Source: Faecalibacterium sp. I4-1-79
GTDB lineage: Bacteria; Bacillota; Clostridia; Oscillospirales; Ruminococcaceae
Reading direction: 5' to 3'
DNA length: 64,000 nucleotides
NCBI RefSeq assembly: GCF_023347235.1
Contig: NZ_CP094467.1
Location: 682,001 to 746,000 of the forward strand
Part shown: one piece after another, positions 1 through 64,000 of the stretch
Position numbering within the stretch: position 1 is the first letter of the stretch
Layout of the letters: each line of letters begins with the position of its first letter
The notes under the pieces: generated by a model
What the model saw: the letters and a program-made list of their open reading frames with translations, nothing else
Databases searched by the model: none
Told to the model about the DNA's origin: nothing
Position numbers and translations under genes: made by a program

Positions 1-1788
1 CTGACAGCGACAAACATCCGATATCTGGATAATAACCGCGATATGGCTGAAGAGCTTTTCGATAGCCGTGTTGCGAGTGACATGACCCTTGGCGAAGCAG
101 TCGTCAGGGGTATTTTGCCTGCCCCGAAATATGTGACCACAGTTTATCAGTACCAGAAAACGCTTGCAAAGTATCAGGCACGGGTGGATAACCTGCGGGC
201 ACCGGGCATTCAGGATGTGAATCAGAAATATCTGGACGCCCTGCGCCGCGCTTTGGAACAAGCGGATGGGTTGGACAGTGTTTTTGCCCATCATATCACG
301 AATAAGGCTGGCAAGTACATTGTGTTCTGCGCCAACAAGGAGCACATGGACGAGATGGTGTCCCATGTGCCGGAGTGGTTCGCCGGGGTCAACCCGGACG
401 TGGTGGTATACGAGGCTTACTCGGATGATCCGAATACGGACAAGGCGTTTGCGGACTTCAAGACGGATACGACCAACCGGCTGAAGCTGCTGTTCTGCAT
501 CGATATGCTCAACGAGGGCGTCCATGTGGAAGGTATTTCGGGCGTCATTTTGTTCCGGCCTACCATCTCGCCCATCATCTACAAGCAGCAGATCGGACGC
601 GCCTTGACCGCTGGTGATAATACGACACCACTTATCCTAGATGTTGTCAACAACTTTGAAGGTCTGACCAGCATTTCCGGTCTGCAAAGTGAGATGCAGG
701 AGGCGGTTCATCGGCTCTATGCCAACGGTGAGGGTGACAAAATCGTCACCGAGCGGTTTGAGGTCATCGAGCAGGTGCACGACTGCCGGGTGCTGTTTGA
801 GCAGCTGCAGGCAAGCCTTTCTTCCAGCTGGGAGCACTACTTTTCCGAGGCGAGCATTTACTACGCAGAGCACGGCAACCTGAATGTCCCGAAACTGTAT
901 AACACGCCCAGCGGTCTGAGCCTTGGGGTGTGGCTGGTGACCCAGCGCCGGGTGCGCGAGGGGCAGATCCAAGGAAATCTGACCGAGCAGCAGATCGCAC
1001 GGCTGGACAACATCGGCATGGTCTGGGGCAACCGGAAAGAAATTGCGTGGCAGCACGGATTTGAGGTTGCCAAGAAATACCACGATACCTACGGGAACCT
1101 GATGGTGCCCGGAAAATATGTAGACCCGGACGGCTACCCTTTGGGACAGTGGATCATCAAGACCCGGCAGCAAAAGCTGAACGGCCGCTTAAAAGAAGAA
1201 CGCATCGCACAGCTGGATGAGATCGGTATGGTGTGGAACATTTTCGATGCCAAGTGGGAAAAGGCTTATGCACTGGCTGCAGTCTATTACGAGGAAAACG
1301 GAAACCTGAATATCCCGCGTTCCTATGTAACAGCGGCTGGTGAACGGCTGGGGCAATGGGTCGCAAGCCAGCAATGGGCGTACCCGAAAGGAAAGCTGAC
1401 GGACGAACAGGTCGAACGGCTCAACAGAATCGGGATGTACTGGGGCAACCGCAATGACCGCCAGTGGAACGAGGGATATCAGGAAGCGAAGCGCTACTTT
1501 GATGCCCACGGCAACCTGAATGTACCAGCCGATTATGTGTCACCGGGTGGTTACAACCTTGGAAATTGGGTCAAGCGGCAGCGTTATACCCGCCAGAATC
1601 CTGAAAAAAGCTGCGCTGTGCTGACAGAGGAGCGTATTGCAAAGCTGGATGCAATCGGGATGCGGTGGGAGAAAGCGGATTCGAGACCGCGCCGGTTGGA
1701 GTTGGCACAAGGACCTCATAGGGAAAGCGAAAAACTGAATGTTTCAGCTAACCACAAAACGGGGGAAGATATCGGTTTGTGTAGTTGA
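1..1788 (+). CDS. DEAD/DEAH-type helicase with helicase-associated repeats (5' end outside window)
   Basis: The reading frame is open from base 1, so the start and the Walker A/B part lie upstream. The first codons read LTATNIRYLDNN, the position of helicase motif III (TAT). A helicase C-terminal domain follows: YIVFCANKEHM near 316 and LNEGVHVEG...QQIGRA (motifs V and VI) near 510-600. The C-terminus carries four helicase-associated repeats of about 65 residues beginning near bases 829, 1048, 1255 and 1465, each with a W...GNLNVP-type core and an ...RLDxIGMxW end. Such proteins are predicted nucleic-acid-dependent ATPases, often of unknown target. It precedes the polysaccharide genes by about 90 bp and is probably not functionally linked to them. 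Confidence 0.85.
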   Translation: MTATNIRYLDNNRDMAEELFDSRVASDMTLGEAVVRGILPAPKYVTTVYQYQKTLAKYQARVDNLRAPGIQDVNQKYLDALRRALEQADGLDSVFAHHITNKAGKYIVFCANKEHMDEMVSHVPEWFAGVNPDVVVYEAYSDDPNTDKAFADFKTDTTNRLKLLFCIDMLNEGVHVEGISGVILFRPTISPIIYKQQIGRALTAGDNTTPLILDVVNNFEGLTSISGLQSEMQEAVHRLYANGEGDKIVTERFEVIEQVHDCRVLFEQLQASLSSSWEHYFSEASIYYAEHGNLNVPKLYNTPSGLSLGVWLVTQRRVREGQIQGNLTEQQIARLDNIGMVWGNRKEIAWQHGFEVAKKYHDTYGNLMVPGKYVDPDGYPLGQWIIKTRQQKLNGRLKEERIAQLDEIGMVWNIFDAKWEKAYALAAVYYEENGNLNIPRSYVTAAGERLGQWVASQQWAYPKGKLTDEQVERLNRIGMYWGNRNDRQWNEGYQEAKRYFDAHGNLNVPADYVSPGGYNLGNWVKRQRYTRQNPEKSCAVLTEERIAKLDAIGMRWEKADSRPRRLELAQGPHRESEKLNVSANHKTGEDIGLCS

Positions 1789-1878
1789 TAGCGCGATCCA
1801 AAGCACTTGCTGCAATTTGGGTCGGAGAAGTTACGTGAGTCGTAAAAAGAAAATCTAAAGGAGTTATTGGAGAGGATT

Positions 1879-3237
1879 ATGTCAAAGTTTCAGCATGATG
1901 TAATGTTGCGGATTGTAAAGATCTTGAATGTTCTGATGATCGAGCTGCCGTTTGCGGCCTGCTGGTTCCTGTACTACTCGCACCAGACCTATGCAAATCT
2001 GGAATGGAAGGGTCATTTTGCGATTTTAGGCCTGTTTTTTATCCTGTACATTGTACTCGGTAAAATCTACGATGCGTTCTGGATGTCGATGCAGCGGGTC
2101 TCGGAGCTGGTGTACGGCCAGATCCTTGGCGCGATGGCAACCGATGGTATTTTGTACATCGTGATCTGCCTGATGTCCGCAAAGCTCTGCAACCTGTTGC
2201 CGGGTATTGCGGCAATTGTGGGGCAGCTGGTGATGGCTGCGATCTGGGCATCTTGTGCACATAAATGGTACTACAAGACCTTCCCGCCGCAGAAGACAGC
2301 AGTTGTCTACGATGTACGTCATGGTATGGAAAAGCTCATCAACGAGTACGGTCTGAGCCAGAAATACGATGTGCAGGTTACCCTGAGCGTGTCGGAGTGT
2401 CTGGCAGACCTGAGCATTCTGGACGGTATGGAGACTGTTTTTGTCAGTGGTGTTCACAGCCATGAGCGAAACATTATTCTGAAACACTGCGTAGGGAAGG
2501 GCATCAATATGTTCGTCATTCCCCGTGTTGGTGACGTTATCATGAGCGGCGCATGGCCGATGCATATGTTCCATCTGCCGATGCTGCGTGTCGGTCGCTA
2601 CATGGCAAGCCCGGAGTTCCTGTTCATCAAGCGCGCGATGGACATTGTAATCTCACTGCTGGCACTGATCATCTTGAGCCCGCTGTTCCTGATTACAGCC
2701 ATTGCGGTCAAATCCGATGGTGGTCCCGCCTTCTATAAGCAGGTACGTCTGACCAAAGACGGCAAGCAGTTTGAGATTTTGAAGTTCCGCTCTATGCGTG
2801 TGGATGCGGAAAAGGATGGTGTGGCACGTCTTTCTACTGGCGACAAGGATGACCGTATTACAAAGGTCGGTCATATCATTCGCGCTTGCCGTCTGGACGA
2901 GCTGCCCCAGTTGCTGAACATCCTGAAGGGTGATTTGTCTGTTGTGGGCCCTCGTCCGGAGCGCCCGGAGATCGCCGCACAGTACTGCGAGGAGATGCCG
3001 GAGTTTGCGCTGCGTCTGCAGGCAAAGGCGGGGCTGACCGGCTATGCACAGGTGTATGGTAAGTATAACACCACCCCCTACGATAAGCTGCAGATGGATT
3101 TGATGTACATTGCGCATCCCAGCCTGATCGAGGATTTGAAAATCATGCTAGCAACCGTGAAAATCCTGTTTATGCCTGAAAGCACGGAAGGTGTGGCAGA
3201 GGGGGCGACTACGGCGATGGGGCAGGAGACGAAGTGA
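1879..3237 (+). CDS. Undecaprenyl-phosphate sugar-1-phosphate transferase (initiating enzyme of the polysaccharide)
   Basis: A 452-residue membrane protein of the polyprenyl glycosylphosphotransferase family. It transfers a sugar-1-phosphate from a UDP-sugar to undecaprenyl phosphate and so starts each repeat unit on the inner face of the membrane. The N-terminal third has about four membrane segments, followed by a soluble middle domain. A hydrophobic segment (MDIVISLLALIILSPLF) leads into the catalytic bacterial sugar transferase domain, with KFRSMR, RLDELPQLLN and GDLSVVGPRPERPE. The ATG at 1879 is preferred over an in-frame TTG at 1867 because GGAGAGG at 1869-1875 serves it. First gene of the cluster; its stop overlaps the next start (TGATG). 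Confidence 0.93.
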   Translation: MSKFQHDVMLRIVKILNVLMIELPFAACWFLYYSHQTYANLEWKGHFAILGLFFILYIVLGKIYDAFWMSMQRVSELVYGQILGAMATDGILYIVICLMSAKLCNLLPGIAAIVGQLVMAAIWASCAHKWYYKTFPPQKTAVVYDVRHGMEKLINEYGLSQKYDVQVTLSVSECLADLSILDGMETVFVSGVHSHERNIILKHCVGKGINMFVIPRVGDVIMSGAWPMHMFHLPMLRVGRYMASPEFLFIKRAMDIVISLLALIILSPLFLITAIAVKSDGGPAFYKQVRLTKDGKQFEILKFRSMRVDAEKDGVARLSTGDKDDRITKVGHIIRACRLDELPQLLNILKGDLSVVGPRPERPEIAAQYCEEMPEFALRLQAKAGLTGYAQVYGKYNTTPYDKLQMDLMYIAHPSLIEDLKIMLATVKILFMPESTEGVAEGATTAMGQETK

Positions 3238-4061
3238 TGCAGAATTACAGCGTTTTAATGTCTGTTTATCACAAAGAAAAACCGGAATATTTGAGACAGG
3301 CAATAGAGAGCATACAAGCGCAGACGCTCTCCACAAATGATTTCGTGCTGGTATGTGATGGACCTCTGAACGAACCATTGGATAGCGTAATCGCAGCGAA
3401 GCAACAGGAGATGGGTGAATCTCTGAATGTTGTCCGCCTCGCGAAGAACGGTGGACTTGGCAACGCACTCAATGAAGGCATCAAGCATTGCAAAAATGAG
3501 CTGGTTGCCCGGATGGACAGCGATGACATCGCTTATCCGGATCGATGTGAAAAACAGATCGCTGTGTTTAACACACATTCGGAGGTGAGTATTTGCTCCG
3601 GTATCGTGGAGGAGTTTACTACTGATCCGCACACAGTCGATACAAGGCGTGTGCCGCCCGAGACAAATGCGGAAATCGTAGAGTTTGCAAAGAAGCGCAA
3701 TCCGTTTAATCACCCCTGCGTGATGTATAAGAAATCCGCAGTCGAGGCAGTTGGCTCCTATCAGGATTTCTATCTTCTGGAGGATTATTACCTCTGGCTC
3801 CGGATGCTGATGGCAGGATATCAGGGTTACAACATTCAAGAGCCGCTGCTCCATATGAGAGCTGGCTCGGATATGTATTTAAGAAGAGCCGGTTGGAAAT
3901 ACGCCAAGACGCAGGCCAAGTTGTTCAAATTTATGAAACAGCAAGGCTTTATTGGAGAAGGACAGTACATAAAGAGCTGCGTGATTCGCAGCGGGTCGGC
4001 GCTGGCTCCCAACTGGCTGCGGAAGTTTATGTTTGAGAGGGTATTAAGGGATGCAGGCTAA
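3237..4061 (+). CDS. Family 2 glycosyltransferase
   Basis: A 274-residue GT-A fold glycosyltransferase, presumably adding a sugar to the lipid-linked repeat unit in the cytoplasm. The N-terminus (YSVLMSVYHKEKPEYLRQAI) is the nucleotide-binding start typical of GT2. NGGLGNALNEG and RMDSDDIAYPDR (the metal-binding DxD region) follow near residues 75-105, and LLEDYYLWLRM near residue 180 corresponds to the catalytic ED region. The start overlaps the stop of the sugar-phosphate transferase by one base and the end overlaps the acyltransferase gene by 11 bp, so these genes are translationally coupled. The donor and acceptor sugars cannot be read from sequence. Confidence 0.93.
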   Translation: MQNYSVLMSVYHKEKPEYLRQAIESIQAQTLSTNDFVLVCDGPLNEPLDSVIAAKQQEMGESLNVVRLAKNGGLGNALNEGIKHCKNELVARMDSDDIAYPDRCEKQIAVFNTHSEVSICSGIVEEFTTDPHTVDTRRVPPETNAEIVEFAKKRNPFNHPCVMYKKSAVEAVGSYQDFYLLEDYYLWLRMLMAGYQGYNIQEPLLHMRAGSDMYLRRAGWKYAKTQAKLFKFMKQQGFIGEGQYIKSCVIRSGSALAPNWLRKFMFERVLRDAG

Positions 4062-5088
4062 GACAGAAAACCGAAATCAATTTGTGGATGTCATGCGTGG
4101 CATAGCGATGCTTCTGGTTGTTCTGCAACATACAATGAGTGGATGTACGGTCGGAGCAGAAAACACATTTGTGTTTAATATTGCATGGTCCTTGCAGATG
4201 CCGTTGTTTATCTTGATTAGCGGATATGTAACGAAATATAGCCGCCCAATCTCTGATGGTAAGGGGCTGTGGAAATATGTGAAGCGTAGAACGGTTGCTT
4301 ATATGCTGCCGTGGGCTGTATGGAGTTTTTTGGTTAGAGGTATCATTTTTGGAGAGGATAGTTTCCTAAACGTTAAGCATCTCCTGTGGAATATGGATTC
4401 AGGTTATTGGTTCCTTGCAACGATTTGGACGATTAGCATGATTTTTGGCATTGCCTCTTTCATTGCAGAGCGGGTGAGCAAAGAAAACCTGCTGCAGAAG
4501 CAGATCGTACTTCTAGGGTGCTACTTAGTGGGAATGGTTCTGCTGGTTGGAATTGGCGCAATTTTAGGACTTTCGTTCTTTGCAATCAAATTGACGCTCT
4601 ATTATATGCCTTTCTACTATGCAGGGTTCTTGTATGGTCAGTTTGATGACAGGATGAAGGAATCTGAGATTGGCAAAAAGATGATTGATAGTATAGTCGC
4701 AATCTGCTTTGCGGTGTGGCTGTTCATTATTCTTAGATTTCCGCTTTATGAGATGTCGGATGGCAGCTTTGCGATTATCTTGCGTGCGGCAACATCGTTG
4801 GCTGGATGTATTGCAGTATGTGGTCTCTGTAGGGGAATCTTCTCCAGTAAAATCGGGGGGGGGGGTACTCTTGCATGGGTCGGAGAGCACTCGTTGGAAG
4901 TGTATCTCACGCACTATCTGCTTCTCAGCTTGATCAAGTCGGACAAAGTGCCGATTGTGTACAGTCCGGTGGGGCTGGGCCTGGTTCTGGTCAACTATGT
5001 GATTACGGTAGCACTTACTGTGATGGCAATAGTGATGATGAACCCAAATGCCGTGCTGAGCTTTGTATTAACCGGAAAGAAAAAGTAA
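4051..5088 (+). CDS. Acyltransferase-3 family membrane protein, containing an 11-G tract
   Basis: A 345-residue multi-spanning protein of the acyltransferase 3 (OafA-like) family, which moves acetyl or other acyl groups onto surface sugars. The N-terminus RNQFVDVMRGIAMLLVVLQH is diagnostic, with the family His near residue 26. About ten membrane segments follow. The last part, VGEHSLEVYLTHYLLL, is the conserved C-terminal helix. Eleven consecutive G at 4855-4865 encode GGGG just before that helix; gain or loss of one G would put the rest out of frame. A second, divergent copy of the C-terminal region lies directly after the stop. Likely decorates the polysaccharide. Confidence 0.9.
   Translation: MQAKTENRNQFVDVMRGIAMLLVVLQHTMSGCTVGAENTFVFNIAWSLQMPLFILISGYVTKYSRPISDGKGLWKYVKRRTVAYMLPWAVWSFLVRGIIFGEDSFLNVKHLLWNMDSGYWFLATIWTISMIFGIASFIAERVSKENLLQKQIVLLGCYLVGMVLLVGIGAILGLSFFAIKLTLYYMPFYYAGFLYGQFDDRMKESEIGKKMIDSIVAICFAVWLFIILRFPLYEMSDGSFAIILRAATSLAGCIAVCGLCRGIFSSKIGGGGTLAWVGEHSLEVYLTHYLLLSLIKSDKVPIVYSPVGLGLVLVNYVITVALTVMAIVMMNPNAVLSFVLTGKKK
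4855..4865 (+). repeat. Homopolymeric G tract (11 G) inside the acyltransferase gene
   Basis: Eleven uninterrupted G residues in the coding sequence. In this window G11 keeps the gene in frame. A change by one base would shift the reading frame of the last quarter of the protein. Long G tracts are a known slippage site for phase variation of surface genes. Confidence 0.9.
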
Positions 5089-5309
5089 GGGGGTTTTTCT
5101 TTTGGGCAGGAAAACAAAGCTTAGAAATTTACATGATGCATGGTCTGCTTCTCAATATCTTCAAAAGCAGTGTTGCAATCCAATTTAGCAGTATTGAAGG
5201 GTATTTACTGACTGCCGGAAACTTCGCCCTGACAGTAGGGCTGTGTGCAGTAGTTATCCGTCTGCTCGATCAAAATGCCGTACTCAAGAAAGTATTAAAT
5301 ATTCGATAA
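5089..5309 (+). pseudogene. Alternative C-terminal fragment of an acyltransferase-3 protein
   Basis: No good start codon or ribosome binding site of its own. The frame read from GGGGG at 5089-5093 gives GFFFWAGKQSLEIYMMHGLL..., which lines up residue by residue with the end of the preceding gene (GTLAWVGEHSLEVYLTHYLL...), including the SLE-Y--H helix and the terminal NAVL. Alignment starts exactly at the G run in both. It is therefore either a relic of a second acyltransferase gene or a spare C-terminal cassette. Joining the upstream G tract to this one with a suitable number of G would produce a complete protein with this tail. Confidence 0.7.
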
Positions 5310-5329
5310 AAGTTCAAAGGAGAAACGAT

Positions 5330-6628
5330 ATGCATCCGAGAGTGCTGATCGTAGGAACGGTTCCATATAACACAAAATCAACGTCACGCGCTTTTGATGC
5401 GTACTTTCACTATTGGGAGAAAGAGAATATTGCACAGATATTCTCTAATACAAAGAAGCCGTGCAAGGGGCATTGCGAGACGCTTTTCCAGATTACAGAC
5501 CATCGTATCTTGCAGCGGTGGATGGGGAAGAAAGTCGATACTGGCGTAATTTATCATTATGATGAGCTTGACACCGAGTGGAAAGACAATGATTTGGAAC
5601 TCGGAAATGCAAAAGCAGAAGCTGCCTACAAGTTCGGTGGAAAGCATACGCCTCTTACACATTTGCTCAGGGGAATCCTCTGGCGTAAGAGATTCTGGTG
5701 CACGGAGAAGCTAAATAATTGGCTAGATGACTTCAAACCAGAATGCGTGTTTCTGGCTTTTTCGGACGACTATTTTATCCCGCAGATTGCAATGTATGTC
5801 GCCAAGAGATATAACGTGCCAATTATCTCCTGCATTGGCGATGACTATTATTTCAATGTGGAAAAAACGCTGAATCCGATCTATCACCTTTATAAATCGA
5901 CCTACAAGAAATTGATTGACAAGGTTCTGGCTTGGCCGGGTAGTGCGATTTACATCAGCGACAAGATTCGGGATAAGTATAATTCGGAATTTGGACTGGA
6001 CGGCGAAACGGTTTATTTGACTTCTACGGTTCAGCGTAAACCGTTCAGCGTAATTAACAAAGATTGCCCGGTTATTACTTACTTCGGAAATATCGGTATG
6101 GGACGCAACAACTCCCTGAACGATATTGGCTACGCCCTTGGAAAAATCAATCCAGAATATATGCTGGAGGTTTATTCCAACGAAAAGGACGAGCAGGTCT
6201 ATTCTGTATTCAAGGACAATAAAAATGTCAAATATATGGGTTCTGTGCCGTACACGCAGGTTCAAAAGCGCATGGCAGAAAGCGACATAACTGTTATTGT
6301 AGAGGGATTTGAGGAAAAGGACATCAACCTTTCACGGTATTCACTCTCTACGAAGGCAGCGGACGCATTGGCGAGTGGTGCATCCATTCTAACATATGGC
6401 TCGCTAGAAAGCGGCATCATTGAGTATATGCAGTCAACGGATGCGGCAATGGTTTGTACGGATAAAGCTAAATTGGTGGATTCGATTACACAGCTGATTT
6501 CTAATCAGGAAATTCAAAAGAAATACTACGAACAGGCGATTGTGATGACAAGAGAGCATCATAATCTGCAGGCTAGCTGCAAGACCTCAGAAAATGTGGT
6601 TGCAAAGGCAATCCAACATATGAAATAA
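5330..6628 (+). CDS. Glycosyltransferase (family 4-like)
   Basis: A 432-residue protein with two Rossmann-like halves. The N-terminal part (MHPRVLIVGTVPYN) and the C-terminal half, with ITYFGNIGMGRN near residue 245 and SDITVIVEGFEEKDINLSR...STKAADALASGASIL near residues 320-360, look like a GT-B fold transferase; the last region is where the donor nucleotide sugar is normally bound. The ATG at 5330 is chosen because AAAGGAG stands at 5316-5322. An in-frame extension upstream would run through the acyltransferase tail fragment and is not supported. The sugar specificity is unknown. Confidence 0.82.
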   Translation: MHPRVLIVGTVPYNTKSTSRAFDAYFHYWEKENIAQIFSNTKKPCKGHCETLFQITDHRILQRWMGKKVDTGVIYHYDELDTEWKDNDLELGNAKAEAAYKFGGKHTPLTHLLRGILWRKRFWCTEKLNNWLDDFKPECVFLAFSDDYFIPQIAMYVAKRYNVPIISCIGDDYYFNVEKTLNPIYHLYKSTYKKLIDKVLAWPGSAIYISDKIRDKYNSEFGLDGETVYLTSTVQRKPFSVINKDCPVITYFGNIGMGRNNSLNDIGYALGKINPEYMLEVYSNEKDEQVYSVFKDNKNVKYMGSVPYTQVQKRMAESDITVIVEGFEEKDINLSRYSLSTKAADALASGASILTYGSLESGIIEYMQSTDAAMVCTDKAKLVDSITQLISNQEIQKKYYEQAIVMTREHHNLQASCKTSENVVAKAIQHMK

Positions 6629-6642
6629 GTGGCAGAGGATAC

Positions 6643-7455
6643 ATGGTGATGGAGAACAACTTTTCAATTATTATTTCGACGTGCGACAAGTTTTCGGATT
6701 TGTGGGATGCACATATTTTGCTTTTGAATCAGAATTGGGCAGACCGAAACGTGGAGACGTTTTTAGTAACCGATAAACCCACTGATCGTACTTTTGAAAA
6801 TGTAACAGTGGTGGCAGCAGGCGAAGGCACGGAAATAACGGAACGTCTGAGAGCAGTGATGCCGCTGATTAAGACAGAGTATGTTCTCTTTACCTTGGAT
6901 GACTATTTCCTGACGGAAAGGATTTCGACTCAGGCGGTCAACGAAGATATTCAGATCATGGAAAAGCATCAGATTGATTATCTGCGTCTGTTTGTTATGA
7001 CCATGAAGAGTCTGAGAAACAGAAAAGCTGAGGAATTGGAACAGGGTATTTTTCTGCTGGACAATCATGCAGGCGATTACATTGTCAGTCTGTATGCGGG
7101 CATCTGGCGTAAGGATTTCATGGAAAAGACACTGACAAAAACGTTGAATGCCTGGCAGTATGAGGTTGCGTTGACGAATATGGCACGACAGCTGAATGCC
7201 CGTTGCGCAGATAGCCGACGCGGGGAATTCCCTATTCTTGACGTGATTCGTAAGGGAAAGGTGCTGACGAAGGCACGCAAGTATTTCGATGGGAATCCTA
7301 TTTATAAAGGTGACCGAGAGGATATGCGAGTTAAAGATGAATGGATGCTTGAATTCCGGACGTGGCTTCGTGAGTGGCTTCCGAAGCCGCTGTTCAATCT
7401 CTCAAAAGCAATCATGAGGCGTAGAGGATATACATTTTTTAGCGATAACCAGTGA
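6643..7455 (+). CDS. Putative glycosyltransferase (GT2-like)
   Basis: A 270-residue protein without membrane segments. The start FSIIISTCDKFSDLWDAHI resembles the nucleotide-binding start of GT-A transferases. FTLDDYFLTERIS near residue 85 supplies a DD pair in the position of the DxD metal-binding motif. It lies 14 bp after the preceding glycosyltransferase gene and 12 bp before the next one in the same operon, which supports a role in repeat-unit assembly. The family match is weaker than for its neighbours, so the precise activity is inferred from context. The start at 6643 is preceded by AGAGGA. Confidence 0.7.
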   Translation: MVMENNFSIIISTCDKFSDLWDAHILLLNQNWADRNVETFLVTDKPTDRTFENVTVVAAGEGTEITERLRAVMPLIKTEYVLFTLDDYFLTERISTQAVNEDIQIMEKHQIDYLRLFVMTMKSLRNRKAEELEQGIFLLDNHAGDYIVSLYAGIWRKDFMEKTLTKTLNAWQYEVALTNMARQLNARCADSRRGEFPILDVIRKGKVLTKARKYFDGNPIYKGDREDMRVKDEWMLEFRTWLREWLPKPLFNLSKAIMRRRGYTFFSDNQ

Positions 7456-7467
7456 GAGGTACGAGGG

Positions 7468-8676
7468 ATGCGTATTGTGCAGATTAACGGTGGGGCAAAA
7501 GGAAGCACCGGAAAAATCATGATGGGGATTGCCGAGGTAGCAAGAGCGCAGGGTCACGAGGTAATGTGTGCGTCGCCTATTACCACAACGAACCGTGATG
7601 CAGGTGAGGACTGCGGCTATTATCGAATCGGAACATTTAATAGTCGTCGGTTAAATGTTGCGCTTGCCAGAATCACAGGATTCAATGGGTGCTTCGCATG
7701 GTTTGAGACATATAAACTTTTGAAGAAGATTGATGAATTCAAGCCCGATATTATTCATCTGCACAGCCTTCATAATTCATATATTAATTTGCCAATGCTA
7801 TTTTCGTATATAAAGAAGCATGAAATTCCGGTTGTATGGACTCTGCATGATTGCTGGGCGTTCACTGGACAATGTCCACATTTTACAATGGCAAAATGTG
7901 ATAAATGGAGAACAGGTTGTTTTAATTGCCCTCAGTATAAAGAATATCCAGAAGCATTGTATGATAATACAAAGCGAATGTGGAGGTTAAAGAAAAAATG
8001 GTTTACTGGGGTAAAAAATTTGACTGTTGTTACTCCGTCAAAATGGCTGGCGAATCTTGTGAATGAATCTTATTTAAATGAATATCCAGTAAAAGTTATT
8101 AACAATGGCATCGATTTGCATGTATTTAAGCCAACAGAAAATGAATATAGGAATAAGTGGGGCGTTAAAGAGGGACAGAAAGTTATTTTGGGAGTTTCAT
8201 TTGGCTGGGGAGTAAAAAAAGGTCTGGATTGCTTTATAAGATTGGCGTCTGAACTGGATGGAAATCTGTTCAAAATTGTTTTAGTTGGAACGGATGAAAA
8301 AATTGATAAGAAGTTGCCCGCTAGTATAATAACAATTCATAGAACGCAGAATCAAAAAGAACTTGCAGGCATTTATACCGCAGCAGATGTTTTTGTGAAT
8401 CCGACCAGAGAAGAAGTTTTAGGATTGGTGAATGTTGAAGCACAAGCATGCGGGATACCTGTGATTACATTTCGCACTGGTGGAAGCCCTGAGTGCATTG
8501 ATGAGAATTCGGGTGTAGTGGTTGATTCTTATGAAGAAATGTTAGAAGCAATCATAAATAATAACTGTGCGGACGTTAGCCGAATTACATGCATTAATTC
8601 TGCTTGCAGATTTAGTGAAAAGGTGAAATATGGTGATTATATAAAATTATATAGTGATATGGTAGGAGGTTTTTAA
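7468..8676 (+). CDS. Family 4 glycosyltransferase
   Basis: A 402-residue GT-B transferase. The N-terminal half has INGGAKGSTGKIMMGIAEVA (acceptor side) and PDIIHLHSLHN; the middle has WTLHDCWAFTGQCPHF with a Cys-rich stretch, as in colanic-acid-type WcaC-like enzymes. The C-terminal half has the GT4 donor site: AADVFVNPTREEVLGLVNVEAQACG followed by VITFRTGGSPE near residues 305-345. The ribosome binding site is GAGGTACGAGGG just before the ATG. The codons of this gene and the next are clearly more AT-rich than those of the cap genes downstream, suggesting separate acquisition. Confidence 0.92.
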   Translation: MRIVQINGGAKGSTGKIMMGIAEVARAQGHEVMCASPITTTNRDAGEDCGYYRIGTFNSRRLNVALARITGFNGCFAWFETYKLLKKIDEFKPDIIHLHSLHNSYINLPMLFSYIKKHEIPVVWTLHDCWAFTGQCPHFTMAKCDKWRTGCFNCPQYKEYPEALYDNTKRMWRLKKKWFTGVKNLTVVTPSKWLANLVNESYLNEYPVKVINNGIDLHVFKPTENEYRNKWGVKEGQKVILGVSFGWGVKKGLDCFIRLASELDGNLFKIVLVGTDEKIDKKLPASIITIHRTQNQKELAGIYTAADVFVNPTREEVLGLVNVEAQACGIPVITFRTGGSPECIDENSGVVVDSYEEMLEAIINNNCADVSRITCINSACRFSEKVKYGDYIKLYSDMVGGF

Positions 8677-8683
8677 AGTATTA

Positions 8684-9820
8684 ATGGTTGAAAAACATGC
8701 GCTTCGAGAATTTAAGGTATCTTTCCATGACATCCAACTGTTTGCGGCGTTCTTATTCTTTCTGCTTATTCCATTAAAAAACACTGGAATTATCCACTAT
8801 GTGATTTGGCTTGGTGTTATTGCAACAACAGCAAATATCGCTTTGACGATTTACAATAACGGCGCAAAAAGAAAATATATAGTATTGTTTTTTGTACTTC
8901 TCATTGATATTGTTGTGAGTCTATTTACAACGGATGAACCGTTTGAAAGTGGATTGCTTTATGCCATAGTTTGTTATTTTTCATTATTTTGGGTTATAGC
9001 ATTAAATAATACTTTTTTGCAGAATAAAAAAACGATTGATACAGTATATAGATTTGGAATACTAAGTGGATTGCTGTTCTCTGCTTATTCACTAATGCCG
9101 TTTGCATATTATAGAGATAATAATACAGTTTCACCGACGCTTACATTGTATTTTGGAAACAGTAATCTTGCAGGAATTTATATTTTTGCGGTAATTTGCA
9201 TTGTCATGATTTATCTAAAAAATGCAAGGAAAAAAGCTTTCGTTGTTATACTTGTTACGTATTTGTTGTATTTACTATGGATGACAGGCGCAAGAACATG
9301 TATGATTGCGGCTATATTTGTAGTTGCAAGTGCAATACTGCCTATAAAAATTAGAATTCCCAAAATGATTGTGGCTCTATGCTTTGCATTTCCAATATTG
9401 TTCGTTCCAATGTATCTGATGCTATTTAGAAGTGGATATGCTGACCTAATGATAATGGGCAAGTCACTATTTTCAGGTCGTCAAGGAACATTTACTGACT
9501 ACCTTTCTTTGTTACGTACTAATTTTCAATGGATAGTTGGAAATTTAGGCGAGGCGAGCTTTGCTAATGCCCATAATGCACCGTTGGCACATCTTTGCTC
9601 TACAGGTTTATTGGGAACAATACTCTTTTATGGGATGATGCTTAAAAAAACCTTGGCGTGTTGTGAAAATGATAATCCAGTTGCACGGACTGCTTTGATT
9701 TGTATTTTGGGGTTGTTTATTCAATCCAGTGGAGAAGCAAGTATTTTTCTGGGAGGATTTCCGGGAATAGAGTTTGTTTATGTGCTTTTCTATCTGGCGG
9801 GAAGGAAGGAGCCTTTATGA
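8684..9820 (+). CDS. Wzy-like polysaccharide polymerase / O-antigen ligase family protein
   Basis: A 378-residue protein with about ten hydrophobic segments and few conserved residues, as expected for the polymerase that links repeat units on the outer face of the membrane. The stretch GKSLFSGRQGTFTDYL followed by ANAHNAPLAHL near residues 265-310 matches the large extracellular loop of the Wzy/O-antigen ligase family (R and H residues). It is AT-rich, like the preceding gene. It lies between glycosyltransferase genes and upstream of a flippase, which is the normal context of wzy. It overlaps the next gene by ATGA. Confidence 0.78.
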   Translation: MVEKHALREFKVSFHDIQLFAAFLFFLLIPLKNTGIIHYVIWLGVIATTANIALTIYNNGAKRKYIVLFFVLLIDIVVSLFTTDEPFESGLLYAIVCYFSLFWVIALNNTFLQNKKTIDTVYRFGILSGLLFSAYSLMPFAYYRDNNTVSPTLTLYFGNSNLAGIYIFAVICIVMIYLKNARKKAFVVILVTYLLYLLWMTGARTCMIAAIFVVASAILPIKIRIPKMIVALCFAFPILFVPMYLMLFRSGYADLMIMGKSLFSGRQGTFTDYLSLLRTNFQWIVGNLGEASFANAHNAPLAHLCSTGLLGTILFYGMMLKKTLACCENDNPVARTALICILGLFIQSSGEASIFLGGFPGIEFVYVLFYLAGRKEPL

Positions 9821-11022
9821 AAACTGTAATGGTTTCTAATTTTATGAATCATCATCAGCTTCCTTTCTCACATGGAATTTTAAGTCAAGATGGTGTGGAG
9901 TATACATTTGTTGCCTTAGAAGCGATTCCGCAAGAGAGACTTGATATGGGGTATGAGGATATGAATCACAAATACCCGTTTGTGCTTTGTGCCTACGATT
10001 CTGAGGAGAAAATGCATCAGGCCGAAAAACTAATTGATGATGCAGATGTAGCGATATACGGCTCATGCCCGGATAGTCTGATTGTGCGCCGCACGAGCAA
10101 AGGAAAACTGTGCTTTAAGTTTAGCGAGCGCTACTTTAAGGAAGGAACGGGGTTGTTGCAGATCCCGCACAATTTTGCGAGTGCGTGGAAGCATTTGAAA
10201 CCGTTTGAAAAGGGACCGTTGTATTTCTGCTGTAGCAGTGCCTATACTTCTGCGGATTTGAATTGCTACACAAATTTTAAGAGAAGAACCTTTAAGTGGG
10301 GGTATTTCCCGGAGACCAAAAAATATGATGTCGCTGAATTGATGAAGCGAAAGCTATCGGTTACGTCAGCAGGATGGAAGCATCCTCAGGCTTCAATCCT
10401 ATGGGCTGGCAGGCTTATAGGATGGAAGCATCCGGATGCTTCCATCGAGTTGGCAGCATCGCTTAAAGAAAAGGGATACTCCTTCAGAATGAGTGTTATC
10501 GGCAATGGAGAGATGGAAGCGCAGCTCCATGAAATGATTCGGAGCAAAGGCGTAGAAGATTGCGTAGAAATGCTTGGCGCAATGTCTCCGGATGAAGTAC
10601 GTGCTCATATGGAAAGAGCCGATGTGTTCCTGTTTACCAGTGATTTTAATGAGGGATGGGGAGCCGTTTTAAATGAATCGATGAACAGTGGATGTGCGGT
10701 TGTTGCAAGCCACGCAATTGGCTCAGTGCCTTTCTTAATCAAGGATGGCGTAAATGGTCTGATTTACGAAAACGGGAATCAAAAGCACTTTGAAAAACAG
10801 GTCTGTAGATTGTTGGACGATGACGCCTATAGAAGAAAGATGGGCGAGAATGCTTATGCCACGATTTCAGATACATGGAATGCACAGGTGGCATCCGGGC
10901 GATTTGTTGAATTAGCAAGGGAAATCATCAAAGGCAACACGGCGCAGACTTTGTTTGAAGACGGTCCCTGCAGCAGCGCAGAAATATTGGATAATGGATG
11001 GTATCATGCAAATGAATCTTAA
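9817..11022 (+). CDS. Family 4 glycosyltransferase
   Basis: A 401-residue GT-B transferase. MKTVMVSNFMNHHQLPFSHG opens the N-terminal domain. The middle carries ILWAGRLIGWKHPDASIELA near residues 195-215 and the C-terminal donor site is ADVFLFTSDFNEGWGAVLNE followed by AVVASHAIGSVPFLI. The ATG at 9817 overlaps the upstream stop (ATGA) and follows GGAAGGAAGGAG, so translation is coupled. A direct repeat is visible inside the gene: GGATGGAAGCATCC occurs at about 10371 and 10421, encoding GWKHP twice. The product most likely adds one sugar to the repeat unit. Confidence 0.92.
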   Translation: MKTVMVSNFMNHHQLPFSHGILSQDGVEYTFVALEAIPQERLDMGYEDMNHKYPFVLCAYDSEEKMHQAEKLIDDADVAIYGSCPDSLIVRRTSKGKLCFKFSERYFKEGTGLLQIPHNFASAWKHLKPFEKGPLYFCCSSAYTSADLNCYTNFKRRTFKWGYFPETKKYDVAELMKRKLSVTSAGWKHPQASILWAGRLIGWKHPDASIELAASLKEKGYSFRMSVIGNGEMEAQLHEMIRSKGVEDCVEMLGAMSPDEVRAHMERADVFLFTSDFNEGWGAVLNESMNSGCAVVASHAIGSVPFLIKDGVNGLIYENGNQKHFEKQVCRLLDDDAYRRKMGENAYATISDTWNAQVASGRFVELAREIIKGNTAQTLFEDGPCSSAEILDNGWYHANES

Positions 11023-11536
11023 AAGAATGCTGCATTTAAATGGCATCAAGAGAACGCTAAACCTGTTTTTGATTAACCATGTATTTGTCGGAACGAAACC
11101 GCTTGCGTGCAATATGAAACGAAAATTGCTCCGTGGAATCGGGTGTCCAGTCGGAGACGGGACGACAATAGTTGGCCCTATTGAATGCAAAGGTACCATT
11201 GCGATTGGAAATAATTGTTGGATTGGAAAAAACTGTAAGGTCAATGGAAACGGTACAGTCCAAATTGGCGACAATTGTGATCTTGGTCCAGAGGTTACGT
11301 TTCAAACGGGCGGGCATGCAATTGGAGATAGAACCCGAAGAGCCGGTGAGGGCGAGATTTATCATCAGGTGATTGGAAACGGAACATGGATTGGAGGTAG
11401 AAGTACGATTTGCAACAATTCAACTGTAGGTAATGGCTGTGTTGTAGCTGCTTGTGCGTGTGTGGTACATGATGTACCGGATAATACTTTGGTTGGTGGT
11501 GTTCCGGCAAAAGTCATTAGGAGTCTAGAAGTATGA
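11006..11536 (+). CDS. Hexapeptide-repeat (left-handed beta-helix) O-acetyltransferase
   Basis: A 176-residue protein of the serine-acetyltransferase/maltose-acetyltransferase type, transferring acetyl from acetyl-CoA, most likely to a sugar of the polysaccharide. The repeating I-G-x-x-x-x pattern (IAIGNNCWIGKNC, VQIGDNCDLGPEV, IGNGTWIGG) builds the beta-helix, and the C-terminal VVHDVPDNTLVGGVPAKVIR is the usual acetyl-CoA-binding end. The catalytic His is probably the one in TGGHAIGD. The start is uncertain: ATG at 11006 or 11012, both inside the end of the previous gene; an upstream ATG at 10955 would give an unlikely N-terminus. Confidence 0.88.
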   Translation: MQMNLKRMLHLNGIKRTLNLFLINHVFVGTKPLACNMKRKLLRGIGCPVGDGTTIVGPIECKGTIAIGNNCWIGKNCKVNGNGTVQIGDNCDLGPEVTFQTGGHAIGDRTRRAGEGEIYHQVIGNGTWIGGRSTICNNSTVGNGCVVAACACVVHDVPDNTLVGGVPAKVIRSLEV

Positions 11537-12813
11537 AGATACGAGATTTACTGAGCAGTAAGGTGACAAGAAATGCAAGCTGGATTATTGCCGGACGGGT
11601 ATATCACATGCTGCTTGCGTTTTTTGTTGGATTACTTACGGCACGATACCTGGGACCAAGCAATTTCGGACTGATTAATTATGCTGCAACATACACATCT
11701 TTCTTTGCATCATTCTGTACGCTTGGAATCAATTCGGTTATCGTAAAGAATTTTGTGGATCATCCCGATGAGGAAGGCGAAACCGTTGGATCGGCGATTG
11801 TCCTTAGAACGGTTTCCAGCGTCTTATCAGTACTTATGATGGTGTGTATCACGCTGATCGCTGATAAGGGAGAGACTACGACGCACATTGTGGTGTTTCT
11901 CTGCGGCATTGGTGTGGTTTTCCAAGTGATGGACACCCTGGACTATTGGTTTCAATCAAAACTTGAATCGAAATACTCTGCTTTTGCGACGGTAATATCA
12001 TATACGGTTGTTTCCGCTTATAAAGTGTGGCTGTTGGCAACAGGAAAAAGCGTAGAATGGTTTGCCATTTCGACTTCTATCGACTACATGGTGGTGGCTG
12101 TTGTCCTTCTTGTCATGTATAAAAAGCACAACGGCCCTCAGTTTAAGTGCTCAGTACGCAAGGCAAAAGAATTATTCTTTAGTAGCTATCACTTCATTTT
12201 AGCTGGCTTGATGGTTTCGATTTACGGCAGTACGGATAAGTTCATGCTGAAACAAATGTTGAATGAGTCGGAAGTGGGATTTTATTCAACGGCAGTTTCA
12301 CTGTGCAATACATGGGTGTTTTTGCTGACTGCAATAATTGATTCTCTGTACCCGGTTATTTTGCAGTCTTTCGATAATAAGAAGCTGTTTGAACGCAAGA
12401 ATAAGCAGCTTTATGCAATTGTGTTCTATGTGTCTGTGGGTGTTTCACTTCTCTTTTCGCTCTTGGCGTCTCCGATCGTGAGTATTTTGTATGGTGACGC
12501 ATACGTCCCAGCTGCAGCTCCGTTGAGAATCATTACATGGTATACGGCTTTTTCCTATCTGGGGGTAGCCAGAAATGCATGGGTCGTTTCTTACAGTAAA
12601 CAAAATTATCTCAAATATTTGTATATCGGAGCAGCAATAACAAATGTATTGCTGAATGCAATTATGATTCCCTTGTGGGGAGCGTCTGGTGCTGCGTTGG
12701 CATCGTTGCTGACGCAAATAAGCACAATCCTTTTGTTTCCGGCCCTTATAAAAGACTTGCAGCCAAATGTCAAACTGATGATTGATGCAATTCTTTTGAA
12801 GGATGTTTTTTGA
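11533..12813 (+). CDS. Wzx-like oligosaccharide flippase
   Basis: A 426-residue integral membrane protein of the polysaccharide biosynthesis (Wzx/MurJ-like MOP) superfamily with about twelve membrane segments. The N-terminus NASWIIAGRVYHMLLAFFVG followed by ARYLGPSNFGLINY is the classic Wzx signature. It flips the undecaprenyl-linked repeat unit from the inner to the outer face so that the Wzy-like protein can polymerise it. It overlaps the acetyltransferase gene by four bases (ATGA). This pairing with the polymerase at 8684 indicates a Wzx/Wzy-dependent pathway, not an ABC-transporter route. Confidence 0.92.
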   Translation: MKIRDLLSSKVTRNASWIIAGRVYHMLLAFFVGLLTARYLGPSNFGLINYAATYTSFFASFCTLGINSVIVKNFVDHPDEEGETVGSAIVLRTVSSVLSVLMMVCITLIADKGETTTHIVVFLCGIGVVFQVMDTLDYWFQSKLESKYSAFATVISYTVVSAYKVWLLATGKSVEWFAISTSIDYMVVAVVLLVMYKKHNGPQFKCSVRKAKELFFSSYHFILAGLMVSIYGSTDKFMLKQMLNESEVGFYSTAVSLCNTWVFLLTAIIDSLYPVILQSFDNKKLFERKNKQLYAIVFYVSVGVSLLFSLLASPIVSILYGDAYVPAAAPLRIITWYTAFSYLGVARNAWVVSYSKQNYLKYLYIGAAITNVLLNAIMIPLWGASGAALASLLTQISTILLFPALIKDLQPNVKLMIDAILLKDVF

Positions 12814-12837
12814 TAAAAGATTGGGAGGAAAATTAAA

Positions 12838-13884
12838 ATGTCTGCATTTGATAACGCAACCCTTATGATCACTGGTGGTACTGGTTCTTTTGGTTCTACC
12901 GTTCTGAAGCACTTCTTGGATTCTGACCTGAAGGAGATTCGTATCTTCTCCCGTGACGAAAAGAAGCAGGACGATATGCGTCATGAGCTTCAGGCCAAGC
13001 ACCCTGACACTGCTAAGAAGGTCAAGTTCTACATCGGTGATGTCCGCAACCCCCAGTCCATCCGTGACGCAATGCCCGGTGTTGACTACATCTTCCATGC
13101 TGCCGCTCTGAAGCAGGTCCCGTCCTGCGAGTTTTTCCCCATGCAGGCGGTTCAGACCAACATCATCGGTACTGATAACGTCTTGCACGCTGCAATCGAT
13201 GCAGGCGTTAAGCGTGTCGTCTGCCTGTCCACCGATAAGGCAGCTTATCCCATTAACGCCATGGGCATCTCCAAGGCTATGATGGAGCACGTCATCTATG
13301 CCAATGCCCGTGTAGCTGCTGAGCGTGGTGGCACGACCATCTGCTGCACTCGTTACGGCAACGTTATGTGCAGCCGTGGTTCCGTTATCCCTCTGTTCAT
13401 CGACCAGATCAAGGCGGGCAACCCCATCACCATCACTGACCCCAACATGACCCGCTTCCTAATGAATCTGGACGAGGCTGTGGATTTGGTCTTGTTCGCT
13501 TTCCAACATGCAAATCCTGGTGATTTGTTCATCCAGAAGTCTGATGCTTCCACCATCGGCGATCTGGCTAAGGCTGTCCAGCAGTTGTTTGGTGATACCG
13601 GCACGAACATCATCGGCACTCGTCACGGCGAGAAGCTGTTCGAGACTCTGATGACCCGTGAGGAGCGTCTGCGCAGCCAGGATATGGGCCATTATTTCCG
13701 TGTTGCTGCGGATAACCGTGACCTGAACTACGATAAGTTTGTCGTCAACGGCGAGGTACATACTATGGCAGACGAGTCCTACACCAGCCATAACACTACC
13801 CGTCTGGATGTGGAAGGCACTGTTAAGAAGATCCTGACCACCGAATATGTCCAGAACGCACTGAAGGGCATCCCGAATGTCTAA
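12838..13884 (+). CDS. capE: UDP-GlcNAc 4,6-dehydratase/5-epimerase, CapE/FnlA type
   Basis: A 348-residue extended short-chain dehydrogenase/reductase. It takes UDP-N-acetylglucosamine through 4,6-dehydration and epimerisation as the first step towards UDP-N-acetyl-L-fucosamine. The NAD(P)-binding loop is MITGGTGSFGS near residue 10. The active-site region reads INAMGISKAMMEH: the usual Tyr of YxxxK is Met, which is the hallmark of this subfamily and not a defect. The downstream genes encode the next two enzymes of the same pathway. From this gene on, codons are C-ending and the GC content rises sharply compared with the flippase and glycosyltransferases upstream. RBS GGGAGG lies before the ATG. 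Confidence 0.93.
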   Translation: MSAFDNATLMITGGTGSFGSTVLKHFLDSDLKEIRIFSRDEKKQDDMRHELQAKHPDTAKKVKFYIGDVRNPQSIRDAMPGVDYIFHAAALKQVPSCEFFPMQAVQTNIIGTDNVLHAAIDAGVKRVVCLSTDKAAYPINAMGISKAMMEHVIYANARVAAERGGTTICCTRYGNVMCSRGSVIPLFIDQIKAGNPITITDPNMTRFLMNLDEAVDLVLFAFQHANPGDLFIQKSDASTIGDLAKAVQQLFGDTGTNIIGTRHGEKLFETLMTREERLRSQDMGHYFRVAADNRDLNYDKFVVNGEVHTMADESYTSHNTTRLDVEGTVKKILTTEYVQNALKGIPNV

Positions 13885-14443
13885 AGAAAAGTTGCTGCTG
13901 GTTGGAGCCGGTGGCTTTGGCCGCATGGTGGCTGAACAAGCGATGATAGAATATAACTGTGCCTTTGTAGACGATGGGCAACCTGTGGGCACTGACATCT
14001 GTGGCATTCCGGTGGTTGGCAGTCTTGCTGATTTGCCGGAGCTGCGGAAGGAGTACGGCTTGCTGGTGGTGGGTATCGGCAACAATCGGTTCCGGGCACA
14101 GGTGTATGAGAAGGCGAAAGCCCTTGGCTTTGCTTTTCCCAATATCGTTGCGCCAAGCGCCTACATCAGTCCATACGCAAAGCTGGGCTGTGGCTGCGTG
14201 GTGCTGCAAAATGCCTGTGTCCAGAATGGTACGTCCGTTGGCAACGGTGTTCTGCTGAATGCCGGAACGGAAGTCCACTGTGATGCAGCGGTAGGGGACT
14301 ACGCCCTGATTTACACCAACAGCGTCATTCGCACTGGTGCGACTGTGGGCAACTTTACCCGCATTGGCAGCAACTGCACCATCTGCAATCATGCAACTGT
14401 GCCGGATGGCGCAGATATTCCGGACTGCACCGCAGTACACTAA
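13877..14443 (+). CDS. NeuD/PglD-type sugar O/N-acetyltransferase
   Basis: A 188-residue protein with the two-part layout of the NeuD/PglD family: an N-terminal Rossmann-like domain that binds the nucleotide sugar (LLLVGAGGFGRMVAEQA) and a C-terminal left-handed beta-helix of hexapeptide repeats (SPYAKLGCGCVVLQNACVQ, VGNGVLLNAG, VGDYALIYTNS). The family acetylates a sugar or amino sugar using acetyl-CoA. It overlaps capE by eight bases and precedes capF by 11 bp, so it is part of the same transcription unit, although the CapE-F-G pathway itself does not need it. The C-terminus is a little shorter than is usual in the family. Confidence 0.87.
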   Translation: MSKEKLLLVGAGGFGRMVAEQAMIEYNCAFVDDGQPVGTDICGIPVVGSLADLPELRKEYGLLVVGIGNNRFRAQVYEKAKALGFAFPNIVAPSAYISPYAKLGCGCVVLQNACVQNGTSVGNGVLLNAGTEVHCDAAVGDYALIYTNSVIRTGATVGNFTRIGSNCTICNHATVPDGADIPDCTAVH

Positions 14444-14454
14444 GAGGTGAGAGA

Positions 14455-15651
14455 ATGAACATTCTAGTCACAGGTGCCAAGGGCATGGTGGGGACCGCCC
14501 TGTGCAATAACCTGAAAAACATCCGGGATGGGAAGAACAAGACCCGCCCGGCATTGAATATTGAAGAAATCTACGAGTATGACCTGAACTCCACCCCGGC
14601 GGAGCTGAATGAGTACTGCCGTAAGGCAGACTTTGTGTTCAATCTGGCTGGTGTGAATCGTCCGGAGAATCCCGAGGATTTCATGAAGGGCAACTTCGGC
14701 TTTGCATCCGACTTGCTGAACTGCCTGAAAAAGCACAACAACAAGGCAACTATCATGCTATCCTCCTCCATTCAAGCCACGCTGGCAGGCCGCTTTGGCA
14801 ACAGCGAGTACGGCCGCAGCAAGAAGGCTGGCGAGGAGCTGTTCTTCCAGTATGCTCAGGAGACCGGGGCAAAGGTGGCTGTCTATCGCTTTGTGAACCT
14901 GATGGGACACAGCTGCCCCAAGTACAACAGTGCTGTCAGCACCTTCTGCTGGGCAGTCGCCAATGACGAGCCCTTCACTGTCAACGACCGCAGTACCGAA
15001 TTGGAACTGCTGTACATCGACGATTTGGTAGAGGGAATGTTCGACCTGCTGGAAGGCAAGGAGCAACACTGTGAGTTTGACGGTGTGGAAACCGTTCTGA
15101 AGACCGATGGCCGCTATTGCTGTGTTCCTGTGACCCACAAGGTCACGCTGGGCGAAATCGTGGATCTGCTGCAAGAGTTCAAGGCACAGCCGACTACGCT
15201 CATGATGCCGAAAATGCCGGACGGCTCCTTTGCTAAGAAGCTGTACTCCCTGTATCTGACCTATCTGCCCACCGACAAGTTCAAGTACGCCCTGAAGATG
15301 AACGTGGACAACCGTGGCTCCTTCACCGAGTTGGTCCATACCGCCGACTGCGGACAGGTAAGCATCAATATCTCGAAGCCCGGCATTACCAAAGGGCAGC
15401 ACTGGCACAACTCCAAGTGGGAGCTGTTCATTGTGGTGGCAGGTCACGGACTGATTCAGGAGCGAAACATCAACACCGGCGAAACGGTGGAGTTTGAGGT
15501 TTCCGGGGATAAGATCGAGGCTGTCCACATGATTCCCGGCTGGACCCACAACATCATCAACCTGTCGGAGACGGAGAATCTGGTGACGGTGATGACCTGC
15601 AACGAATTTTTTGACCCGAACCATCCGGACACCTTCTTCGAGCCGGTGTAA
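14455..15651 (+). CDS. capF: CapF-type reductase/epimerase of UDP-L-FucNAc synthesis
   Basis: A 398-residue two-domain protein. Residues 1-270 form a short-chain dehydrogenase (MNILVTGAKGMVGTAL; the catalytic YGRSKKAGEELF motif near residue 122). The C-terminal 110 residues form a cupin with the metal ligands HWHNSKWELF and HMIPGWTHNI. This fusion is specific to CapF/FnlB, which reduces the product of CapE to UDP-N-acetyl-L-talosamine, with the cupin contributing the epimerisation. It lies between the NeuD-like gene and capG, in the same order as in known FucNAc clusters apart from the inserted acetyltransferase. The ribosome binding site is AAGAGGTGAGAG. Confidence 0.94.
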   Translation: MNILVTGAKGMVGTALCNNLKNIRDGKNKTRPALNIEEIYEYDLNSTPAELNEYCRKADFVFNLAGVNRPENPEDFMKGNFGFASDLLNCLKKHNNKATIMLSSSIQATLAGRFGNSEYGRSKKAGEELFFQYAQETGAKVAVYRFVNLMGHSCPKYNSAVSTFCWAVANDEPFTVNDRSTELELLYIDDLVEGMFDLLEGKEQHCEFDGVETVLKTDGRYCCVPVTHKVTLGEIVDLLQEFKAQPTTLMMPKMPDGSFAKKLYSLYLTYLPTDKFKYALKMNVDNRGSFTELVHTADCGQVSINISKPGITKGQHWHNSKWELFIVVAGHGLIQERNINTGETVEFEVSGDKIEAVHMIPGWTHNIINLSETENLVTVMTCNEFFDPNHPDTFFEPV

Positions 15652-15684
15652 GAGAAAAATACTGGTTGACGTTAGGAGATTTTT

Positions 15685-16872
15685 ATGGAACACAATTTTA
15701 CATGGAAAAATGATGGACGCACCAAGGTCATGATCGGCTGCGGCACCCGCCCGGAGATTATTCGTCTGGCAGCTGTCATCAAGCGCTGCCGGGAATATTT
15801 TGACTGCTGCGTGGTCTATTACAATCAAAACTGGGACAGAAACCTCTCCACCGTGTTCTGGGAGGATTTCGAGCTGAAAAACACCTTCGGGGAGTATGGC
15901 CCGGACATTCTGGTGCCAGTAGTGGGCGAGAATCTGGGTGTGACCTGCGGAAACATTCTGGGGCGCAGCTATGAGCTGCTCAGCGAGTTGCAGCCGGAGG
16001 GCTATCTGGTGCTGGGCGATACCAACTCCTGCCTGTCTGCCATCTCTGCGAAGCGGTTGCACATTCCGTTGTTTCACATGGAGGCCGGCAACCGCTGCAA
16101 GGACGAGTGTCTGCCCGAGGAGACCAACCGCCGCATCGTGGATGTGATTTCTGACGTGAATATGTGCTATTCCGAGTTCGCCCGGAAGTATCTGGCAGAT
16201 ACTGGCCTACCCAAGGAGCGCACCTACCAGACCGGCTCTCCCATGGCAGAGGTGCTGCACATGAATCTGGAGAAGATCCAGAAAAGCGACGTGCTGGAGC
16301 GTCTGGGACTGGAGAAGGACAAGTACATTCTGCTGTCTGCCCACCGTGAGGAGAACATCGACTCTGAAAAGAACTTCATGAGTCTGTTTACTGCCATCAA
16401 TGCGCTGGCGGAGAAGTACGATATGCCCATCCTGTATTCCTGCCATCCCCGCAGCAAGCATCGTCTGGAACAGAGTGGCTTCCAGCTGGACCCTCGCGTC
16501 CGGGTCAACGAGCCACTGGGCTTCAACGACTACAACAAGCTGCAAATGAACGCTCTGGCAATCGTCTCCGACTCCGGCACGCTGCCCGAGGAGTCTAGCT
16601 TCTATCTGTCTATTGGTCATCCCATCGCCGCCGTGTGCATCCGTACCAGTACGGAACGTCCTGAGGCACTGGAAGCCGGCGACTTCATTCTGGCTGGTAT
16701 TACCACACGGGAGCTGCTCAACGCCACCGATATGGCCATTGAGATGAAGCAGAAGGGCGTTCTGGGCAAACCCTGCCCCGATTATGTGGACGAGACCGTG
16801 TCCATGAAGGTGGTTCGTATCATTCAGGGATATGTGAATGTGGTCAATAAGATGGTGTGGAGGAAGTACTGA
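15685..16872 (+). CDS. capG: CapG-type UDP-N-acetylglucosamine 2-epimerase (UDP-L-FucNAc forming)
   Basis: A 395-residue GT-B-like 2-epimerase of the WecB/CapG family. It performs the last step, 2-epimerisation to UDP-N-acetyl-L-fucosamine. Conserved features are CGTRPEIIRLAAVIKRC near residue 20, LGDTNSCLSA near 112, HMEAGNRCKDECLPEETNRR near 131-150, LSAHREENID near 220 and SDSGTLPEESS near 295. With capE and capF immediately upstream, assignment to the FucNAc pathway (not ManNAc synthesis) is secure from context. A clear ribosome binding site (TTAGGAG) precedes the ATG. Confidence 0.93.
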   Translation: MEHNFTWKNDGRTKVMIGCGTRPEIIRLAAVIKRCREYFDCCVVYYNQNWDRNLSTVFWEDFELKNTFGEYGPDILVPVVGENLGVTCGNILGRSYELLSELQPEGYLVLGDTNSCLSAISAKRLHIPLFHMEAGNRCKDECLPEETNRRIVDVISDVNMCYSEFARKYLADTGLPKERTYQTGSPMAEVLHMNLEKIQKSDVLERLGLEKDKYILLSAHREENIDSEKNFMSLFTAINALAEKYDMPILYSCHPRSKHRLEQSGFQLDPRVRVNEPLGFNDYNKLQMNALAIVSDSGTLPEESSFYLSIGHPIAAVCIRTSTERPEALEAGDFILAGITTRELLNATDMAIEMKQKGVLGKPCPDYVDETVSMKVVRIIQGYVNVVNKMVWRKY

Positions 16873-16923
16873 TTATCTACACAACGGCCATGCATCAGCA
16901 TGGCTGTGCTGCTCAAATGTGCT

Positions 16924-16970
16924 ACCTCTCCGTGGTGAGCAGCAGGCAACGGATAATTATCCGGCTAAAG
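16924..16970 (+). ncRNA. Candidate structured leader motif, copy 1 (upstream of the GlmM-type gene)
   Basis: Bases 16924-16950 match 18529-18555 at 24 of 27 positions, with shared GGTGAGC and GCAGGCAAC blocks. They are followed by a perfect 12-base palindrome (GGATAATTATCC) and then GGCTAAAG. The second copy has a different hairpin at the same place, followed by GGCGAAG. Conserved single-stranded blocks around a hairpin that changes sequence but not shape suggest an RNA element. I cannot name a known family. Confidence 0.45.
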
Positions 16971-17018
16971 GCACATTTCTATTCGTCAATTCACTCTTTG
17001 GATGAGGAAAAAACTATA

Positions 17019-18404
17019 ATGGGAAAGTATTTTGGAACCGATGGCTTCCGTGGAGAAGCTGGAATTACTCTGACTGCCGACCACGCCTACAAGGTTGGCC
17101 GTTTTCTGGGCTGGTATTATAACGCTCTGCGTGAGCGTAACGGCAACAACGAGCCTGCCCGCATCGTCATCGGCAAGGATACCCGCCGCAGCTCTTATAT
17201 GTTCGAGTATAGTCTGGTTGCTGGCCTGACCGCTTCCGGTGCAGATGCTTACCTGCTTCATGTCACGACCACCCCGTCTGTGGCCTACATCGCCCGTGTG
17301 GATGACTTTGACTGCGGCATCATGATTTCTGCCAGCCACAACCCCTACTACGACAACGGCATCAAGCTGATCGACTGCTACGGCGAGAAGATGCCCGAGG
17401 AAATCCTGTTGCTGGTAGAGGACTACATCGACGGAAAGCTCCATGTGTTCGACAAGGACTGGCCGGAGCTGCCCTTTGCTCACCGGGAGCACATTGGCTG
17501 CACTGTGGACTATGTTTCTGGTCGTAACCGCTACATGGGCTATCTGATCAGCCTCGGTATCTACTCCTTTAAGGGTGTCAAGGTCGGTCTGGACTGTGCC
17601 AACGGCAGTTCCTGGAACATCGCTAAATCTGTGTTCGATGCTCTGGGAGCTGATACCTACGTCATCAATGCACAGCCCAACGGCACCAACATCAACAACA
17701 ATGCGGGCTCCACCCACATTGAGGGTCTGCAGAAGTTCGTGGTAGAGAAGGGGCTGGACATCGGTTTTGCCTATGATGGCGATGCTGATCGTTGCCTGTG
17801 TGTGGATGAAAAGGGCAATGTCATCACTGGCGACCATATTCTGTACATCTACGGCTGCTACATGAAGGAGCGTGGCAAGCTGCTGACCAATACCGTCGTT
17901 ACCACGGTCATGTCCAACTTTGGCCTGTATAAGGCCTTTGATGAGAAGGGCATCGGCTACGCCAAGACCGCAGTGGGTGACAAGTACGTCTATGAGTACA
18001 TGGCAAAAAATGGCTGCCGCATCGGCGGTGAGCAGAGTGGTCATATTATCTTCAGCAAGTACGCCAGTACGGGTGATGGTATCCTGACCAGTCTGAAAAT
18101 GATGGAAGTAATGCTTGCCAAGAAACTGCCCATGAGCAAGCTGGCTGAGCCTTTGAAGATCTACCCGCAGGTTCTGGAAAATGTCCGTGTGACCGACAAG
18201 AAAGCTGCACAGGATGACGAAGCAGTGCAGGCAGCAGTCAAGGCCGTAGCTGAGGCACTGGGCGATACTGGTCGTATTCTGGTGCGCGAGTCCGGCACTG
18301 AGCCTCTAGTGCGCGTGATGGTAGAAGCCCCTGATCATGACACCTGCCAGAAGTACGTGTCGCAGGTCGTGGAGGTCATCAAGAACAAGGGCTACGCTGT
18401 CTGA
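17019..18404 (+). CDS. glmM: Phosphoglucosamine mutase/phosphomannomutase family enzyme (GlmM-type)
   Basis: A 461-residue alpha-D-phosphohexomutase. The N-terminus MGKYFGTDGFRGEAG and the active-site motif ISASHNPYYDNG, with the phosphoserine at Ser106, are those of GlmM, which interconverts glucosamine 6- and 1-phosphate on the way to UDP-GlcNAc. DGDADR at residues 253-258 binds Mg2+, GGEQSGHI is the sugar-binding loop, and RESGTEPLVRVMVE near the C-terminus binds the phosphate. The ATG at 17019 is chosen because it gives the family N-terminus and follows GAGGA; the upstream extension contains the leader motif at 16924-16970. UDP-GlcNAc is the substrate of CapE, so it fits as the precursor supplier. 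A closely related phosphomannomutase activity cannot be excluded. Confidence 0.88.
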   Translation: MGKYFGTDGFRGEAGITLTADHAYKVGRFLGWYYNALRERNGNNEPARIVIGKDTRRSSYMFEYSLVAGLTASGADAYLLHVTTTPSVAYIARVDDFDCGIMISASHNPYYDNGIKLIDCYGEKMPEEILLLVEDYIDGKLHVFDKDWPELPFAHREHIGCTVDYVSGRNRYMGYLISLGIYSFKGVKVGLDCANGSSWNIAKSVFDALGADTYVINAQPNGTNINNNAGSTHIEGLQKFVVEKGLDIGFAYDGDADRCLCVDEKGNVITGDHILYIYGCYMKERGKLLTNTVVTTVMSNFGLYKAFDEKGIGYAKTAVGDKYVYEYMAKNGCRIGGEQSGHIIFSKYASTGDGILTSLKMMEVMLAKKLPMSKLAEPLKIYPQVLENVRVTDKKAAQDDEAVQAAVKAVAEALGDTGRILVRESGTEPLVRVMVEAPDHDTCQKYVSQVVEVIKNKGYAV

Positions 18405-18483
18405 ACGTAACTTGATAAAGTATACGGACTAATGTATATTTCACCTGTGCTCTTGAAAACTAGTTTTTAAAGGGTTATATTTG

Positions 18484-18512
18484 AACCGTGGGAAATTTCT
18501 CACGGTTTTTCC
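18484..18512 (+). terminator. Rho-independent terminator after the polysaccharide cluster
   Basis: AACCGTG at 18484-18490 pairs with CACGGTT at 18501-18507, with an inner GAAA/TTTC pairing, and is followed by a T run. It lies 80 bp after the GlmM-type gene and ends the polysaccharide transcription unit. Confidence 0.8.
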
Positions 18513-18528
18513 GCTCGAAACTTTGCAC

Positions 18529-18579
18529 ACCTCTACGCGGTGAGCGGCAGGCAACACAGTAAAAGGTGCTGTGGCGAAG
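18529..18579 (+). ncRNA. Candidate structured leader motif, copy 2 (upstream of the gene at 18618)
   Basis: Second copy of the motif at 16924-16970. The first 27 bases differ from copy 1 at three positions only. The following hairpin (ACAG...CTGT) has no sequence similarity to that of copy 1, but is again followed by GGC-AAG. It starts just after a terminator and ends about 40 nt before the ATG at 18618. Confidence 0.45.
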
Positions 18580-18617
18580 ATGCAGATATTGTATTTTATG
18601 AATTGGAGGAACACAGC

Positions 18618-18977
18618 ATGAGACACTTCGATGAGCTTGATAAGCGTCTTGATTACATTGAGTTCCGGCAGGAACTTTTATTTGAAAACACTGATTTGAC
18701 CAGATTGCTTTTTGAATATGAAATTGACCGTAAACAATACAAAAAGATTATGGATTTGATGGAGGCATACAGAAAAAAGCTGGATAATAAGGAAAGTGTA
18801 AATCATGGCACATTCGAGACGGAGATGTTCCGAATTGTTCCTGAGTGTCATGAAGATTACCACATGTGTGAATATATTGCTAGAGCGTTTATGGATGAAC
18901 ACCGTTGGGAAGAAGTTTTTCCGGCTCTGTATGGAGATATGCCAAAATATAAATTTTTAAAGAGTGAAAATGGGTGA
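18618..18977 (+). CDS. Hypothetical protein (DUF1878-like)
   Basis: A 119-residue, acidic, helical protein with no membrane segment: MRHFDELDKRLDYIEFRQEL starts a run of amphipathic helices, and the C-terminus reads YIARAFMDEHRWEEVFPALY. The pattern recalls the small DUF1878 proteins of Firmicutes, but I am not certain. The ATG at 18618 is preferred to an upstream in-frame ATG at 18540 because GGAGGA stands at 18605-18610 and the upstream stretch holds a structured leader motif. The stop overlaps the next start by eight bases, so the two products may act together. Confidence 0.6.
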   Translation: MRHFDELDKRLDYIEFRQELLFENTDLTRLLFEYEIDRKQYKKIMDLMEAYRKKLDNKESVNHGTFETEMFRIVPECHEDYHMCEYIARAFMDEHRWEEVFPALYGDMPKYKFLKSENG

Positions 18978-19503
18978 ATGGTTAATGGCTTTTTTTGGCT
19001 TCTCTCAATTCAAAACATTTTGGAATTGGATTGGGTTGGCTGCGGATCTATTTGGAATTATGGCTTTAGCGATAACGATTTGGCAGATTATGCAAGTTAA
19101 AAGCAAAGTGAATTCTTCTATAGATGCCATGAATGAGCTGAAAAGACTCCAAGAGCAAGAGCTACTTAAAAAGATTTTTAAAGAACTAGAAGGTCAGCAA
19201 GAAAACCTGAATTGGCTATTAGAAAAACATGGACAGAGTGGATATCGGGGGACAATATTCGAAGAAAAAAATGCAGTGATAGTAACAACTTTAACACATT
19301 GCGTTAATGAATTGCCAATCAAATATAAGGAAATCTCTGACCCAATACGGTCAACGGTACTAGAACTACGCAGTTATAATGGTGAAGGTAAAAAGCATCT
19401 CGAAGAAGCAGAGGGCTATTTGTACAGCGCAATACAAGCCGTTAAAGTAGCGGAAGAACAGTTTTCGGTAGATAATATAAAAATGATTGCGCATTCGGAC
19501 TAA
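18970..19503 (+). CDS. Hypothetical membrane-anchored protein
   Basis: A 177-residue protein with one N-terminal membrane segment (IGLAADLFGIMALAITIWQIM, about residues 18-38; 20 or fewer shown per family convention is not implied) followed by a long Lys/Glu-rich helical region that may form a coiled coil (KELEGQQENLNWLLEKHG). No recognised family. It begins inside the end of the preceding gene, so both are translated from one message. The AT-rich codons contrast with the GC-rich genes upstream. After the stop, bases 19504-19622 contain a CCGTGTG...CACACGG hairpin and a spacer before the next gene. Confidence 0.55.
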   Translation: MGEWLMAFFGFSQFKTFWNWIGLAADLFGIMALAITIWQIMQVKSKVNSSIDAMNELKRLQEQELLKKIFKELEGQQENLNWLLEKHGQSGYRGTIFEEKNAVIVTTLTHCVNELPIKYKEISDPIRSTVLELRSYNGEGKKHLEEAEGYLYSAIQAVKVAEEQFSVDNIKMIAHSD

Positions 19504-19622
19504 CCAGCAAAAAATGTGAGACAAGGTGTTAGCGCCGTGTGGACTGAAATCCAGAAGTTCACACGGCATATTTTTGAGCACGATATATAGTTTATGACGG
19601 AAATAAAATGAGGTGAAAATCA

Positions 19623-20399
19623 GTGAGTAATACACGCGCGCGCAAGCCCGGCGGTGGGCGGAAGCCATCAAAGCCAGAGTACAGTGCAGCCAAGAACCTG
19701 GCACAGCAGATGAAAGCAGCTGCTGACCTATATATGGATAAAATGAGCCTGCAAGCCACCGCAGATGCCCTGTCCCTCAACCCTATCAAGGTTCGGAAGC
19801 TTCTCATCACAGCCGGGGTCTACGAGTCGGACACGGCAAAGCTCGTCCAGCAGACCTTTAATGCCTTCAGAGAAACACAAAGCTATTCTGCTGCTGTCAC
19901 TTCCACTATGTCGGCTTTGCAGCTGTCCCGTCCCTCTGTGACCTCTTATCTGCCGTATGAGAAAGGCGTGTACTTCCCGGAGGAAGCTGAAGCGGCGAAT
20001 ATCAGTGCAGGTGCAGAGAGACAGCGTCACTATCGAGCGGTGGTTGCGCTGAAGAAGGATCCCTGCGAAGTAAATCTCTGGAAGTGCGTGGTGGCTTTTC
20101 GGGGATACAAGTTCAAGACGATGTCCGGCTTGCCCTTTACCTATACGCTGAAGAAGGGCAGGGGCGATGAGTTCACCAAGGAGCTGTGGATCGACCGCAG
20201 AGAGGACAGCAAGAGCCTTGCGTGGAGCTCCGTGATGCTGGCGTATCATAATATCGGTAAAATCGGAGAGGTAGTGGACAGACCCAAGGCTCTGGGAGAT
20301 ATCCGGGGTGTGTCGTATATCTATGGGTTGTTCTACCGCTTTGGCCTGATCGACGTGCCGGACAAGGCTAAGGAGAAGATGGGAGGAAAGAAACACTAA
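19623..20399 (+). CDS. Hypothetical DNA-binding protein with helix-turn-helix segments
   Basis: A 258-residue protein. Its N-terminus is Arg/Lys/Gly-rich (RARKPGGGRKPSKPEYSAAK), followed by MSLQATADALSLNPIKVRKL, which looks like a helix-turn-helix, and a second similar segment with ALQLSRPSVTSYLPYEKGVY near residue 100. The C-terminal 130 residues include a distinctive GLPFTYTLKKGRGDEFTKEL...WSSVMLAYHNI stretch. I do not know a named family. I infer a regulator or replication-associated DNA-binding protein of a mobile island. RBS GAGGTGAAA is just upstream. Confidence 0.55.
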   Translation: MSNTRARKPGGGRKPSKPEYSAAKNLAQQMKAAADLYMDKMSLQATADALSLNPIKVRKLLITAGVYESDTAKLVQQTFNAFRETQSYSAAVTSTMSALQLSRPSVTSYLPYEKGVYFPEEAEAANISAGAERQRHYRAVVALKKDPCEVNLWKCVVAFRGYKFKTMSGLPFTYTLKKGRGDEFTKELWIDRREDSKSLAWSSVMLAYHNIGKIGEVVDRPKALGDIRGVSYIYGLFYRFGLIDVPDKAKEKMGGKKH

Positions 20400-20449
20400 C
20401 GGTTGTGACGGTGTTGTGATGCGCGAGTTGCGCAAAATCAACAGAGCTT

Positions 20450-20528
20450 CGAAAATATTTTCGTAAATTTGTAGTTGATAACTAAAACCGATCGCAGTAT
20501 AATCGAGTCGTAAACACCAATTTGGTGT
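20450..20528 (+). promoter_or_regulatory. Promoter flanked by two palindromes
   Basis: TTGATA at 20475-20480 and TATAAT at 20498-20503 are separated by 17 bp, a near-consensus sigma-A promoter. Upstream lies the perfect 14-base palindrome CGAAAATATTTTCG (20450-20463). Downstream of the -10 lies ACACCAA-T-TTGGTGT (20514-20528). Both look like operators. The promoter would drive 20588-21782, which includes an ImmA/IrrE-type peptidase, a family that often inactivates a repressor. Confidence 0.7.
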
Positions 20529-20587
20529 GAAAAATCCAAATTAAACCACCGCAAATACAACCTAAAAAATGAGAAGGAGGCCCCTCG

Positions 20588-20869
20588 ATGCGTGATGACA
20601 ACAAGCTCCACCGTGAAAAGAGATACGTTGAAGTGGACGTTCGCTTTACACCTGATGGCAAGATCCGCCCTCTTGCCATCAACTACGACAAAAGCCATAT
20701 CTATGGAATCGACCGTGTTTTGGCTGTCAGGCGTGGCACATCGCGCCTTGGCGGGAAGGGGCAGTGCTTCACCTGCATGATCTGCGGGCAGAAGCGGAAT
20801 CTCTGGCTTGAACAGGGCAAGTGGTTCGTGGAAGCCTACTGCTCTGTGCCGGAAAGCTGTGTTTCGTAA
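20588..20869 (+). CDS. Hypothetical small protein with Cys motif
   Basis: A 93-residue basic protein with a possible metal site: CFTCMICG near residue 60 and a further Cys near each side of the C-terminus (AYCSVPESC). The N-terminal part (KRYVEVDVRFTPDGKIRPLA) is beta-rich. No family name is known to me. AGAAGGAGG provides a strong ribosome binding site before the ATG. It is the first gene after the promoter with two palindromes and its stop overlaps the start of the ImmA/IrrE-type gene (TAATG), so the two are coupled. It could be the regulatory partner cleaved or bound by that peptidase; this is inference from position. Confidence 0.6.
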   Translation: MRDDNKLHREKRYVEVDVRFTPDGKIRPLAINYDKSHIYGIDRVLAVRRGTSRLGGKGQCFTCMICGQKRNLWLEQGKWFVEAYCSVPESCVS

Positions 20870-21576
20870 TGGCAAGGTACTTATCCCACGCAGACTTTTC
20901 GCGCATAGCGGGTAAGTATATCGACCAGTACTATACCTGCTTCGGGATCAGCAAAGATGACCCGTCACCTATTAACCTAGAGCAGTTTGCAAGTTCTGTT
21001 CTTGGGCTGAATGTGAAAATGCTGCCGCTGTGCAGCGATGGCAGCATCCTCGGGTTGACCGTTTTCCAGAAATGCAGGTTTACTGTGATTTTGGAGGATG
21101 GGACAAAGCTTGTAGAGGTTTTTATGCCGAGGGACGTTGTAATCGATTCCGCCCTTGCGGCAGACAGCTGCACCGGATGCCGGAATTTCACGATAGCGCA
21201 TGAAGCGGCACACCATATTCTGGCTGACCTGTTCCCGAACGACTACGGAAAAGCAGTCAAGTGCCGTGGGCACATTGCCTATCGGGAACGAAACGGACAA
21301 CCCTCATGGGAGGAATGGCAGGCAAATACCCTTGCGGCAGAGCTGCTGATGCCAACATTTCTGGTCAACGCTGAAATAGAACGGGCAGCGCTGTGCCTGC
21401 CGAATGGAATCCTGTACCAATCCGCATCTGACCCGAACTATGAAAAAATTCTGGAGATGGCTGCGCGGATGGGAGTATCGTGGTCTGCTATCAGGATCAG
21501 ACTACAACAGGTGCAGGTCATAAAAGGAAAACCCATCCACTGCCATCCATTGGACATCGTCCGTTTTGGAGAATAA
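20869..21576 (+). CDS. ImmA/IrrE-type metallopeptidase
   Basis: A 235-residue protein with the HExxH zinc motif (HEAAH, residues 111-115) in the sequence FTIAHEAAHHILADLF, and a downstream EWQANTLAAELLMP that supplies the third ligand (Glu) region. This is the ImmA/IrrE (COG2856) signature. Members cleave repressors of integrative elements or phages after DNA damage or another signal. Two Cys (SCTGC) just before the motif are a subgroup feature seen here. It follows a small Cys protein with a one-base overlap and is followed within 3 bp by a zinc-ribbon protein, forming a three-gene unit behind a double-operator promoter. Confidence 0.88.
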   Translation: MARYLSHADFSRIAGKYIDQYYTCFGISKDDPSPINLEQFASSVLGLNVKMLPLCSDGSILGLTVFQKCRFTVILEDGTKLVEVFMPRDVVIDSALAADSCTGCRNFTIAHEAAHHILADLFPNDYGKAVKCRGHIAYRERNGQPSWEEWQANTLAAELLMPTFLVNAEIERAALCLPNGILYQSASDPNYEKILEMAARMGVSWSAIRIRLQQVQVIKGKPIHCHPLDIVRFGE

Positions 21577-21578
21577 AT

Positions 21579-21782
21579 ATGATTCAGTCAAACAATCGCT
21601 CTTTTAAAAATAAACCACTAAACAATATACAGCAGGCGCAATTCAGCATCGGCTGGAGGTTTTGTCCTGTTTGCGGTAATAAGCTATACAAAAAAATTGA
21701 TGGGTGTTCCGGCACACTGCAAGTAAAATGCAGTAAGTGCAAGGAGACCCTGAGGCTTGACCTGGCGTTCAGACGCCGGTGA
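21579..21782 (+). CDS. Small zinc-ribbon protein (Com-like)
   Basis: A 67-residue protein with two CxxC pairs: FCPVCGNKL and VKCSKCKETL, 23 residues apart, forming a single zinc ribbon. The layout resembles the Com family of small phage and mobile-element zinc fingers. The ATG at 21579 lies just 3 bp after the stop of the ImmA/IrrE-type gene, with which it is surely co-transcribed. Its function is unknown; the family is thought to bind nucleic acid. Confidence 0.7.
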   Translation: MIQSNNRSFKNKPLNNIQQAQFSIGWRFCPVCGNKLYKKIDGCSGTLQVKCSKCKETLRLDLAFRRR

Positions 21783-21887
21783 TTTTCCAGTCATTTTAAC
21801 AAATACGGGTGCATTGCACCCTGAATATGGACTGTTCGCTCCGAGCAACGGGCCATTGCCGCAAGGCAATGTATGAAACGCGCACCA

Positions 21888-21963
21888 AATAGCCGGGCAA
21901 CAGCTGATAGAGTGATTCTACTTTTAGAACCGCTCTGTTAGTTGGTTGTCCGGCTATTTTTTT
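21888..21963 (+). terminator. Long hairpin with T run
   Basis: AGCCGGGCAAC at 21891-21901 pairs with GTTGTCCGGCT ending at 21955, followed by seven or more T. The large loop (about 45 nt) may itself fold. It terminates the unit beginning at 20588. The stretch 21783-21890 contains no gene that I can support. Confidence 0.7.
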
Positions 21964-21974
21964 AGCCTTCAGGT

Positions 21975-22006
21975 AGCCTGCTCCCGTAAAAAGGAGCAGG
22001 CTTTAT
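21975..22006 (+). terminator. Second terminator-like hairpin
   Basis: AGCCTGCTCC (21975-21984) and GGAGCAGGCT (21993-22002) form a perfect 10-bp stem with an eight-base loop, followed by a short T stretch. It lies 12 bp after the previous hairpin. Confidence 0.65.
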
Positions 22007-22056
22007 GTTTGTCCGGTTTTCGTGGATGCCCCAAGCGGCGAAATATCCGTAGCCTT

Positions 22057-22097
22057 CCAAATTTTCGACTTTTCACGACTTATCGAAAATTTGGAGG
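22057..22097 (+). promoter_or_regulatory. Inverted repeat reaching into the ribosome binding site of the next gene
   Basis: CCAAATTTTCGA (22057-22068) is repeated perfectly inverted as TCGAAAATTTGG (22083-22094). The right arm ends inside the GGAGG of the gene at 22104. Folding of this hairpin in the mRNA would partly mask the ribosome binding site; alternatively the repeat is an operator. Confidence 0.6.
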
Positions 22098-22103
22098 TTA
22101 CAC

Positions 22104-22364
22104 ATGAGTTTCAATAATGGTAATGAACGTCGCAAGCTGAACGCAAAGTGGGAGCAACTCCGTGTGCAGTACCGCGAAGCCGGAATGAGCGAAGAGGCAA
22201 TTCAGGCGATGTATGAGTTTGATCTGGGCGTCCTGAACAGTGAACGCGCCTATGATGCCAACACGGTGGCAGTCTGTGATGGCGAAAATGACGTTGACGC
22301 AAGGAAAGCAATGGTACCCGGAAAAGACCATTGCCCTTTACATATAGTGTTTTCTTTTAAATAA
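22104..22364 (+). CDS. Hypothetical protein, probably truncated
   Basis: An 86-residue protein. The first 50 residues (ERRKLNAKWEQLRVQYREAG, then MSEEAIQAMYEFDLG) are charged and helical and look like the start of a longer protein. The last 20 residues (HCPLHIVFSFK) have a different character and read like an out-of-frame or foreign end, so the gene is probably cut. Translation starts at a clear site (TTTGGAGG then ATG) controlled by an inverted repeat. Unrecognised family; I infer it belongs to the same integrated island as the adjacent integrase remnant. Confidence 0.45.
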   Translation: MSFNNGNERRKLNAKWEQLRVQYREAGMSEEAIQAMYEFDLGVLNSERAYDANTVAVCDGENDVDARKAMVPGKDHCPLHIVFSFK

Positions 22365-22397
22365 TTGACATATTGAACTGGAAAGGAGAGGACAGGA

Positions 22398-22664
22398 ATG
22401 AGCGAGATCGCAGCCTGCACTTTGATTCAGGAAGCGACCGTACAGCAGCTTCTGGATTGGCACAGGGAACTGACCGATGCCCTTCAGTATGCCGTTGACA
22501 GTAACTGGCTGAAAACGAACCCCGTCAAGACGGTTGACCCCTGCCTTGATAACTCCCCGGTACTTTTCAACGATTTTCTCATGGACTGGTTGAAAATGAT
22601 GAAGTCCCGCGTGGCAATCACGACCTATGCAAACTACGAGATCGTCATCACACGCCGCAGATAA
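22398..22664 (+). pseudogene. Tyrosine integrase remnant (N-terminal domain only)
   Basis: An 88-residue frame with the N-terminal core-binding (SAM-like) domain of tyrosine site-specific recombinases: VLFNDFLMDWLKMMKSRVAI followed by TTYANYEIVI. The catalytic domain (R...HxxR...Y) is missing: the frame ends after ITRRR. The terminal bases TCACACGCCGCAGATAA recur at 22797, just before the second copy of the terminator/attachment unit, where the frame also ends ...TRRR. The simplest reading is a deletion between the beginning and the very end of an integrase gene. AAAGGAGAGGAC precedes the ATG. Confidence 0.7.
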
Positions 22665-22723
22665 AAAACAAAACTCCCCCAGACAAGCTGAGGGAGCTTC
22701 TTTTTATGCCGGTGGTGGGGGTC
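22648..22723 (+). repeat. Integrase-end/terminator/attachment repeat, copy A
   Basis: This unit contains the end of an integrase frame, a terminator hairpin (CTCCC...GGGAG plus T run, about 22674-22706) and the 17 bases TGCCGGTGGTGGGGGTC (22707-22723), which on the minus strand are the last bases of a tRNA ending ...CACCGGCA. Copy B is at 22797-22874. Bases 22724-22796 between the copies hold only short GC hairpins. Confidence 0.75.
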
Positions 22724-22796
22724 TCCCGCGCACTGAGCGACAGCCCGCAGGGCTGATCGCTCGCCCTGCAAAGCAGGGCCGTGCTGTTCGACCCGC

Positions 22797-22874
22797 TCAC
22801 ACGCCGCAGATAAAAAAGAAAACTCCCCCAGACAAGCTGGGGAAGTTCTCTTTTTTATGCCGGTGGTGGGGGTC
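22797..22874 (+). repeat. Integrase-end/terminator/attachment repeat, copy B
   Basis: Second copy of the unit at 22648-22723 with a few substitutions. The hairpin is ACTCCCCCAG/CTGGGGAAGT followed by TCTTTTTT. In this copy the tRNA similarity continues much further (to 22910). Confidence 0.75.
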
Positions 22875-22910
22875 GAACCCACACGTGTTATTAGCACAAG
22901 GGATTTTGAG
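22858..22910 (-). other. 3' part of a tRNA-Leu(CAA): attachment-site scar
   Basis: On the minus strand this reads from the anticodon loop (CTCAAAATCC, anticodon CAA) through a long variable arm (CTTGTGC...ACACG) and a T arm (TGGGTTCGACCCCCA) to CACCGGCA. The variable arm and 3' end are those of tRNA-Leu. The sequence further on (GATGAGGATAAAAA) does not form the 5' half, so this is not a complete tRNA gene. It is what an attL or attR site of an element integrated into tRNA-Leu looks like. Confidence 0.8.
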
Positions 22911-22929
22911 TTTTTATCCTCATCTTCCA

Positions 22930-22970
22930 TCTGGTGTCATCCAGTGATATCTAGTGATATCTGGTTCCCA
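22930..22970 (+). repeat. Short direct repeats beside the attachment site
   Basis: GTGATATCT occurs twice with a two-base gap, within CCAGTGATATCTAGTGATAT. Related CTGGTGTCATCCAG lies just before. Such short repeats next to an att core resemble integrase arm-type binding sites. Bases 22971-23159 hold no gene that I can support. Confidence 0.4.
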
Positions 22971-23159
22971 CTGTGCAAAGGAAAAATTCACGCCTCAACG
23001 AACAATAATTTGAAATATCCACGATTTTTCGATGCGTTTTTCCTCTACTCTGTTTTTTCGGTTTGGACCGCCCAAATGGAAATTGGAGGGATGTTCAGGA
23101 GGGATGCAGGGCAAAACGCTCCTCTGCTTAGGCACAAAACGAAAGGAAAGTCAAGGATA

Positions 23160-23372
23160 ATGAATCAAAATCAAGCAAAAGAGTATTATAAAAAATTATT
23201 TGTGAACTATCCTGATGTGCTGTCTGTCGAAGAAGCAACAACTTTACTCGGTTTCAAAAGCCAGACTGCCATCATCAGAAGAATCCATCAACATAGAATT
23301 CGCTGCCTGAAAGTCGGACGATCTTTCATGATTCCGAAAGAATATCTCATCGACTATCTTTTGGATAGCTAA
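23160..23372 (+). CDS. Excisionase-like helix-turn-helix protein
   Basis: A 70-residue protein. VLSVEEATTLLGFKSQTAII followed by RRIHQHRIRCLKVGRSFMIP is the winged helix-turn-helix of the MerR/excisionase superfamily (DNA-binding helix, then a wing with G-R-x-x-x-I-P). Proteins of this kind direct integrases towards excision or act as small regulators. It sits just inside the attachment site and before repA, a usual place in integrative elements. GAAAGGAAAG is upstream of the ATG. Confidence 0.75.
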   Translation: MNQNQAKEYYKKLFVNYPDVLSVEEATTLLGFKSQTAIIRRIHQHRIRCLKVGRSFMIPKEYLIDYLLDS

Positions 23373-23396
23373 ATTATATAGCCATTATATTACATA

Positions 23397-23435
23397 GCGC
23401 ACCACTTTTCAATAAGAAAAGAGTGCGCTTTTTAT
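23397..23435 (+). terminator. Rho-independent terminator
   Basis: GCGCACCACTTTTC (23397-23410) pairs with GAAAAGAGTGCGC (23416-23428) with a short loop, and a T run follows. Confidence 0.8.
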
Positions 23436-23497
23436 TTTCAAACGAAAGGCGGTTGATTTTTTGAACACAAGCTGGAGCAAAACGTTGAAAAAGCCAC

Positions 23498-23989
23498 ATG
23501 ACCCTTGACTACTTTTACGGACAAGCCGGAGAACTGTTTTCATTCTACCGCATTCCCAAGGCTCTTTTTCAGGAGCCACGGTTCCAGAGTCTGTCCACCG
23601 ATGCAAAAACCCTGTACGGCATCCTGCTGGACCGCATGAGCCTGTCTGTGAAAAACGGCTGGCTGGACGAGCAGAACCGGGTGTTCATCATCTTCACGAT
23701 AGAGGATGTCAAGAGGGCGTTGTGTTGCGCAGACAACAAAGCGACCAAGCTGCTCCGGGAACTCGAAAAGTTTGGTCTGATTGAACGAAAACGCAGAGGT
23801 CTGGGAAAGCCAAGTTTGGTGTATGTGAAGAACTTTTCGGCAGAATCGTCAAAATCAATATTCCAAAATCGTGATTTTCACGATTCTGGAGGCTTCAAAA
23901 ACGCAAGTCAAGACCCTTCAAAATCACGATGTAATAAGACTAAAGACCTGCTAATAAAAGTCAAGTCCCAAAACAAGAAAATTCGCTAA
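23498..23989 (+). pseudogene. repA: Replication initiator RepA, N-terminal part (split gene)
   Basis: The first 130 residues are the replication initiator A N-terminal domain: YFYGQAGELFSFYRIPKALF and LSTDAKTLYGILLDRMSLSV, a winged-helix DNA-binding domain that binds the element's origin. After PSKSRCNKT the sequence leaves the family and ends in KVKSQNKKIR inside a structured repeat. The missing C-terminal DUF6017 domain is present 1.7 kb downstream at 25668-26105. The gene has therefore been cut by an insertion consisting of the repeat at 23951-24183 and an IS110-family element. The truncated product may still bind DNA but should not support normal replication. Confidence 0.85.
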
Positions 23990-24183
23990 CCGACCGCTGC
24001 CCATGACAAACAGTATTCAAATGCTGGTCAAAACACAGCGAGGGCGACGGAGGGGATAGCAAAGCAAGCCCAGCCAGCCCTCGCAAAATCAGGATAGCAT
24101 TTGAATGCTTCGGTTTGTCAAGGGTTCGCTGCGCCAGCTAAGCGGTTCTTTGAATTCAGCTCAGGCTCAAGAGGAAATTACGA
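23951..24183. repeat. Structured repeat, copy 1 (next to IS110-family element 1)
   Basis: Alignable over its whole length with 28923-29150. It contains an inverted pair, AGTATTCAAATGCT (24012-24025) and AGCATTTGAATGCT (24096-24109), extended outward by TGACAAAC/GTTTGTCA, and an inner pair GCGAGGG/CCCTCGC. It should fold into a long stem as RNA or single-stranded DNA. It ends AGCTCAGGCTCAAGAGGAAAT exactly where the insertion sequence begins. Confidence 0.85.
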
Positions 24184-24184
24184 C

Positions 24185-25619
24185 CAAAAACAAATATCCA
24201 TGCTTATTTTGAGTGTTTGGAGTCCATTACAGCTTTCACTCTAGCATAATAGATTCGCAAGAACTTGTTGGCTGAAGCCATCATGTAAACTTTGTAGGGT
24301 TTTCCCTCAGAGCGCTTTTTGTTCATGAATTGAAAAACCGGCTCATCCTGAGGTTGTGTCTTCAAGATGACAGTCATAATCAGAAAGAGCGTCCTACGTA
24401 GAACAGCCGAACCCACTTTACTAATTCCGCTATCGTTGCCCACAATCTTGCCAGAATCATTTGGCTGCGGTTCAATTCCTGCAAATGCAATGAGTGATTT
24501 CTTGGATGAGAAACGACGGACATCTCCGATCTCAGCCATCAGTTGAGGACCGAGAGAAGGGCCGACGCCGTACATTTCCATCACAGTATCAAATTCCGGA
24601 AGCTGTTGAGAAAGGCGAAGCATCTCCTGCTGGAATGCAGCCACGGACTGAGATACGGCTTTCAGCTGAGCGACCTGTTGCTGAATAAGGAGTTTTGAGG
24701 TTGGGGATTTTGGAAGAGAAGCAGCATTGACTGCACAGGCATAGATCGTATCCGATTTTGAGCGAGTGAAATTATATCCGTGCTTCTGACACCACTTTAA
24801 ATACTTTTTAGCAAAGGCATCAGAGGAAAGGCTTGAAACACACTCACTGTGCCAGAAGTCTCCAATGAAATCGACCCATTTTTCGCACCCGTTGCTCTTT
24901 GCGGGGCTTGAAAATAGCTTGTTTGCATCTGGAAAGGTCAGGTCAAGAGATGAGATCAGATTATTCTTCAGCATAGTACGAACTGCCACGGCTTGCTGGT
25001 ACTGACGATAACAATTCTTCAAAGCCAGCCGGGTATCATCTTCGGGAAGATACTGTCGTAGCCGTGTCCACTTGTCGAGCGTATAGTTGGCGATTTTAAC
25101 AGCGTCTTTTCTATCCGTTTTGACACGTCTTAAACTGTTGTTGTCATAGTCATGAATCAGAACAGGATTGACTACGGAAACGAATAAGCCCGCATCGTGT
25201 AAAACGAAAGCAACTGGTTTGTGGTAATTCCCGGTGGCTTCCATGACGACACGGGTCTCTCCGTCCAAAGCTTTGAGCTTCCCAGCCAGATCGTTCAGGC
25301 TTTGGGCGGTGTGTAAAACTTCAAAGGGTTCGAGTACTACTTCTCCAAAGGGGCGCATGACGCAAACCATGCTCTTTCCTTTGGAAACGTCAATGCCTAC
25401 AGCGTTCATAACGGTTCCTCCATTACTTTGTATTTGCAACCGGAATCCATCTTTTACTCGTTGCCGATTCAATCTATTGGGTGACACGAACGCTCCGCTT
25501 GGCGGGTGGCTCAACCTGCTTAAAACGAATGCTACAACAAGAGAGATGGTCAACTGTCTTTAGAACGGGCGTAGAAGCCCAGAGAATGATGCGTTAGCCG
25601 ATTACTCTCTTATTGTAGC
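24185..25619 (-). mobile_element. IS110-family insertion sequence 1
   Basis: Element of about 1.43 kb, boundaries approximate. It comprises the transposase gene at 24204-25409 and a 210-bp non-coding end upstream of it. In that end, read on the minus strand, GCTACAATAAGAGAG near the tip pairs with CTCTCTTGTTGTAGC about 100 nt later, giving a 15-bp stem with one G-U pair. There are no long terminal inverted repeats, as expected for IS110. It interrupts repA together with the adjacent structured repeat. Confidence 0.8.
24204..25409 (-). CDS. IS110-family transposase
   Basis: A 401-residue DEDD recombinase. The N-terminal RuvC-like catalytic domain is visible as AVGIDVSKGKS (first Asp), VMEATGNYHKP (Glu) and KTDRKDA (the last Asp pair). 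The C-terminal Tnp_20 domain contains MYGVGPSLGPQLMAEIGD and AFAGIEPQPNDSGK, with the nucleophilic Ser. The start at 25409 is chosen because GGAGGAACCGTT directly precedes this ATG and the family starts MNAVGIDV; the open frame extends a further 48 codons into the non-coding end, which is not expected to be translated. Intact, so potentially active. Confidence 0.92.
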   Translation of the reverse strand: MNAVGIDVSKGKSMVCVMRPFGEVVLEPFEVLHTAQSLNDLAGKLKALDGETRVVMEATGNYHKPVAFVLHDAGLFVSVVNPVLIHDYDNNSLRRVKTDRKDAVKIANYTLDKWTRLRQYLPEDDTRLALKNCYRQYQQAVAVRTMLKNNLISSLDLTFPDANKLFSSPAKSNGCEKWVDFIGDFWHSECVSSLSSDAFAKKYLKWCQKHGYNFTRSKSDTIYACAVNAASLPKSPTSKLLIQQQVAQLKAVSQSVAAFQQEMLRLSQQLPEFDTVMEMYGVGPSLGPQLMAEIGDVRRFSSKKSLIAFAGIEPQPNDSGKIVGNDSGISKVGSAVLRRTLFLIMTVILKTQPQDEPVFQFMNKKRSEGKPYKVYMMASANKFLRIYYARVKAVMDSKHSK

Positions 25620-25667
25620 TTAGGTACGAGTTGGAATGGAATATGGCTGGCTGCCATATCCGGTTCC

Positions 25668-26105
25668 ATGTTTATTGTAATAGAGAATGATACTGAAATG
25701 AGTGAGACTGATCCATTCAATTCTGAAGAAGCGGATGGGATGAGCAAACGCACCCAACTGGAAGAATATTTTTCTCAGTCTTTGGAGATAGACCTTTTGC
25801 TCCGGCTCTGCCCGGATGACAAGGACATTATCTACCAGATCGTAGACTTGCTGGTGGACACCTGCGCTACCAACCGTAAGCTGCTGCACATTGCTGGGGA
25901 CGATAAGCCCGCCGAGGTGGTATGCAGTCGGTTTATGAAGTTGAACGCCGACCACATCCGCTTTGTGCTGAAGTGCTTTGCAGAGAACAGCAGCCCGATC
26001 CGTAACATGAAACAATATCTGCTCGCTTCTCTGTACAACGCGCCCACCACCATGCAGCTTTCCTACCAGAACCAAACCAACCACGACTTAGCGAATCGGA
26101 GGTGA
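25668..26105 (+). pseudogene. repA: Replication initiator RepA, C-terminal part (DUF6017; split gene)
   Basis: A 145-residue frame. From about residue 30 it is the DUF6017 domain found at the C-terminus of RepA-type initiators: LEIDLLLRLCPDDKDIIYQI, VDLLVDTCATNRKLLHIAGD, FMKLNADHIRFVLKCF and IRNMKQYLLASLYNAPTT. The segment ENDTEMSETDPFNS at its start is the usual linker. It continues the N-terminal part at 23498-23989. There is no convincing ribosome binding site before the ATG at 25668, which suggests that it is an orphaned half. It overlaps parA by one base, preserving the ancestral repA-parA coupling. Confidence 0.82.
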
Positions 26106-26941
26106 TGAAAATTTCAAAGAAAGCAACCACGATAGCCATCGTCAACCAGAAAGGCGGCACCGGCAAGACCACCACCTGTGAAAATCTGGGCATCGGGCTG
26201 GCGATGGAGGGCAAAAAAGTTCTGCTGGTGGACACTGACCCGCAGGGCAGTCTTACCATCAGCATGGGCTGGCAGCAGCCGGACGAGCTGCCTGCCACAT
26301 TGTCTACTCTGATGCAGAAAGCCATGAACGACCAGCCTATCCAACCCGGTGAGGGCATCCTGCACCATGCAGAGGGCGTAGACCTCATCCCTGCCAACAT
26401 CGAATTGGCAGGATTGGAGGTGGCTCTGGTAAACAGCATGAACCGGGAAAAGATGCTCAAACAGGTGTTGGACGGAGCAAAACGGGAGTACGATTATATC
26501 CTGCTGGACTGTACTCCCTCCCTTGGTATGCTCACCATCAATGCACTGGCGGCGGCAGACACTGCTTTGATACCCGTACAGGCTCAATATCTTTCTGCCA
26601 AAGGTCTGGAGCAGCTTTTGCAGACAATCTGTAAGGTACACCGGCAGAAAATCAATCCGAAGCTGAAAATCGAGGGCATCCTGCTCACCATGACGGACAG
26701 CCGCACCAACTATGGAAAGCAGATCGACACTTTGATTCGTCAGGCATACGGTAGTAAAATCAAGGTGTTCGACCAGACCATTCCCCGGTCTGTTCGTGCT
26801 GCTGAAACCAGTGCCGCCGGCAAGAGCATTTTCCAGTATGACCCCAAGAGCAAGGTGGCAGAAGCCTATCAATCTCTTGCGAAGGAGGTGTTGGTGGATG
26901 CCGAAAAGCGGCTTAAACGTAGCACTGAAAGGTCTCGATGA
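26105..26941 (+). CDS. parA: ParA-family partition ATPase
   Basis: A 278-residue deviant Walker-A ATPase. IAIVNQKGGTGKTTTCENLG holds the KGGTGKTT nucleotide-binding loop, LLVDTDPQGSLT is the A' motif and YDYILLDCTPSLGMLTINAL is Walker B. It partitions the circular form of the element, with ParB bound at a centromere site. The start at 26105 overlaps the repA stop and uses the GGAGGTG site. The end overlaps parB by 44 bp. Later residues (IPRSVRAAETSAAGKSIFQY) match Soj-type proteins of conjugative elements. No parS-like repeat was identified by eye. Confidence 0.93.
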   Translation: MKISKKATTIAIVNQKGGTGKTTTCENLGIGLAMEGKKVLLVDTDPQGSLTISMGWQQPDELPATLSTLMQKAMNDQPIQPGEGILHHAEGVDLIPANIELAGLEVALVNSMNREKMLKQVLDGAKREYDYILLDCTPSLGMLTINALAAADTALIPVQAQYLSAKGLEQLLQTICKVHRQKINPKLKIEGILLTMTDSRTNYGKQIDTLIRQAYGSKIKVFDQTIPRSVRAAETSAAGKSIFQYDPKSKVAEAYQSLAKEVLVDAEKRLKRSTERSR

Positions 26942-27842
26942 TATTTTTTCGACCGAAGAGTCCCGGCAGGAAGAACAGCGGGAGCAGGTACAACAGATTC
27001 CCGTCAGCGAACTTTTCCCGTTCAAAAACCACCCGTTCAAAGTTCTGGACGATGATTCCATGACCCGGACGGTGGAAAGCATTTCGCAGTTCGGTGTGCT
27101 TGCGCCGCTGATTGCCCGCCCCAGACCAGAGGGCGGCTATGAGATCATCTCCGGGCATCGTCGGAAACACGCCGCAGAGCTTGCAAATCTGGACACCGTG
27201 CCTGTCATTGTGCGAAATATGGAGGATGATGCCGCCACGATATTGATGGTCGATTCCAATTTGCAGAGAGAACACATCCTGCCCAGCGAGCGGGCATTTG
27301 CGTACAAGATGAAGCTGGATGCAATAAAAAATCAAGGTGCTAGGTCAGATTTAACTTCGTCCCAAGTTGGGACGAAGTTGAGAGCCGATGAAAAAGTAGC
27401 AAAAGATTCAGGCGAAAGTCGCAATCAAGTCCAGCGTTTTGTGCGTCTGACGAACCTTGTCCCTGAATTGCTCGACATGGTGGACGAGAAAAAAATCTCT
27501 TTTAACCCTGCGGTAGAACTGTCCTATCTGGACGAAAAACAGCAACAGGATTTTTTAGAAGCAATGGATGCTTCCCAGAACGCACCATCTCTTTCACAAG
27601 CCATTCGGATAAAAAAGCTGGCGCAGCAGGGTGAGTTTGACTATGATGCAGTCTACAACATTATGAATGAGGAAAAGAAAAGCGAACTGGACACCGTGAC
27701 CATCAAAAACGAAACCCTGCGGAAATACTTTCCACGCAATTACACGCCCCGGCAGATGGAAAGTATCATCATCAAGCTGCTCGACCAGTGGCAACTAAAA
27801 AAGCAACAGGCAAAACAGAAGAAGCAGGAAGAAGCGCGCTGA
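26898..27842 (+). CDS. parB: ParB/RepB-family partition protein
   Basis: A 314-residue CTPase-type DNA-binding protein. The N-terminal nuclease-like domain has VQQIPVSELFPFKNHPFKVL, GVLAPLIARPRPEGGYEIIS and GHRRKHAAELANLDTVPVIV; the CTP-binding GHRR is followed by NLQREHILPSERAFAYKM. The helix-turn-helix region lies around ESRNQVQRFVRLTNLVPELL. It starts within parA at a strong GAAGGAGG site, so the pair is translated together. A Lys/Gln-rich C-terminal tail ends the protein. A terminator follows at 27857. Confidence 0.93.
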   Translation: MPKSGLNVALKGLDDIFSTEESRQEEQREQVQQIPVSELFPFKNHPFKVLDDDSMTRTVESISQFGVLAPLIARPRPEGGYEIISGHRRKHAAELANLDTVPVIVRNMEDDAATILMVDSNLQREHILPSERAFAYKMKLDAIKNQGARSDLTSSQVGTKLRADEKVAKDSGESRNQVQRFVRLTNLVPELLDMVDEKKISFNPAVELSYLDEKQQQDFLEAMDASQNAPSLSQAIRIKKLAQQGEFDYDAVYNIMNEEKKSELDTVTIKNETLRKYFPRNYTPRQMESIIIKLLDQWQLKKQQAKQKKQEEAR

Positions 27843-27856
27843 TCGCAGACTGAACC

Positions 27857-27885
27857 AAAAGACCCAGTTCCGGGTCTTTTATTTT
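27857..27885 (+). terminator. Rho-independent terminator after parB
   Basis: AAAAGACCC (27857-27865) and GGGTCTTTT (27872-27880) form a perfect 9-bp stem followed by ATTTTG. It separates the replication/partition genes from the following small genes. Confidence 0.8.
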
Positions 27886-27909
27886 GCAAAAATTTTGGAG
27901 GAAACGTCT

Positions 27910-28332
27910 ATGAACTTTACTACCACTCACATCCGTTCCGAGAAAGTCACCATTAATACTCGCATCTACACGATTCTGAACGGCAGAAAAAAGCCTGGTG
28001 AAGTCTATCTCGCAGCCATTGCCCCGGATATGGAGCTGACCGTCATCACGCTGGATGAGGCTCCCGGCATCCTGCCCTGCTTTGAGGAGGATAATGCTTG
28101 CCTGAACCTCCCTGATACCTCACTGCTGCTCTGCTACAATCCGGCGCAAGTGCTGAAGATAGGCGGCAAGCACTATCTGACCGGCCCGGTGATTCTGGTC
28201 CGCACCAACATGGACGGCGAGGTCATCTCGCTGACCATTGATGAGGTCTACCTGTTCCAGAAGTATCTGGCAAGCCACAGCATCACCCTGATGGCAGACG
28301 ACCAGAAGTTGCCCTGCATCTGCATCGACTGA
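27910..28332 (+). CDS. Hypothetical conjugative-element protein
   Basis: A 140-residue beta-rich soluble protein: KVTINTRIYTILNGRKKPGE, LYLAAIAPDMELTVITLDEA-like strands, and a C-terminal KYLASHSITLMADDQKLPCI. I know this as a recurrent gene next to the DUF3789 and DUF3846 genes in these elements, but no function is established. AATTTTGGAGG precedes the ATG. It lies directly after the parB terminator and is the first gene of a short group of accessory genes preceding pcfB. Confidence 0.6.
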   Translation: MNFTTTHIRSEKVTINTRIYTILNGRKKPGEVYLAAIAPDMELTVITLDEAPGILPCFEEDNACLNLPDTSLLLCYNPAQVLKIGGKHYLTGPVILVRTNMDGEVISLTIDEVYLFQKYLASHSITLMADDQKLPCICID

Positions 28333-28340
28333 GGTGTGCC

Positions 28341-28472
28341 ATGCTGAACTTTTTTATCGGATTCGCATTTTTTGAAGCGGGTGCTATTTTCGGATTCTTC
28401 GTGGCGGCTCTGATGCAGGCGGCACGGAGCGGTGAGATCAGACTGAACGGAAAGGAGGATTCGCATGGCTGA
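28341..28472 (+). CDS. Small membrane protein (DUF3789-like)
   Basis: A 43-residue protein with one membrane segment (FFIGFAFFEAGAIFGFFVAA) and a short charged tail (ARSGEIRLNGKEDSHG). Small single-span proteins of this kind (DUF3789) occur at this position in Tn1549-like elements. GAGGTGTGCC precedes its ATG, and its end overlaps the next start by eight bases. Its conserved position and coupling make it a credible gene despite its size. Confidence 0.6.
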   Translation: MLNFFIGFAFFEAGAIFGFFVAALMQAARSGEIRLNGKEDSHG

Positions 28473-28896
28473 AAACACCTTGTCGGTGCTGAAAATTGCG
28501 CCGGGACAGTATCCACAGCAGGTCGAGATCGATAACGACCTGAAGGCTTTGCAGCAGGCGGTGGGCGGTTCCATCGGCGCAAGCTATCCCTTTGCCGACC
28601 CGGTTGCCATCGTTTATAACGATGACGGCAAGCTCATGGGACTGCCCCTGAACCGTGCCCTTCGGGATGAAAACGGAGAAATGTACGATGCCGTTGCCGG
28701 AACCTTTCTGGTTGTGGGGCTGGGCGAGGAGGATTTTGCATCCCTGACCCCGGAACTGGCGCAGAAGTATGAGCAGCTTTTTCATCAGCCGGAAGCCTTT
28801 CTGAAGCTGGGCAACCGTCTGCTGGTGCTGCCGGTGCCTGATGAACCTCCCACAGAAAAGCCCCGCACCAAGCCCCCGGCAGAGCATGAACGCTAA
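28465..28896 (+). CDS. DUF3846 domain protein
   Basis: A 143-residue protein with the DUF3846 pattern: LKIAPGQYPQQVEIDNDLKA, LQQAVGGSIGASYPFADPVA, IVYNDDGKLMGLPLNRAL and DAVAGTFLVVGLGEEDF. The family is common in integrative and conjugative elements and its molecular role is unknown. The C-terminal 20 residues are Pro/Lys-rich. AAGGAGG precedes the ATG. Immediately downstream (from 28923) begins the second copy of the structured repeat and then IS110-family element 2. Confidence 0.8.
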   Translation: MAENTLSVLKIAPGQYPQQVEIDNDLKALQQAVGGSIGASYPFADPVAIVYNDDGKLMGLPLNRALRDENGEMYDAVAGTFLVVGLGEEDFASLTPELAQKYEQLFHQPEAFLKLGNRLLVLPVPDEPPTEKPRTKPPAEHER

Positions 28897-28922
28897 AAGC
28901 ATCCTGCTGCACGGGAGACTAA

Positions 28923-29150
28923 CTATTAAAAGTCAAGCCCCAAAATGAAAAAATCCGCCAACCGACCGCTGCCCCTGACAAACAGCATTCAAATGCTGGT
29001 CTTGGAACAGCGAGGGCGACGGAGAGAACAGCAAAGCAAGCCCGGCCAACCCTCGCAGAAACAGAATAGCATTTGAATGCTTCGGTTCGTCAAGGGTTCG
29101 CTGCGCCAGCTAAGTTTCTGTTGGAATTAGCTCAGGCTCAGGAGAAAATC
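28923..29150. repeat. Structured repeat, copy 2 (next to IS110-family element 2)
   Basis: Second copy of the unit at 23951-24183. The inverted pair is AGCATTCAAATGCT (28984-28997) and AGCATTTGAATGCT (29068-29081), exact reverse complements, again with a GCGAGGG/CCCTCGC inner pair. It ends AGCTCAGGCTCAGGAGAAAAT, at the point where the second insertion sequence starts. Confidence 0.85.
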
Positions 29151-30324
29151 ATGCAGCTGTAAGATATGTTTTTCCAGACTTCTGCAAAGCGTAGATCAGC
29201 CGCACGAGTTTCTTCATGGCATGGGACAGGGCAACATTGTAGTGTTTTCCTTCGGCACGTTTTTTGGCAAGGTATTCAGCAAAGACAGGATTCCAGTAGC
29301 AGACGTACTTGGTTGCGTTGTAAAGGGCATGTCGCAGGTAGCGGGAGCCATGTTTTTCCATGTGAGCATAGCAGTTCGTGAGTTTTCCGGACTGGTATGT
29401 AGATGGAGAGCAGCCAGCGTAAGCAAGAATTTTGTCAGGAGAACTGAAATTGGAGAAATCCCCGATTTCTGCAAGGATCACAGCAGCGGAGTTTACTCCC
29501 ATACCGGGAATCGAGAGAATTGGTGGATTGAGCTCATCTATGATTTTCTGAATAGAATCTTCAATTTCGTCGATCTCGGAGGCAAGTTCTTGAATGAGTT
29601 TAATGGTATGCTTCAATTCCAAAGATTTGGCAGGCATGACAGAGCCAATAGAAGCTCTGGCTGCCTCTCGAATCTGGATGGCTTTCTCTTTTCCGTAGCG
29701 TCCTTTGGACGCTGTTGTAAGAAGGTTTGTCAGCTTGGTAAGATGGACTTCTGAAATTTGCTTTGCACCGGGATATTCGCTGAGAAGTGCGTAGATTGAA
29801 GTGCCATGGATAGACGAAACAAGCCCTTCCAATTCGGGAAACAGAATCGTAGCCAATCTGGACACCGATTGCTTTAGTTTAGCGCATTCCTGAACTTTAT
29901 CAAATCGGTATCTTGTTAGTGACTTTAGCTCTTCGTTATGGTATGCTATATCCGTGTAGGACTTGAGGTCTACATCGGACAATAGCATAGTTGCAATCGT
30001 TCTTGCATCCACACGATCGGTTTTGGTTTTGCGAAGGCTGAGACTTTTTCGGTACAGGTTGGTGTGCAAAGGGTTAATGACATAAGTTGGCAGACCGTTG
30101 TCAAGAAGGAACCCAAGAATATTGTAGCTGTAATGTCCGGTAGCCTCAAGTCCTACTTTTATTTTGTCTGACTTTTTGGTGCAGTTTCGAATCGTTTGAA
30201 GCAGCTGCTTAAATCCATCCATGTTGTTGGGGATGGTAAAGCAGTCAGCACGAACCATTCCGTCTGAATCAAGAATACAGCAGTCATGCTTATCCTTGGC
30301 AACATCAATTCCAACACAAACCAT
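29149..30324 (-). CDS. IS110-family transposase (second, divergent)
   Basis: A 391-residue DEDD recombinase only distantly related to the one at 24204. Catalytic residues lie in CVGIDVAKDKHDCC (Asp), GLEATGHYSYN (Glu) and KTDRVDARTIA (Asp pair); the C-terminal Tnp_20 domain contains SIPGMGVNSAAVILAEIGD and AYAGCSPSTYQSGK. The start at 30324 follows GGAGGTATCAAA. The stop codon lies in the last bases of the adjoining structured repeat, so the coding region reaches the tip of the element on that side. No damage is seen. Confidence 0.92.
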   Translation of the reverse strand: MVCVGIDVAKDKHDCCILDSDGMVRADCFTIPNNMDGFKQLLQTIRNCTKKSDKIKVGLEATGHYSYNILGFLLDNGLPTYVINPLHTNLYRKSLSLRKTKTDRVDARTIATMLLSDVDLKSYTDIAYHNEELKSLTRYRFDKVQECAKLKQSVSRLATILFPELEGLVSSIHGTSIYALLSEYPGAKQISEVHLTKLTNLLTTASKGRYGKEKAIQIREAARASIGSVMPAKSLELKHTIKLIQELASEIDEIEDSIQKIIDELNPPILSIPGMGVNSAAVILAEIGDFSNFSSPDKILAYAGCSPSTYQSGKLTNCYAHMEKHGSRYLRHALYNATKYVCYWNPVFAEYLAKKRAEGKHYNVALSHAMKKLVRLIYALQKSGKTYLTAA

Positions 30325-30526
30325 TTTGATACCTCCGGTATATTTATTTCGATGCTGTTCAGGACCACAGACTTCTTTGCTCTTGTAACCTCGTTCTAAA
30401 TAAACCGTCTGGCGGTATCTAACTGATTAACATTTCAACAAAGAAGCTGTGGTTGGAGCCTCCCGAAAACCGTCTTTGCGGTAGGTGATGTTCCACCAAT
30501 CCACAGCATCCTGAACTTATTGTAGC
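29150..30526 (-). mobile_element. IS110-family insertion sequence 2
   Basis: Element of about 1.38 kb, boundaries approximate, with the transposase at 29149-30324 and a non-coding end of about 200 bp upstream of it (30325-30526). On the minus strand this end starts GCTACAATAAG, the same 11 bases as element 1. GTTCAGG near its tip is complementary to CCTGAAC near the start codon, which would enclose the whole non-coding segment. It sits between the DUF3846 gene and pcfB without breaking a gene. Confidence 0.78.
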
Positions 30527-30576
30527 ATTCCGCTGGAGAGCGGTCTATAAATACTACTATTTTATTATACGAGGTG

Positions 30577-31041
30577 ATGGCAGTGCAGGAAGAAATTGAA
30601 CAGAAGTCATTCAACATTATGATCTCCACCACAAAGCTGTCCGCCCGGACCGTTCTGCGGGCGGTAAAGGCAGCTTTTCGGCTGTACCAGTCCAAAGCAT
30701 CCCAAGGCAAGCAGAGCGTCCGCACCCTGTTGCGGCAAAACCGGGGCGTGTCCAGCGTGGAGATCAGCAAGACCGGCATCCGTGGTCTGGAACGCTATGC
30801 CAAAAAGTACGGCATCGACTACGCCATCCGCAAGGACAGCTCTGAGGTGCCGCCCCGGTATCTGGTCTTTTTCAAAGCCCCGGACGCAGAAGCCTTCCAT
30901 TCGGCGTTCAAAGAGTATTCGGCATCTCTGCTGAACAAAGACAAATGCCCCTCGGTGCTGGCACGATTGCAGGAACTGGTGCAGGCGGCGGCAGAACTCC
31001 CCGGCAAAGTCCGGCATAAGGAACAGGAGCGTGGACTGTGA
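30577..31041 (+). CDS. pcfB: PcfB-family conjugation accessory protein
   Basis: A 154-residue protein of the PcfB family, the usual partner encoded just upstream of the VirD4-type coupling protein in Gram-positive conjugative elements. Characteristic parts are KSFNIMISTTKLSARTVLRA near the N-terminus and GLERYAKKYGIDYAIRKDSS followed by YLVFFKAPDAEAFHSAFKEY in the middle. The start may be ATG 30577 or GTG 30583; the GAGG at 30571-30574 suits the latter better. The stop overlaps the coupling-protein start by four bases. It probably helps bring the relaxosome to the coupling protein. Confidence 0.87.
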   Translation: MAVQEEIEQKSFNIMISTTKLSARTVLRAVKAAFRLYQSKASQGKQSVRTLLRQNRGVSSVEISKTGIRGLERYAKKYGIDYAIRKDSSEVPPRYLVFFKAPDAEAFHSAFKEYSASLLNKDKCPSVLARLQELVQAAAELPGKVRHKEQERGL

Positions 31042-32804
31042 CCACGAAAAAGCTGACAAAGCTGCTGGCGCTATATCTGCCCTATATCCTGTTGGGGCTG
31101 GTGGCAACAAACTTCGGTGAAGCATGGCGGCTTGCCGAGGGCAAGGAACTGGGCGATAAGATCATGTCCATGATGGGCACCGTTCCGCTGGCATTTGCAA
31201 ACCCGCTGCCTAGCCTGCATCCGCTTGATATTCTGGTGGGCTTGTGCTGCGGCGCAGGGCTGCGACTGGCGGTCTATCTGCGTGGCAAAAATGCCAAGAA
31301 GTACCGCCACGGCGTGGAGTACGGCTCTGCCCGGTGGGGCACCGCCAAGGATATTGAGCCGTTCATGGCACCCAAGTTTGCCGATAACATCATCCTGACC
31401 AAAACAGAACGGCTGATGATGAGCAACCGCCCGCCTGACCCCAAGAACGCTCGGAACAAAAACGTGTTGGTGGTGGGCGGCTCCGGCAGCGGCAAAACCC
31501 GGTTCTGGCTCAAGCCCAACCTTTTACAATGTCACAGTTCCTATGTGGTCACTGACCCGAAAGGTAGTATCGTGGTCGAGTGCGGGAACGCACTTCTGAA
31601 AAACGGCTACAAGGTCAGGATTCTGAACACCATCAACTTCAAAAAGTCCATGCATTATAACCCCTTTGCCTATGTTCACAGCGAAAAGGACATTCTGAAA
31701 CTGGTCACGACCCTGATGACCAACACCAAGGGTGAAGGCAGCGGCGGGGACCCATTTTGGGAGAAAAGCGAGCGGCTTTTGCTGACCGCTCTGATCGCCT
31801 ATCTGCATTATGAAGCCCCGGTGGAGGAGCAAAATTTCGCCACCCTGCTGGAAATGCTTAACACCATGCAGGTGCTAGAGGACGACGAGGAATACCAGAA
31901 TCCGGTGGATCTGCTGTTTGAAGAACTCGCAAAAAAGAAGCCCAACAGCTTTGCCGGGCGGCAGTACAAACTTTATAAGCTGGCTGCCGGAAAGACCGCA
32001 AAATCCATCCTGATCTCCTGCGGCGCAAGGCTCGCCCCCTTCGACATTCAGGAACTGCGTGACCTCACCATGTATGATGAGCTGCAACTGGACACGCTGG
32101 GCGATAAGAAGACGGCGCTGTTCCTCATCATGTCGGACACGGATTCCACCTTCAACTTTCTGATTTCAATGGTCTACACCCAGCTTTTCAATCTGCTGTG
32201 CGATAAAGCAGACGATGTGTACGGCGGCAAACTGCCCATCCATGTGCGCTGCCTGATCGACGAGTGCGCCAACATCGGGCAGATTCCCAATCTGGAAAAG
32301 CTGGTGGCCACCATCCGCAGCCGTGAGATCTCCGCCTGCCTTGTTTTGCAGGCGAGAAGCCAGTTGAAAGCCATCTACAAGGACAATGCGGATACCATCG
32401 TAGGCAACATGGACAGCCAGATATTTCTGGGCGGCTCCGAACCCACCACCCTGAAAGACCTGTCTGAAATGCTGGGCAAGGAAACCATCGACGCATTCAA
32501 CACCTCGGACACCCGTGGCAACAGCCCCAGTTACGGCACTACGTTCCAAAAGATGGGGCACGAATTATTGAGCCGGGACGAGCTGGCGGTGCTGGACGGC
32601 GGCAAGTGCATTTTGCAGTTGCGTGGTGTTAGACCTTTTCTTTCTGACAAATACGACCTGACCCAGCACCCTAACTATAAGCTGACCTCCGACTACGACC
32701 CAAAAAACACCTTCGATATTGAAAAATATCTGAACCGAAAAGAAAAAATCCACCCCGCTGATGAGTTCATCGTGGTGGACGCTGATTCGCTCCCGCCTGC
32801 CTGA
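31038..32804 (+). CDS. VirD4-like type IV coupling protein (conjugation ATPase)
   Basis: A 588-residue TraG/VirD4-family ATPase that couples the relaxase-DNA complex to the transfer channel. Two membrane segments lie in the first 80 residues. The Walker A loop GGSGSGKT is at residues 147-154 and Walker B is near HVRCLIDECANIGQIPNLEK, residues about 400-420. The motif TIRSREISACLVLQARSQLK follows. It starts with GTG at 31038, overlapping the pcfB stop. A terminator hairpin begins inside its last codons. Confidence 0.95.
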   Translation: MTTKKLTKLLALYLPYILLGLVATNFGEAWRLAEGKELGDKIMSMMGTVPLAFANPLPSLHPLDILVGLCCGAGLRLAVYLRGKNAKKYRHGVEYGSARWGTAKDIEPFMAPKFADNIILTKTERLMMSNRPPDPKNARNKNVLVVGGSGSGKTRFWLKPNLLQCHSSYVVTDPKGSIVVECGNALLKNGYKVRILNTINFKKSMHYNPFAYVHSEKDILKLVTTLMTNTKGEGSGGDPFWEKSERLLLTALIAYLHYEAPVEEQNFATLLEMLNTMQVLEDDEEYQNPVDLLFEELAKKKPNSFAGRQYKLYKLAAGKTAKSILISCGARLAPFDIQELRDLTMYDELQLDTLGDKKTALFLIMSDTDSTFNFLISMVYTQLFNLLCDKADDVYGGKLPIHVRCLIDECANIGQIPNLEKLVATIRSREISACLVLQARSQLKAIYKDNADTIVGNMDSQIFLGGSEPTTLKDLSEMLGKETIDAFNTSDTRGNSPSYGTTFQKMGHELLSRDELAVLDGGKCILQLRGVRPFLSDKYDLTQHPNYKLTSDYDPKNTFDIEKYLNRKEKIHPADEFIVVDADSLPPA

Positions 32805-32822
32805 CTCGGTAGGCGGTTTTAA
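32793..32822 (+). terminator. Terminator overlapping the end of the coupling-protein gene
   Basis: CCGCCTGCC (32793-32801) pairs with GGTAGGCGG (32808-32816) and is followed by TTTTAATTT. The stem includes the last sense codons, so transcription would end right at the stop codon. Confidence 0.7.
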
Positions 32823-32944
32823 TTTATCCCGGTCAGAAAAGTGCACCAGAAAATCAACCTTGCTGCGGTTATGCAGTGTAAAACAATAAGATTTCGGGTG
32901 TGTACAAATGATCGAAAACGCTTTATAATAAAGGAGAAAAGACT

Positions 32945-33160
32945 ATGGAATTCTTCAACTCTGCTATCGAAGTTCTTCAGACTCTGGTCGTGGCTCTGGG
33001 TGCCGGTCTCGGCGTTTGGGGTGCCATCAACCTGCTGGAAGGTTATGGTAACGACAACCCCGGCTCCAAGTCTCAGGGCATGAAGCAGCTCATGGCTGGC
33101 GGCGGCGTTGCGCTGGTCGGCATTACCCTGATTCCCCTGCTGAGCGGCCTGTTCGGTTAA
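32945..33160 (+). CDS. Maff2-family small membrane protein
   Basis: A 71-residue protein with two hydrophobic segments: LQTLVVALGAGLGVWGAINL and GGGVALVGITLIPLLSGLF, joined by a polar loop (NDNPGSKSQGMKQ). This is the Maff2 family, a VirB2/pilin-like small protein typical of Tn1549-like conjugation modules. It probably contributes to the transfer channel. AAAGGAGAAAAG precedes the ATG. It is followed six bases after the stop by a hairpin that ends in GTACAT. Confidence 0.9.
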   Translation: MEFFNSAIEVLQTLVVALGAGLGVWGAINLLEGYGNDNPGSKSQGMKQLMAGGGVALVGITLIPLLSGLFG

Positions 33161-33166
33161 GAACGG

Positions 33167-33192
33167 CGGGCGGCGGTTGCCGCCCGGTACAT
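33167..33192 (+). other. Hairpin-GTACAT element 1
   Basis: CGGGCGGC (33167-33174), loop GGTT, GCCGCCCG (33179-33186), then directly GTACAT (33187-33192). It starts six bases after the maff2 stop. There is no T run, so it is not a classic terminator. Same layout as 41200, 44946 and 56827. Confidence 0.75.
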
Positions 33193-33244
33193 ATTATAAT
33201 AAGGAAATCCATAGTAACCATCTCACATACAGAAGGTGACGCAG

Positions 33245-33727
33245 ATGAGCGAGATTTTATTGTATCATGGCAGTAAAGAAGAAGTTGTCTATCCCGAAAT
33301 CCGTATCACACGGTATACAAAGGACTTTTCTTGGGGATTCTACTGCACGAACAACTATCAGCAAGCCTACCGCTGGGCAGACCGCCGTTCTGCCGACGGC
33401 CTTGTGAACGTCTACCGCTATGTAGAAAATCCCGACCTGAAAATCCTGCGTTTCCCTGAAATGTCGGACGAATGGCTGGATTTCATTGCAAAATGTCGTG
33501 CAGGCGAAACCCATCCCTACGATATTGTGGAGGGACCCATGGCAGACGACACCATTTGGGATTACGTCAACGGATTTACGTCCGGGCAGATCAGCCGTGA
33601 AGCATTTTGGGCCTTGGCGAAATTCAAGCATCCAACACACCAGATCAGCTTTCACACCGTAAACGCTTTGCACTGCCTGACCTTTGAGAGGAGTGAACCC
33701 ATCCATGACCGAAAAGCAGAAAAATGA
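33245..33727 (+). CDS. DUF3990 protein (predicted ADP-ribosyltransferase-like)
   Basis: A 160-residue protein of the DUF3990 family, which belongs to the ADP-ribosyltransferase superfamily. LLYHGSKEEVVYPEIRITRY, KDFSWGFYCTNNYQQAYRWA and NVYRYVENPDLKILRFPEMS show the family's H-G...GFY-T core; YDIVEGPMADDTIWDYVNGF and HQISFHTVNALHCLTF complete it. The start at 33245 follows AGAAGGTGACGC. Its end overlaps by 23 bp the DUF3791-like gene, a pairing that recurs in Firmicutes and looks like a toxin-antitoxin module. That role is inferred, not shown. Confidence 0.8.
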   Translation: MSEILLYHGSKEEVVYPEIRITRYTKDFSWGFYCTNNYQQAYRWADRRSADGLVNVYRYVENPDLKILRFPEMSDEWLDFIAKCRAGETHPYDIVEGPMADDTIWDYVNGFTSGQISREAFWALAKFKHPTHQISFHTVNALHCLTFERSEPIHDRKAEK

Positions 33728-34148
33728 TGTTCTCTATGTTTGCAGCCTGATTGAGACCATTGCCCGCAAGACCAAAAATCATCGGCAGGATGTGATCCGT
33801 CACTTTACAAAAGCCGACATCGAACGGCAGCTCCGGCTGGCAGAAGTAAACCATTGCCTGTCCTTTGAGCAGGTTTCGGATGAGCTGATTGAAGATCTCA
33901 ACATCCCGGAGGGGGATTTTGATACCGCCGCAGAGTGCCGCTACACGGTTCCTTCTGCAACCTCCATCGGAATGCTGTACCAGGGGCTGGTGCTGTCCAC
34001 CATGAAGGATGATGATGCAGCACAGGCAATTCTGGATGTTTTTTCGTCGTTTATCACGGATGAGATCTCCGATTTCAATTCCAACGTATACTACACCAAT
34101 CCTGATTATCTCCGCTGCTCCTATCTGGAGGGCAAAATGCTTGCTTGA
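33705..34148 (+). CDS. DUF3791-like protein, partner of the DUF3990 protein
   Basis: A 147-residue protein. The first 70 residues (KQKNDVLYVCSLIETIARKT ... IEDLNIPEG) resemble DUF3791, the short helical protein normally paired with DUF3990. The C-terminal half, ATSIGMLYQGLVLSTMKDDD and FNSNVYYTNPDYLRCSYLEG, is an extension that I do not recognise. GAGAGGAGTGAACCC precedes the ATG at 33705, inside the end of the DUF3990 gene, so the two are made together. If the pair is a toxin-antitoxin system, this would be the antitoxin. Confidence 0.65.
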   Translation: MTEKQKNDVLYVCSLIETIARKTKNHRQDVIRHFTKADIERQLRLAEVNHCLSFEQVSDELIEDLNIPEGDFDTAAECRYTVPSATSIGMLYQGLVLSTMKDDDAAQAILDVFSSFITDEISDFNSNVYYTNPDYLRCSYLEGKMLA

Positions 34149-34163
34149 GAAAGGATTGTTATA

Positions 34164-34541
34164 ATGGCAAAAAATCAACATAATGCAGGGCTTCATTATA
34201 GACCTCTCAATCAACTTGGATTATCAAACTTCAATGATTATATAGAAAATCCCATTGATAGTCGTTTTAAGTTTAATCCGCCCCCTCTAAAATGTGGTAA
34301 GCTTTTTGGACTTTGCAAAGCTGATCGTCAAAAAGAAAAGCTTCAGAAACATTGCCCGTGGCATCCGCTTCTAAAAATGAAGGCATTCACATTAGAGATC
34401 AACGGAGAGGCTGAATACATTTGGTATTGTAAAGAATGCGATTGTTATTATATGAACCCCTTTTGGCGAAATGGAGAAAAACGCATCCTTGATGTTTATC
34501 ATAAGGTTCCTGTTCGCCGACTTATAAAAACAGCTATATAG
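34164..34541 (+). CDS. Hypothetical protein with possible zinc site
   Basis: A 125-residue protein with several Cys and His: LKCGKLFGLCKADRQKEKLQ, KHCPWHPLL and YCKECDCYYMNPFW. The C-C-C-H-C-C arrangement suggests a zinc-binding fold. The N-terminus is Asn/Gln-rich and the gene is markedly more AT-rich than the conjugation genes around it, which marks it as cargo. GAGAAAGGATTG precedes the ATG. No family is known to me. A terminator follows at 34564. Confidence 0.55.
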   Translation: MAKNQHNAGLHYRPLNQLGLSNFNDYIENPIDSRFKFNPPPLKCGKLFGLCKADRQKEKLQKHCPWHPLLKMKAFTLEINGEAEYIWYCKECDCYYMNPFWRNGEKRILDVYHKVPVRRLIKTAI

Positions 34542-34563
34542 CTTTGATTATGATTTGCCGATT

Positions 34564-34586
34564 GCCGAAAAGCAGTCGGCTTTTTT
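34564..34586 (+). terminator. Terminator
   Basis: GCCGA (34564-34568) pairs with TCGGC (34576-34580), followed by TTTTTT. It ends the DUF3990/DUF3791/zinc-site unit. Confidence 0.7.
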
Positions 34587-34620
34587 GTTTCCGTCGAACA
34601 CTTTTTGTGTTTGCTCATAT

Positions 34621-34663
34621 CATTTCATCTATCATTCATCAATCAAAAATGATAGATGAAATG
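34621..34663. repeat. Perfect 16-bp inverted repeat
   Basis: CATTTCATCTATCATT (34621-34636) is repeated exactly inverted at 34648-34663 with an 11-base loop. AT-rich and without a T run, so more likely an operator or DNA-processing site than a terminator. It lies upstream of the TrbL-like gene, at the boundary between cargo and conjugation genes. The remainder of 34542-34786 holds no other gene that I can support. Confidence 0.7.
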
Positions 34664-34786
34664 AGGGCATTGTTCCATACGGCGGCTTGAGCAGCAGCGG
34701 AAAGCCCTCTGCAGCTTGCAGTTTTATTAAATGTCCGTGCTCCAAGCCGCGTTTTTATCCACCCATCCATGAAAGGCGGTGCTATT

Positions 34787-34855
34787 ATGCAGTTTTTGAC
34801 CCACATTATTTTTCTCCTGAATCTCCTCAAGACCCTTATCAACCATTTCAGCTAA
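34787..34855 (+). CDS. Possible 22-residue hydrophobic leader peptide
   Basis: ATG at 34787 after AAAGGCGGTGC gives MQFLTHIIFLLNLLKTLINH plus two residues and a stop at 34853-34855. The peptide is almost entirely hydrophobic. Its stop lies 13 bp before the ATG of the TrbL-like gene. It may be a real small membrane peptide or a translated leader; there is no independent support. Confidence 0.35.
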   Translation: MQFLTHIIFLLNLLKTLINHFS

Positions 34856-34868
34856 GGACGGTGACTGA

Positions 34869-35735
34869 ATGGAAACCGTTCTCAAAGCCATTGCCGACTG
34901 GATCAAAGGCATCCTGACGGCAGGCATTATGTCCAATCTCTCCGGCTTGTTTGATGATGTGAACACCCAAGTGGGCAACATCGCACAGCAGGTGGGCACC
35001 AAGCCCTCCAGCTTTGAGCCACGGGTGTTCGCCATGATCGAATCGCTGTCCCGGAACGTGGTGCTGCCCATTGCAGGCATCATCCTGACCTTTATCGCCT
35101 GTTACGAACTGATCGAGATGATTACCCAGCACAACAATATGGCACAGTTTGAGCCTGCCCTCATCATGCGCTGGATTTTTAAGACTGCTATTTCGGTGTG
35201 GCTCATCAGCAATACTTTTGACATCGTGATGGCGGTGTTCGATGTCACCCAAAAGGTGGTATCCGATTCCAGCAGCATCATTGCCGGAAATACCCGTGTC
35301 AACGACATTGGCTTGTCCATGCTGCAATCCAGCCTGATGCAGATGGACGTTGGTCCCCTGTTCGGGCTGTTTTTGCAGTCCTTCTTCATTGGCATCACCA
35401 TGCGCATCCTGTCCATCGTTATTTTCGTCATCGTCTACGGAAGAATGATTGAAATTTACTGCATGGTGAGCCTTGCGCCCATCCCCATGGCGACCTTCGG
35501 CAACCACGAGCAGAGCCACATGGGGCAGAACTACCTGAAATGCCTGTTTGCACTGGGTTTTCAGGGCTTCCTGATCTTGATTTGTGTTGCCATTTATGCG
35601 GTGCTGATCCAAAGCGTAGCGATTTCCGGGGATGCCATCAACTCCATTTGGAGCATTGTGGGCTACACCGTTCTGCTCTGTTTCAGCCTGTTCAAGACCA
35701 GCTCGGTGACGAAATCCGTCCTCGGAGCGCACTAA
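34869..35735 (+). CDS. VirB6/TrbL-like conjugal transfer protein (CD1112 family)
   Basis: A 288-residue polytopic membrane protein with about six membrane segments, e.g. LPIAGIILTFIACYELIEMI and ILSIVIFVIVYGRMIEIYCM. The region GRMIEIYCMVSLAPIPMATF is the signature of the TrbL/VirB6-like channel component of Tn1549-type elements. It forms part of the inner-membrane translocation pore. AAGGACGG precedes the ATG. The prgI-like gene starts 14 bp after its stop in the same operon. Confidence 0.9.
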   Translation: METVLKAIADWIKGILTAGIMSNLSGLFDDVNTQVGNIAQQVGTKPSSFEPRVFAMIESLSRNVVLPIAGIILTFIACYELIEMITQHNNMAQFEPALIMRWIFKTAISVWLISNTFDIVMAVFDVTQKVVSDSSSIIAGNTRVNDIGLSMLQSSLMQMDVGPLFGLFLQSFFIGITMRILSIVIFVIVYGRMIEIYCMVSLAPIPMATFGNHEQSHMGQNYLKCLFALGFQGFLILICVAIYAVLIQSVAISGDAINSIWSIVGYTVLLCFSLFKTSSVTKSVLGAH

Positions 35736-35748
35736 AGGAGGTGCTTTA

Positions 35749-36114
35749 TTGGCTGCGTATATTTCAGTTCCCCGTGACCTGACGAAAGTGAAATCGAAGG
35801 TCGCGTTCAACCTGACCAAACGGCAGCTTGTCTGCTTTGGCACAGCGGCTCTCATTGGAGTGCCGCTGTTTTTTGTTCTCCGGGATTCCGGCGGCAACAC
35901 TGCTGCCACCCTCGGTATGATGGCGGTGATGCTGCCGGCGTTCTTCCTTGGGATGTACGAGAAAAACGGTCAGCCCATGGAAAAGCTGCTGTCGTACTAT
36001 GTGCAGTCCCGGTTTGTCCGCCCGAAGATCCGCCCCTACAAGACCAACAACTACTATGCGATTTTGATGAAGGGAGGCGCAACCTATGATTCCGTTTTGG
36101 AAAAAGACCGGTAA
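35749..36114 (+). CDS. PrgI-family conjugation protein
   Basis: A 121-residue protein with two membrane segments (LVCFGTAALIGVPLFFVLRD and AATLGMMAVMLPAFFLGMYE) after a short polar N-terminus (AAYISVPRDLTKVKSKVAFN), the standard PrgI/VirB3-like layout. It anchors VirB4 to the membrane. It starts with TTG at 35749, eight bases after AAAGGAGG. The C-terminus overlaps the virB4 start by 29 bp. Confidence 0.9.
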   Translation: MAAYISVPRDLTKVKSKVAFNLTKRQLVCFGTAALIGVPLFFVLRDSGGNTAATLGMMAVMLPAFFLGMYEKNGQPMEKLLSYYVQSRFVRPKIRPYKTNNYYAILMKGGATYDSVLEKDR

Positions 36115-38458
36115 GGACGGCAAGAAAAAACCGCAGAAACCCGCCGTGCCCCGGACCGCCCAGCAGTCCATCCCCATGCAGCGGATGTTTGAGGATGGCA
36201 CCTGCCGGGTGAAAGCAAACTACTACACCCGCACCATCCAGTATCAGGACATCAATTATCAGTTGGCGCAGCAGGAGGACAAGACCGCCATTTTCGAGGA
36301 ATGGTGCAGTTTTCTGAACTTCTTCGATTCCAGCATTAAGTTTGAATTGTCCTTTGTGAACATGGCAACCGACAGCACCGAGTTTGAAAAGAGCATCCGC
36401 ATTCCGTTCCAGAAGGACGGTTTCGATGATGTTCGTGCGGAGTACAGCCAGATGCTGCGCCAGCAGCTTGCCAAGGGCAATAATGGTCTGACCAAGACCA
36501 AATTCATCACCTTTGGTGTGGAGGGCGAGAGCATGGCACAGGTCAAGCCCCGGCTCGACCACATCCAGAATGACCTGCTGAATAACTTCCACCGGCTGGG
36601 GGTGCAGGCAAAATCCCTGAACGGTGTCCAGCGGCTGAAGCTCATGCATGATATGTTCAACATGGATGGCTCATCCAAGTTTCACTTTGACTGGAAAGAC
36701 CTTGTGAAAAGCGGGCTTTCCGCGAAGGATGCCATTGCGCCCACCGCCTTTGCCTTCAAGAACAGCCGCACCTTCCAAATGGGCGGTATCTTCTGCGCCG
36801 TCAGCTTTCTGAGCATCACGGCATCCGACATCAGCGACCAGCTTTTGAAGGATTTTCTGGACATGGATTCCAGCCAGATCGTTACCATGCACATCCAGTC
36901 CGTTGACCAGAACCGTGCCATCAAGACGGTGAAGCGCACCATCACGGAACTGGACCGCAGCAAGATCGAGGAGCAGAAAAAAGCTATCCGTGCCGGGTAT
37001 GATATTGACATCATTCCGTCGGATTTGGCGACCTACGGCAGGGATGCCAAGGCTCTGCTGAAAGAATTGCAGAGCCAGAACGAGCGGATGTTCCTCGTCA
37101 CTTTTTTGGTGCTGAACACCGGCAGGACTGAACAGGAACTGGAAAACAATGTTTTTCAGGCATCCAGTATTGCCCAGAAGCACAACTGCAACCTGTGCCG
37201 ACTGGACTTCCAGCAGGAGCAGGGTCTGATGAGCAGCCTGCCGCTGGCAGACTGCCAGATCGAAATTCAGCGGGGACTGACCACCAGCAGCACGGCTATC
37301 TTCATCCCCTTTACCACGCAGGAATTGTACCAGAGCGGAAAAGAATCGCTGTACTACGGTCTGAATGCTCTGTCCAACAACCTGATTATGGTGGATCGCA
37401 AGAAGCTGAAAAACCCGAATGGCTTGATTCTGGGTACTCCCGGCTCCGGTAAAAGTTTCTCGGCAAAGCGTGAAATTGCCAATGCGTTTCTGGTGACGGA
37501 CGATGATATTATTATCAATGATCCCGAAGGCGAATACTCGCCGCTGGTGAACCGGCTGAAAGGTCAGGTCATCAAAATCAGCCCCAACAGCACCCAATTT
37601 GTCAACCCCATGGACATCAACGCCAACTACTCCGAGGAGGATAATCCGCTGTCCCTGAAAGCCGACTTTATTCTTTCTTTGTGTGAGCTGGTGGTGGGCG
37701 GCAAGGAAGGTCTGCTGCCGGTGGAAAAAACCGTCATTGACCGCTGTGTGCATCTGATTTACCGCAAATATTTTGCGAACCCCTGCCCGGAGAATATGCC
37801 CATCCTTGAGGACTTGTACAACGCTCTGCTTCAGCAGGAGGAAAAAGAAGCCCACCATGTTGCCACGGCTCTGGAAATCTACGTCAAGGGCAGTCTGAAC
37901 CTGTTCAACCATCGCACTAACGTGAACGTCAATAACCGCATCGTCTGCTACGACATCAAGGAACTGGGCAAACAGATGAAGAAACTCGGTATGCTCATCG
38001 TGCAGGATCAGGTGTGGGGGCGTGTCACGGCAAACCGCAGCAGCGGCAAGTCCACCCGGTATTATATGGATGAGATGCACCTCCTCTTAAAAGAGGAGCA
38101 GACCGCCGCTTATTCCGTGGAGATCTGGAAGCGTTTCCGCAAGTGGGGCGGTATTCCCACAGGGCTGACCCAGAACGTGAAAGACCTTCTTTCTTCTCGT
38201 GAGGTCGAGAATATTTTCGAGAACAGCGACATGATCATCATGTTGAATCAGGCTGCGGGAGACCGCCAGATTCTCGCAAAGCAGCTCAACATCAGCCCTC
38301 ATCAGCTTTCCTATGTGACCCACTCCGGCGAGGGCGAAGGGCTGCTGTTTTTCGGTAATGTCATTCTGCCGTTTGTGGACCGTTTCCCCACCGATCTGGA
38401 ACTCTACCGCATTATGACCACCAAGTTGGGTGAAGTCTCGGAGGGCGCGCAGAAATGA
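36086..38458 (+). CDS. VirB4-family conjugation ATPase (CD1110 type)
   Basis: A 790-residue ATPase that powers the mating channel. The N-terminal CagE/TrbE-VirB4 domain spans roughly residues 40-400. The Walker A loop GTPGSGKS is at residues 450-457, followed by NDPEGEYSPLVNRLKGQVIK. Walker B is RYYMDEMHLLLKEEQTA near residue 660, and a late motif reads FENSDMIIMLNQAAGDR. The ATG at 36086 lies within prgI. The end overlaps the hydrolase gene by ATGA. Full-length and undamaged. Confidence 0.95.
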   Translation: MIPFWKKTGKDGKKKPQKPAVPRTAQQSIPMQRMFEDGTCRVKANYYTRTIQYQDINYQLAQQEDKTAIFEEWCSFLNFFDSSIKFELSFVNMATDSTEFEKSIRIPFQKDGFDDVRAEYSQMLRQQLAKGNNGLTKTKFITFGVEGESMAQVKPRLDHIQNDLLNNFHRLGVQAKSLNGVQRLKLMHDMFNMDGSSKFHFDWKDLVKSGLSAKDAIAPTAFAFKNSRTFQMGGIFCAVSFLSITASDISDQLLKDFLDMDSSQIVTMHIQSVDQNRAIKTVKRTITELDRSKIEEQKKAIRAGYDIDIIPSDLATYGRDAKALLKELQSQNERMFLVTFLVLNTGRTEQELENNVFQASSIAQKHNCNLCRLDFQQEQGLMSSLPLADCQIEIQRGLTTSSTAIFIPFTTQELYQSGKESLYYGLNALSNNLIMVDRKKLKNPNGLILGTPGSGKSFSAKREIANAFLVTDDDIIINDPEGEYSPLVNRLKGQVIKISPNSTQFVNPMDINANYSEEDNPLSLKADFILSLCELVVGGKEGLLPVEKTVIDRCVHLIYRKYFANPCPENMPILEDLYNALLQQEEKEAHHVATALEIYVKGSLNLFNHRTNVNVNNRIVCYDIKELGKQMKKLGMLIVQDQVWGRVTANRSSGKSTRYYMDEMHLLLKEEQTAAYSVEIWKRFRKWGGIPTGLTQNVKDLLSSREVENIFENSDMIIMLNQAAGDRQILAKQLNISPHQLSYVTHSGEGEGLLFFGNVILPFVDRFPTDLELYRIMTTKLGEVSEGAQK

Positions 38459-40188
38459 GTGAACCGAAACTGAACATCAAAGAGGAATCGTCTACCAAAA
38501 AGACCCGTTCTCCCCCGAAAAAAGCCAAGGTAGAGCAGACGGTGCCCAAAAAGAAAAAGCTGAAAACCGATGCAGATAAAGCTGCGGAAAAGGCACAGCA
38601 TCTGCGGTTTGGCAAGGCGGAACTGACCCCGGACGAACTGAGCCGGTTGAGTAAGGCGCAGAAGCGAGAGATGTACGCTGCCCATGCCGCCCGGTCTGCG
38701 GCGCATCACGAAGTTGACCAGTACGAGGATGACAATGTGGGCACGCAGGCGCTGAGCGAGGGCGAAAAGGCGGCAGGAAATGTCCGGGATATTTCCAAGA
38801 GCCGCTATGCCCGGAAGCTCAAGAGGAAAGCCAAGATGCAGGGCAAGAAGGGTGCCAGAAACGCAAAATCTTCCGTGCAGAAGCCAACTGCGGCACAAGA
38901 TACAGGCGCATCCGGCACCGGCGAGGGCGGTTCCAACTGGCTTTCCCGATGGCGGCAGAAGCAAGACATCCGGCAGAGCTACTATGCTGCCGCCCGGTCG
39001 GGTACGGCGGCGCAGACCGCAGGTGGCAAAGCGGCATCCAACGGTGCATCTGCTGCCCGGTCCGGCGTGGAACAGGCGGTAGAAAAGGGCAAAACTGCCG
39101 TCAGCACCGCCGTAAAGGGGCTGGTGAATGCCGCAAAAGGCAACGCACACGTTCTGGTGATTGTGGGCGTTTTTCTTTTGCTCGTCCTCATGGTGATGTC
39201 GGGCTTTTCCTCCTGCGGTATCCTCTTTTCGGGCGGCACACAGGTGTCCGGGCAGACCATATACTCTGCCGAGGATCGGGACATCTGGGGTGCAGAGCAG
39301 GACTACAAAAAGCTGGAAAAGGAACTGGATAAAAAGATCAAGCGCACCCCCACCGACCACCCCGGCTACAACGAGTACCAGTACCACCTTGACCCCATTG
39401 AACACGACCCGTGGCAGCTCACTTCATTCCTGACCACTCTGTATGATGATTACACCCGGTCGGAAGTGCAGGGCAAGCTGAAGGAGACCTTCAAAAAGCA
39501 GTACAAGCTGACCACATGGGTGGAGGTGCAGATTCGGTATAAGACGGTCTGGGTCATCAGTCCGGCAGGTATCCCTGTTCCTACCCAAGTGCCGTATGAG
39601 TACAAGATTTTCCACACCAAGTTGGTGAACCGTGGCTTGGAGGTGGTCATCCGGGAGGAACTGGACAACGACCAATGGAAACGCTACGAGATCTTTCAGG
39701 ACACCTTGGGCGGCAGACCGTATCTGTTCAACGGCGGACTGTCGCCCGGTGGCTCCGATGGCTCCGGCACACCCGGTATTGATTATCAGGTTCCGGCAGA
39801 AGCCCTGACGGACAGCGAATTTGCCGCCATCTACAAGGAGGCGCAAAAGTATGTGGGCACACCCTATGTGTGGGGCGGCTCTACCCCGGAAACCGGTTTT
39901 GATTGCAGCGGCTATGTCTGCTGGGTGTACAACCAGAACGGCTACGATGTAGGGCGCACTACCGCCAACGGTCTGTGGAACAAGAGCCAGCACATCTCCG
40001 AAGCCGATGCAAAGCCCGGTGATCTGGTTTTCTTCAAAGGCACCTATGACACCCCCGGCATGAGCCATACTGGAATCTATCTCGGCAACGGCATGATGGT
40101 CAGTGCCGGAGACCCCATCAAGTACGCAAACATTCACTCGTCCTACTGGGAGAAGCATCTCGCCGGGTTCGGACGGCTTTCAAAATGA
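38455..40188 (+). CDS. NlpC/P60 cell-wall hydrolase of the conjugation system (CD1108 family)
   Basis: A 577-residue protein. A long charged N-terminal part (Lys/Ala/Glu-rich, residues 1-220) is followed by a membrane segment (HVLVIVGVFLLLVLMVMSGF, about residues 232-251) and an extracytoplasmic region. The C-terminal 125 residues form an NlpC/P60 peptidase: YVGTPYVWGGSTPETGFDCS with the catalytic Cys484, and MSHTGIYLG with His538. It opens the peptidoglycan for the transfer channel, like VirB1-type enzymes. It overlaps virB4 by four bases. Confidence 0.93.
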   Translation: MSEPKLNIKEESSTKKTRSPPKKAKVEQTVPKKKKLKTDADKAAEKAQHLRFGKAELTPDELSRLSKAQKREMYAAHAARSAAHHEVDQYEDDNVGTQALSEGEKAAGNVRDISKSRYARKLKRKAKMQGKKGARNAKSSVQKPTAAQDTGASGTGEGGSNWLSRWRQKQDIRQSYYAAARSGTAAQTAGGKAASNGASAARSGVEQAVEKGKTAVSTAVKGLVNAAKGNAHVLVIVGVFLLLVLMVMSGFSSCGILFSGGTQVSGQTIYSAEDRDIWGAEQDYKKLEKELDKKIKRTPTDHPGYNEYQYHLDPIEHDPWQLTSFLTTLYDDYTRSEVQGKLKETFKKQYKLTTWVEVQIRYKTVWVISPAGIPVPTQVPYEYKIFHTKLVNRGLEVVIREELDNDQWKRYEIFQDTLGGRPYLFNGGLSPGGSDGSGTPGIDYQVPAEALTDSEFAAIYKEAQKYVGTPYVWGGSTPETGFDCSGYVCWVYNQNGYDVGRTTANGLWNKSQHISEADAKPGDLVFFKGTYDTPGMSHTGIYLGNGMMVSAGDPIKYANIHSSYWEKHLAGFGRLSK

Positions 40189-40202
40189 TTGGAGAAGTTA
40201 CT

Positions 40203-40466
40203 ATGAGCGAAAAATCGGATAAACTGCGGGCGATGCTGGCAAAAGAGAAAGAACGCCGCATCAAGCTGAACAATCGCATCGAGATCCTGGAGCGGCGCAT
40301 TCAGGAGGAAGATTCTGCCGAGGTCAACGAGATGGTGCGGACGGCAAAGGTCACGCCGGAACAGCTCGCCGCCCTGCTGCGGCAGTCTGCCACCACCACC
40401 CCGAACCCTGCTGCGCTGTCTGCCGTGGGTGCAACTTTCGAGAAGGAGGATGCAGATGAAGATTAA
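40203..40466 (+). CDS. DUF4315 protein
   Basis: An 87-residue, highly charged, probably coiled-coil protein: SEKSDKLRAMLAKEKERRIK, LNNRIEILERRIQEEDSAEV then MVRTAKVTPEQLAALL. This is the DUF4315 family, always found between the NlpC/P60 gene and the DUF4366 gene of these elements. GGAGAAG precedes ATG 40203; an in-frame ATG at 40185 is less likely. It probably interacts with another channel protein; the role is unknown. Confidence 0.85.
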   Translation: MSEKSDKLRAMLAKEKERRIKLNNRIEILERRIQEEDSAEVNEMVRTAKVTPEQLAALLRQSATTTPNPAALSAVGATFEKEDADED

Positions 40467-41193
40467 GAAACTGGGCGCACTGCTGGTATCGGTGGCACTG
40501 TGCGCTGGCATGGCGGCTCCCGCTTTTGCCTATGGCGGTGAGCCTGTGGAGGAAGTGGAACAGCCCGTCCTGACTTCTACCACCGATGAAGAAGATGTAG
40601 TCACCGTGACCGATGAGGAGACCGGTGCCCTGACCCCGGAGGGCAACTTGACGCTGGTGGACGATTACCACACCGACTATTCCGATGGCAGCGGTCAGCA
40701 GTTCATTACGCTGGTGTCGAAGTCGGGTGCGACTTTCTATCTGGTGATTGACCGCAACGCCAAGGGGCAGCAGACCGTTCACTTTATGAACCTTGTGGAC
40801 GAAGCCGACCTTCTGGCTCTGATGGAGGAAGATGCTGCCGATGCCTACACCGCTGAAAAAGAAGCAGCGGCGCAGGCGGAACAGGACAGGCTGAAAGCCG
40901 AGGAAGAAGCGAAAAAAGCCGCCGAAGAAGCGGCAGCATCCGGCACGGAACAGCCCAAGGAAAACAAGGTCACAAAGATCGCATCCGGCTTTTTGGGTGT
41001 GGTGGTGCTGATTGCACTGGCAGCAGGTGGCGGCTTCTATTTCTATCACCAGCAGATGCAGAAGAAAAAAGCCGAAAAAGAAGCCCTCGACCCCGATGCA
41101 AACTACACCGAGGACAAGGGCGATTTTGAGATCCCTACCGATGTGCCGGACGAGGACGAAACCCCGGACGAGCAGGACACTGAACCCATCTGA
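40456..41193 (+). CDS. DUF4366 secreted/membrane conjugation protein (CD1107 family)
   Basis: A 245-residue protein with a signal peptide (KIKKLGALLVSVALCAGMAA, cleavage likely after AFA), an extracellular domain (FITLVSKSGATFYLVIDRNA, QTVHFMNLVDEADLLALMEE), an Ala/Glu-rich helical stretch and a C-terminal membrane segment (GFLGVVVLIALAAGGGFYFY) followed by an acidic tail. This is the layout of DUF4366. ATG 40456 is chosen over 40450 for its spacing from GGAGG at 40445-40449. It is followed by hairpin-GTACAT element 2 and then topB. Confidence 0.88.
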   Translation: MKIKKLGALLVSVALCAGMAAPAFAYGGEPVEEVEQPVLTSTTDEEDVVTVTDEETGALTPEGNLTLVDDYHTDYSDGSGQQFITLVSKSGATFYLVIDRNAKGQQTVHFMNLVDEADLLALMEEDAADAYTAEKEAAAQAEQDRLKAEEEAKKAAEEAAASGTEQPKENKVTKIASGFLGVVVLIALAAGGGFYFYHQQMQKKKAEKEALDPDANYTEDKGDFEIPTDVPDEDETPDEQDTEPI

Positions 41194-41199
41194 TTTCAA

Positions 41200-41222
41200 G
41201 GCGGCATTTTGCCGCCGTACAT
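41200..41222 (+). other. Hairpin-GTACAT element 2
   Basis: GGCGGC (41200-41205), loop ATTTT, GCCGCC (41211-41216), then directly GTACAT (41217-41222). It begins six bases after the DUF4366 stop codon, between that gene and topB. Confidence 0.75.
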
Positions 41223-41254
41223 ATCCAAATGAAAACAGATTGGAGGGAACGCTT

Positions 41255-43336
41255 ATTTCAATTCTAGTTGTAGCAGAAAAGCCCTCGGTTGCCATGTCCT
41301 ACGCCAAAGTCCTCGGTGCCACCAACCGTCAGGACGGCTACCTTGAGGGCAACGGTTATCTGGTAAGCTGGTGCGTGGGTCATCTGGTGGAGCTTGCTCC
41401 GCCCAATATCTACGATGCCAAATACGTCAAGTGGAGCATCGCAGATCTGCCCATCCTGCCGGAAAGGTGGCAGTATCTGGTGTCTGCGTCCACCAAAAAG
41501 CAGTTTGGTATCCTGCAAAAGCTGATGGACCGCCCAGATGTGGATAGCATTGTCTGTGCAACGGATGCAGGGCGTGAGGGCGAACTAATCTTCCGCCTTG
41601 TCTACCAGCAAGCGGGCTGCAAAAAGCCCTTTTCCCGCCTGTGGCTGTCCAGCATGGAGGAAAACGCCATCCGAGAGGGGTTCGCCCATCTCAAACCGTC
41701 AACTGAATACGATGCGCTGTACAACGCAGCACTTTGCCGGGAACGTGCCGACTGGATGGTCGGCATCAATGCGTCCCGGCTTTTTTCATGTCTGTACGGT
41801 CAACCTTTAGCGGTCGGTCGGGTCATGACTCCGGTGCTTGCCATGACGGTGGTGCGGGAGGCTGCGATAGCCGCTTTTGTGCCGGAAAAGTTCTACACGG
41901 TGGATCTGGAACTGACCAGCGGATGCACGGCATCCAGCCGCCGCATTCCTGAAAAATCCGTTGCAGAAAACCTGCTGGAAGCCTGTCGAAGGGAGATGGT
42001 GGCAACGATCCAGCGCATCACCCGCAAGGAAAAATCCGAGAATCCGCCGCCGCTGTACGACCTGACCACCCTTCAGCGGGACGCCAACCGCCTGCTGGGG
42101 TACAGCGCACAGCAGACGCTGGACTATGTGCAGAGCCTGTATGAGAAGAAACTTACCACTTATCCCCGGACTGATAGCTGCTATATCACCGACGATGACG
42201 AGGAAATGCTGGAGGTGCTGACCGAGGAACTGGAAGGCTTTTTTGACATTACCCCAGAAGATGTGGACGAGGCTGTGCCCCGGACACGGCGCACCGTCAA
42301 CCGGGAAAAAGTCACCGACCACCACGCCATCCTGCCCACCCGCAGTATGCTGCAAGCCGATCTGGAAGCGCTGCCTAAAGGCGAGCAGAACGTTCTGAAG
42401 CTCATCATCGCCCGGACGCTGATGGCAGTCAGCAAGCCCTTCCGGTATCTGGAAACCCTGCTGACCACCGAATGTGCCGGGGAGGAATTTACCGCCAAGG
42501 GCAAGGAGGTTCTGGAAGAAGGCTGGAAAGCGGTGGAACGTAAGGTGCTTGCCGACATCCTGAACCGAAAACAGGAACTCACCGCCCTGCCCAATGCGGC
42601 AGAAAACGAGTGCGGCATCCTTAACGCAGAGCTGAAGGAGGGTCAAACGTCCCCGCCGAAGCACTTTACCGAGGACACCCTGCTGCACGCTATGGAGACC
42701 GCCAGTGCGGACAGTATGCCGGAGGGCGTGGAGCGTCAGGGCATCGGTACCCCGGCAACCAGAGCCGCCACCATCGAAAAACTGGTGCAGAAGGGTTTTC
42801 TGGAACGCAAGGGCACCAAGAAAAACAAGGTGCTTCTGCCCACGGACAAGGGCAAAGCCCTCATTACTGTGATGCCCGAAGAGATCCAATCCCCGGAAAT
42901 GACCGCCGATTGGGAAACGAAGCTGCTGCGTATTGAGCGCAGCGAAATGGAGCCGGGTGAATTTATGACTGAGATCAATACGATGATTACCGAACTGGTA
43001 AAGAACACGGAAATGAAAAAAGGAGCGAATGCACTTATGAAAAACAAAATCATTGGTGTCTGCCCCAACTGCGGTGCAAACGTTGTGGAGCGTGAAAAGG
43101 GCTGGTTCTGTGAATCCAACCCTTGCCGTTTCGTGCTGTGGAAGGACAATGCGTTCTTTAAGCGTCTGGGCAAGCGTCTGGACGCCCATGTGGCAGACAA
43201 GCTGCTGCGGGATGGTCGGGTCCGCTTGAAGGACTGCAAGAGCGCCAAGGGCAAGACCTACAACGCCACCGTGCTGCTGTCCTGTGAAGCCGATGGCCGC
43301 AGCAAGTTTTCTCTGGAATTTGAGGGTGGTTGCTGA
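41255..43336 (+). CDS. topB: DNA topoisomerase III-like type IA topoisomerase, apparently with an ATT start
   Basis: A 693-residue type IA topoisomerase, as carried by most elements of this family, where it assists DNA processing in transfer. SILVVAEKPSVAMSYAKVLG is the Toprim start; CATDAGREGELIFRLVYQQA is the acidic metal site; YPRTDSCYITDDDEEML holds the active-site Tyr303; DHHAILPT follows; a C-terminal zinc ribbon (GVCPNCGANVVEREKGW, ...CESNPC) completes it. No ATG, GTG or TTG stands at the expected N-terminus: the codon after GGAGGG (41242-41247) with 7-nt spacing is ATT at 41255. The nearest alternative, TTG 41240, overlaps the ribosome binding site. Confidence 0.93.
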   Translation: MSILVVAEKPSVAMSYAKVLGATNRQDGYLEGNGYLVSWCVGHLVELAPPNIYDAKYVKWSIADLPILPERWQYLVSASTKKQFGILQKLMDRPDVDSIVCATDAGREGELIFRLVYQQAGCKKPFSRLWLSSMEENAIREGFAHLKPSTEYDALYNAALCRERADWMVGINASRLFSCLYGQPLAVGRVMTPVLAMTVVREAAIAAFVPEKFYTVDLELTSGCTASSRRIPEKSVAENLLEACRREMVATIQRITRKEKSENPPPLYDLTTLQRDANRLLGYSAQQTLDYVQSLYEKKLTTYPRTDSCYITDDDEEMLEVLTEELEGFFDITPEDVDEAVPRTRRTVNREKVTDHHAILPTRSMLQADLEALPKGEQNVLKLIIARTLMAVSKPFRYLETLLTTECAGEEFTAKGKEVLEEGWKAVERKVLADILNRKQELTALPNAAENECGILNAELKEGQTSPPKHFTEDTLLHAMETASADSMPEGVERQGIGTPATRAATIEKLVQKGFLERKGTKKNKVLLPTDKGKALITVMPEEIQSPEMTADWETKLLRIERSEMEPGEFMTEINTMITELVKNTEMKKGANALMKNKIIGVCPNCGANVVEREKGWFCESNPCRFVLWKDNAFFKRLGKRLDAHVADKLLRDGRVRLKDCKSAKGKTYNATVLLSCEADGRSKFSLEFEGGC

Positions 43337-44223
43337 TGGAGCAGAAAAAAGAAGCGGTCTACCTTATCAACGATGAACGCTATCTCCACCTCCGGGAAAA
43401 CGGTGCAGGAGTCGGCTTTGCCACCTACAACAAGGTAACTGGTGAGCCGCTGGAAAGCGGGCAGATCTCGGAAAAGAACCTGCCGCCCGATGGCAGGAAC
43501 GCCATTTCTGCCGCCCGGAACTGGTATCTGTTTGAACTTTTGGACGATGACCGCAAGGTCATCCAACAGGAAAGCGTAAAGATCCTCGAAAACATCCCGC
43601 AGGCGGGCATCGGCAGGCGGCGCATCTGGGAGCCGGAAACGCTGCCGAAGGATGTTCGTCTCATCAACAGCCACTATGATGACCTCTACCGCATTCCCGA
43701 TGGCGGAGTGGTACAGGTGGATTACCCGGATGGGCGCAGTTTTACGGCACGGGTGGAACATCTGGATGATTATCACTTTGACATGGGCGGTCTGGGCAAT
43801 GTGTTCCACATCTGCCAGTTTGCCGAGGTCATGGAACGGAACCATGCCGACTTCTACCCGGAAATTCAGACACAAGACGAGCAGGCTGCATGGGAACTGG
43901 GCGGCAAAGGCTACCTTGCCATCCAGTCCTGTGAGGATGGATGGGACTACACACTCTACCACAGCGATTATTCTGTGATGGACGGCGGGCAGTTGGATGC
44001 CCCGGAACTGACCATTCAGGAAGCCCGTGAGCAGATTCTGGAAGCACACCACATGGAAAAGGGCCGGCGGCTGTTGCAGGACTACGATGCCGTTATGGAT
44101 AAAGTTGCAGAAGCCGAGGAACGGAGCGCAGACCATCGCTCTTCCACACTGGAAAAGCTGGCAGAACTGGCAAGTGATACGTCTGCGCCAAAATCGTCTG
44201 CACGTTCTGCGCCAGAACTGTGA
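43336..44223 (+). CDS. Hypothetical conjugative-element protein
   Basis: A 295-residue soluble protein. Recognisable pieces recur in large proteins of these elements: the start KKEAVYLINDERYLHLRENG, a middle DLYRIPDGGVVQVDYPDGRS, and GWDYTLYHSDYSVMDGGQLD followed by TIQEAREQILEAH, which looks like an LPD-type (large polyvalent protein) domain. The end is a charged helix and a Ser/Ala-rich tail. Function unknown. The start overlaps the topB stop by one base (TGATG), so it is translated after topB. Confidence 0.7.
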   Translation: MEQKKEAVYLINDERYLHLRENGAGVGFATYNKVTGEPLESGQISEKNLPPDGRNAISAARNWYLFELLDDDRKVIQQESVKILENIPQAGIGRRRIWEPETLPKDVRLINSHYDDLYRIPDGGVVQVDYPDGRSFTARVEHLDDYHFDMGGLGNVFHICQFAEVMERNHADFYPEIQTQDEQAAWELGGKGYLAIQSCEDGWDYTLYHSDYSVMDGGQLDAPELTIQEAREQILEAHHMEKGRRLLQDYDAVMDKVAEAEERSADHRSSTLEKLAELASDTSAPKSSARSAPEL

Positions 44224-44231
44224 GGTGGACG

Positions 44232-44747
44232 ATGCAGCAAAAATGGAACCAGAATTTTGACGGTGAACCCATGACGGACATCCCGCAAAAGTTTCTGAAC
44301 GCAGGGTGCGATGTTTATATGGTGATGCAGCTGCGGCATGACGAAAAAATCCTCAATGAAAGATTTGCTTCCATGCGGGAACTGCATCGTCGGGGCAAAA
44401 CGCCAGACCCGGAGCATTATGAGGTCACCTACTATGCTGATTTGCCCGCCATGTGGCAGGATGTGCCGAACAACGAGATTTTGGAAGAACTATTTCAGAT
44501 GTTCAACCTCTCCCGTCCGCAGGATTTTGAGGGACACAGCCTGTCGGTCAGCGATGTGATCGCACTCAAACGCAATGGCGAGGTGTCTGTGCATTATGTG
44601 GACAGCATCGGCTTCAAAGATTTACAGGGGTTTCTGGACAAGCAGCCGGAACGCCATTCGGTACTGATGAATCTCAAGGAAAAGTGCGATGCCCCGGAGT
44701 GCAATCCAACCGTCTGCCGGAAAGCGAGGGATGCCCATGAACTTTAA
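44232..44747 (+). CDS. YodL-domain protein
   Basis: A 171-residue protein with an N-terminal helical region (DVYMVMQLRHDEKILNERFA), a middle YEVTYYADLPAMWQDVPNNE and the YodL domain: FNLSRPQDFEGHSLSVSDVI followed by ALKRNGEVSVHYVDSIGFKD. YodL domains are found in many conjugative-element proteins and are of unknown function. GAGGTGGACG precedes the ATG at 44232. It overlaps the next small gene by 11 bp. Confidence 0.82.
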   Translation: MQQKWNQNFDGEPMTDIPQKFLNAGCDVYMVMQLRHDEKILNERFASMRELHRRGKTPDPEHYEVTYYADLPAMWQDVPNNEILEELFQMFNLSRPQDFEGHSLSVSDVIALKRNGEVSVHYVDSIGFKDLQGFLDKQPERHSVLMNLKEKCDAPECNPTVCRKARDAHEL

Positions 44748-44940
44748 CCACGAAGAGCTCATGCTGATGATGCTCTACAACTCCGGCACCCGGCTGGGGC
44801 TTATCCACGAACTGCGGCTGATGCAGTGCTACCTGATGCCCGATGAAACCGCCCTGCGGGAACTGTCGGAGGGTGTTATCGAAAAGTTGAAACTGCTGAC
44901 CGATGCAGAGTTTGCCGAATTGGAATTTCCCCCGGACTGA
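44737..44940 (+). CDS. Transposon-transfer assisting protein (TTRAP family)
   Basis: A 67-residue acidic helical protein: NHEELMLMMLYNSGTRLGLI, then LMPDETALRELSEGVIEKLK and LTDAEFAELEFPPD. This matches the TTRAP family, small proteins named for their link to conjugative transposon transfer. ATG 44737 is preferred over 44731 because of its spacing from GAGGG. It ends five bases before hairpin-GTACAT element 3 and is the last gene of the conserved block before the cargo genes. Confidence 0.8.
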   Translation: MNFNHEELMLMMLYNSGTRLGLIHELRLMQCYLMPDETALRELSEGVIEKLKLLTDAEFAELEFPPD

Positions 44941-44945
44941 TTATT

Positions 44946-44967
44946 GCCGCCTACGGGCGGCGTACAT
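44946..44967 (+). other. Hairpin-GTACAT element 3
   Basis: GCCGCC (44946-44951), loop TACG, GGCGGC (44956-44961), then directly GTACAT (44962-44967). It begins five bases after the TTRAP stop. The stem has the opposite strand composition to element 2, but the geometry is the same. Bases 44968-45113 carry an AT-rich leader with GCTATAATC (a possible -10) but no gene that I can support. Confidence 0.75.
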
Positions 44968-45113
44968 AAAGTATTTTATTCTTCCAAAAGATATGCTATA
45001 ATCAAATTAGACAAAATTCCTCTCTTCAAACGATTTCTCCGCAATTTTCCTGTGGCTCTGCTCGTATCAAAAATAAGGGACCGATTTTTAATTGTCAGAA
45101 CGGAGGAACCATT

Positions 45114-45461
45114 ATGGCAATCTTTGAAAAGACCATCCGGAATCAGAATTTTGACCAGCTGCTCCGGAAGCTGGAACAGGAGATCCCGGACAGCAGTTGG
45201 TCGGCAGATTTAGAGGCAGGCAGCGATTTCAAAGAGGGCAATACCCGGTGCAGTGTCCGGGTGTTTGAACGGTACAGCATGATGGGCGGCAACCGCCTGA
45301 GTCTGACGCTGACCATGTTCCAGAATGGAGATAACCCGATTCGGCTGTCTGCAATTACCGCAGGCGGCAGTCAAGCGGTCTTCTTCAAAATCAATACCAT
45401 TGGAGAAGAATCTTTTCTGGATGACGTAAAGAACCTGCTGGAAGAAATTTTGGAGGAGTAA
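45114..45461 (+). CDS. DUF6054-like protein
   Basis: A 115-residue protein: TIRNQNFDQLLRKLEQEIPD, LEAGSDFKEGNTRCSVRVFE, RYSMMGGNRLSLTLTMFQNG and AITAGGSQAVFFKINTIGEE. I recognise this as the DUF6054 pattern, a small cytosolic family of unknown function in Firmicutes, normally chromosomal. Its presence between TTRAP and the large helicase gene marks the beginning of a cargo block. CGGAGGAACCATT precedes the ATG. The next gene begins one base after its stop. Confidence 0.7.
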   Translation: MAIFEKTIRNQNFDQLLRKLEQEIPDSSWSADLEAGSDFKEGNTRCSVRVFERYSMMGGNRLSLTLTMFQNGDNPIRLSAITAGGSQAVFFKINTIGEESFLDDVKNLLEEILEE

Positions 45462-45462
45462 A

Positions 45463-45849
45463 ATGTTTTTTGGATGGTTTGACGCTATATTCAGCTTCAT
45501 TTTCCCAATCCTGTTCCTGCTTTTTATGGGAATGTTTTTCTTTGCCCTAATTTCAAATCTCCGCACATGGAATAAAAACAACCACTCGCCGCGGCTTACC
45601 GTTCCGGCAACGGTGGTGGCAAAGCGTACCGATGTTTCGCATTCCAGTAGTGCCAATGCCGGAGATGTGTCCGGTGCGCACGGATACGACACCAGCACGT
45701 TCACGTCATACTATGTGACTTTTCAGGTGGAAAGCGGCGACCGCATGGAACTTGAAGTAGATGGTTCGGACTACGGAATGCTTGTGGAGGGCGACATTGG
45801 AAAGCTGAGTTTTCAGGGCACCCGCTATCTTGGGTTTGAGCGGAACTAA
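45463..45849 (+). CDS. DUF2500-like membrane protein
   Basis: A 128-residue protein with one N-terminal membrane segment (FSFIFPILFLLFMGMFFFAL) followed by an exported domain: RLTVPATVVAKRTDVSHSSS, TSYYVTFQVESGDRMELEVD and GMLVEGDIGKLSFQGTRYLG. This is the DUF2500 layout (N-terminal anchor, small beta domain). It is co-transcribed with the DUF6054 gene, with GGAGGAG just before the ATG. Function unknown. Confidence 0.75.
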   Translation: MFFGWFDAIFSFIFPILFLLFMGMFFFALISNLRTWNKNNHSPRLTVPATVVAKRTDVSHSSSANAGDVSGAHGYDTSTFTSYYVTFQVESGDRMELEVDGSDYGMLVEGDIGKLSFQGTRYLGFERN

Positions 45850-45883
45850 TCGTTCTCCTACATTATATAGTAAGGAGTGCTGT

Positions 45884-46606
45884 ATGAACGATCTGTTTAT
45901 CCAAGGGCTGACCATCGACTGGAACAGAGTGCGCCCATACAATTATGTTCGTCAGATTCCTGCCATCAGCGGAATCGACACTTTTACATTCCATAAGCCC
46001 ATTACGTTCTTTGTTGGCGAAAATGGAAGCGGAAAATCTACGCTTCTGGAAGCAATCGCTGTTGCTTACGGCTTCAACGCAGAGGGTGGAACGAAGAACT
46101 ATTCATTTTCCACATACAACTCCCATTCGGAACTATGTGAGGCTATGACGATTTCCAAGGGGTATCGCAGACCAAAGTTCGGGTATTTTCTCCGGGCAGA
46201 GAGTTTCTATAATGTAGCCACCAAGGAAATCGACTATTCCGATGACGATCATCCCTCCAAAGGCTATCACCAAAAATCACACGGTGAAAGTTTTCTCGCC
46301 ATTGCGCAGGACTACATGGGTGCAGATGGAGTCTATATTTTTGATGAGCCGGAAGCAGCTCTATCTCCGCAGCGGCAGCTCACGTTGCTGATCAACATTT
46401 ATCGGTGTGCCCAAGAAGGGGCGCAATTCATTATCGTATCACATTCACCCATTCTCCTCGGAATGCCTGATGCTGAAATTTTCAGCTTCGACAATGGCAC
46501 GATTCATCCTTGTCAGTATGAAGATACGGACAGCTACGTTATCACCAAAACATTTGTAAATAATCGGCAGCATTTTTTGAACCAGCTTCTGAACGAAGAA
46601 CTGTAA
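45884..46606 (+). CDS. AAA-family ATPase (ABC/SMC-like)
   Basis: A 240-residue ATPase with the Walker A loop GENGSGKS at residues 45-52, a Q-loop region, the signature-like SHGESFLAIAQDYM near residue 140, Walker B GVYIFDEPEAALSPQRQLTL near 157, and a switch His in FIIVSHSPILLGMPDAEI. This is the compact COG3910-type predicted ATPase. It may act alone or with the coiled-coil protein encoded next. AAGGAG precedes the ATG at 45884. It lies in the cargo block of the conjugative element. Confidence 0.85.
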   Translation: MNDLFIQGLTIDWNRVRPYNYVRQIPAISGIDTFTFHKPITFFVGENGSGKSTLLEAIAVAYGFNAEGGTKNYSFSTYNSHSELCEAMTISKGYRRPKFGYFLRAESFYNVATKEIDYSDDDHPSKGYHQKSHGESFLAIAQDYMGADGVYIFDEPEAALSPQRQLTLLINIYRCAQEGAQFIIVSHSPILLGMPDAEIFSFDNGTIHPCQYEDTDSYVITKTFVNNRQHFLNQLLNEEL

Positions 46607-46627
46607 TGCCGGGAAAGGACATTCCAT

Positions 46628-47563
46628 ATGAGTGATTCTACGTTGAAAGAACTTTGGCAGCAGGTCTCAGAAAAGAAGAACTGTGAAGCAAAGCAGAAAG
46701 AACTGACTGCCCAGAGAGATACGCTTGCTGATCGTCTGAAAAAGCTGGAAAAATCCAAGCTGGCAGAACAGGCTGATGTGGACCGTCTGGAGGGGCACAG
46801 CCTTGCCGCATTTTTCTATCAAGTGATTGGAAAAATGGATGAAAAGCTGGACAAAGAACGTCAGGAAGCCTATGCAGCCCGTGTCAAGTACGATGCGGCT
46901 CTCCATGACCTTTCTTCCGTTGATGCCGACTTGGGGCAGATTCAAAATAGACTGGCACGGCTGTCCGATTGCGAAAGGCAGTATCAAGCTGCTCTTTCCG
47001 AAAAAATCAAAAGCATCAAAGCCTCTGCCCACCCGGCTGCACAGCAAGTTGCGGAAAGCGAAAGCCGTATTGCAGCACTGAAAGTCCAAAAGCGGGAACT
47101 GCTGGAGGCCATCAACGCAGGAAAGACTGCCCTGCATACGGTCAATGAAGTTCTGGAAACCCTCGACAATGCCGAGGGCTGGAGTACATGGGACGTAATG
47201 GGCGGCGGTTTGATGGCCGATCTTGCCAAGTATGAAGAACTGGACGATGCTCAGGAACAAATCGAACAGCTTCAAGTGGAACTGCGGCGGTTCAAAACTG
47301 AACTTTCCGATGTCGAGATCACTGCAGACCTTCAGGTCACGGTAGACAGCTTTCTGAAATTTGCGGATTTCTTCTTTGATGGCCTCTTTGCAGACTGGGC
47401 AGTTCTGGATCACATCAACCAGGCACAGAGCAGAGTGGAAAACACCAAGGATCAAATCAAGCGAGTCCTTGCACTTCTGAAAAAGATGCGCGAAGATGTT
47501 GATGTCCAGATCGCTGACGAAAAAGAAAAGCAGGAGCAGCTTGCGGTGGAAACCGAGCTGTAA
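46628..47563 (+). CDS. Coiled-coil protein of unknown function
   Basis: A 311-residue, almost wholly helical, charged protein: KELTAQRDTLADRLKKLEKS, RLARLSDCERQYQAALSEKI, SESRIAALKVQKRELLEAIN and RVENTKDQIKRVLALLKKMR. A Gly-containing break (AEGWSTWDVMGGGLMADLAK, near residue 180) suggests a hairpin of two coiled-coil arms; that WDxxGGG segment recurs in this family of helical proteins. It starts 22 bp after the AAA ATPase gene. With that neighbour it could form an SMC-like pair, but that is inference from adjacency alone. Confidence 0.65.
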   Translation: MSDSTLKELWQQVSEKKNCEAKQKELTAQRDTLADRLKKLEKSKLAEQADVDRLEGHSLAAFFYQVIGKMDEKLDKERQEAYAARVKYDAALHDLSSVDADLGQIQNRLARLSDCERQYQAALSEKIKSIKASAHPAAQQVAESESRIAALKVQKRELLEAINAGKTALHTVNEVLETLDNAEGWSTWDVMGGGLMADLAKYEELDDAQEQIEQLQVELRRFKTELSDVEITADLQVTVDSFLKFADFFFDGLFADWAVLDHINQAQSRVENTKDQIKRVLALLKKMREDVDVQIADEKEKQEQLAVETEL

Positions 47564-47632
47564 GGTTAGAGCGTTCGCTTATGTAATATGCTCAATTCGA
47601 CAACTCGGAATTTGACAAAGGAACGTGACCAT

Positions 47633-47890
47633 ATGAAAAACAACAGCCCGCAAAAGCACGCTTTCATTTCTTGTCTCATCTTGGTAACAGGAATATTGCT
47701 CGTGGTAATAGGCGCAATGACAACAAAGGAGTACAAAATCAACCTGTGCCTGTTAATCGGTGCAATAGTTGTTATTGGCGGCATTGTATATCATCTCATT
47801 ATGATGAAATGTCCTTATTGTGGCTGCTCGCTTGTTGGTTATAGACCAATCCCTAAAGAGTGCCCAAAGTGTCATAAAAAGTTTGAATAA
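47633..47890 (+). CDS. Small membrane protein with C-terminal zinc ribbon
   Basis: An 85-residue protein with two membrane segments (AFISCLILVTGILLVVIGAM and NLCLLIGAIVVIGGIVYHLI) followed by a zinc ribbon: MKCPYCGCSLVGYRPIPKEC then PKCHKKFE. The start at 47633 follows AAAGGAACGTGACC; upstream in-frame codons lack such a site. It is the last cargo gene before the large helicase/methylase gene. Unrecognised function. Confidence 0.65.
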   Translation: MKNNSPQKHAFISCLILVTGILLVVIGAMTTKEYKINLCLLIGAIVVIGGIVYHLIMMKCPYCGCSLVGYRPIPKECPKCHKKFE

Positions 47891-47914
47891 TAATCGATCT
47901 TTATTACACCCTTT

Positions 47915-47948
47915 GCGGGCAACCCCAAAACGGTTGCCCGCTATTTTT
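47915..47948 (+). terminator. Terminator at the end of the cargo block
   Basis: GCGGGCAACC (47915-47924) and GGTTGCCCGC (47932-47941) form a perfect 10-bp stem, followed by TATTTTTAT. Confidence 0.85.
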
Positions 47949-47978
47949 ATACCCTAAAATCTGAAGAAGGAGGCCAAA

Positions 47979-50900
47979 ATGCCAAGCAAAACCGAAGAAT
48001 ACCTCGCCCTTGCCCAGCGCACGGCGAACGGCTTGACCCGGTATTGGGAAAGCTGGACGGACTACCTGACCACCGCATCCCGACTGTACAAGTATCCCTT
48101 TGCGGACCAGTTGATGATTTACGCCCAGCGCCCGGATGCCACCGCCTGCGCCGACTTTGACATCTGGAACAACCGGATGAACCGTTATGTGCGCCGGGGT
48201 GCCAAGGGCATCGCCCTGCTGGACGAATCCAGCGGATTCCCCCGGCTGCACTACGTCTTTGACGTAAGCGACACCGGGGTGCGCCGCAATTCCCGTGACC
48301 CGGAGGTGTGGCAGCTCGGTCCCGATTTGGTGCAGCCGGTTTCGGAAATGTTGAGCAAGACCTACGGCATCAGCGGAGAGCGTGTCAGCCAGCAGCTTGC
48401 GGATGTTGCGGGGAAACTGGTGGCGGATTACTGGGACAACAACGGCGGGGACATTCGTGCCATCGTTGACGGTTCGCTCTTGATGGATTATGATGAAGCC
48501 GGGGTGGAGATGCAGTTCAAGTCTGCCGCCGCCATCAGCGTCACCTACACGCTGCTGGAACGCTGCGGCATTGAGCCTGCCGGGTGGTTCGACAAGGACG
48601 ATTTTCAGGCAATCTACAATTTCTCAACCCCGGATAGTGTCTACGCCCTCGGCGCAGCAGTCAGCGACATGAGCCGGGAGGTGCTGCGTAACATCGAGCG
48701 CACCGTAAAAACAACCATTCGCCGCCGCAATGCAGAAAGGAGCCAATATGAATACGAACAGCAGGAACGTGACTTACTCGACCGTCGGGGACTACCAGCT
48801 CCCGAACCTAACCCTGAACCAGCCCCGGAAGCCGCTGGGCAAGTACGGCAGGCTGCGCCGGACGTACCTGATGAACCATCGCCCGGTACTGTACAACACG
48901 ATGCTCCTGAACGGGAGCCTGTACCCGCACCTGATGGAGGTGGAGCAGACGGCAGAGAGCCAGATGCAGCAGACCATGCAGGGACTGCTGAAGCAGAACC
49001 CGGCCCCGGACAAGGAGCAGAATCAGATGGCATGGGTGCAGCAGATGAACAGCCTGCGGGCACAGGCAGAGGAACTGGTGCTGATGGAATTGATTTACAG
49101 TTAAGTTTCTTTGATGCCCACATTCCCACCGAAGTCCAGCAAATTGAAAAAATCGACCAAGCGGAGAGCGAAAAAACGCCCTCCGCTTTTTCGTTATCTC
49201 AAGCGGAAATTGAGAACGAACTGCGCAAGCACGGTTCAGGATTTATGGGCGGTAAACAGCGCATTATGGCAATGTACCAGACCCAGCCTGACCGCAGCCT
49301 CCGTGCCAAGACTCTGGCAAAGGAGTACGGTATCGGTGGGCACTCCCACGATTTTTTGGACGGAAGCCGGGGCTTTGTGAACCACGATGGGAGAGGAATG
49401 GAATTTGACCATTACCCCGAACACAAGAAATTCACGTTAAGCTGGACGCAGGTGGAAAAGTATATCGACCTGATGATCCAGTCCGACCGTTATCTGACGG
49501 ACAAAGAAAAGGAGCATTACACGCCCCCTGTGCCCATCACCGTAGAGCCAGATGCTACCTTGACCCATGCCAAAAACCTGATCCGGGATTTCTGTCTGGA
49601 GGAATATGATTCTGAACCGGACTTTTCTGACCTGTCCAAGATCGGCATTGCCTACACCCACGCCACCGATGAGGATATTCCTATTCAAGTTAATGTGGAT
49701 TTGGTGGGATACCGGGTGGAACGGTATCTGGGTGAAGTGCTGATCGACGAGCGGCAGTACGAAAGTCTGGAAGATCTGACCGAAACTGAACTGGAAGCTC
49801 TGGATTTTTCGGAATTGGTCAGTGTCACGGATGAAGAACTGGAGCACTACCACAGCAAGGCGGAGGAACGCCCGGCATTGCTGCCGCTGGATGCCGCCAC
49901 CGAGTACAATGCCCTGAAGGAGCAGCACCCGGATGCGCTGGTGGGCTTTGAGCAGAACGGACAGTTTGAGTTTTACGCAGATGACGCGCAAAAAGTCAGT
50001 GAACTTCTGGGCGGCAAACTTCTGGAAAGAGAAACAGCACTGGGCACCGTCCCGGTCATCGGCTTTCCCCGCGACCAGTGGGCGCACCGTGCCAAGCAGC
50101 TGTGGCAGTGCGGCGAGAACGTCTATCTTGCCGGGCTGAACGAGGATGGCACCCACCACCAAACCAAGTATCTTCGCCGAGAGGACTATCTGCCGCTGGG
50201 CACTACCATCCACATGGAGGGGCGCGCTTTCCGGGTGGATAACGTCAACTTCGATAAGGACAGCGTGACCATGCAGGATGTGGCACTGGCAGAAATGCGG
50301 ATGCCTATTTTCAGGGAGGAACCGCTGGCAGTTGTCCGGGAGTTGTACGAGGAGCAGGATATGATGGGACACCCCCTGCCCGATTACAAGGTCGGTGACA
50401 ATGCTATCATTGACCTTCCTACCCGAACCATCGAGGGGAAAATTGGCTATGTCGGTGAAACGGATGTTCGCATCGACACCAGTGCGCACGGACAGTCATG
50501 GGATAACGAAGTTATCAATAAGAAACAATTCGAGGAGGGCTTGCGGCAGAACGAACCAAATTCTACCCGGCCAGTTCGTACTGAAAAAACGGTTGCCGTA
50601 TACCCCGCCAAGGAAAACAATCTGCCGTTTGACATTGTAATTCAGACGATAAGCACAGAATCGCCCACAGTTGAAGCGGAACGCCCCACACTTGAACCTG
50701 CCGGAAACTTCCACATCACGGATGATGATTTGGGTGTCGGAGGCCCCAAACAGAAATTCGCCCGGAACATCGAAGCCATCCGTACCCTGTTCAAGCTGGA
50801 ACAGGAACACCGGGGTGCCACCGCCGAGGAGCAACAGGTGCTTTCGCAATATGTGGGCTGGGGCGGTTTGGCAGATGCCTTTGACCCCGGCAAAGATAGT

Positions 50901-51260
50901 TGGGCAAAGGAATATGCAGCGTTGAAAGGGCTGCTCTCCGAGGATGAGTACGCTGCTGCCCGTTCCAGCACCCTGAACGCCCACTATACCAGCCCTACCG
51001 TCATCCGTAGTATCTACGATGCCGTGGAGCGCATGGGTTTCCACAGCGGTAACATTCTGGAACCTAGTATGGGCGTGGGCAACTTCTTTGGAATGCTGCC
51101 GGACAGCCTGGCAGACAGCCGCTTATACGGCGTGGAGCTGGACAGCATGGCGGTAATACGTTGCTTGCACACGAAGTTGGTGCGGGCAAGACCTACGAAA
51201 TGGCGGCATCCGCTATGGAAGCGAAACGGCTGGGGCTGTGCCAGAAATCCTTGTTCGTAG
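47979..51260 (+). pseudogene. Large helicase/methylase protein of the conjugative element, N-terminal part (out-of-frame deletion)
   Basis: The frame encodes up to about 1,060 residues of the giant DNA methylase/SNF2 helicase protein of Tn1549-like elements. The N-terminus has YLALAQRTANGLTRYWESWT and YPFADQLMIYAQRPDATACA. A Pro/Ala/Glu-rich linker (about residues 260-375) overlaps the nested tnpV gene. Further on are DYKVGDNAIIDLP and the methylase beginning [58 protein letters not shown]. After LYGVELDSM (about 51147) the protein jumps, out of frame, to the helicase Walker A region ([13 protein letters not shown]), which is read in another frame. The rest of the methylase is missing. AAGAAGGAGG precedes the ATG. 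Confidence 0.85.
48748..49104 (+). CDS. tnpV: TnpV-family protein nested in another frame
   Basis: A 118-residue frame inside the large helicase/methylase gene on the same strand, with its own AAAGGAG site and ATG. The sequence matches the TnpV transposon-encoded family: VGDYQLPNLTLNQPRKPLGK, YGRLRRTYLMNHRPVLYNTM, then LYPHLMEVEQTAESQM and NSLRAQAEELVLMELIYS. In the frame of the host gene the same bases give only a low-complexity Pro/Ala/Gly/Glu linker. This indicates that tnpV is the constrained frame here. Its function is unknown. Confidence 0.8.
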   Translation: MNTNSRNVTYSTVGDYQLPNLTLNQPRKPLGKYGRLRRTYLMNHRPVLYNTMLLNGSLYPHLMEVEQTAESQMQQTMQGLLKQNPAPDKEQNQMAWVQQMNSLRAQAEELVLMELIYS

Positions 51261-51686
51261 TGCCCAACCATCTGACGGAACAATGGGCATCGGATTTTCT
51301 GAACCTCTACCCCAACGCCAAACTTTTGGTGGCACGGCGCAAGGATTTTGAGACCGCAAACCGCAAAAAATTCTGCGCCCGCATCGCCACCGGCGACTAC
51401 GATGCTGTCATCATTGGGCACAGCCAGTTTGAGCGCATTCCTCTGTCCTTTGAGCGGCAGGAGCGTATTATTCAGGAGCAAATTTATGAAACGCTTGCCG
51501 CCATCAATGAGCTGAAAGTCCACGCAGGCGAGAATTTCTCCATCAAGCAGATGGAAAAGACCCGGAAAACGCTGGAAACCAAGCTGGAAAAACTGCGCTC
51601 CGATGAGCGTAAGGACGATGTAATCACCTTTGAGCAACTGGGCGTTGACAGGCTCTTTGTGGACGAGAGCCATTTCTACAAGAACC
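51155..51686 (+). pseudogene. Large helicase protein, SNF2 helicase start (5' exon of the intron)
   Basis: In this frame the sequence is the beginning of the helicase domain: [20 protein letters not shown] (Walker A), [40 protein letters not shown] and [15 protein letters not shown] (DEAH-like motif II, here DESH). It has no start codon of its own except TTG 51161 without a ribosome binding site; the junction with the N-terminal part at about 51148 is an out-of-frame deletion. The domain is interrupted at AAGAACC (51680-51686) by the group II intron and continues at 54534. Confidence 0.85.
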
Positions 51687-52405
51687 GTGCGAAACGTTGT
51701 GCATAAGCCCTTGTTGACAGCAAGGACGAAAAGCACCATGTGATTGCACTTAGCAATAAGAAAATATCACAGAGAACTTTAATCTCGAAATCAGAGGTGA
51801 AATTCCTCTGCCGTACAGAACCAATGTCGAGGAACAGAATTTCAGAGAATAGGTCAAAATTCAAGATAGTACGAGAGCTAATACTCCACTGTGCGTTGCC
51901 ACCTGTAAGTGTGCATTGTACAGAGCGTGGTGAAGACGTAACCTGAAAACCTAAACCTCTGCAAAGAGGCATGGATAATAATGGTGCGGGCTTCCGAAAC
52001 CTATGGCTATCCGATAGGGAAAGCTATGCAGCATCGTAAGAGCGAACGACATCTGAAAGGGTGACCCTTGGAAAAAGTGTGTGTGGCTGGTTTTTCTGCA
52101 CACGCCCTGTGGGATGAAATCCCCATCAGGAATCATGCAGCAACTGTGGTTCAAAGCATGGTTAGATTTTCCCGGTGTAAGGTAGCAGCCTAAGGGTTTC
52201 AGAACAAGGATAGAGATTAAGGAACGTTTGAGAGCCTGTTGTTGGAGCGTTACAGCGCAGTGAACGCAACAGGAAGTCAGCCGTATCATAGTAGTCTGGG
52301 CTGGGTAATGCCAGTCAAACGGAATTGAAATATTCCATGGCGAAGGATACGAGTCAAATCGATTTGTAAATTTCACAAAATGAAAATCCTATAACTCCCT
52401 GAAAG

Positions 52406-53595
52406 ATGGGTGACGAACTGCGAGGTGAAAACCTTGTGCATTTGAACGTCAGATTTTCAACGGAAACGGAACTTAAAAAGATTCAGGATTTTCTCTATGA
52501 GAAGTCCGGTCAAGGAGTATCGTTCACCGGTCTGGTGGAAGCGATGGTAAATGAAGTGACCATTGTAACCGCCGTCCACAATATCAAGTCCAACAAAGGC
52601 AGCAAAACTGCTGGCGTGGATAAGATAAAAATGGACAAATACCTTCAAATGCCCAAAGATGAGCTTATTTTATTGATTCAATCGAGTTTTCGCAACTACC
52701 GCCCCAAACCAGCCCGCCGTGAATATATCGAAAAGAGTAACGGCAAGAAAAGACCGCTGGGTATCCCCACTGTATTGGACAGGATCATACAGGAGTGCGT
52801 GCGTATCATTATCGAGCCGATCTGTGAAGCGAGATTTTATCCGCAAAGCTACGGCTTTCGCCCCTATCGGGCACAGAAACACGCAATCCGGGGTATCATC
52901 AATGTCATAAATGCTGGATGTAAATCGCCCGACCAACCCGTGTGGGCTATTGAGGGTGACATCAAGGGATGCTTCGACAATATCAATCACCGCCTGCTGC
53001 TCCAAAAACTCTGGAGAATCGGTATCCATGACAAGCGTGTGCTGAAAATTATCAGTCAGATGCTAAAAGCTGGATATATGGAAAATGACCTGTTTCATGC
53101 AACAGAGCTTGGTACACCGCAGGGAGGAATCCTCTCACCGCTTTTATCCAATGTTTATCTCAACGATTTCGATTGGTATGTTGGTCGTATGTATATGGAG
53201 CCGCACAGACAGTGCAAGCATAAAGGCAACGACACAAGGCGTTTGAAATGGGCTGGTGTAACGCCAAAGTACAATTATCGCTACGCCGATGATTGGGTGA
53301 TTCTGACGTCAACGGAGAAGGAAGCACTCCGCTTGAAACGTGTCTTGACAAAATATTTTCGGAACAGAATGAAACTCGAATTGTCGCAGGAAAAGACCTA
53401 TGTAACAGACCTGCGGACAAACGGTATACACTTTCTTGGCTTTGTGGTAAAGGCCGAACGAAAACGGAAAACTCCTGACCCGGCAACATGGACGAAACAT
53501 CTGGTTGGAAAGCCGCTGCCGGATATGGAACGGTTAGGAAAGAAGATTAAGAAACTGCTCGAAGAAGTGCACCGCATAGAACTTTGTCAAAAAAG
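52406..53595 (+). pseudogene. ltrA: Group II intron-encoded reverse transcriptase/maturase, N-terminal part (frameshifted)
   Basis: The frame holds a complete reverse transcriptase domain: KGSKTAGVDKIKMDKYL (RT1), RPLGIPTVLDRIIQECVRII (RT2), FYPQSYGFRPYRAQKHAI (RT3), AIEGDIKGCFDNINHRLLLQ (RT4), GTPQGGILSPLLSNVYLNDF and the catalytic YADD at residues 293-296. Thumb/maturase sequence follows to LGKKIKKLLEEVHRIE. At about 53577-53595 the correct continuation shifts to another frame (from ...GAACTTTGTC on), consistent with loss of a single base. The original frame ends uselessly at 53800. As written, a functional maturase cannot be made from one frame. Confidence 0.85.
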
Positions 53596-54323
53596 TCAAT
53601 GTGCAGGCTGCGCAAATTCAGTACGTCAACTCTGTCATTATGGGTATGGCACAGTACTTGCAGACATCCATCTGCTCTCATGCCTACCATGCGATAGACC
53701 GCAGAGTAAACAACGCTGCACTGACTGTATGGAAAAAGCTGTACCCCAAACGGTACAACTCCATGCAGGTGCCGCTGAAGGTGCTTTGCAATCTTCCTGA
53801 CCGACACAAGGGCTACGACAGTAAGACATTTGCTGTATGGGTCGAAGGAAAATGGTTTGGTATAACTTATGCGTTCATCACGCATAGTCACTATGAACCC
53901 AAGCCATTTGACCAGAAAATGACGCCGTATACAGTGGAAGGGCGCAGACGGTATGTGAGCTATCGTGCTAAGCACAAGCCACTGCCATGTGACCGTCCAT
54001 CCGTTAACTCCCCGAACGATATTGCAATGTCAGCATACGCAAAGGGAAGGATGAATTTTGAGTATTATATGAACCGGGAGTATGCTTACAGCAGGGACAA
54101 AGGAAAATGTAAATGCTGTGGAAATGCCTTCTCACCCGTGCTTCAAAAGCATTGTCACCACGTTAAAAACAAGCTTCCACTTGATAGAATCAATAAAGTG
54201 CCAAATCTGGTTTGGCTGTGTGAACCATGCCACCGCATGGTTCACAACAGTCCAATACCGCCTGAACTTGATGCAAAGACGGTAGGCAAAATCATGAAAT
54301 ACCGCGAAAAACTTAAACTGTGA
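53583..54323 (+). pseudogene. ltrA: Intron-encoded maturase and HNH endonuclease, C-terminal part
   Basis: Continuation of the maturase in another frame: FVKKVNVQAAQIQYVNSVIM, MAQYLQTSICSHAYHAIDRR, then an X/D domain and a C-terminal HNH endonuclease: CKCCGNAFSPVLQKHCHHVK and VPNLVWLCEPCHRMVHNSPI with the CxxC...CxxC zinc pairs and the H-H...H core. The protein is thus of the RT-X-D-En type that can cut target DNA for retrohoming. There is no ribosome binding site for independent translation of this half. Confidence 0.82.
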
Positions 54324-54533
54324 AATTTACAACCACTCTGTGTCCGTGAGAACACAGCAGTGTTGAAATCTGAAGGAAGAAAGTAAATCGATTTGATGGT
54401 ACGCCGGGTGCGCTGAAAGGTGCACGCCCGGCGTGAGGTGGGGGAAAACTTGGAGATTACTTCAAAAAGTTACCTATCACAACAAAGCAGACTACTCTGC
54501 GGACTGCTTCGCAGCCGCAGAGGTGCTGCACAT

Positions 54534-56491
54534 TCTTTTTGACCACAAAAATGCGGAATGTCGCTGGATTATCCACCAGCGAAGCCCAGAAATCCAGCGA
54601 TATGTTCGGCAAGTGCCGCTATCTGGACGAGATCACCGGCGGGCGTGGCGTGGTATTCGCTACCGGCACCCCGGTGAGCAACTCCATGACCGAGTTGTAC
54701 ACGGTCATGCGGTACCTCCAGTACAGCACCTTGCAGCAGAAAAAGCTGACGCACTTCGACTGCTGGGCATCCACCTTTGGTGAGACGACCACGGCCATTG
54801 AACTTGCCCCGGAGGGTACCGGCTACCGTGCCCGCACCCGGTTCGCCAAGTTTTTCAACCTCCCTGAGTTGATGTCCATGTTCAAGGAGGTTGCGGACAT
54901 TAAAACTAGCGACCAGCTTCATCTGCCGGTGCCGGTCGCAAAGTTTGAAACCGTGGTGGCAAAGCCGTCCGAAATTCAAAAGGAAATGGTGCAGGAACTG
55001 AGCAAACGTGCTGCAGAAATCCACTCCGGTGCAGTGGATGCCTCCGTGGACAATATGCTCTGCGTCACAAACGATGGGCGCAAAATCGGCTTGGACGTTC
55101 GCTTGATGAACCCCATGCTGCCAGATGATCTCAACAGCAAATTGAACGTATGCGTTCAAAATGTGTTGAAAATCTGGGAGGAGGGTAAAGAACAGAAGTT
55201 GACCCAACTTTTGTTCTGCGACCTCTCGACACCGAAAAACGATGGCAATTTCAACGTCTACGATGACATTCGCAAAAAGCTGATCGCCGCCGGTGTGCCG
55301 GAAAACGAGATCGAATTTATCCACAATGCTGACACCGAAGCAAAAAAGGCGGCGCTGTTCTCCAAAGTGCGCTCCGGCGATGTGCGAGTTTTGCTCGGAA
55401 GTACGGCAAAAATGGGAGCGGGCACCAACGTGCAATCCCGGCTTGTGGCGGTGCATCACTTGGACGTTGGCTGGAAGCCCAGCGACATGACCCAGCGCAA
55501 TGGTCGCATCATCCGGCAGGGCAATATGAATAAGGAAGTCAAGGTGTTCAATTACGTTACGGAAGGGACATTTGACAGTTATTTGTTCCAAACTTTGGAA
55601 AATAAACAGCGGTTTATCAGCCAAATCATGACTTCAAAATCCCCGGTGCGCTCCTGCGAGGATGTGGATGAGCAGGCGCTATCTTACGCCGAAATCAAGG
55701 CACTGTGTGCCGGAAATCCGCTCATCAAGGAGAAGATGGATTTGGATGTTCAGGTCGCAAAACTCAAGGTTCTGAAAGCCGACCACCAGAGCCAGAAATT
55801 CCGCTTGCAAGACAAGCTGCTGACAAAATTCCCGGCTGACATTCAGGAAACGAACGCCCACATCGCCGGGCTGAAAGCGGACGCGCAGCTTGCCGCCGCC
55901 CACCCGCAGGGCAAGGAGGAGTTCTGCGGTATGACCATCAGGGGCGTGACCTACGACGAGAAAAAGACCGCCGGCGAACGTCTGGTGCTCGCCTGTTCCG
56001 AACTGCCCAACGCCGAAGAAAAAGTGATCGGCAGCTACCGGGGCTTTGAGCTGTCCCTGCGGTTCGACACCTTCCGCACGGAGTATCAGGCACTTTTGAA
56101 GGGGCAGCGAAAGTACACGGTGCCTTTGGGCACCGACCCACTGGGCAACATCATCCGTCTGGATAACTCCCTGAACAACTTCCCGGAACGCATCACCGCC
56201 GCAGAAAACGAACTGGATACCCTGCATCAGCAGCAGGCGGCGGCGCAAATTGAGGTGGAAAAGCCCTTCCCGCAGGAGGAAGAACTGGCTGAAAAATCAG
56301 CACGGCTTGCAGAGCTGAACGCTCAGTTGGATGTGGACGAAAAGAGCCACGAGCCGGAACAGGACGAGGAAGAACAGGAGGACGAGTCTCGCCGCCCCTC
56401 GGTGCTGGCGGCTCTGGAAGAAAAATCCGACAAGCCGGAGCCGGTGAAGCCCTTCCGCAGTTATTACGACAAGGATGGTGATGCCCGGTGA
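54534..56491 (+). pseudogene. Large helicase protein, C-terminal part (3' exon)
   Basis: Continuation of the SNF2-type helicase: LTTKMRNVAGLSTSEAQKSS, YLDEITGGRGVVFATGTPVS (motif III TGTP), STFGETTTAIELAPEGTGYR, LLFCDLSTPKNDGNFNVYDD, RVLLGSTAKMGAGTNVQSRL, the motif VI MTQRNGRIIRQGNMNKEVKV, and FISQIMTSKSPVRSCEDVDE. A long charged C-terminal region ends with YYDKDGDAR. With the intron removed at 51687-54533 it is in frame with the 51155 segment and would give a helicase-only product of about 830 residues. The upstream deletion still prevents joining to the N-terminal part. It overlaps mobC by four bases. Confidence 0.85.
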
Positions 56492-56820
56492 GGGAAAAAC
56501 GGGATGAAACCATCATCCTGCGCTTGAGCAAAACAGAAAAGAACCGTATCTATGAAAAAATGCTCAGCATGGGCATCCGAAGCCTGAGTGCCTATATCCG
56601 CAAGATGGCACTGGACGGCTATTGCCTGCACCTTGACTTGAAAGACCTGCAACGCATGGCATATCTCTTGCAGATGTGCAGCAACAACCTGAATCAGTAC
56701 GCCAAAGCCGCCAATGAAAATGGTCGGGTCTATGCCGCCGACATGGAGGACCTGCAGCAGCGGCTGGATGAACTGATTGAGATTGGTCGGCAGATTCTTT
56801 CCCGGCTGGCTGATCTCTAA
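56488..56820 (+). CDS. mobC: MobC-type relaxosome protein
   Basis: A 110-residue protein with a ribbon-helix-helix N-terminus: REKRDETIILRLSKTEKNRI and LSMGIRSLSAYIRKMALDGY, followed by helices LKDLQRMAYLLQMCSNNLNQ and LQQRLDELIEIGRQILSRL. It is the MobC/BfmRI-like accessory protein that helps the relaxase at oriT. It starts with GTG at 56488, overlapping the end of the helicase gene. Hairpin-GTACAT element 4 begins six bases after its stop. Confidence 0.87.
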   Translation: MREKRDETIILRLSKTEKNRIYEKMLSMGIRSLSAYIRKMALDGYCLHLDLKDLQRMAYLLQMCSNNLNQYAKAANENGRVYAADMEDLQQRLDELIEIGRQILSRLADL

Positions 56821-56826
56821 ATTTCT

Positions 56827-56856
56827 CCCCGCAGTTGGAGGGCTGCGGGGGTACAT
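56827..56856 (+). other. Hairpin-GTACAT element 4
   Basis: CCCCGCAG (56827-56834), loop TTGGAGGG, CTGCGGGG (56843-56850), then directly GTACAT (56851-56856). Six bases after the mobC stop. The stem sequence is unlike that of the other three copies, but the order stop - hairpin - GTACAT with no gap is the same. Confidence 0.75.
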
Positions 56857-56922
56857 AGGCGGCAACACCATTGACAGGCTCATGCTCTATCCATATACTG
56901 AAAGCAGAAAGGCGGTGTCAAT

Positions 56923-57198
56923 ATGAAATTCGTAGCAAGAGTTCTCCTGTTTCCTGTGGTTCTCCTGAGTGCATTTCTGGTACTGATGCTGAAATGGACG
57001 CTGAACCTGTCGGCGTTTGTGCTGGCACTGCCCATGCTGTATATTTTCGGCTGCGGCCTTTATACACTGTACTGCCAGGAGTGGATGCAGTTTTTGATCT
57101 TGCTGGTGGCGGAGTTTGGCTGCTTCCTGCTCCTCACCGCCGGAACGGTCATTGTAGAAGCCGTGGAATGGTTCAGCGGCTGGATTGCAGAATTATAA
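56923..57198 (+). CDS. CD1845-family small membrane protein
   Basis: A 91-residue protein with three hydrophobic segments: VARVLLFPVVLLSAFLVLML, NLSAFVLALPMLYIFGCGLY and FLILLVAEFGCFLLLTAGTV. The sequence and its place between mobC and the relaxase match the CD1845 family of C. difficile-type elements. AAAGGCGGTGTCAAT precedes the ATG. Function unknown. A hairpin (ATGCCGC/GCGGCAT, 57207-57226) with a T-rich tail but without GTACAT follows. Confidence 0.82.
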   Translation: MKFVARVLLFPVVLLSAFLVLMLKWTLNLSAFVLALPMLYIFGCGLYTLYCQEWMQFLILLVAEFGCFLLLTAGTVIVEAVEWFSGWIAEL

Positions 57199-57251
57199 AA
57201 TTTTTATGCCGCCACTGTGCGGCATTTTCTTTTTGCCGGGAGGTGGTCAAA

Positions 57252-58640
57252 CTGGCTGCAACAAGATTGATTGCACTGCACAAAAACAAGGGGAAATCCG
57301 TTGCGGCCTGCCTGAAAAGCCGCACGGATTACGCCCAGAACCCGGACAAGACACAGCAGGGCGAACTGGTCAGCAGTTACGAATGCAGTCCTTTGACGGT
57401 GGATGAAGAATTTATGCTGTCCAAACGGCAGTATGAACTTGTCACTGGGCGCAGACAAAAAAGTGACGTGATTGCCTATCAGATCCGGCAGTCGTTCAAA
57501 CCCGGCGAGATCACCGCCGAAGAAGCCAACAAGGTGGGTTATGAGCTGGCAATGCGTTTCACCAAAGGCAAGTATGCGTTTATCGTTGCAACCCACACGG
57601 ACCGGGAACACATTCATAATCACATTATCTACAACTCCACTGCGTTGGACAGCATCCGGAAATTCCGGGATTTTTTATTGTCCGGGCTGGCTGTGCAACG
57701 GTTGAGCGATCTGATCTGCTTAGAGCATCAGCTTTCCGTCATTGAGATAAAGCCCTATCGGGAGCGGCAGAAGCGCACACTCTACCCGCCCAAAGAAAGC
57801 AATCGTGACCGTCTATGTGGCGTGATTGACACTGTTCTGGCGGAAAAGCCCAAAGACTACGAAGATTTTCTGCAAGGACTGGAGCAGCAGGGTTATGAGG
57901 TCAAGCGTGGAAAATACACCTCCGTCAAAGGCGCACGGCAGAAGCGATTCATCCGGTTCCGCACTTTGGGCGCAGGATATAGTGAAGAAGAACTGAAAGC
58001 TGTTATCTCTGGGGAAGCCGAACACCATCCCCGGCAGAAGCAGAAGCGCATCGTACCGGAACAAAAGTTTCAGATGCTGGTGGACATTCAGGCAAAGCTG
58101 GCCGAGGGAAAGAGCATGGGGTATGCTCGCTGGGCAAAGCGATATAATCTGAAAGAAATGTCCAAGACGCTGATTTTCTTACAGGAGCATAAAATCGGCA
58201 GCATTAAAGAAATGCAGGAACGTGTGGATGCAGCAACTGCTCGCTATCACGAGTTGGGCGATTCCATTAAAGCTGCAGAAGCGCGCATGACCGAGATTGC
58301 CGTTCTGCGGACGCACATCGTTAATTACGCCCGGACACGTCCGGTTTATGATGCCTACCGCAAAGCCGGGTACAGTAAGAGATTTCTGGAAGCCCACCGG
58401 GAAGAAATCACGCTGCATAAGGCTGCAAAAGCTGCTTTTGATGAAGCTGGATTGAAAAAGCTGCCAAAGACTAAGGACTTGAGCATCGAATACGCTGAAC
58501 TTCTGAAAAAGAAGAAAGAAGCATACCCAGACTACCGGAAGGCACAAGATGAGATGCAGGAGTTGATGAAAGCTCAGAAAAATGTAGAGATGTTTTTTGC
58601 AGAGGAAAAAGACACAGCCGAAAAAGAGCCAACACGATAA
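57252..58640 (+). CDS. MobA/VirD2-type relaxase, apparently with a CTG start
   Basis: A 462-residue relaxase/mobilisation nuclease that nicks oriT and pilots the strand. The N-terminal domain shows RTDYAQNPDKTQQGELVSSY, SKRQYELVTGRRQKSDVIAY, RQSFKPGEITAEEANKVGYE and the metal-binding THTDREHIHNHIIYNS (HxH). A long helical C-terminus follows. Family members begin M-A-(T/V)-T-R; here the matching codons are CTG GCT GCA ACA AGA, with CTG 57252 eight bases after GGGAGG (57238-57243). The only alternative, GTG 57243, overlaps that site. No oriT nick site could be identified by eye. Confidence 0.9.
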   Translation: MAATRLIALHKNKGKSVAACLKSRTDYAQNPDKTQQGELVSSYECSPLTVDEEFMLSKRQYELVTGRRQKSDVIAYQIRQSFKPGEITAEEANKVGYELAMRFTKGKYAFIVATHTDREHIHNHIIYNSTALDSIRKFRDFLLSGLAVQRLSDLICLEHQLSVIEIKPYRERQKRTLYPPKESNRDRLCGVIDTVLAEKPKDYEDFLQGLEQQGYEVKRGKYTSVKGARQKRFIRFRTLGAGYSEEELKAVISGEAEHHPRQKQKRIVPEQKFQMLVDIQAKLAEGKSMGYARWAKRYNLKEMSKTLIFLQEHKIGSIKEMQERVDAATARYHELGDSIKAAEARMTEIAVLRTHIVNYARTRPVYDAYRKAGYSKRFLEAHREEITLHKAAKAAFDEAGLKKLPKTKDLSIEYAELLKKKKEAYPDYRKAQDEMQELMKAQKNVEMFFAEEKDTAEKEPTR

Positions 58641-58643
58641 ACG

Positions 58644-58700
58644 AAATCCGCCGAGGATTCTTCCCGTTTTTTTCGGGAGGATTCCTCGGCGGATTTTTGC
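58644..58700 (+). terminator. Strong terminator after the relaxase
   Basis: AAATCCGCCGAGGA (from 58644) pairs with TCCTCGGCGGATTT (ending near 58696), with an inner CCCG/CGGG pair, followed by T. It closes the conjugation operon and separates it from the minus-strand region. Confidence 0.88.
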
Positions 58701-58752
58701 TTTTGAAAACTGATTTCTAAGAATGTGAATTCAAAATACCAAAATTATTCAG

Positions 58753-59139
58753 TCAAGCCAAAAAGGTAAACCACACAAATGCAGCAGTTGCACATATCAT
58801 CAGAACCAGTAGTATCGTACTTGCAAGTTTCTTCTCAATGGAAACTTTCTGATTTTTGCATAGGACAATCTGCTGAAGATTGTGAAATTCGGCTTCGCTG
58901 ACATTTCCATTTAATGCTTTCCATGCAGTGCAGCGATCTGTAACCAGCAAAAAATCGGACAGCATTTCCATAAAGATGACAGCGAAAAATGCCAGAGAAA
59001 AGAACCACATCCCATTCCATTGAAGTTCTGTCAACACCCTCTGAAGGCTTGAAGGCTTTAATGACACTAACGAAATAATGTAAATCAACGTGTTGCAGAA
59101 TTCTCTTGCTAATGGCCCTTTTTGTTTAAGAAAATCCAT
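58753..59139 (-). CDS. Hypothetical membrane protein
   Basis: A 128-residue protein with probably three membrane segments: FCNTLIYIISLVSL, WFFSLAFFAVIFMEMLSDFL and ILLVLMICATAAFVWFTFLA, with a charged cytosolic stretch between the second and third (LNGNVSEAEFHNLQQIVLCK). No family known to me. The start at 59139 (ATG) is preceded on the minus strand by AAAGGGTTGAAA. It is the most downstream gene of the minus-strand group of small secreted and membrane proteins, and it converges with the relaxase gene. Confidence 0.6.
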   Translation of the reverse strand: MDFLKQKGPLAREFCNTLIYIISLVSLKPSSLQRVLTELQWNGMWFFSLAFFAVIFMEMLSDFLLVTDRCTAWKALNGNVSEAEFHNLQQIVLCKNQKVSIEKKLASTILLVLMICATAAFVWFTFLA

Positions 59140-59169
59140 TTTCAACCCTTTCCTTACAAACGGAGTGAC

Positions 59170-59274
59170 TTAACCACCAATGGCCTGATAGTAATCCGTT
59201 TTAGAACGAATCAAAGAACCGTTTGACTTGTATTCTTTGACAGTTTGATGGTAGCAATTTTCGAAATATGTATT
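59170..59274 (-). pseudogene. Remnant of a small gene
   Basis: On the minus strand, codons read NTYFENCYHQTVKEYKSNGS then LIRSKTDYYQAIGG and a stop at 59170-59172, which looks like real protein. There is an in-frame TAG just upstream and no start; ATGCAGAAAAAA lies in another frame at 59289. The 17 bases around that ATG are identical to 60705-60721. Apparently a small gene broken by a frameshift. Confidence 0.3.
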
Positions 59275-59314
59275 CTATTTTTTCTGCATTGGAATCACCA
59301 CTTTTTTGATAAAA

Positions 59315-59485
59315 TTAGGAGCCATCACTTTCCGACAGCCATTCGTCTAGGATTCTTGATGCTATTTCAGCATATTCTTCATCTGTAGAAATAGATTTCA
59401 AATATTTGTAAAGAGTATTTTTTCTTCTGCCGCCCCAATATAGGGATAACCGGAATTCCCCAGCATCTCTTTTATTCAGGATTTT
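59315..59485 (-). CDS. Possible small protein without a standard start
   Basis: On the minus strand a frame reads LNKRDAGEFRLSLYWGGRRK followed by NTLYKYLKSISTDEEYAEIA and SRILDEWLSESDGS, about 54 residues, charged and helical at the end. The stop of the upstream gene (59476) overlaps its likely beginning, where CTG is the only candidate start near that point; an ATG at 59539 would add an unlikely extension out of frame with the upstream gene. It may be a regulatory small protein or a fragment. Unrecognised. Confidence 0.35.
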   Translation of the reverse strand, partial: KILNKRDAGEFRLSLYWGGRRKNTLYKYLKSISTDEEYAEIASRILDEWLSESDGS

Positions 59486-59916
59486 TCTACTGAAATCCGG
59501 ATTCCAAATCCTCCCTCTGAGTATGCAATGCTTATCCATGTTTCATCTTTTCTTAGCAAAACGCCTGTCGAAACGCTTTCTGAAGCCGATGCCTCTTCAG
59601 CGTATCCTAAGGTTTTCAATTGGTCAATATATTTTTGTATTTCTTCTTCAGAGATATTATTATAAAAGATTGCATAATACCCAGCATTAGAACCATCCAA
59701 TATATATTCTATCGTTCCACTTTCCGGCTCACAAATAAGCCTAGTGTATTCATTATCCGGCCAAACTGAAGTATAAATACATTTTACATCAGACGGATTG
59801 GTTCCTCCATGTGTAGCAAATTTTCCCTGACCTGAAAAACGAATGCAAAGAAAGACCAATATCAAAACTATAAAGGCAACCGCCATACTGCTAAAAAATT
59901 CCAATTTCTTATTCAT
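59476..59916 (-). CDS. Hypothetical membrane-anchored exported protein
   Basis: A 146-residue protein with an N-terminal signal anchor (FFSSMAVAFIVLILVFLCIR) and an exported domain: TRLICEPESGTIEYILDGSN, AGYYAIFYNNISEEEIQKYI, DQLKTLGYAEEA and WISIAYSEGGFGIRISV. No known family. The start at 59916 is preferred over 59937 because GGAGC lies upstream of it. It lies after a strong bidirectional terminator (59945-59986) and so has its own transcript or is read through. Confidence 0.55.
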   Translation of the reverse strand: MNKKLEFFSSMAVAFIVLILVFLCIRFSGQGKFATHGGTNPSDVKCIYTSVWPDNEYTRLICEPESGTIEYILDGSNAGYYAIFYNNISEEEIQKYIDQLKTLGYAEEASASESVSTGVLLRKDETWISIAYSEGGFGIRISVEKS

Positions 59917-59944
59917 TTGGCTTGCTCCATAATCCAAACGTACA

Positions 59945-59992
59945 AAGCCACGATTCTTTTCTTTCGGCTCTAAAGAATCGTGGCTTTTATCC
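59945..59992. terminator. Bidirectional terminator
   Basis: AAGCCACGATTCTTT (59945-59959) and AAAGAATCGTGGCTT (59972-59986) form a perfect 15-bp stem with A and T runs outside, so it can act on both strands. Confidence 0.88.
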
Positions 59993-60011
59993 CCATTATC
60001 TAATGCTTTTA

Positions 60012-60524
60012 TTACGGAATCGTGATGTCGTAGGAAATGGAGAACTGGCCACCGTTTGCCAAAGCATTCAATGCTACAGCAGTTCCAGAAACAAATACTG
60101 TACCGCTTGTTCCGCTACTAGCTTTCCTACCGGTATCCACATCTGTACTAATCGTTTCGTCCCCGGTTGCGACTTCAGAGAAGTATTTACTTGTCGATTG
60201 GCCATTCATGGTAAGTTTGACATTTCCTGTCATACCTGTAAATTCCGGCTTTGGCGATGAGTACCACGGAACGTAAAGTTCAACATGAACCTGTACGCCA
60301 TCATTCTTATCATAGGTTGCGTAGGAATTAACCCGAACGTTAGCAATTCCTACCTGCATAGCCATGCCAGGTTCCAAGCACTCGCTTAGAGGTGCATCAT
60401 ACCTTCCAATAACAACAGGTTGTTTGTCATCCGTTGGGGCCGCTGCAAAAGCAGAGATAGAACAAAGCGAAAAGACCATAACCACCGCCATACAAAGCGC
60501 AAGCAATCTTTTCTTCAAGGTCAT
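60012..60524 (-). CDS. Hypothetical secreted protein
   Basis: A 170-residue protein with a typical signal peptide (LKKRLLALCMAVVMVFSLCS, cleavage near AFA-AAP) and a beta-rich exported part: VVIGRYDAPLSECLEPGMAM, VQVHVELYVPWYSSPKPEFT, GMTGNVKLTMNGQSTSKYFS and a Ser/Gly-rich end. AAAGGAGATGACTCAAA precedes the ATG. Its start overlaps by four bases the stop of a 46-residue membrane peptide gene (60521-60661), so translation is coupled. No family is recognised. Confidence 0.65.
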   Translation of the reverse strand: MTLKKRLLALCMAVVMVFSLCSISAFAAAPTDDKQPVVIGRYDAPLSECLEPGMAMQVGIANVRVNSYATYDKNDGVQVHVELYVPWYSSPKPEFTGMTGNVKLTMNGQSTSKYFSEVATGDETISTDVDTGRKASSGTSGTVFVSGTAVALNALANGGQFSISYDITIP

Positions 60525-60661
60525 TTTGAGTCATCTCCTTTTATTTTTGCATAAAATGTGACAGCATATCGAATAAGGTACTTTGCAATCACAAGAAAAG
60601 CAATCGCCATGACTGTTGCTGTCGATACAATTGTCAAGATTTCCGGTACGCTAAATTTCAT
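60521..60661 (-). CDS. 46-residue membrane peptide coupled to the secreted protein
   Basis: On the minus strand ATG 60661, with GAGG seven bases upstream, gives KFSVPEILTIVSTATVMAIA then FLVIAKYLIRYAVTFYAKIK and GDDSK. One membrane segment followed by a basic tail. The last codons contain the ribosome binding site of the secreted-protein gene and the stop overlaps its start (ATGA), which is the best evidence that the gene is real. A tiny upstream frame (60682-60711) precedes it. Confidence 0.6.
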   Translation of the reverse strand: MKFSVPEILTIVSTATVMAIAFLVIAKYLIRYAVTFYAKIKGDDSK

Positions 60662-60681
60662 AAATGTACCTCAACTCATGC

Positions 60682-60711
60682 TCAACTTGTTTTCAAGGAA
60701 ATTATCTGCAT
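60682..60711 (-). promoter_or_regulatory. Possible leader peptide of nine residues
   Basis: On the minus strand GGAGGTGATTCC is followed by ATG at 60711 and the frame MQIISLKTS with a stop. The ribosome binding site is the strongest in this region, yet the frame is very short, which suggests a translated leader or a decayed gene start. The 17 bases around the ATG recur at 59283-59299. Confidence 0.4.
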
Positions 60712-60735
60712 TGGAATCACCTCCATCTGAAGCAT

Positions 60736-60966
60736 TTATATGCTAAAGACTCCTATTATTTTTTGCATTTTCGACAGTAATAAGCATCTGTTAGTATCGT
60801 CGGTCCCCCATAAATAGTCTTTCTTTCCTATAGCTATCCCGCCTTCAAAAATGATTTTTGAAAGACGTGATTTTTTCAGACTTTCTTGAGGAAACCACAT
60901 CGCTGAAACTCCCTGCGTGACGATTCCTCCAAGCTGCATATCGCTTCCACAATAAATGCACTTCAT
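60736..60966 (-). pseudogene. Zinc-ribbon protein with a probable frameshift
   Basis: The frame begins MKCIYCGSDMQLGGIVTQGV, then SRLSKIIFEGGIAIGKK, as in small proteins with two CxxC pairs (DUF6487-like). As written, the second pair is missing: the end reads DTNRCLLLSKMQKIIGVF. One base further, the other frame reads TIYGGPTILTDAYYCRKCKK and stops, supplying the expected CxxC and a sensible end. A one-base change near 60815-60825 (AAAGAAAG) explains this. Either a pseudogene or a sequence error. It overlaps nothing and lies 5 bp after the 159-residue membrane protein gene. Confidence 0.6.
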
Positions 60967-60971
60967 TATCT

Positions 60972-61451
60972 CTATTCCTCTGGAGTGGATTTATCTCCCA
61001 AAATATTGAGCATTAACACAACGCACAAAAAGAGAAACGATAAGATATAAGGTTGAACATATCCTTCCTCATATAAACACAATGTATTGCCTGATTGAAC
61101 AACATTCACCTTGGTGAAACAATCTGTATAGCTATAACTTGTTTCTTCTGAGAAGGGCATCAGCTGAGATAAATCATATCGGTTCCATATAAAGAAACGT
61201 TTTGCCGTTATAATATAATATTGCTTTCCATCGGTTAGTAAAAAATCAATTGAAGATTTCGATTCGGTCGATTTACAATCAACAAGAGTTAACATAGAAT
61301 TTGAAACGCTTTCAAAATTTTTATTTGATAACACTTGCAATTTATCAAAAGAATACGGAAATCTTACGATAGAAATTAGCCATAGCAATATTATAATAGC
61401 ACCGAAATGTCTGAAACATTTAACAATCTTATATTTTTTAGTTCCACGCAT
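60972..61451 (-). CDS. Hypothetical membrane protein with two spans
   Basis: A 159-residue protein: a basic N-terminus, membrane segment FGAIIILLWLISIVRF, an exported domain of about 90 residues (STESKSSIDFLLTDGKQYYI then AKRFFIWNRYDLSQLMPF) and a second membrane segment (PYILSFLFLCVVLMLNIL). No family recognised. The start lies inside the end of the 281-residue secreted protein gene (14-bp overlap), so the two are translated together. Confidence 0.6.
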   Translation of the reverse strand: MRGTKKYKIVKCFRHFGAIIILLWLISIVRFPYSFDKLQVLSNKNFESVSNSMLTLVDCKSTESKSSIDFLLTDGKQYYIITAKRFFIWNRYDLSQLMPFSEETSYSYTDCFTKVNVVQSGNTLCLYEEGYVQPYILSFLFLCVVLMLNILGDKSTPEE

Positions 61452-62283
61452 AAATATTCCAATTACTGTATGTAAACAGATAATTATAGATTGTCATTCC
61501 AAAATTTTGATTTCCCCAAGATGTTGTGGGGTAATACTCGCCATCCGTGTAGGTGTTATTAAACTTATTTCCACTTTCCGTTATAACATACTTGGTTCCC
61601 CAAAAACTATTTTTGTGAGAAGAGTGGTTAATATCAGTCAATGTGTATTCAATTTGTTCATACTGCGAATTAAGGTTACACTGTGGAATGGTGAATTGCA
61701 CGGCCGTCATAGCAAAACCAAAATATGCGAGTGCAGTTTTGGAAATTGCAAGTGCCGGAGCAGCAGGTAATGACAAGGCACCTGCTACAACTGATGCCAA
61801 CCCTGCCAAATCTCTATATGTTCCATTAATATCATATTTTTTGTTTCCTGTTTCTTTCACATAATCCACATATGCTCCGCAGATTCCCGTTCCGGTTCCA
61901 TCTGTATATTGGAAACGAATTCTTCCCAACCGACGCGACATTGTAGATTGCGGTAAGACTATATCAAAATTCTTCTCTGTCGGAATAAATCGCTGCAGCT
62001 GTTTTGATGTTCCATCCGAAGAATAAACCAATTCATTTATAACATTTTTTGATCGGTCAACCGTATAACGGCTTACCAATTTTCCATCATTGTACTGTTC
62101 AAAAACCGAGTCACCATTGTCAAGATCATAGGCTCTAACAAGCAATTCACCTGACGCGCTTTGTACGGTCGTGAAGTCAGAACTCGTGCTGTTTTTAGTT
62201 CCTGCTGCAAAAGAGACCAAAGGAACGGTTAGCAAAAGCGTGGTTGCAAGTGCAAACGATATGAATCTATTCCAAATTTTCAT
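61438..62283 (-). CDS. Hypothetical secreted protein with an internal hydrophobic segment
   Basis: A 281-residue protein with a signal peptide (FISFALATTLLLTVPLVSFA) and a mature part with beta strands (GELLVRAYDLDNGDSVFEQY, RRLGRIRFQYTDGTGTGICG). Around residues 150-195 comes an unusual Ala/Leu-rich hydrophobic stretch (LAGLASVVAGALSLPAAPAL, AISKTALAYFGFAMTAVQFT), which in an exported protein could insert into a membrane, as in bacteriocins or pore formers. The C-terminus is Tyr/Asn-rich. GTGAGGGTTAATT precedes the ATG. Unrecognised. Confidence 0.62.
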   Translation of the reverse strand: MKIWNRFISFALATTLLLTVPLVSFAAGTKNSTSSDFTTVQSASGELLVRAYDLDNGDSVFEQYNDGKLVSRYTVDRSKNVINELVYSSDGTSKQLQRFIPTEKNFDIVLPQSTMSRRLGRIRFQYTDGTGTGICGAYVDYVKETGNKKYDINGTYRDLAGLASVVAGALSLPAAPALAISKTALAYFGFAMTAVQFTIPQCNLNSQYEQIEYTLTDINHSSHKNSFWGTKYVITESGNKFNNTYTDGEYYPTTSWGNQNFGMTIYNYLFTYSNWNIYAWN

Positions 62284-62400
62284 AATTAACCCTCACTGTA
62301 GATTATTCTAATAGAAATGGTATACTTTAGGTGTTCTATTCCAAAGATAAGGCTTCACCTATCATCTCTAGGATTAGTTTTTTAAAATGAATAACCTCAC

Positions 62401-62787
62401 TTATCTACTGGCACTTCCAGTAATGGTTTCACTCCGTCCATCGGAATAGTTAAAGGTCGCAGAATACTCCAGCCTATAAGATTTTCCGGGCTTAGTGTTA
62501 AAGTTACTGCTCACCATGCAGGTTGAGGTCGTGCTGCTGTTCGAGCAGCTACTTACTTTTTGCCATGTTCCAATTGTTCCCTTTTCATAGAGAACGCCTG
62601 AAACGCTGATTTTCTTTACTCCAGTTCGTGTCTGGGCATCAACCTGATAGTATGTTTGGTAAATGGATCCGTTGACCGTACTATCACCTACATACCGCTC
62701 AGACTTTTCAGCGGCCATTGCGGTGCAGGCAAAACTCAAGAGAATCACCGCTGAAATAACAATGGACAACAAACGCTTTTTCGACAT
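62401..62787 (-). CDS. Hypothetical secreted protein
   Basis: A 128-residue protein with a signal peptide (SKKRLLSIVISAVILLSFAC, cleavage near AMA-AEK) and a beta-rich mature domain: STVNGSIYQTYYQVDAQTRT, GVKKISVSGVLYEKGTIGTW, SSCSNSSTTSTCMVSSNFNT with two Cys, and SYRLEYSATFNYSDGRSETI. It looks like a small immunoglobulin-like secreted domain. GGAGG stands nine bases before ATG 62787; an in-frame ATG at 62793 is too close to it. First gene after the sigma/anti-sigma pair. A possible ECF-type promoter lies at 62837-62862. Confidence 0.65.
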   Translation of the reverse strand: MSKKRLLSIVISAVILLSFACTAMAAEKSERYVGDSTVNGSIYQTYYQVDAQTRTGVKKISVSGVLYEKGTIGTWQKVSSCSNSSTTSTCMVSSNFNTKPGKSYRLEYSATFNYSDGRSETITGSASR

Positions 62788-62836
62788 AGACATACACCTC
62801 CGTTTTTTTGCTCCTAACAAGAGCCTTTGTATAATC

Positions 62837-62862
62837 AACGCAATTCGCATTCGCTTCGTTTC
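62837..62862 (-). promoter_or_regulatory. Possible ECF sigma-type promoter
   Basis: On the minus strand GAAAC (62858-62862) and CGTT (62837-62840) are 17 bp apart, close to the GAAAC-N16/17-CGT pattern of many ECF sigma factors. It lies 50 bp upstream of the secreted-protein start and downstream of an ECF sigma/anti-sigma pair. Suggestive only. Confidence 0.35.
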
Positions 62863-62915
62863 AATTTTCAGGAGAAATTTTTTTCAAATTTTCCATCTTT
62901 GTAAGTTCAGACAAA

Positions 62916-62963
62916 AAGAAAGCCGGACATTTGTGTACTCTCACAAGTGTCCGGCTTTCTTAA
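62916..62963 (-). terminator. Strong terminator between the sigma unit and the secreted-protein genes
   Basis: AAAGCCGGACA and TGTCCGGCTTT with flanking pairs form a long stem around TTTGTGTACTCTCACAA. On the minus strand a T run follows. It reaches the stop codon of the DUF4367 gene. Confidence 0.85.
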
Positions 62964-63649
62964 CGGATACCTTCCGCAATTTTCATAATCTCATCGTATG
63001 GAATGTTTCCCATAACGGTATGTGTAATCCCCTGATATTCCCAACTTAGAGTATAAACATTCTTTCCATGTTCATCCGTACTAGTTCCAAGTACGCCATC
63101 TGCTTCTCCGACCTTTACGGTTTCGTACACTGTATGCTCATTATCAAATAGGGACTGCTGCCCCGGCTGGATAATTGAACAACGGACAGTGTAGCTTTCC
63201 TCTGTTTCTTTTGACGAGTAAACATGTAAAAAGTTTTCTGCTCGTTCAAATTTCTGCGCATCGTCCATTTCAAAGCCGTCCAGCACATAATGATCGCTGT
63301 ATCCATCCGGTAATCGTTCCAACGGTTCGCCGTCCACTTGATACGTCAGCTGCATCTCAATCGGCAAGAACTTCTGAATCATCGTGTAGACTGCCTTGCG
63401 GAAGTCTGCACTTACTGCAAGCGCGCCGAGAGTTAAAATTACCAGCGTCATGGCTACAACAAGCACTCGTTTCAGCACCGGACAGCGTTTATGCAATGCC
63501 GCTTTCAGGCGAGCATCCCATCGGGAAGTGTCCGGGTAGCGTTCCTTAAGCTGGGCCGGAGTTGGCAGCTCGTCCAGTTCTTTCTGTGCATCTGCACGGA
63601 GTGCCATCATCAAAGCTGCATCAAAAGAAATCTCTGTCCGCTCACTCAC
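62960..63649 (-). CDS. DUF4367 membrane protein, probable anti-sigma factor
   Basis: A 229-residue protein: a cytosolic N-terminus (SFDAALMMALRADAQKELDE), one membrane segment (RVLVVAMTLVILTLGALAVS, about residues 61-80) and an extracytoplasmic DUF4367-like domain (LERLPDGYSDHYVLDGFEMD, SYTVRCSIIQPGQQSLFDNE and VYTLSWEYQGITHTVMGNIP). It overlaps the ECF sigma gene by eight bases, the typical arrangement of a sigma factor and its membrane-bound regulator. Its C-terminal domain would sense an external signal. Role inferred from context. Confidence 0.82.
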   Translation of the reverse strand: MSERTEISFDAALMMALRADAQKELDELPTPAQLKERYPDTSRWDARLKAALHKRCPVLKRVLVVAMTLVILTLGALAVSADFRKAVYTMIQKFLPIEMQLTYQVDGEPLERLPDGYSDHYVLDGFEMDDAQKFERAENFLHVYSSKETEESYTVRCSIIQPGQQSLFDNEHTVYETVKVGEADGVLGTSTDEHGKNVYTLSWEYQGITHTVMGNIPYDEIMKIAEGIR

Positions 63650-64000
63650 GGTTGTTCAGCTCCTTCCACAATAGTTTTCTTCCACGGAAAAGCCGCATCC
63701 GAACCACTTCATCTGTCAGTCCAAACGATTCGGCAATCTCCCGGTTGGTGTAGCCCATCGCCAAAAGGCGCAGTGGATCACGGTACATCGGTTTCATCTG
63801 TCCGATCAGTTCTGTCAGGTATTGGATGTTATCGGTGCTGACTGCTGCATCATCCGGCACCGGGGCATCATCTGGTGCGTCCGGGACTTCTTCCAGCGGT
63901 TCTTCTCGCTGCTTGCGAAGCATATCGTATGCACGGCTTCTACTACAACTAACGAGATAAGCAGCGAGTTCGTGACAGTTTTCTCGATGAATTTTAGAAA
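63642..64000 (-). CDS. ECF-type RNA polymerase sigma factor (5' end outside window)
   Basis: The frame is open to the window end. Visible: HRENCHELAAYLVSCSRSRA and YDMLRKQREEP, the end of region 2, then an acidic linker and region 4: YLTELIGQMKPMYRDPLRLL and GYTNREIAESFGLTDEVVRM followed by RLFRGRKLLWKEL, with the helix-turn-helix that reads the -35 box. It is transcribed towards the DUF4367 gene, with which it overlaps. It probably controls the secreted-protein genes that follow. Confidence 0.88.
   Translation of the reverse strand, partial: SKIHRENCHELAAYLVSCSRSRAYDMLRKQREEPLEEVPDAPDDAPVPDDAAVSTDNIQYLTELIGQMKPMYRDPLRLLAMGYTNREIAESFGLTDEVVRMRLFRGRKLLWKELNNRE

Follow-up and report, generated by a model that had tools for sequence, protein, structure and literature searches.

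Hairpin-UACAUA signals at gene borders of a self-transferring gut element suggest a dedicated RNA-processing switch

A hairpin followed by the hexamer UACAUA recurs at gene borders of a self-transferring gut element, which suggests a dedicated RNA-processing switch. Comparative sequence evidence leads us to propose that these sites are probably (at about 0.7 in our estimate) intercistronic and autoregulatory cleavage sites of a MazF-type RNase encoded by the element itself.

MazF proteins are mostly discussed as toxins, and what they naturally target is disputed. In the present case an element-borne MazF has an apparent target list of its own, a few structured hexamers in one operon plus its own leader, and the purpose of a MazF is therefore directly testable in a gut commensal. 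If the proposal is correct, conjugation operons of what may be the Tn1549/CTn4-like class, the name given to this conjugation element in the preliminary description of the sequence, are subject to a further, post-transcriptional control.

Results

Hairpin sites in the window

The window, the whole stretch of 64,000 nucleotides that was analysed, contains four intergenic sites in which a stop codon is followed after 5-6 nt by a perfect GC-rich hairpin and GTACAT, all at the coordinates previously claimed for them (Table 1). Their stems had been given as 6 or 8 bp, which holds for sites 1, 3 and 4, whereas site 2 admits a 7-bp reading with a loop of 3 nt. The count of four proved too low: further sites stand in the leader of pemK and after the DUF6551 gene, and a fifth copy in the window sits in what looks like an ICE-end remnant holding the starts of a sigma-like gene and an integrase.

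Table 1. Hairpin-TACATA sites and neighbouring genes in the window.
Feature	Coordinates	Strand	Context	Stem arms	After the stem
Site 1	33158-33193	+	follows maff2-like gene; TAA 33158-33160	33167-33174/33179-33186 (8 bp, loop 4)	G, then TACATA 33188-33193
Site 2	41191-41223	+	follows CD1107-like gene (PF14283); TGA 41191-41193	41200-41206/41210-41216 (7 bp, loop 3)	G, then TACATA 41218-41223
Site 3	44938-44968	+	follows TTRAP gene (PF14203); TGA 44938-44940	44946-44951/44956-44961 (6 bp, loop 4)	G, then TACATA 44963-44968
Site 4	56818-56857	+	follows MobC gene; TAA 56818-56820	56827-56834/56843-56850 (8 bp, loop 8)	TACATA 56852-56857
Fifth copy	22308-22344	+		22308-22315/22327-22334 (8 bp)	CCTT, then TACATA 22339-22344
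maff2-like gene (name from the preliminary description)	32945-33160	+	upstream of site 1		
CD1107-like gene (PF14283; the DUF4366 gene of the preliminary description)	40429-41193	+	upstream of site 2		
TTRAP gene (PF14203)	44689-44940	+	upstream of site 3		
MobC/NikA-like gene	56488-56820	+	upstream of site 4		
Relaxase ORF (PF03432; start is the mechanical ORF start)	56871-58640	+	downstream of site 4		

Conservation of the motif

Post-stop hairpins were collected without using the motif, which gave 189 distinct hairpins from 165 sequences. TACAT stands 0-3 nt after the stem in 60 of them, and the next base is A in all 60. The base before TACATA varies (G in 50, T in 5, C in 3 and A in 2), and the seventh base is free. 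Because A follows without exception and the preceding base varies, TACATA and not GTACAT is the core, and the conserved unit is the hairpin plus TACATA. GTACAT, originally described as kept, is ruled out as the motif, since its leading G is not kept. Stems differ between loci with pairing kept while the hexamer is constant.

A GC hairpin abuts 71 of 304 distinct TACATA contexts, against 0-7 of 71-566 contexts for each of nine control hexamers (ATACAT, TATACA, TACTAA, TAACAT, TTCATA, TACAAT, TACAGA, AACATA and TATGTA). The overlapping hexamer ACATAT has a hairpin in 23 of 277 contexts and TTTTTT, the terminator case, in 94 of 1449. The association is also restricted to the sense strand: the hairpin is present at 22 of 45 sense versus 0 of 32 antisense TACATA within four ICE regions of the genome that contains the window, and at 16 of 89 versus 0 of 56 in seven elements, other genera included, fetched around pemK genes with the motif in their leader. 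Enrichment in related elements, which the preliminary description had put forward as the check to make, is thus found. Bare GTACAT shows no more than mild enrichment in the window, with 29 occurrences where 100 shuffles averaged 17.1 and never exceeded 28.

Avoidance of the motif in coding sequence was unsupported both for TACAT in the genes of the window (4 versus 6.8 expected, with 13.5% of shuffles as low) and for TACATA in thirteen regions (52 versus 39.3 expected), where the ORFs are mechanical and may extend into leaders. TACAT in the same coding sequence amounts to 187 versus 236.9 expected, and TACGTA is depleted more strongly.

Element-borne PemK and its leader

The conserved hexamer matches, base for base, the one that EndoA, the MazF of B. 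subtilis, is reported to cut in vivo, where UACAU is cut only with A next (PMC11780869); the same hexamer is reported to be preferred by MazF-sth in vitro (PMC10893535). ICEs of this family carry a protein of this kind. PF02452 scores 87.6-95.9 bits in the proteins of three loci (L020, L126 and L132; cut-off 23.1), and the closest solved structure to the ICE PemK is that of EndoA (E 9e-22). Catalytic or base-contact roles have been ascribed to G18, R25, P26 and T48 of MazF-bs and to E20 and N36 from MazF-Da (PMC8634880). All 49 PemK proteins of non-chromosomal type retain G18, R25, P26 and N36, and E20 and T48 are each present in 47 of them, 'chromosomal-type' being our label for the sequence motif ADLSP[VG][VI]GSEQ and not a mapped position.

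In closed Faecalibacterium genomes, 18 of 21 MobC loci have a same-strand PF02452 gene at most 50 kb downstream, where the random expectation is a mean of 1.3 and a maximum of 6 in 2000 trials. This test drew on 43 MobC hits of at least 54% identity and omitted two partial ones (G131:C47:59 and G000:675496); the pairing becomes 18 of 22 once the latter is counted, a closed-genome hit within 60 kb of which no PemK was found. Of the 45 MobC hits that eight closed genomes contain, 19 have both site and PemK within 60 kb, 2 the site only, 2 PemK only and 22 neither, a co-occurrence that is confounded because all 21 site-bearing loci are MobC relatives of at least 54% identity, and that is largely one clade. 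The PemK nearest the window's element is 43 kb past MobC, with a minus-strand island of immunity-type genes in between, and so may not belong to this element.

The motif is also found in most leaders of the element-type gene. TACATA is present in 37 of 49 non-chromosomal-type pemK leaders and missing from 12, versus 0 of 34 chromosomal-type leaders, counting only PemK domains that fit the anchor pattern (which leaves out L289). The stem passes the filter in 26 of the 37, and 11 have no passing stem. The leader of the PemK nearest the window's element reads CACATA, as do four others (L165, L183, L291 and L292). Hairpin-TACATA further occurs in the pemK leader at six loci from six other genera (L207-L212).

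We propose that each site is a portable signal, a GC-rich post-stop hairpin that would keep U^ACAUA unpaired at its 3' foot. The gene for a MazF/PemK endoribonuclease lies close to the integrase end in ICEs of this family, and the enzyme would divide the long conjugation transcript at the borders that the signal marks. The upstream product would end in the hairpin and a few unpaired bases and should resist 3' exonucleases, and the downstream product would begin with ACAUA and carry a 5'-OH. Through the leader copy of the signal, PemK would act on its own mRNA. From the co-occurring motif we infer that the ICE PemK is specific for UACAUA; the scheme predicts its cleavage at the candidate sites in the cell, an effect on mRNA stability and possibly a benefit for transfer. 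Several findings weigh against the proposal: the doubtful place of the nearest PemK and its CACATA leader, the leaders without the hexamer or a passing stem, the confounded co-occurrence, the coding sequences that do not avoid the hexamer, the post-MobC stems with no covariation above shuffles, and the site-bearing elements of G096 and G146 described below. The sites were earlier suggested to be either processing or stabilising sites of the mRNA or sites bound by an RNA-binding protein of the element's own, and both suggestions fit, because the hexamer is that of EndoA, the elements encode PemK and the pemK leader usually bears the hairpin-hexamer.

A MazF-type RNase without a recognised antitoxin may even have been domesticated by a gut ICE family to process its own transcripts, a conjecture for and against which we would give even odds. 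At L020, pemK, whose product has 224 aa, is preceded by a 102-aa gene without a Pfam match and followed by the DUF6551 gene. If domestication has occurred, one enzyme level would determine how stable the transfer modules are relative to one another and feed back on itself, and the cis element would be a stop-proximal hairpin with U^ACAUA at block borders and in the enzyme's own leader.

The sites could instead be cut by a chromosomal EndoA-like MazF of the host, with the element's PemK merely an addiction or defence toxin. PF02452 is nearly genus-wide (29 of 31 genomes), the chromosomal-type protein is nearer to UACAU-cutting MazFs (E 4.9e-41) than the ICE protein is, and a host enzyme would account for two G146 elements with the site, in which no PemK was found within 60 kb. 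We nevertheless think a host enzyme unlikely, given that the motif marks the leaders of non-chromosomal-type pemK and of none of the chromosomal type, and that the element's pemK occupies a conserved place near the integrase end (L020, L123, L166 and L170). Host cleavage also leaves unexplained locus L038, where hairpin-ATACATA follows TTRAP in a genome (G096) in which no PF02452 match was found.

More doubtful again is binding without cutting, in which hairpin-UACAUA would be recognised by PemK, or by a different protein of the element, DUF6551 for example, that would control translation, antitermination or stability. The anatomy would be identical, and of 13 pemK-bearing loci compared, 12 have DUF6551 next to pemK. 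Against it, the hexamer agrees at every base with a cleavage hexamer, and the catalytic R25 and T48 are retained.

Structure and alternative roles of the sites

When folded as RNA, the four sites have z values of -2.45 to -3.01; the hexamer is unpaired in the predicted folds for sites 1, 2 and 4 and, for site 3, in the centroid. Orthologues of site 1 have two both-sided stem changes, its arms being paired by eye from the sequences, as its alignment places a gap inside the stem. The post-MobC stems of the main group have one-sided changes only, and their covariation score is not above shuffles. A post-MobC alignment used for comparing stems took only loci preselected for TACATA. Hairpin-TACATA is present at 22 of 30 post-MobC loci and absent at 6 (L086, L089, L090, L092, L093 and L094), 2 others having run off the end of the stretch. 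No Rfam family matched the four sites at gathering score, nor the interval 32800-57100 up to E 5. CsrA, LoaP, Cas6-like cleavage and relaxase nic sites were considered as other possible roles.

That the sites are terminators, pause sites or stops for 3'-end trimming, roles for which no dedicated enzyme is needed, is very improbable. It would suit their position just after stop codons, their GC-rich stems, the promoter-like sequence downstream of sites 3 and 4 and the T-run hairpins that follow the same genes in some distant elements. However, a terminator scan covering sites 1-3 called none there and the sequence of site 4 has no T run, in agreement with the absence of T runs noted at the outset, and the intrinsic-terminator reading was rejected. 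Such roles moreover need no strict hexamer, and pemK leaders carry the signal too, ahead of the ribosome binding site.

A cassette-insertion site was considered because cargo modules, variable among relatives, begin right after site 3, but recombination or insertion at the DNA level is barely credible: downstream sequence does diverge immediately past the site and second copies of the TTRAP tail and hairpin flank modules in four loci (L061, L063, L073 and L074), yet the upstream limits of these copies range from about 20 bp of TTRAP to the whole gene, as in ordinary recombination, so that insertion was set aside for want of a fixed boundary, and the sites in pemK leaders and the strict sense orientation fit RNA better.

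Comparison with known systems

No hairpin-UACAUA element was described in the titles and abstracts searched, weak evidence of absence from a body of literature with few subscription papers. EndoA and the Symbiobacterium MazF-sth share with the ICE protein PF02452, the UACAUA hexamer and the catalytic and base-contact residues; they are described as chromosomal enzymes that have a MazE-type antitoxin and whose targets are spread across the transcriptome (PMC11780869, PMC10893535), whereas the ICE gene is element-borne and its candidate targets are structured hairpin-hexamers at operon borders and in its own leader.

The autoregulation proposed here resembles that of E. coli mazEF, in which MazF is reported to cut its own mRNA in a self-limiting manner; the cuts there fall at many plain ACA triplets in the coding part, and the words 'hairpin' and 'stem-loop' are absent from the main text of that report (PMC5888573). 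Phage T4 RegB is likewise a sequence-specific endoribonuclease encoded by a mobile element, with intergenic sites in the transcripts of that element and with translational self-control. RegB differs in its RelE-like fold, in cutting GGAG in ribosome binding sites and in shutting early genes off, and the cited account of it includes no hairpin-hexamer unit (PMC3014915). In the arbitrium decision of phi3T, although the enzyme is the host's, under the control of phage proteins, and the cited account describes no dedicated hairpin sites, the life cycle of a mobile element is steered by MazF (PMC10769878), as may be the case here.

A hairpin-TACATA unit at gene borders of the conjugation operon

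The window's genome is a single contig of 3,227,950 bases, and the four hairpin sites claimed in the preliminary description were all found at the positions described there. Site 1 follows a gene that we take to be maff2, a name first given from sequence alone. Pfam assignments place site 2 after a CD1107-like gene (PF14283), site 3 after TTRAP (PF14203) and site 4 after a NikA/MobC-like gene. Matches of the window's TTRAP protein among the genome contigs fall at 16 loci, all from Faecalibacterium, which makes this genus the most probable host.

We screened 165 sequences (164 loci and the window), making no use of the motif, for hairpins starting 2-12 nt past the stop of ORFs of at least 60 amino acids and obtained 189 distinct hairpins. 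The commonest hexamers directly after them are GTACAT (33) and TACATA (12). TACAT lies at offset 0-3 in 60 of the 189, many of these being related copies of the same sites (17 distinct 5' arms). The layout had been described as a hairpin running into GTACAT; its hairpin-TACAT part stands, while the leading G is not fixed (G in 50, T in 5, C in 3 and A in 2 of the 60) and an A follows in 60/60. The seventh base, after TACATA, is free, and the stem starts 4-8 nt from the stop, with a distance of 5 or 6 nt in 48 of the 60.

Within the first 75 sequences, 41 of 242 distinct GTACAT contexts have a stem of 6 bp or more flush with the motif. In the reverse test, a GC hairpin adjoins 71 of 304 distinct TACATA contexts versus 0-7 of 71-566 contexts for nine other hexamers, which bears out the expected enrichment in related elements. 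The corresponding counts are 23/277 for ACATAT, which overlaps TACATA, and 94/1449 for TTTTTT.

Strand bias and stem conservation

Across four ICE regions of the window's genome, the hairpin is found at 22 of 45 sense TACATA (one of the 22 being a weak 5-bp stem that is not post-stop) versus 0 of 32 antisense. At orthologous sites the stem sequence changes and pairing is kept. Paired by eye, the post-maff2 stem is CGGGCGGC/GCCGCCCG in one subfamily versus CAGGCGGG/CCCGCCTG in another, with two both-sided changes, and locus L136 carries an unpaired intermediate. Hairpin-TACATA follows MobC in 22 of 28 readable loci; in four loci (L084, L087, L088 and L104) the post-MobC stem is wholly replaced and hairpin-TACATA is present. 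Across the main MobC group pairing holds in 99% of cells, the covariation score of the stems does not exceed that of shuffles, and changes are exclusively one-sided. A copy at position 9984 of locus L073 retains hairpin and hexamer behind a decayed TTRAP tail.

Association with an element-borne MazF/PemK

We conclude that hairpin-TACATA is a real, conserved, RNA-level unit and that it is linked to a MazF-family gene which the element carries. The unit behaves like a processing site dedicated to MazF, at which we infer cleavage. MazF-sth prefers U^ACAUA (PMC10893535), and transcriptome-wide mapping in B. subtilis has EndoA cutting UACAU only if A follows (PMC11780869). Among solved structures, the best relatives of the ICE-encoded PemK are those of EndoA and further MazF proteins (4mdx, E 9e-22). 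Residues G18, R25, P26 and N36 are kept in 49/49 PemK sequences and E20 and T48 in 47/49; their roles in MazF are as given in PMC8634880.

Within the genus, PF02452 (the PemK family) is present in 29 of 31 genomes. Co-localization was sampled with 43 MobC hits of at least 54% identity, 21 of them in closed genomes. A same-strand PF02452 gene lies at most 50 kb downstream in 18 of these 21 loci (18/22 with the partial hit at G000:675496, which is outside the 21), versus a mean of 1.3 and a maximum of 6 in 2000 trials of random placement. For all 45 MobC hits listed in eight closed genomes, 19 have a site and PemK within 60 kb, 2 a site only, 2 PemK only and 22 neither (Fisher 1.6e-8, a value that is too small because the site-bearing loci are all MobC relatives of at least 54% identity and form one related group).

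Loci L020, L166 and L170 share the gene order sigma70-region-4 gene, 102-aa gene, pemK, DUF6551, HTH gene and integrase; L123 has the gene set of L020 on the minus strand. Hairpin-TACATA also follows DUF6551 in L020, L123 and L121. The DUF6551 gene, with a ParB-CTPase-like fold, adjoins pemK in 12 of 13 pemK-bearing loci compared and is a candidate partner or inhibitor of PemK; phage fusion proteins containing DUF6551 bound CTP or ATP in PMC12704722. The gene pemK is at most a putative member of a toxin-antitoxin system.

Several observations count against processing of the sites by the element's PemK. The least fitting case is the window's own element: the nearest downstream PemK lies 43 kb beyond MobC, with an island of immunity-type genes on the minus strand in between, and is therefore only a possible part of the element. 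This PemK has CACATA in its leader, although TACATA stands in L290, a leader that resembles it closely. Genome G096 has no PF02452 match, yet locus L038 has hairpin-ATACATA after TTRAP, and two elements of genome G146 have the site and no PemK within 60 kb. Avoidance of the hexamer in coding sequences was looked for and not found. The host's own MazF could act on the sites too.

The unit in pemK leaders

The link to the element's own PemK was followed in 83 distinct PemK domain-plus-leader records, 34 of chromosomal type by sequence and 49 others. Within 125 nt upstream of the domain, TACATA occurs in 0/34 chromosomal-type leaders and in 37/49 of the others, 26 of which also have a stem that passes the filter; the remaining twelve are listed in the table. 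Six loci from six other genera (L207-L212) have hairpin-TACATA in the pemK leader, the leaders of L209 and L210 being identical. The hexamer is also present in the leaders of L214, L228, L229 and L231, and inspection by eye gives a clear stem for L228 alone. Seven elements around such pemK genes have the hairpin at 16/89 sense and 0/56 antisense TACATA, with 0-8 hits for ten other hexamers, counts that are no independent test of co-occurrence because the elements were picked for carrying PemK.

In one pemK subfamily the leader reads CACATA in L183, L165, L121, L291 and L292 and TACATA in the close relatives L290 and L168. This pair offers natural variation with which autoregulation could be tested.

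A proposed processing mechanism

MazF cleavage and self-cleavage are already known; within the portions of the literature covered by our search, no ICE turned up that combines a repeated hairpin-hexamer element with an enzyme of its own. Beyond the existence of the site and the encoded enzyme, we infer the following steps. Transcription would read through the gene borders of the conjugation operon, and PemK would cleave the U^ACAUA that adjoins the base of the hairpin, leaving the upstream mRNA piece with the hairpin and a very short tail and the downstream piece starting at ACAUA with a 5'-OH. In B. subtilis such ends are trimmed further (PMC11780869). In the pemK leader, the cut would take off the hairpin that closely precedes the ribosome binding site, and in this way could adjust the supply of PemK.

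Neighbors of the sites

Positions of features near the sites, and pemK leaders lacking TACATA
Feature	Location	Detail
Cargo after TTRAP site	window 44969-47978; L061 4128-6938; L063 10273-11533; L073 8322-9984; L074 390-3342	
CGACAACTCGGAATTT	window 47595-47615	also in leaders of several cargo modules
Post-MobC shared stretch TTGACATCCTTGCAA	window 56858-56895; L078, L080, L096-L104	
Split maff2-like gene	e.g. G146:C1:2746635 and 2757006	
DUF6551 gene	L020:3117-3929	
ICE right-end remnant	window 22104-22664	sigma-like gene start, hairpin-TACATA, integrase start
Group II intron	window 51830-54483	reverse transcriptase 52406-53800
HDV-F-prausnitzii ribozymes	window 16908-16976 and 18510-18587	72.2 and 68.4 bits
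Immunity-type island	L120 3621-16557, minus strand	about 3.6-20 kb past window end
pemK leaders, CACATA	L121, L165, L183, L292	
pemK leaders, TCCATA	L132, L184	
pemK leaders, neither motif nor variant	L133, L167, L169, L176	
pemK leaders, remaining two of twelve	L283, L287	

The cargo past the TTRAP site varies between element copies and begins with its own promoter-like sequence; a second, partial TTRAP tail with hairpin-TACATA can come after a cargo module. Right after site 4, many relatives have TTGACATCCTTGCAA and then a -10-like TATAAT. From its resemblance to such sequences, this stretch may act as a promoter or belong to oriT.

Across the genus, the maff2-like gene often occurs in two parts, residues 1-52 and 44-71 or 1-43 and about 40-71, on the same strand and some 9-12 kb apart, as though the gene had two fixed insertion points for an element of 9-12 kb. 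The ICE-end remnant in the window lacks the pemK-DUF6551 part. The L120 island includes one 2072-aa ORF with a succession of Imm68, Imm33, SUKH, SUFU, DUF4261, DUF7832 and DUF4253 domains. The group II intron has a large ORF of the element on either side, and the two ribozymes lie upstream of the element.
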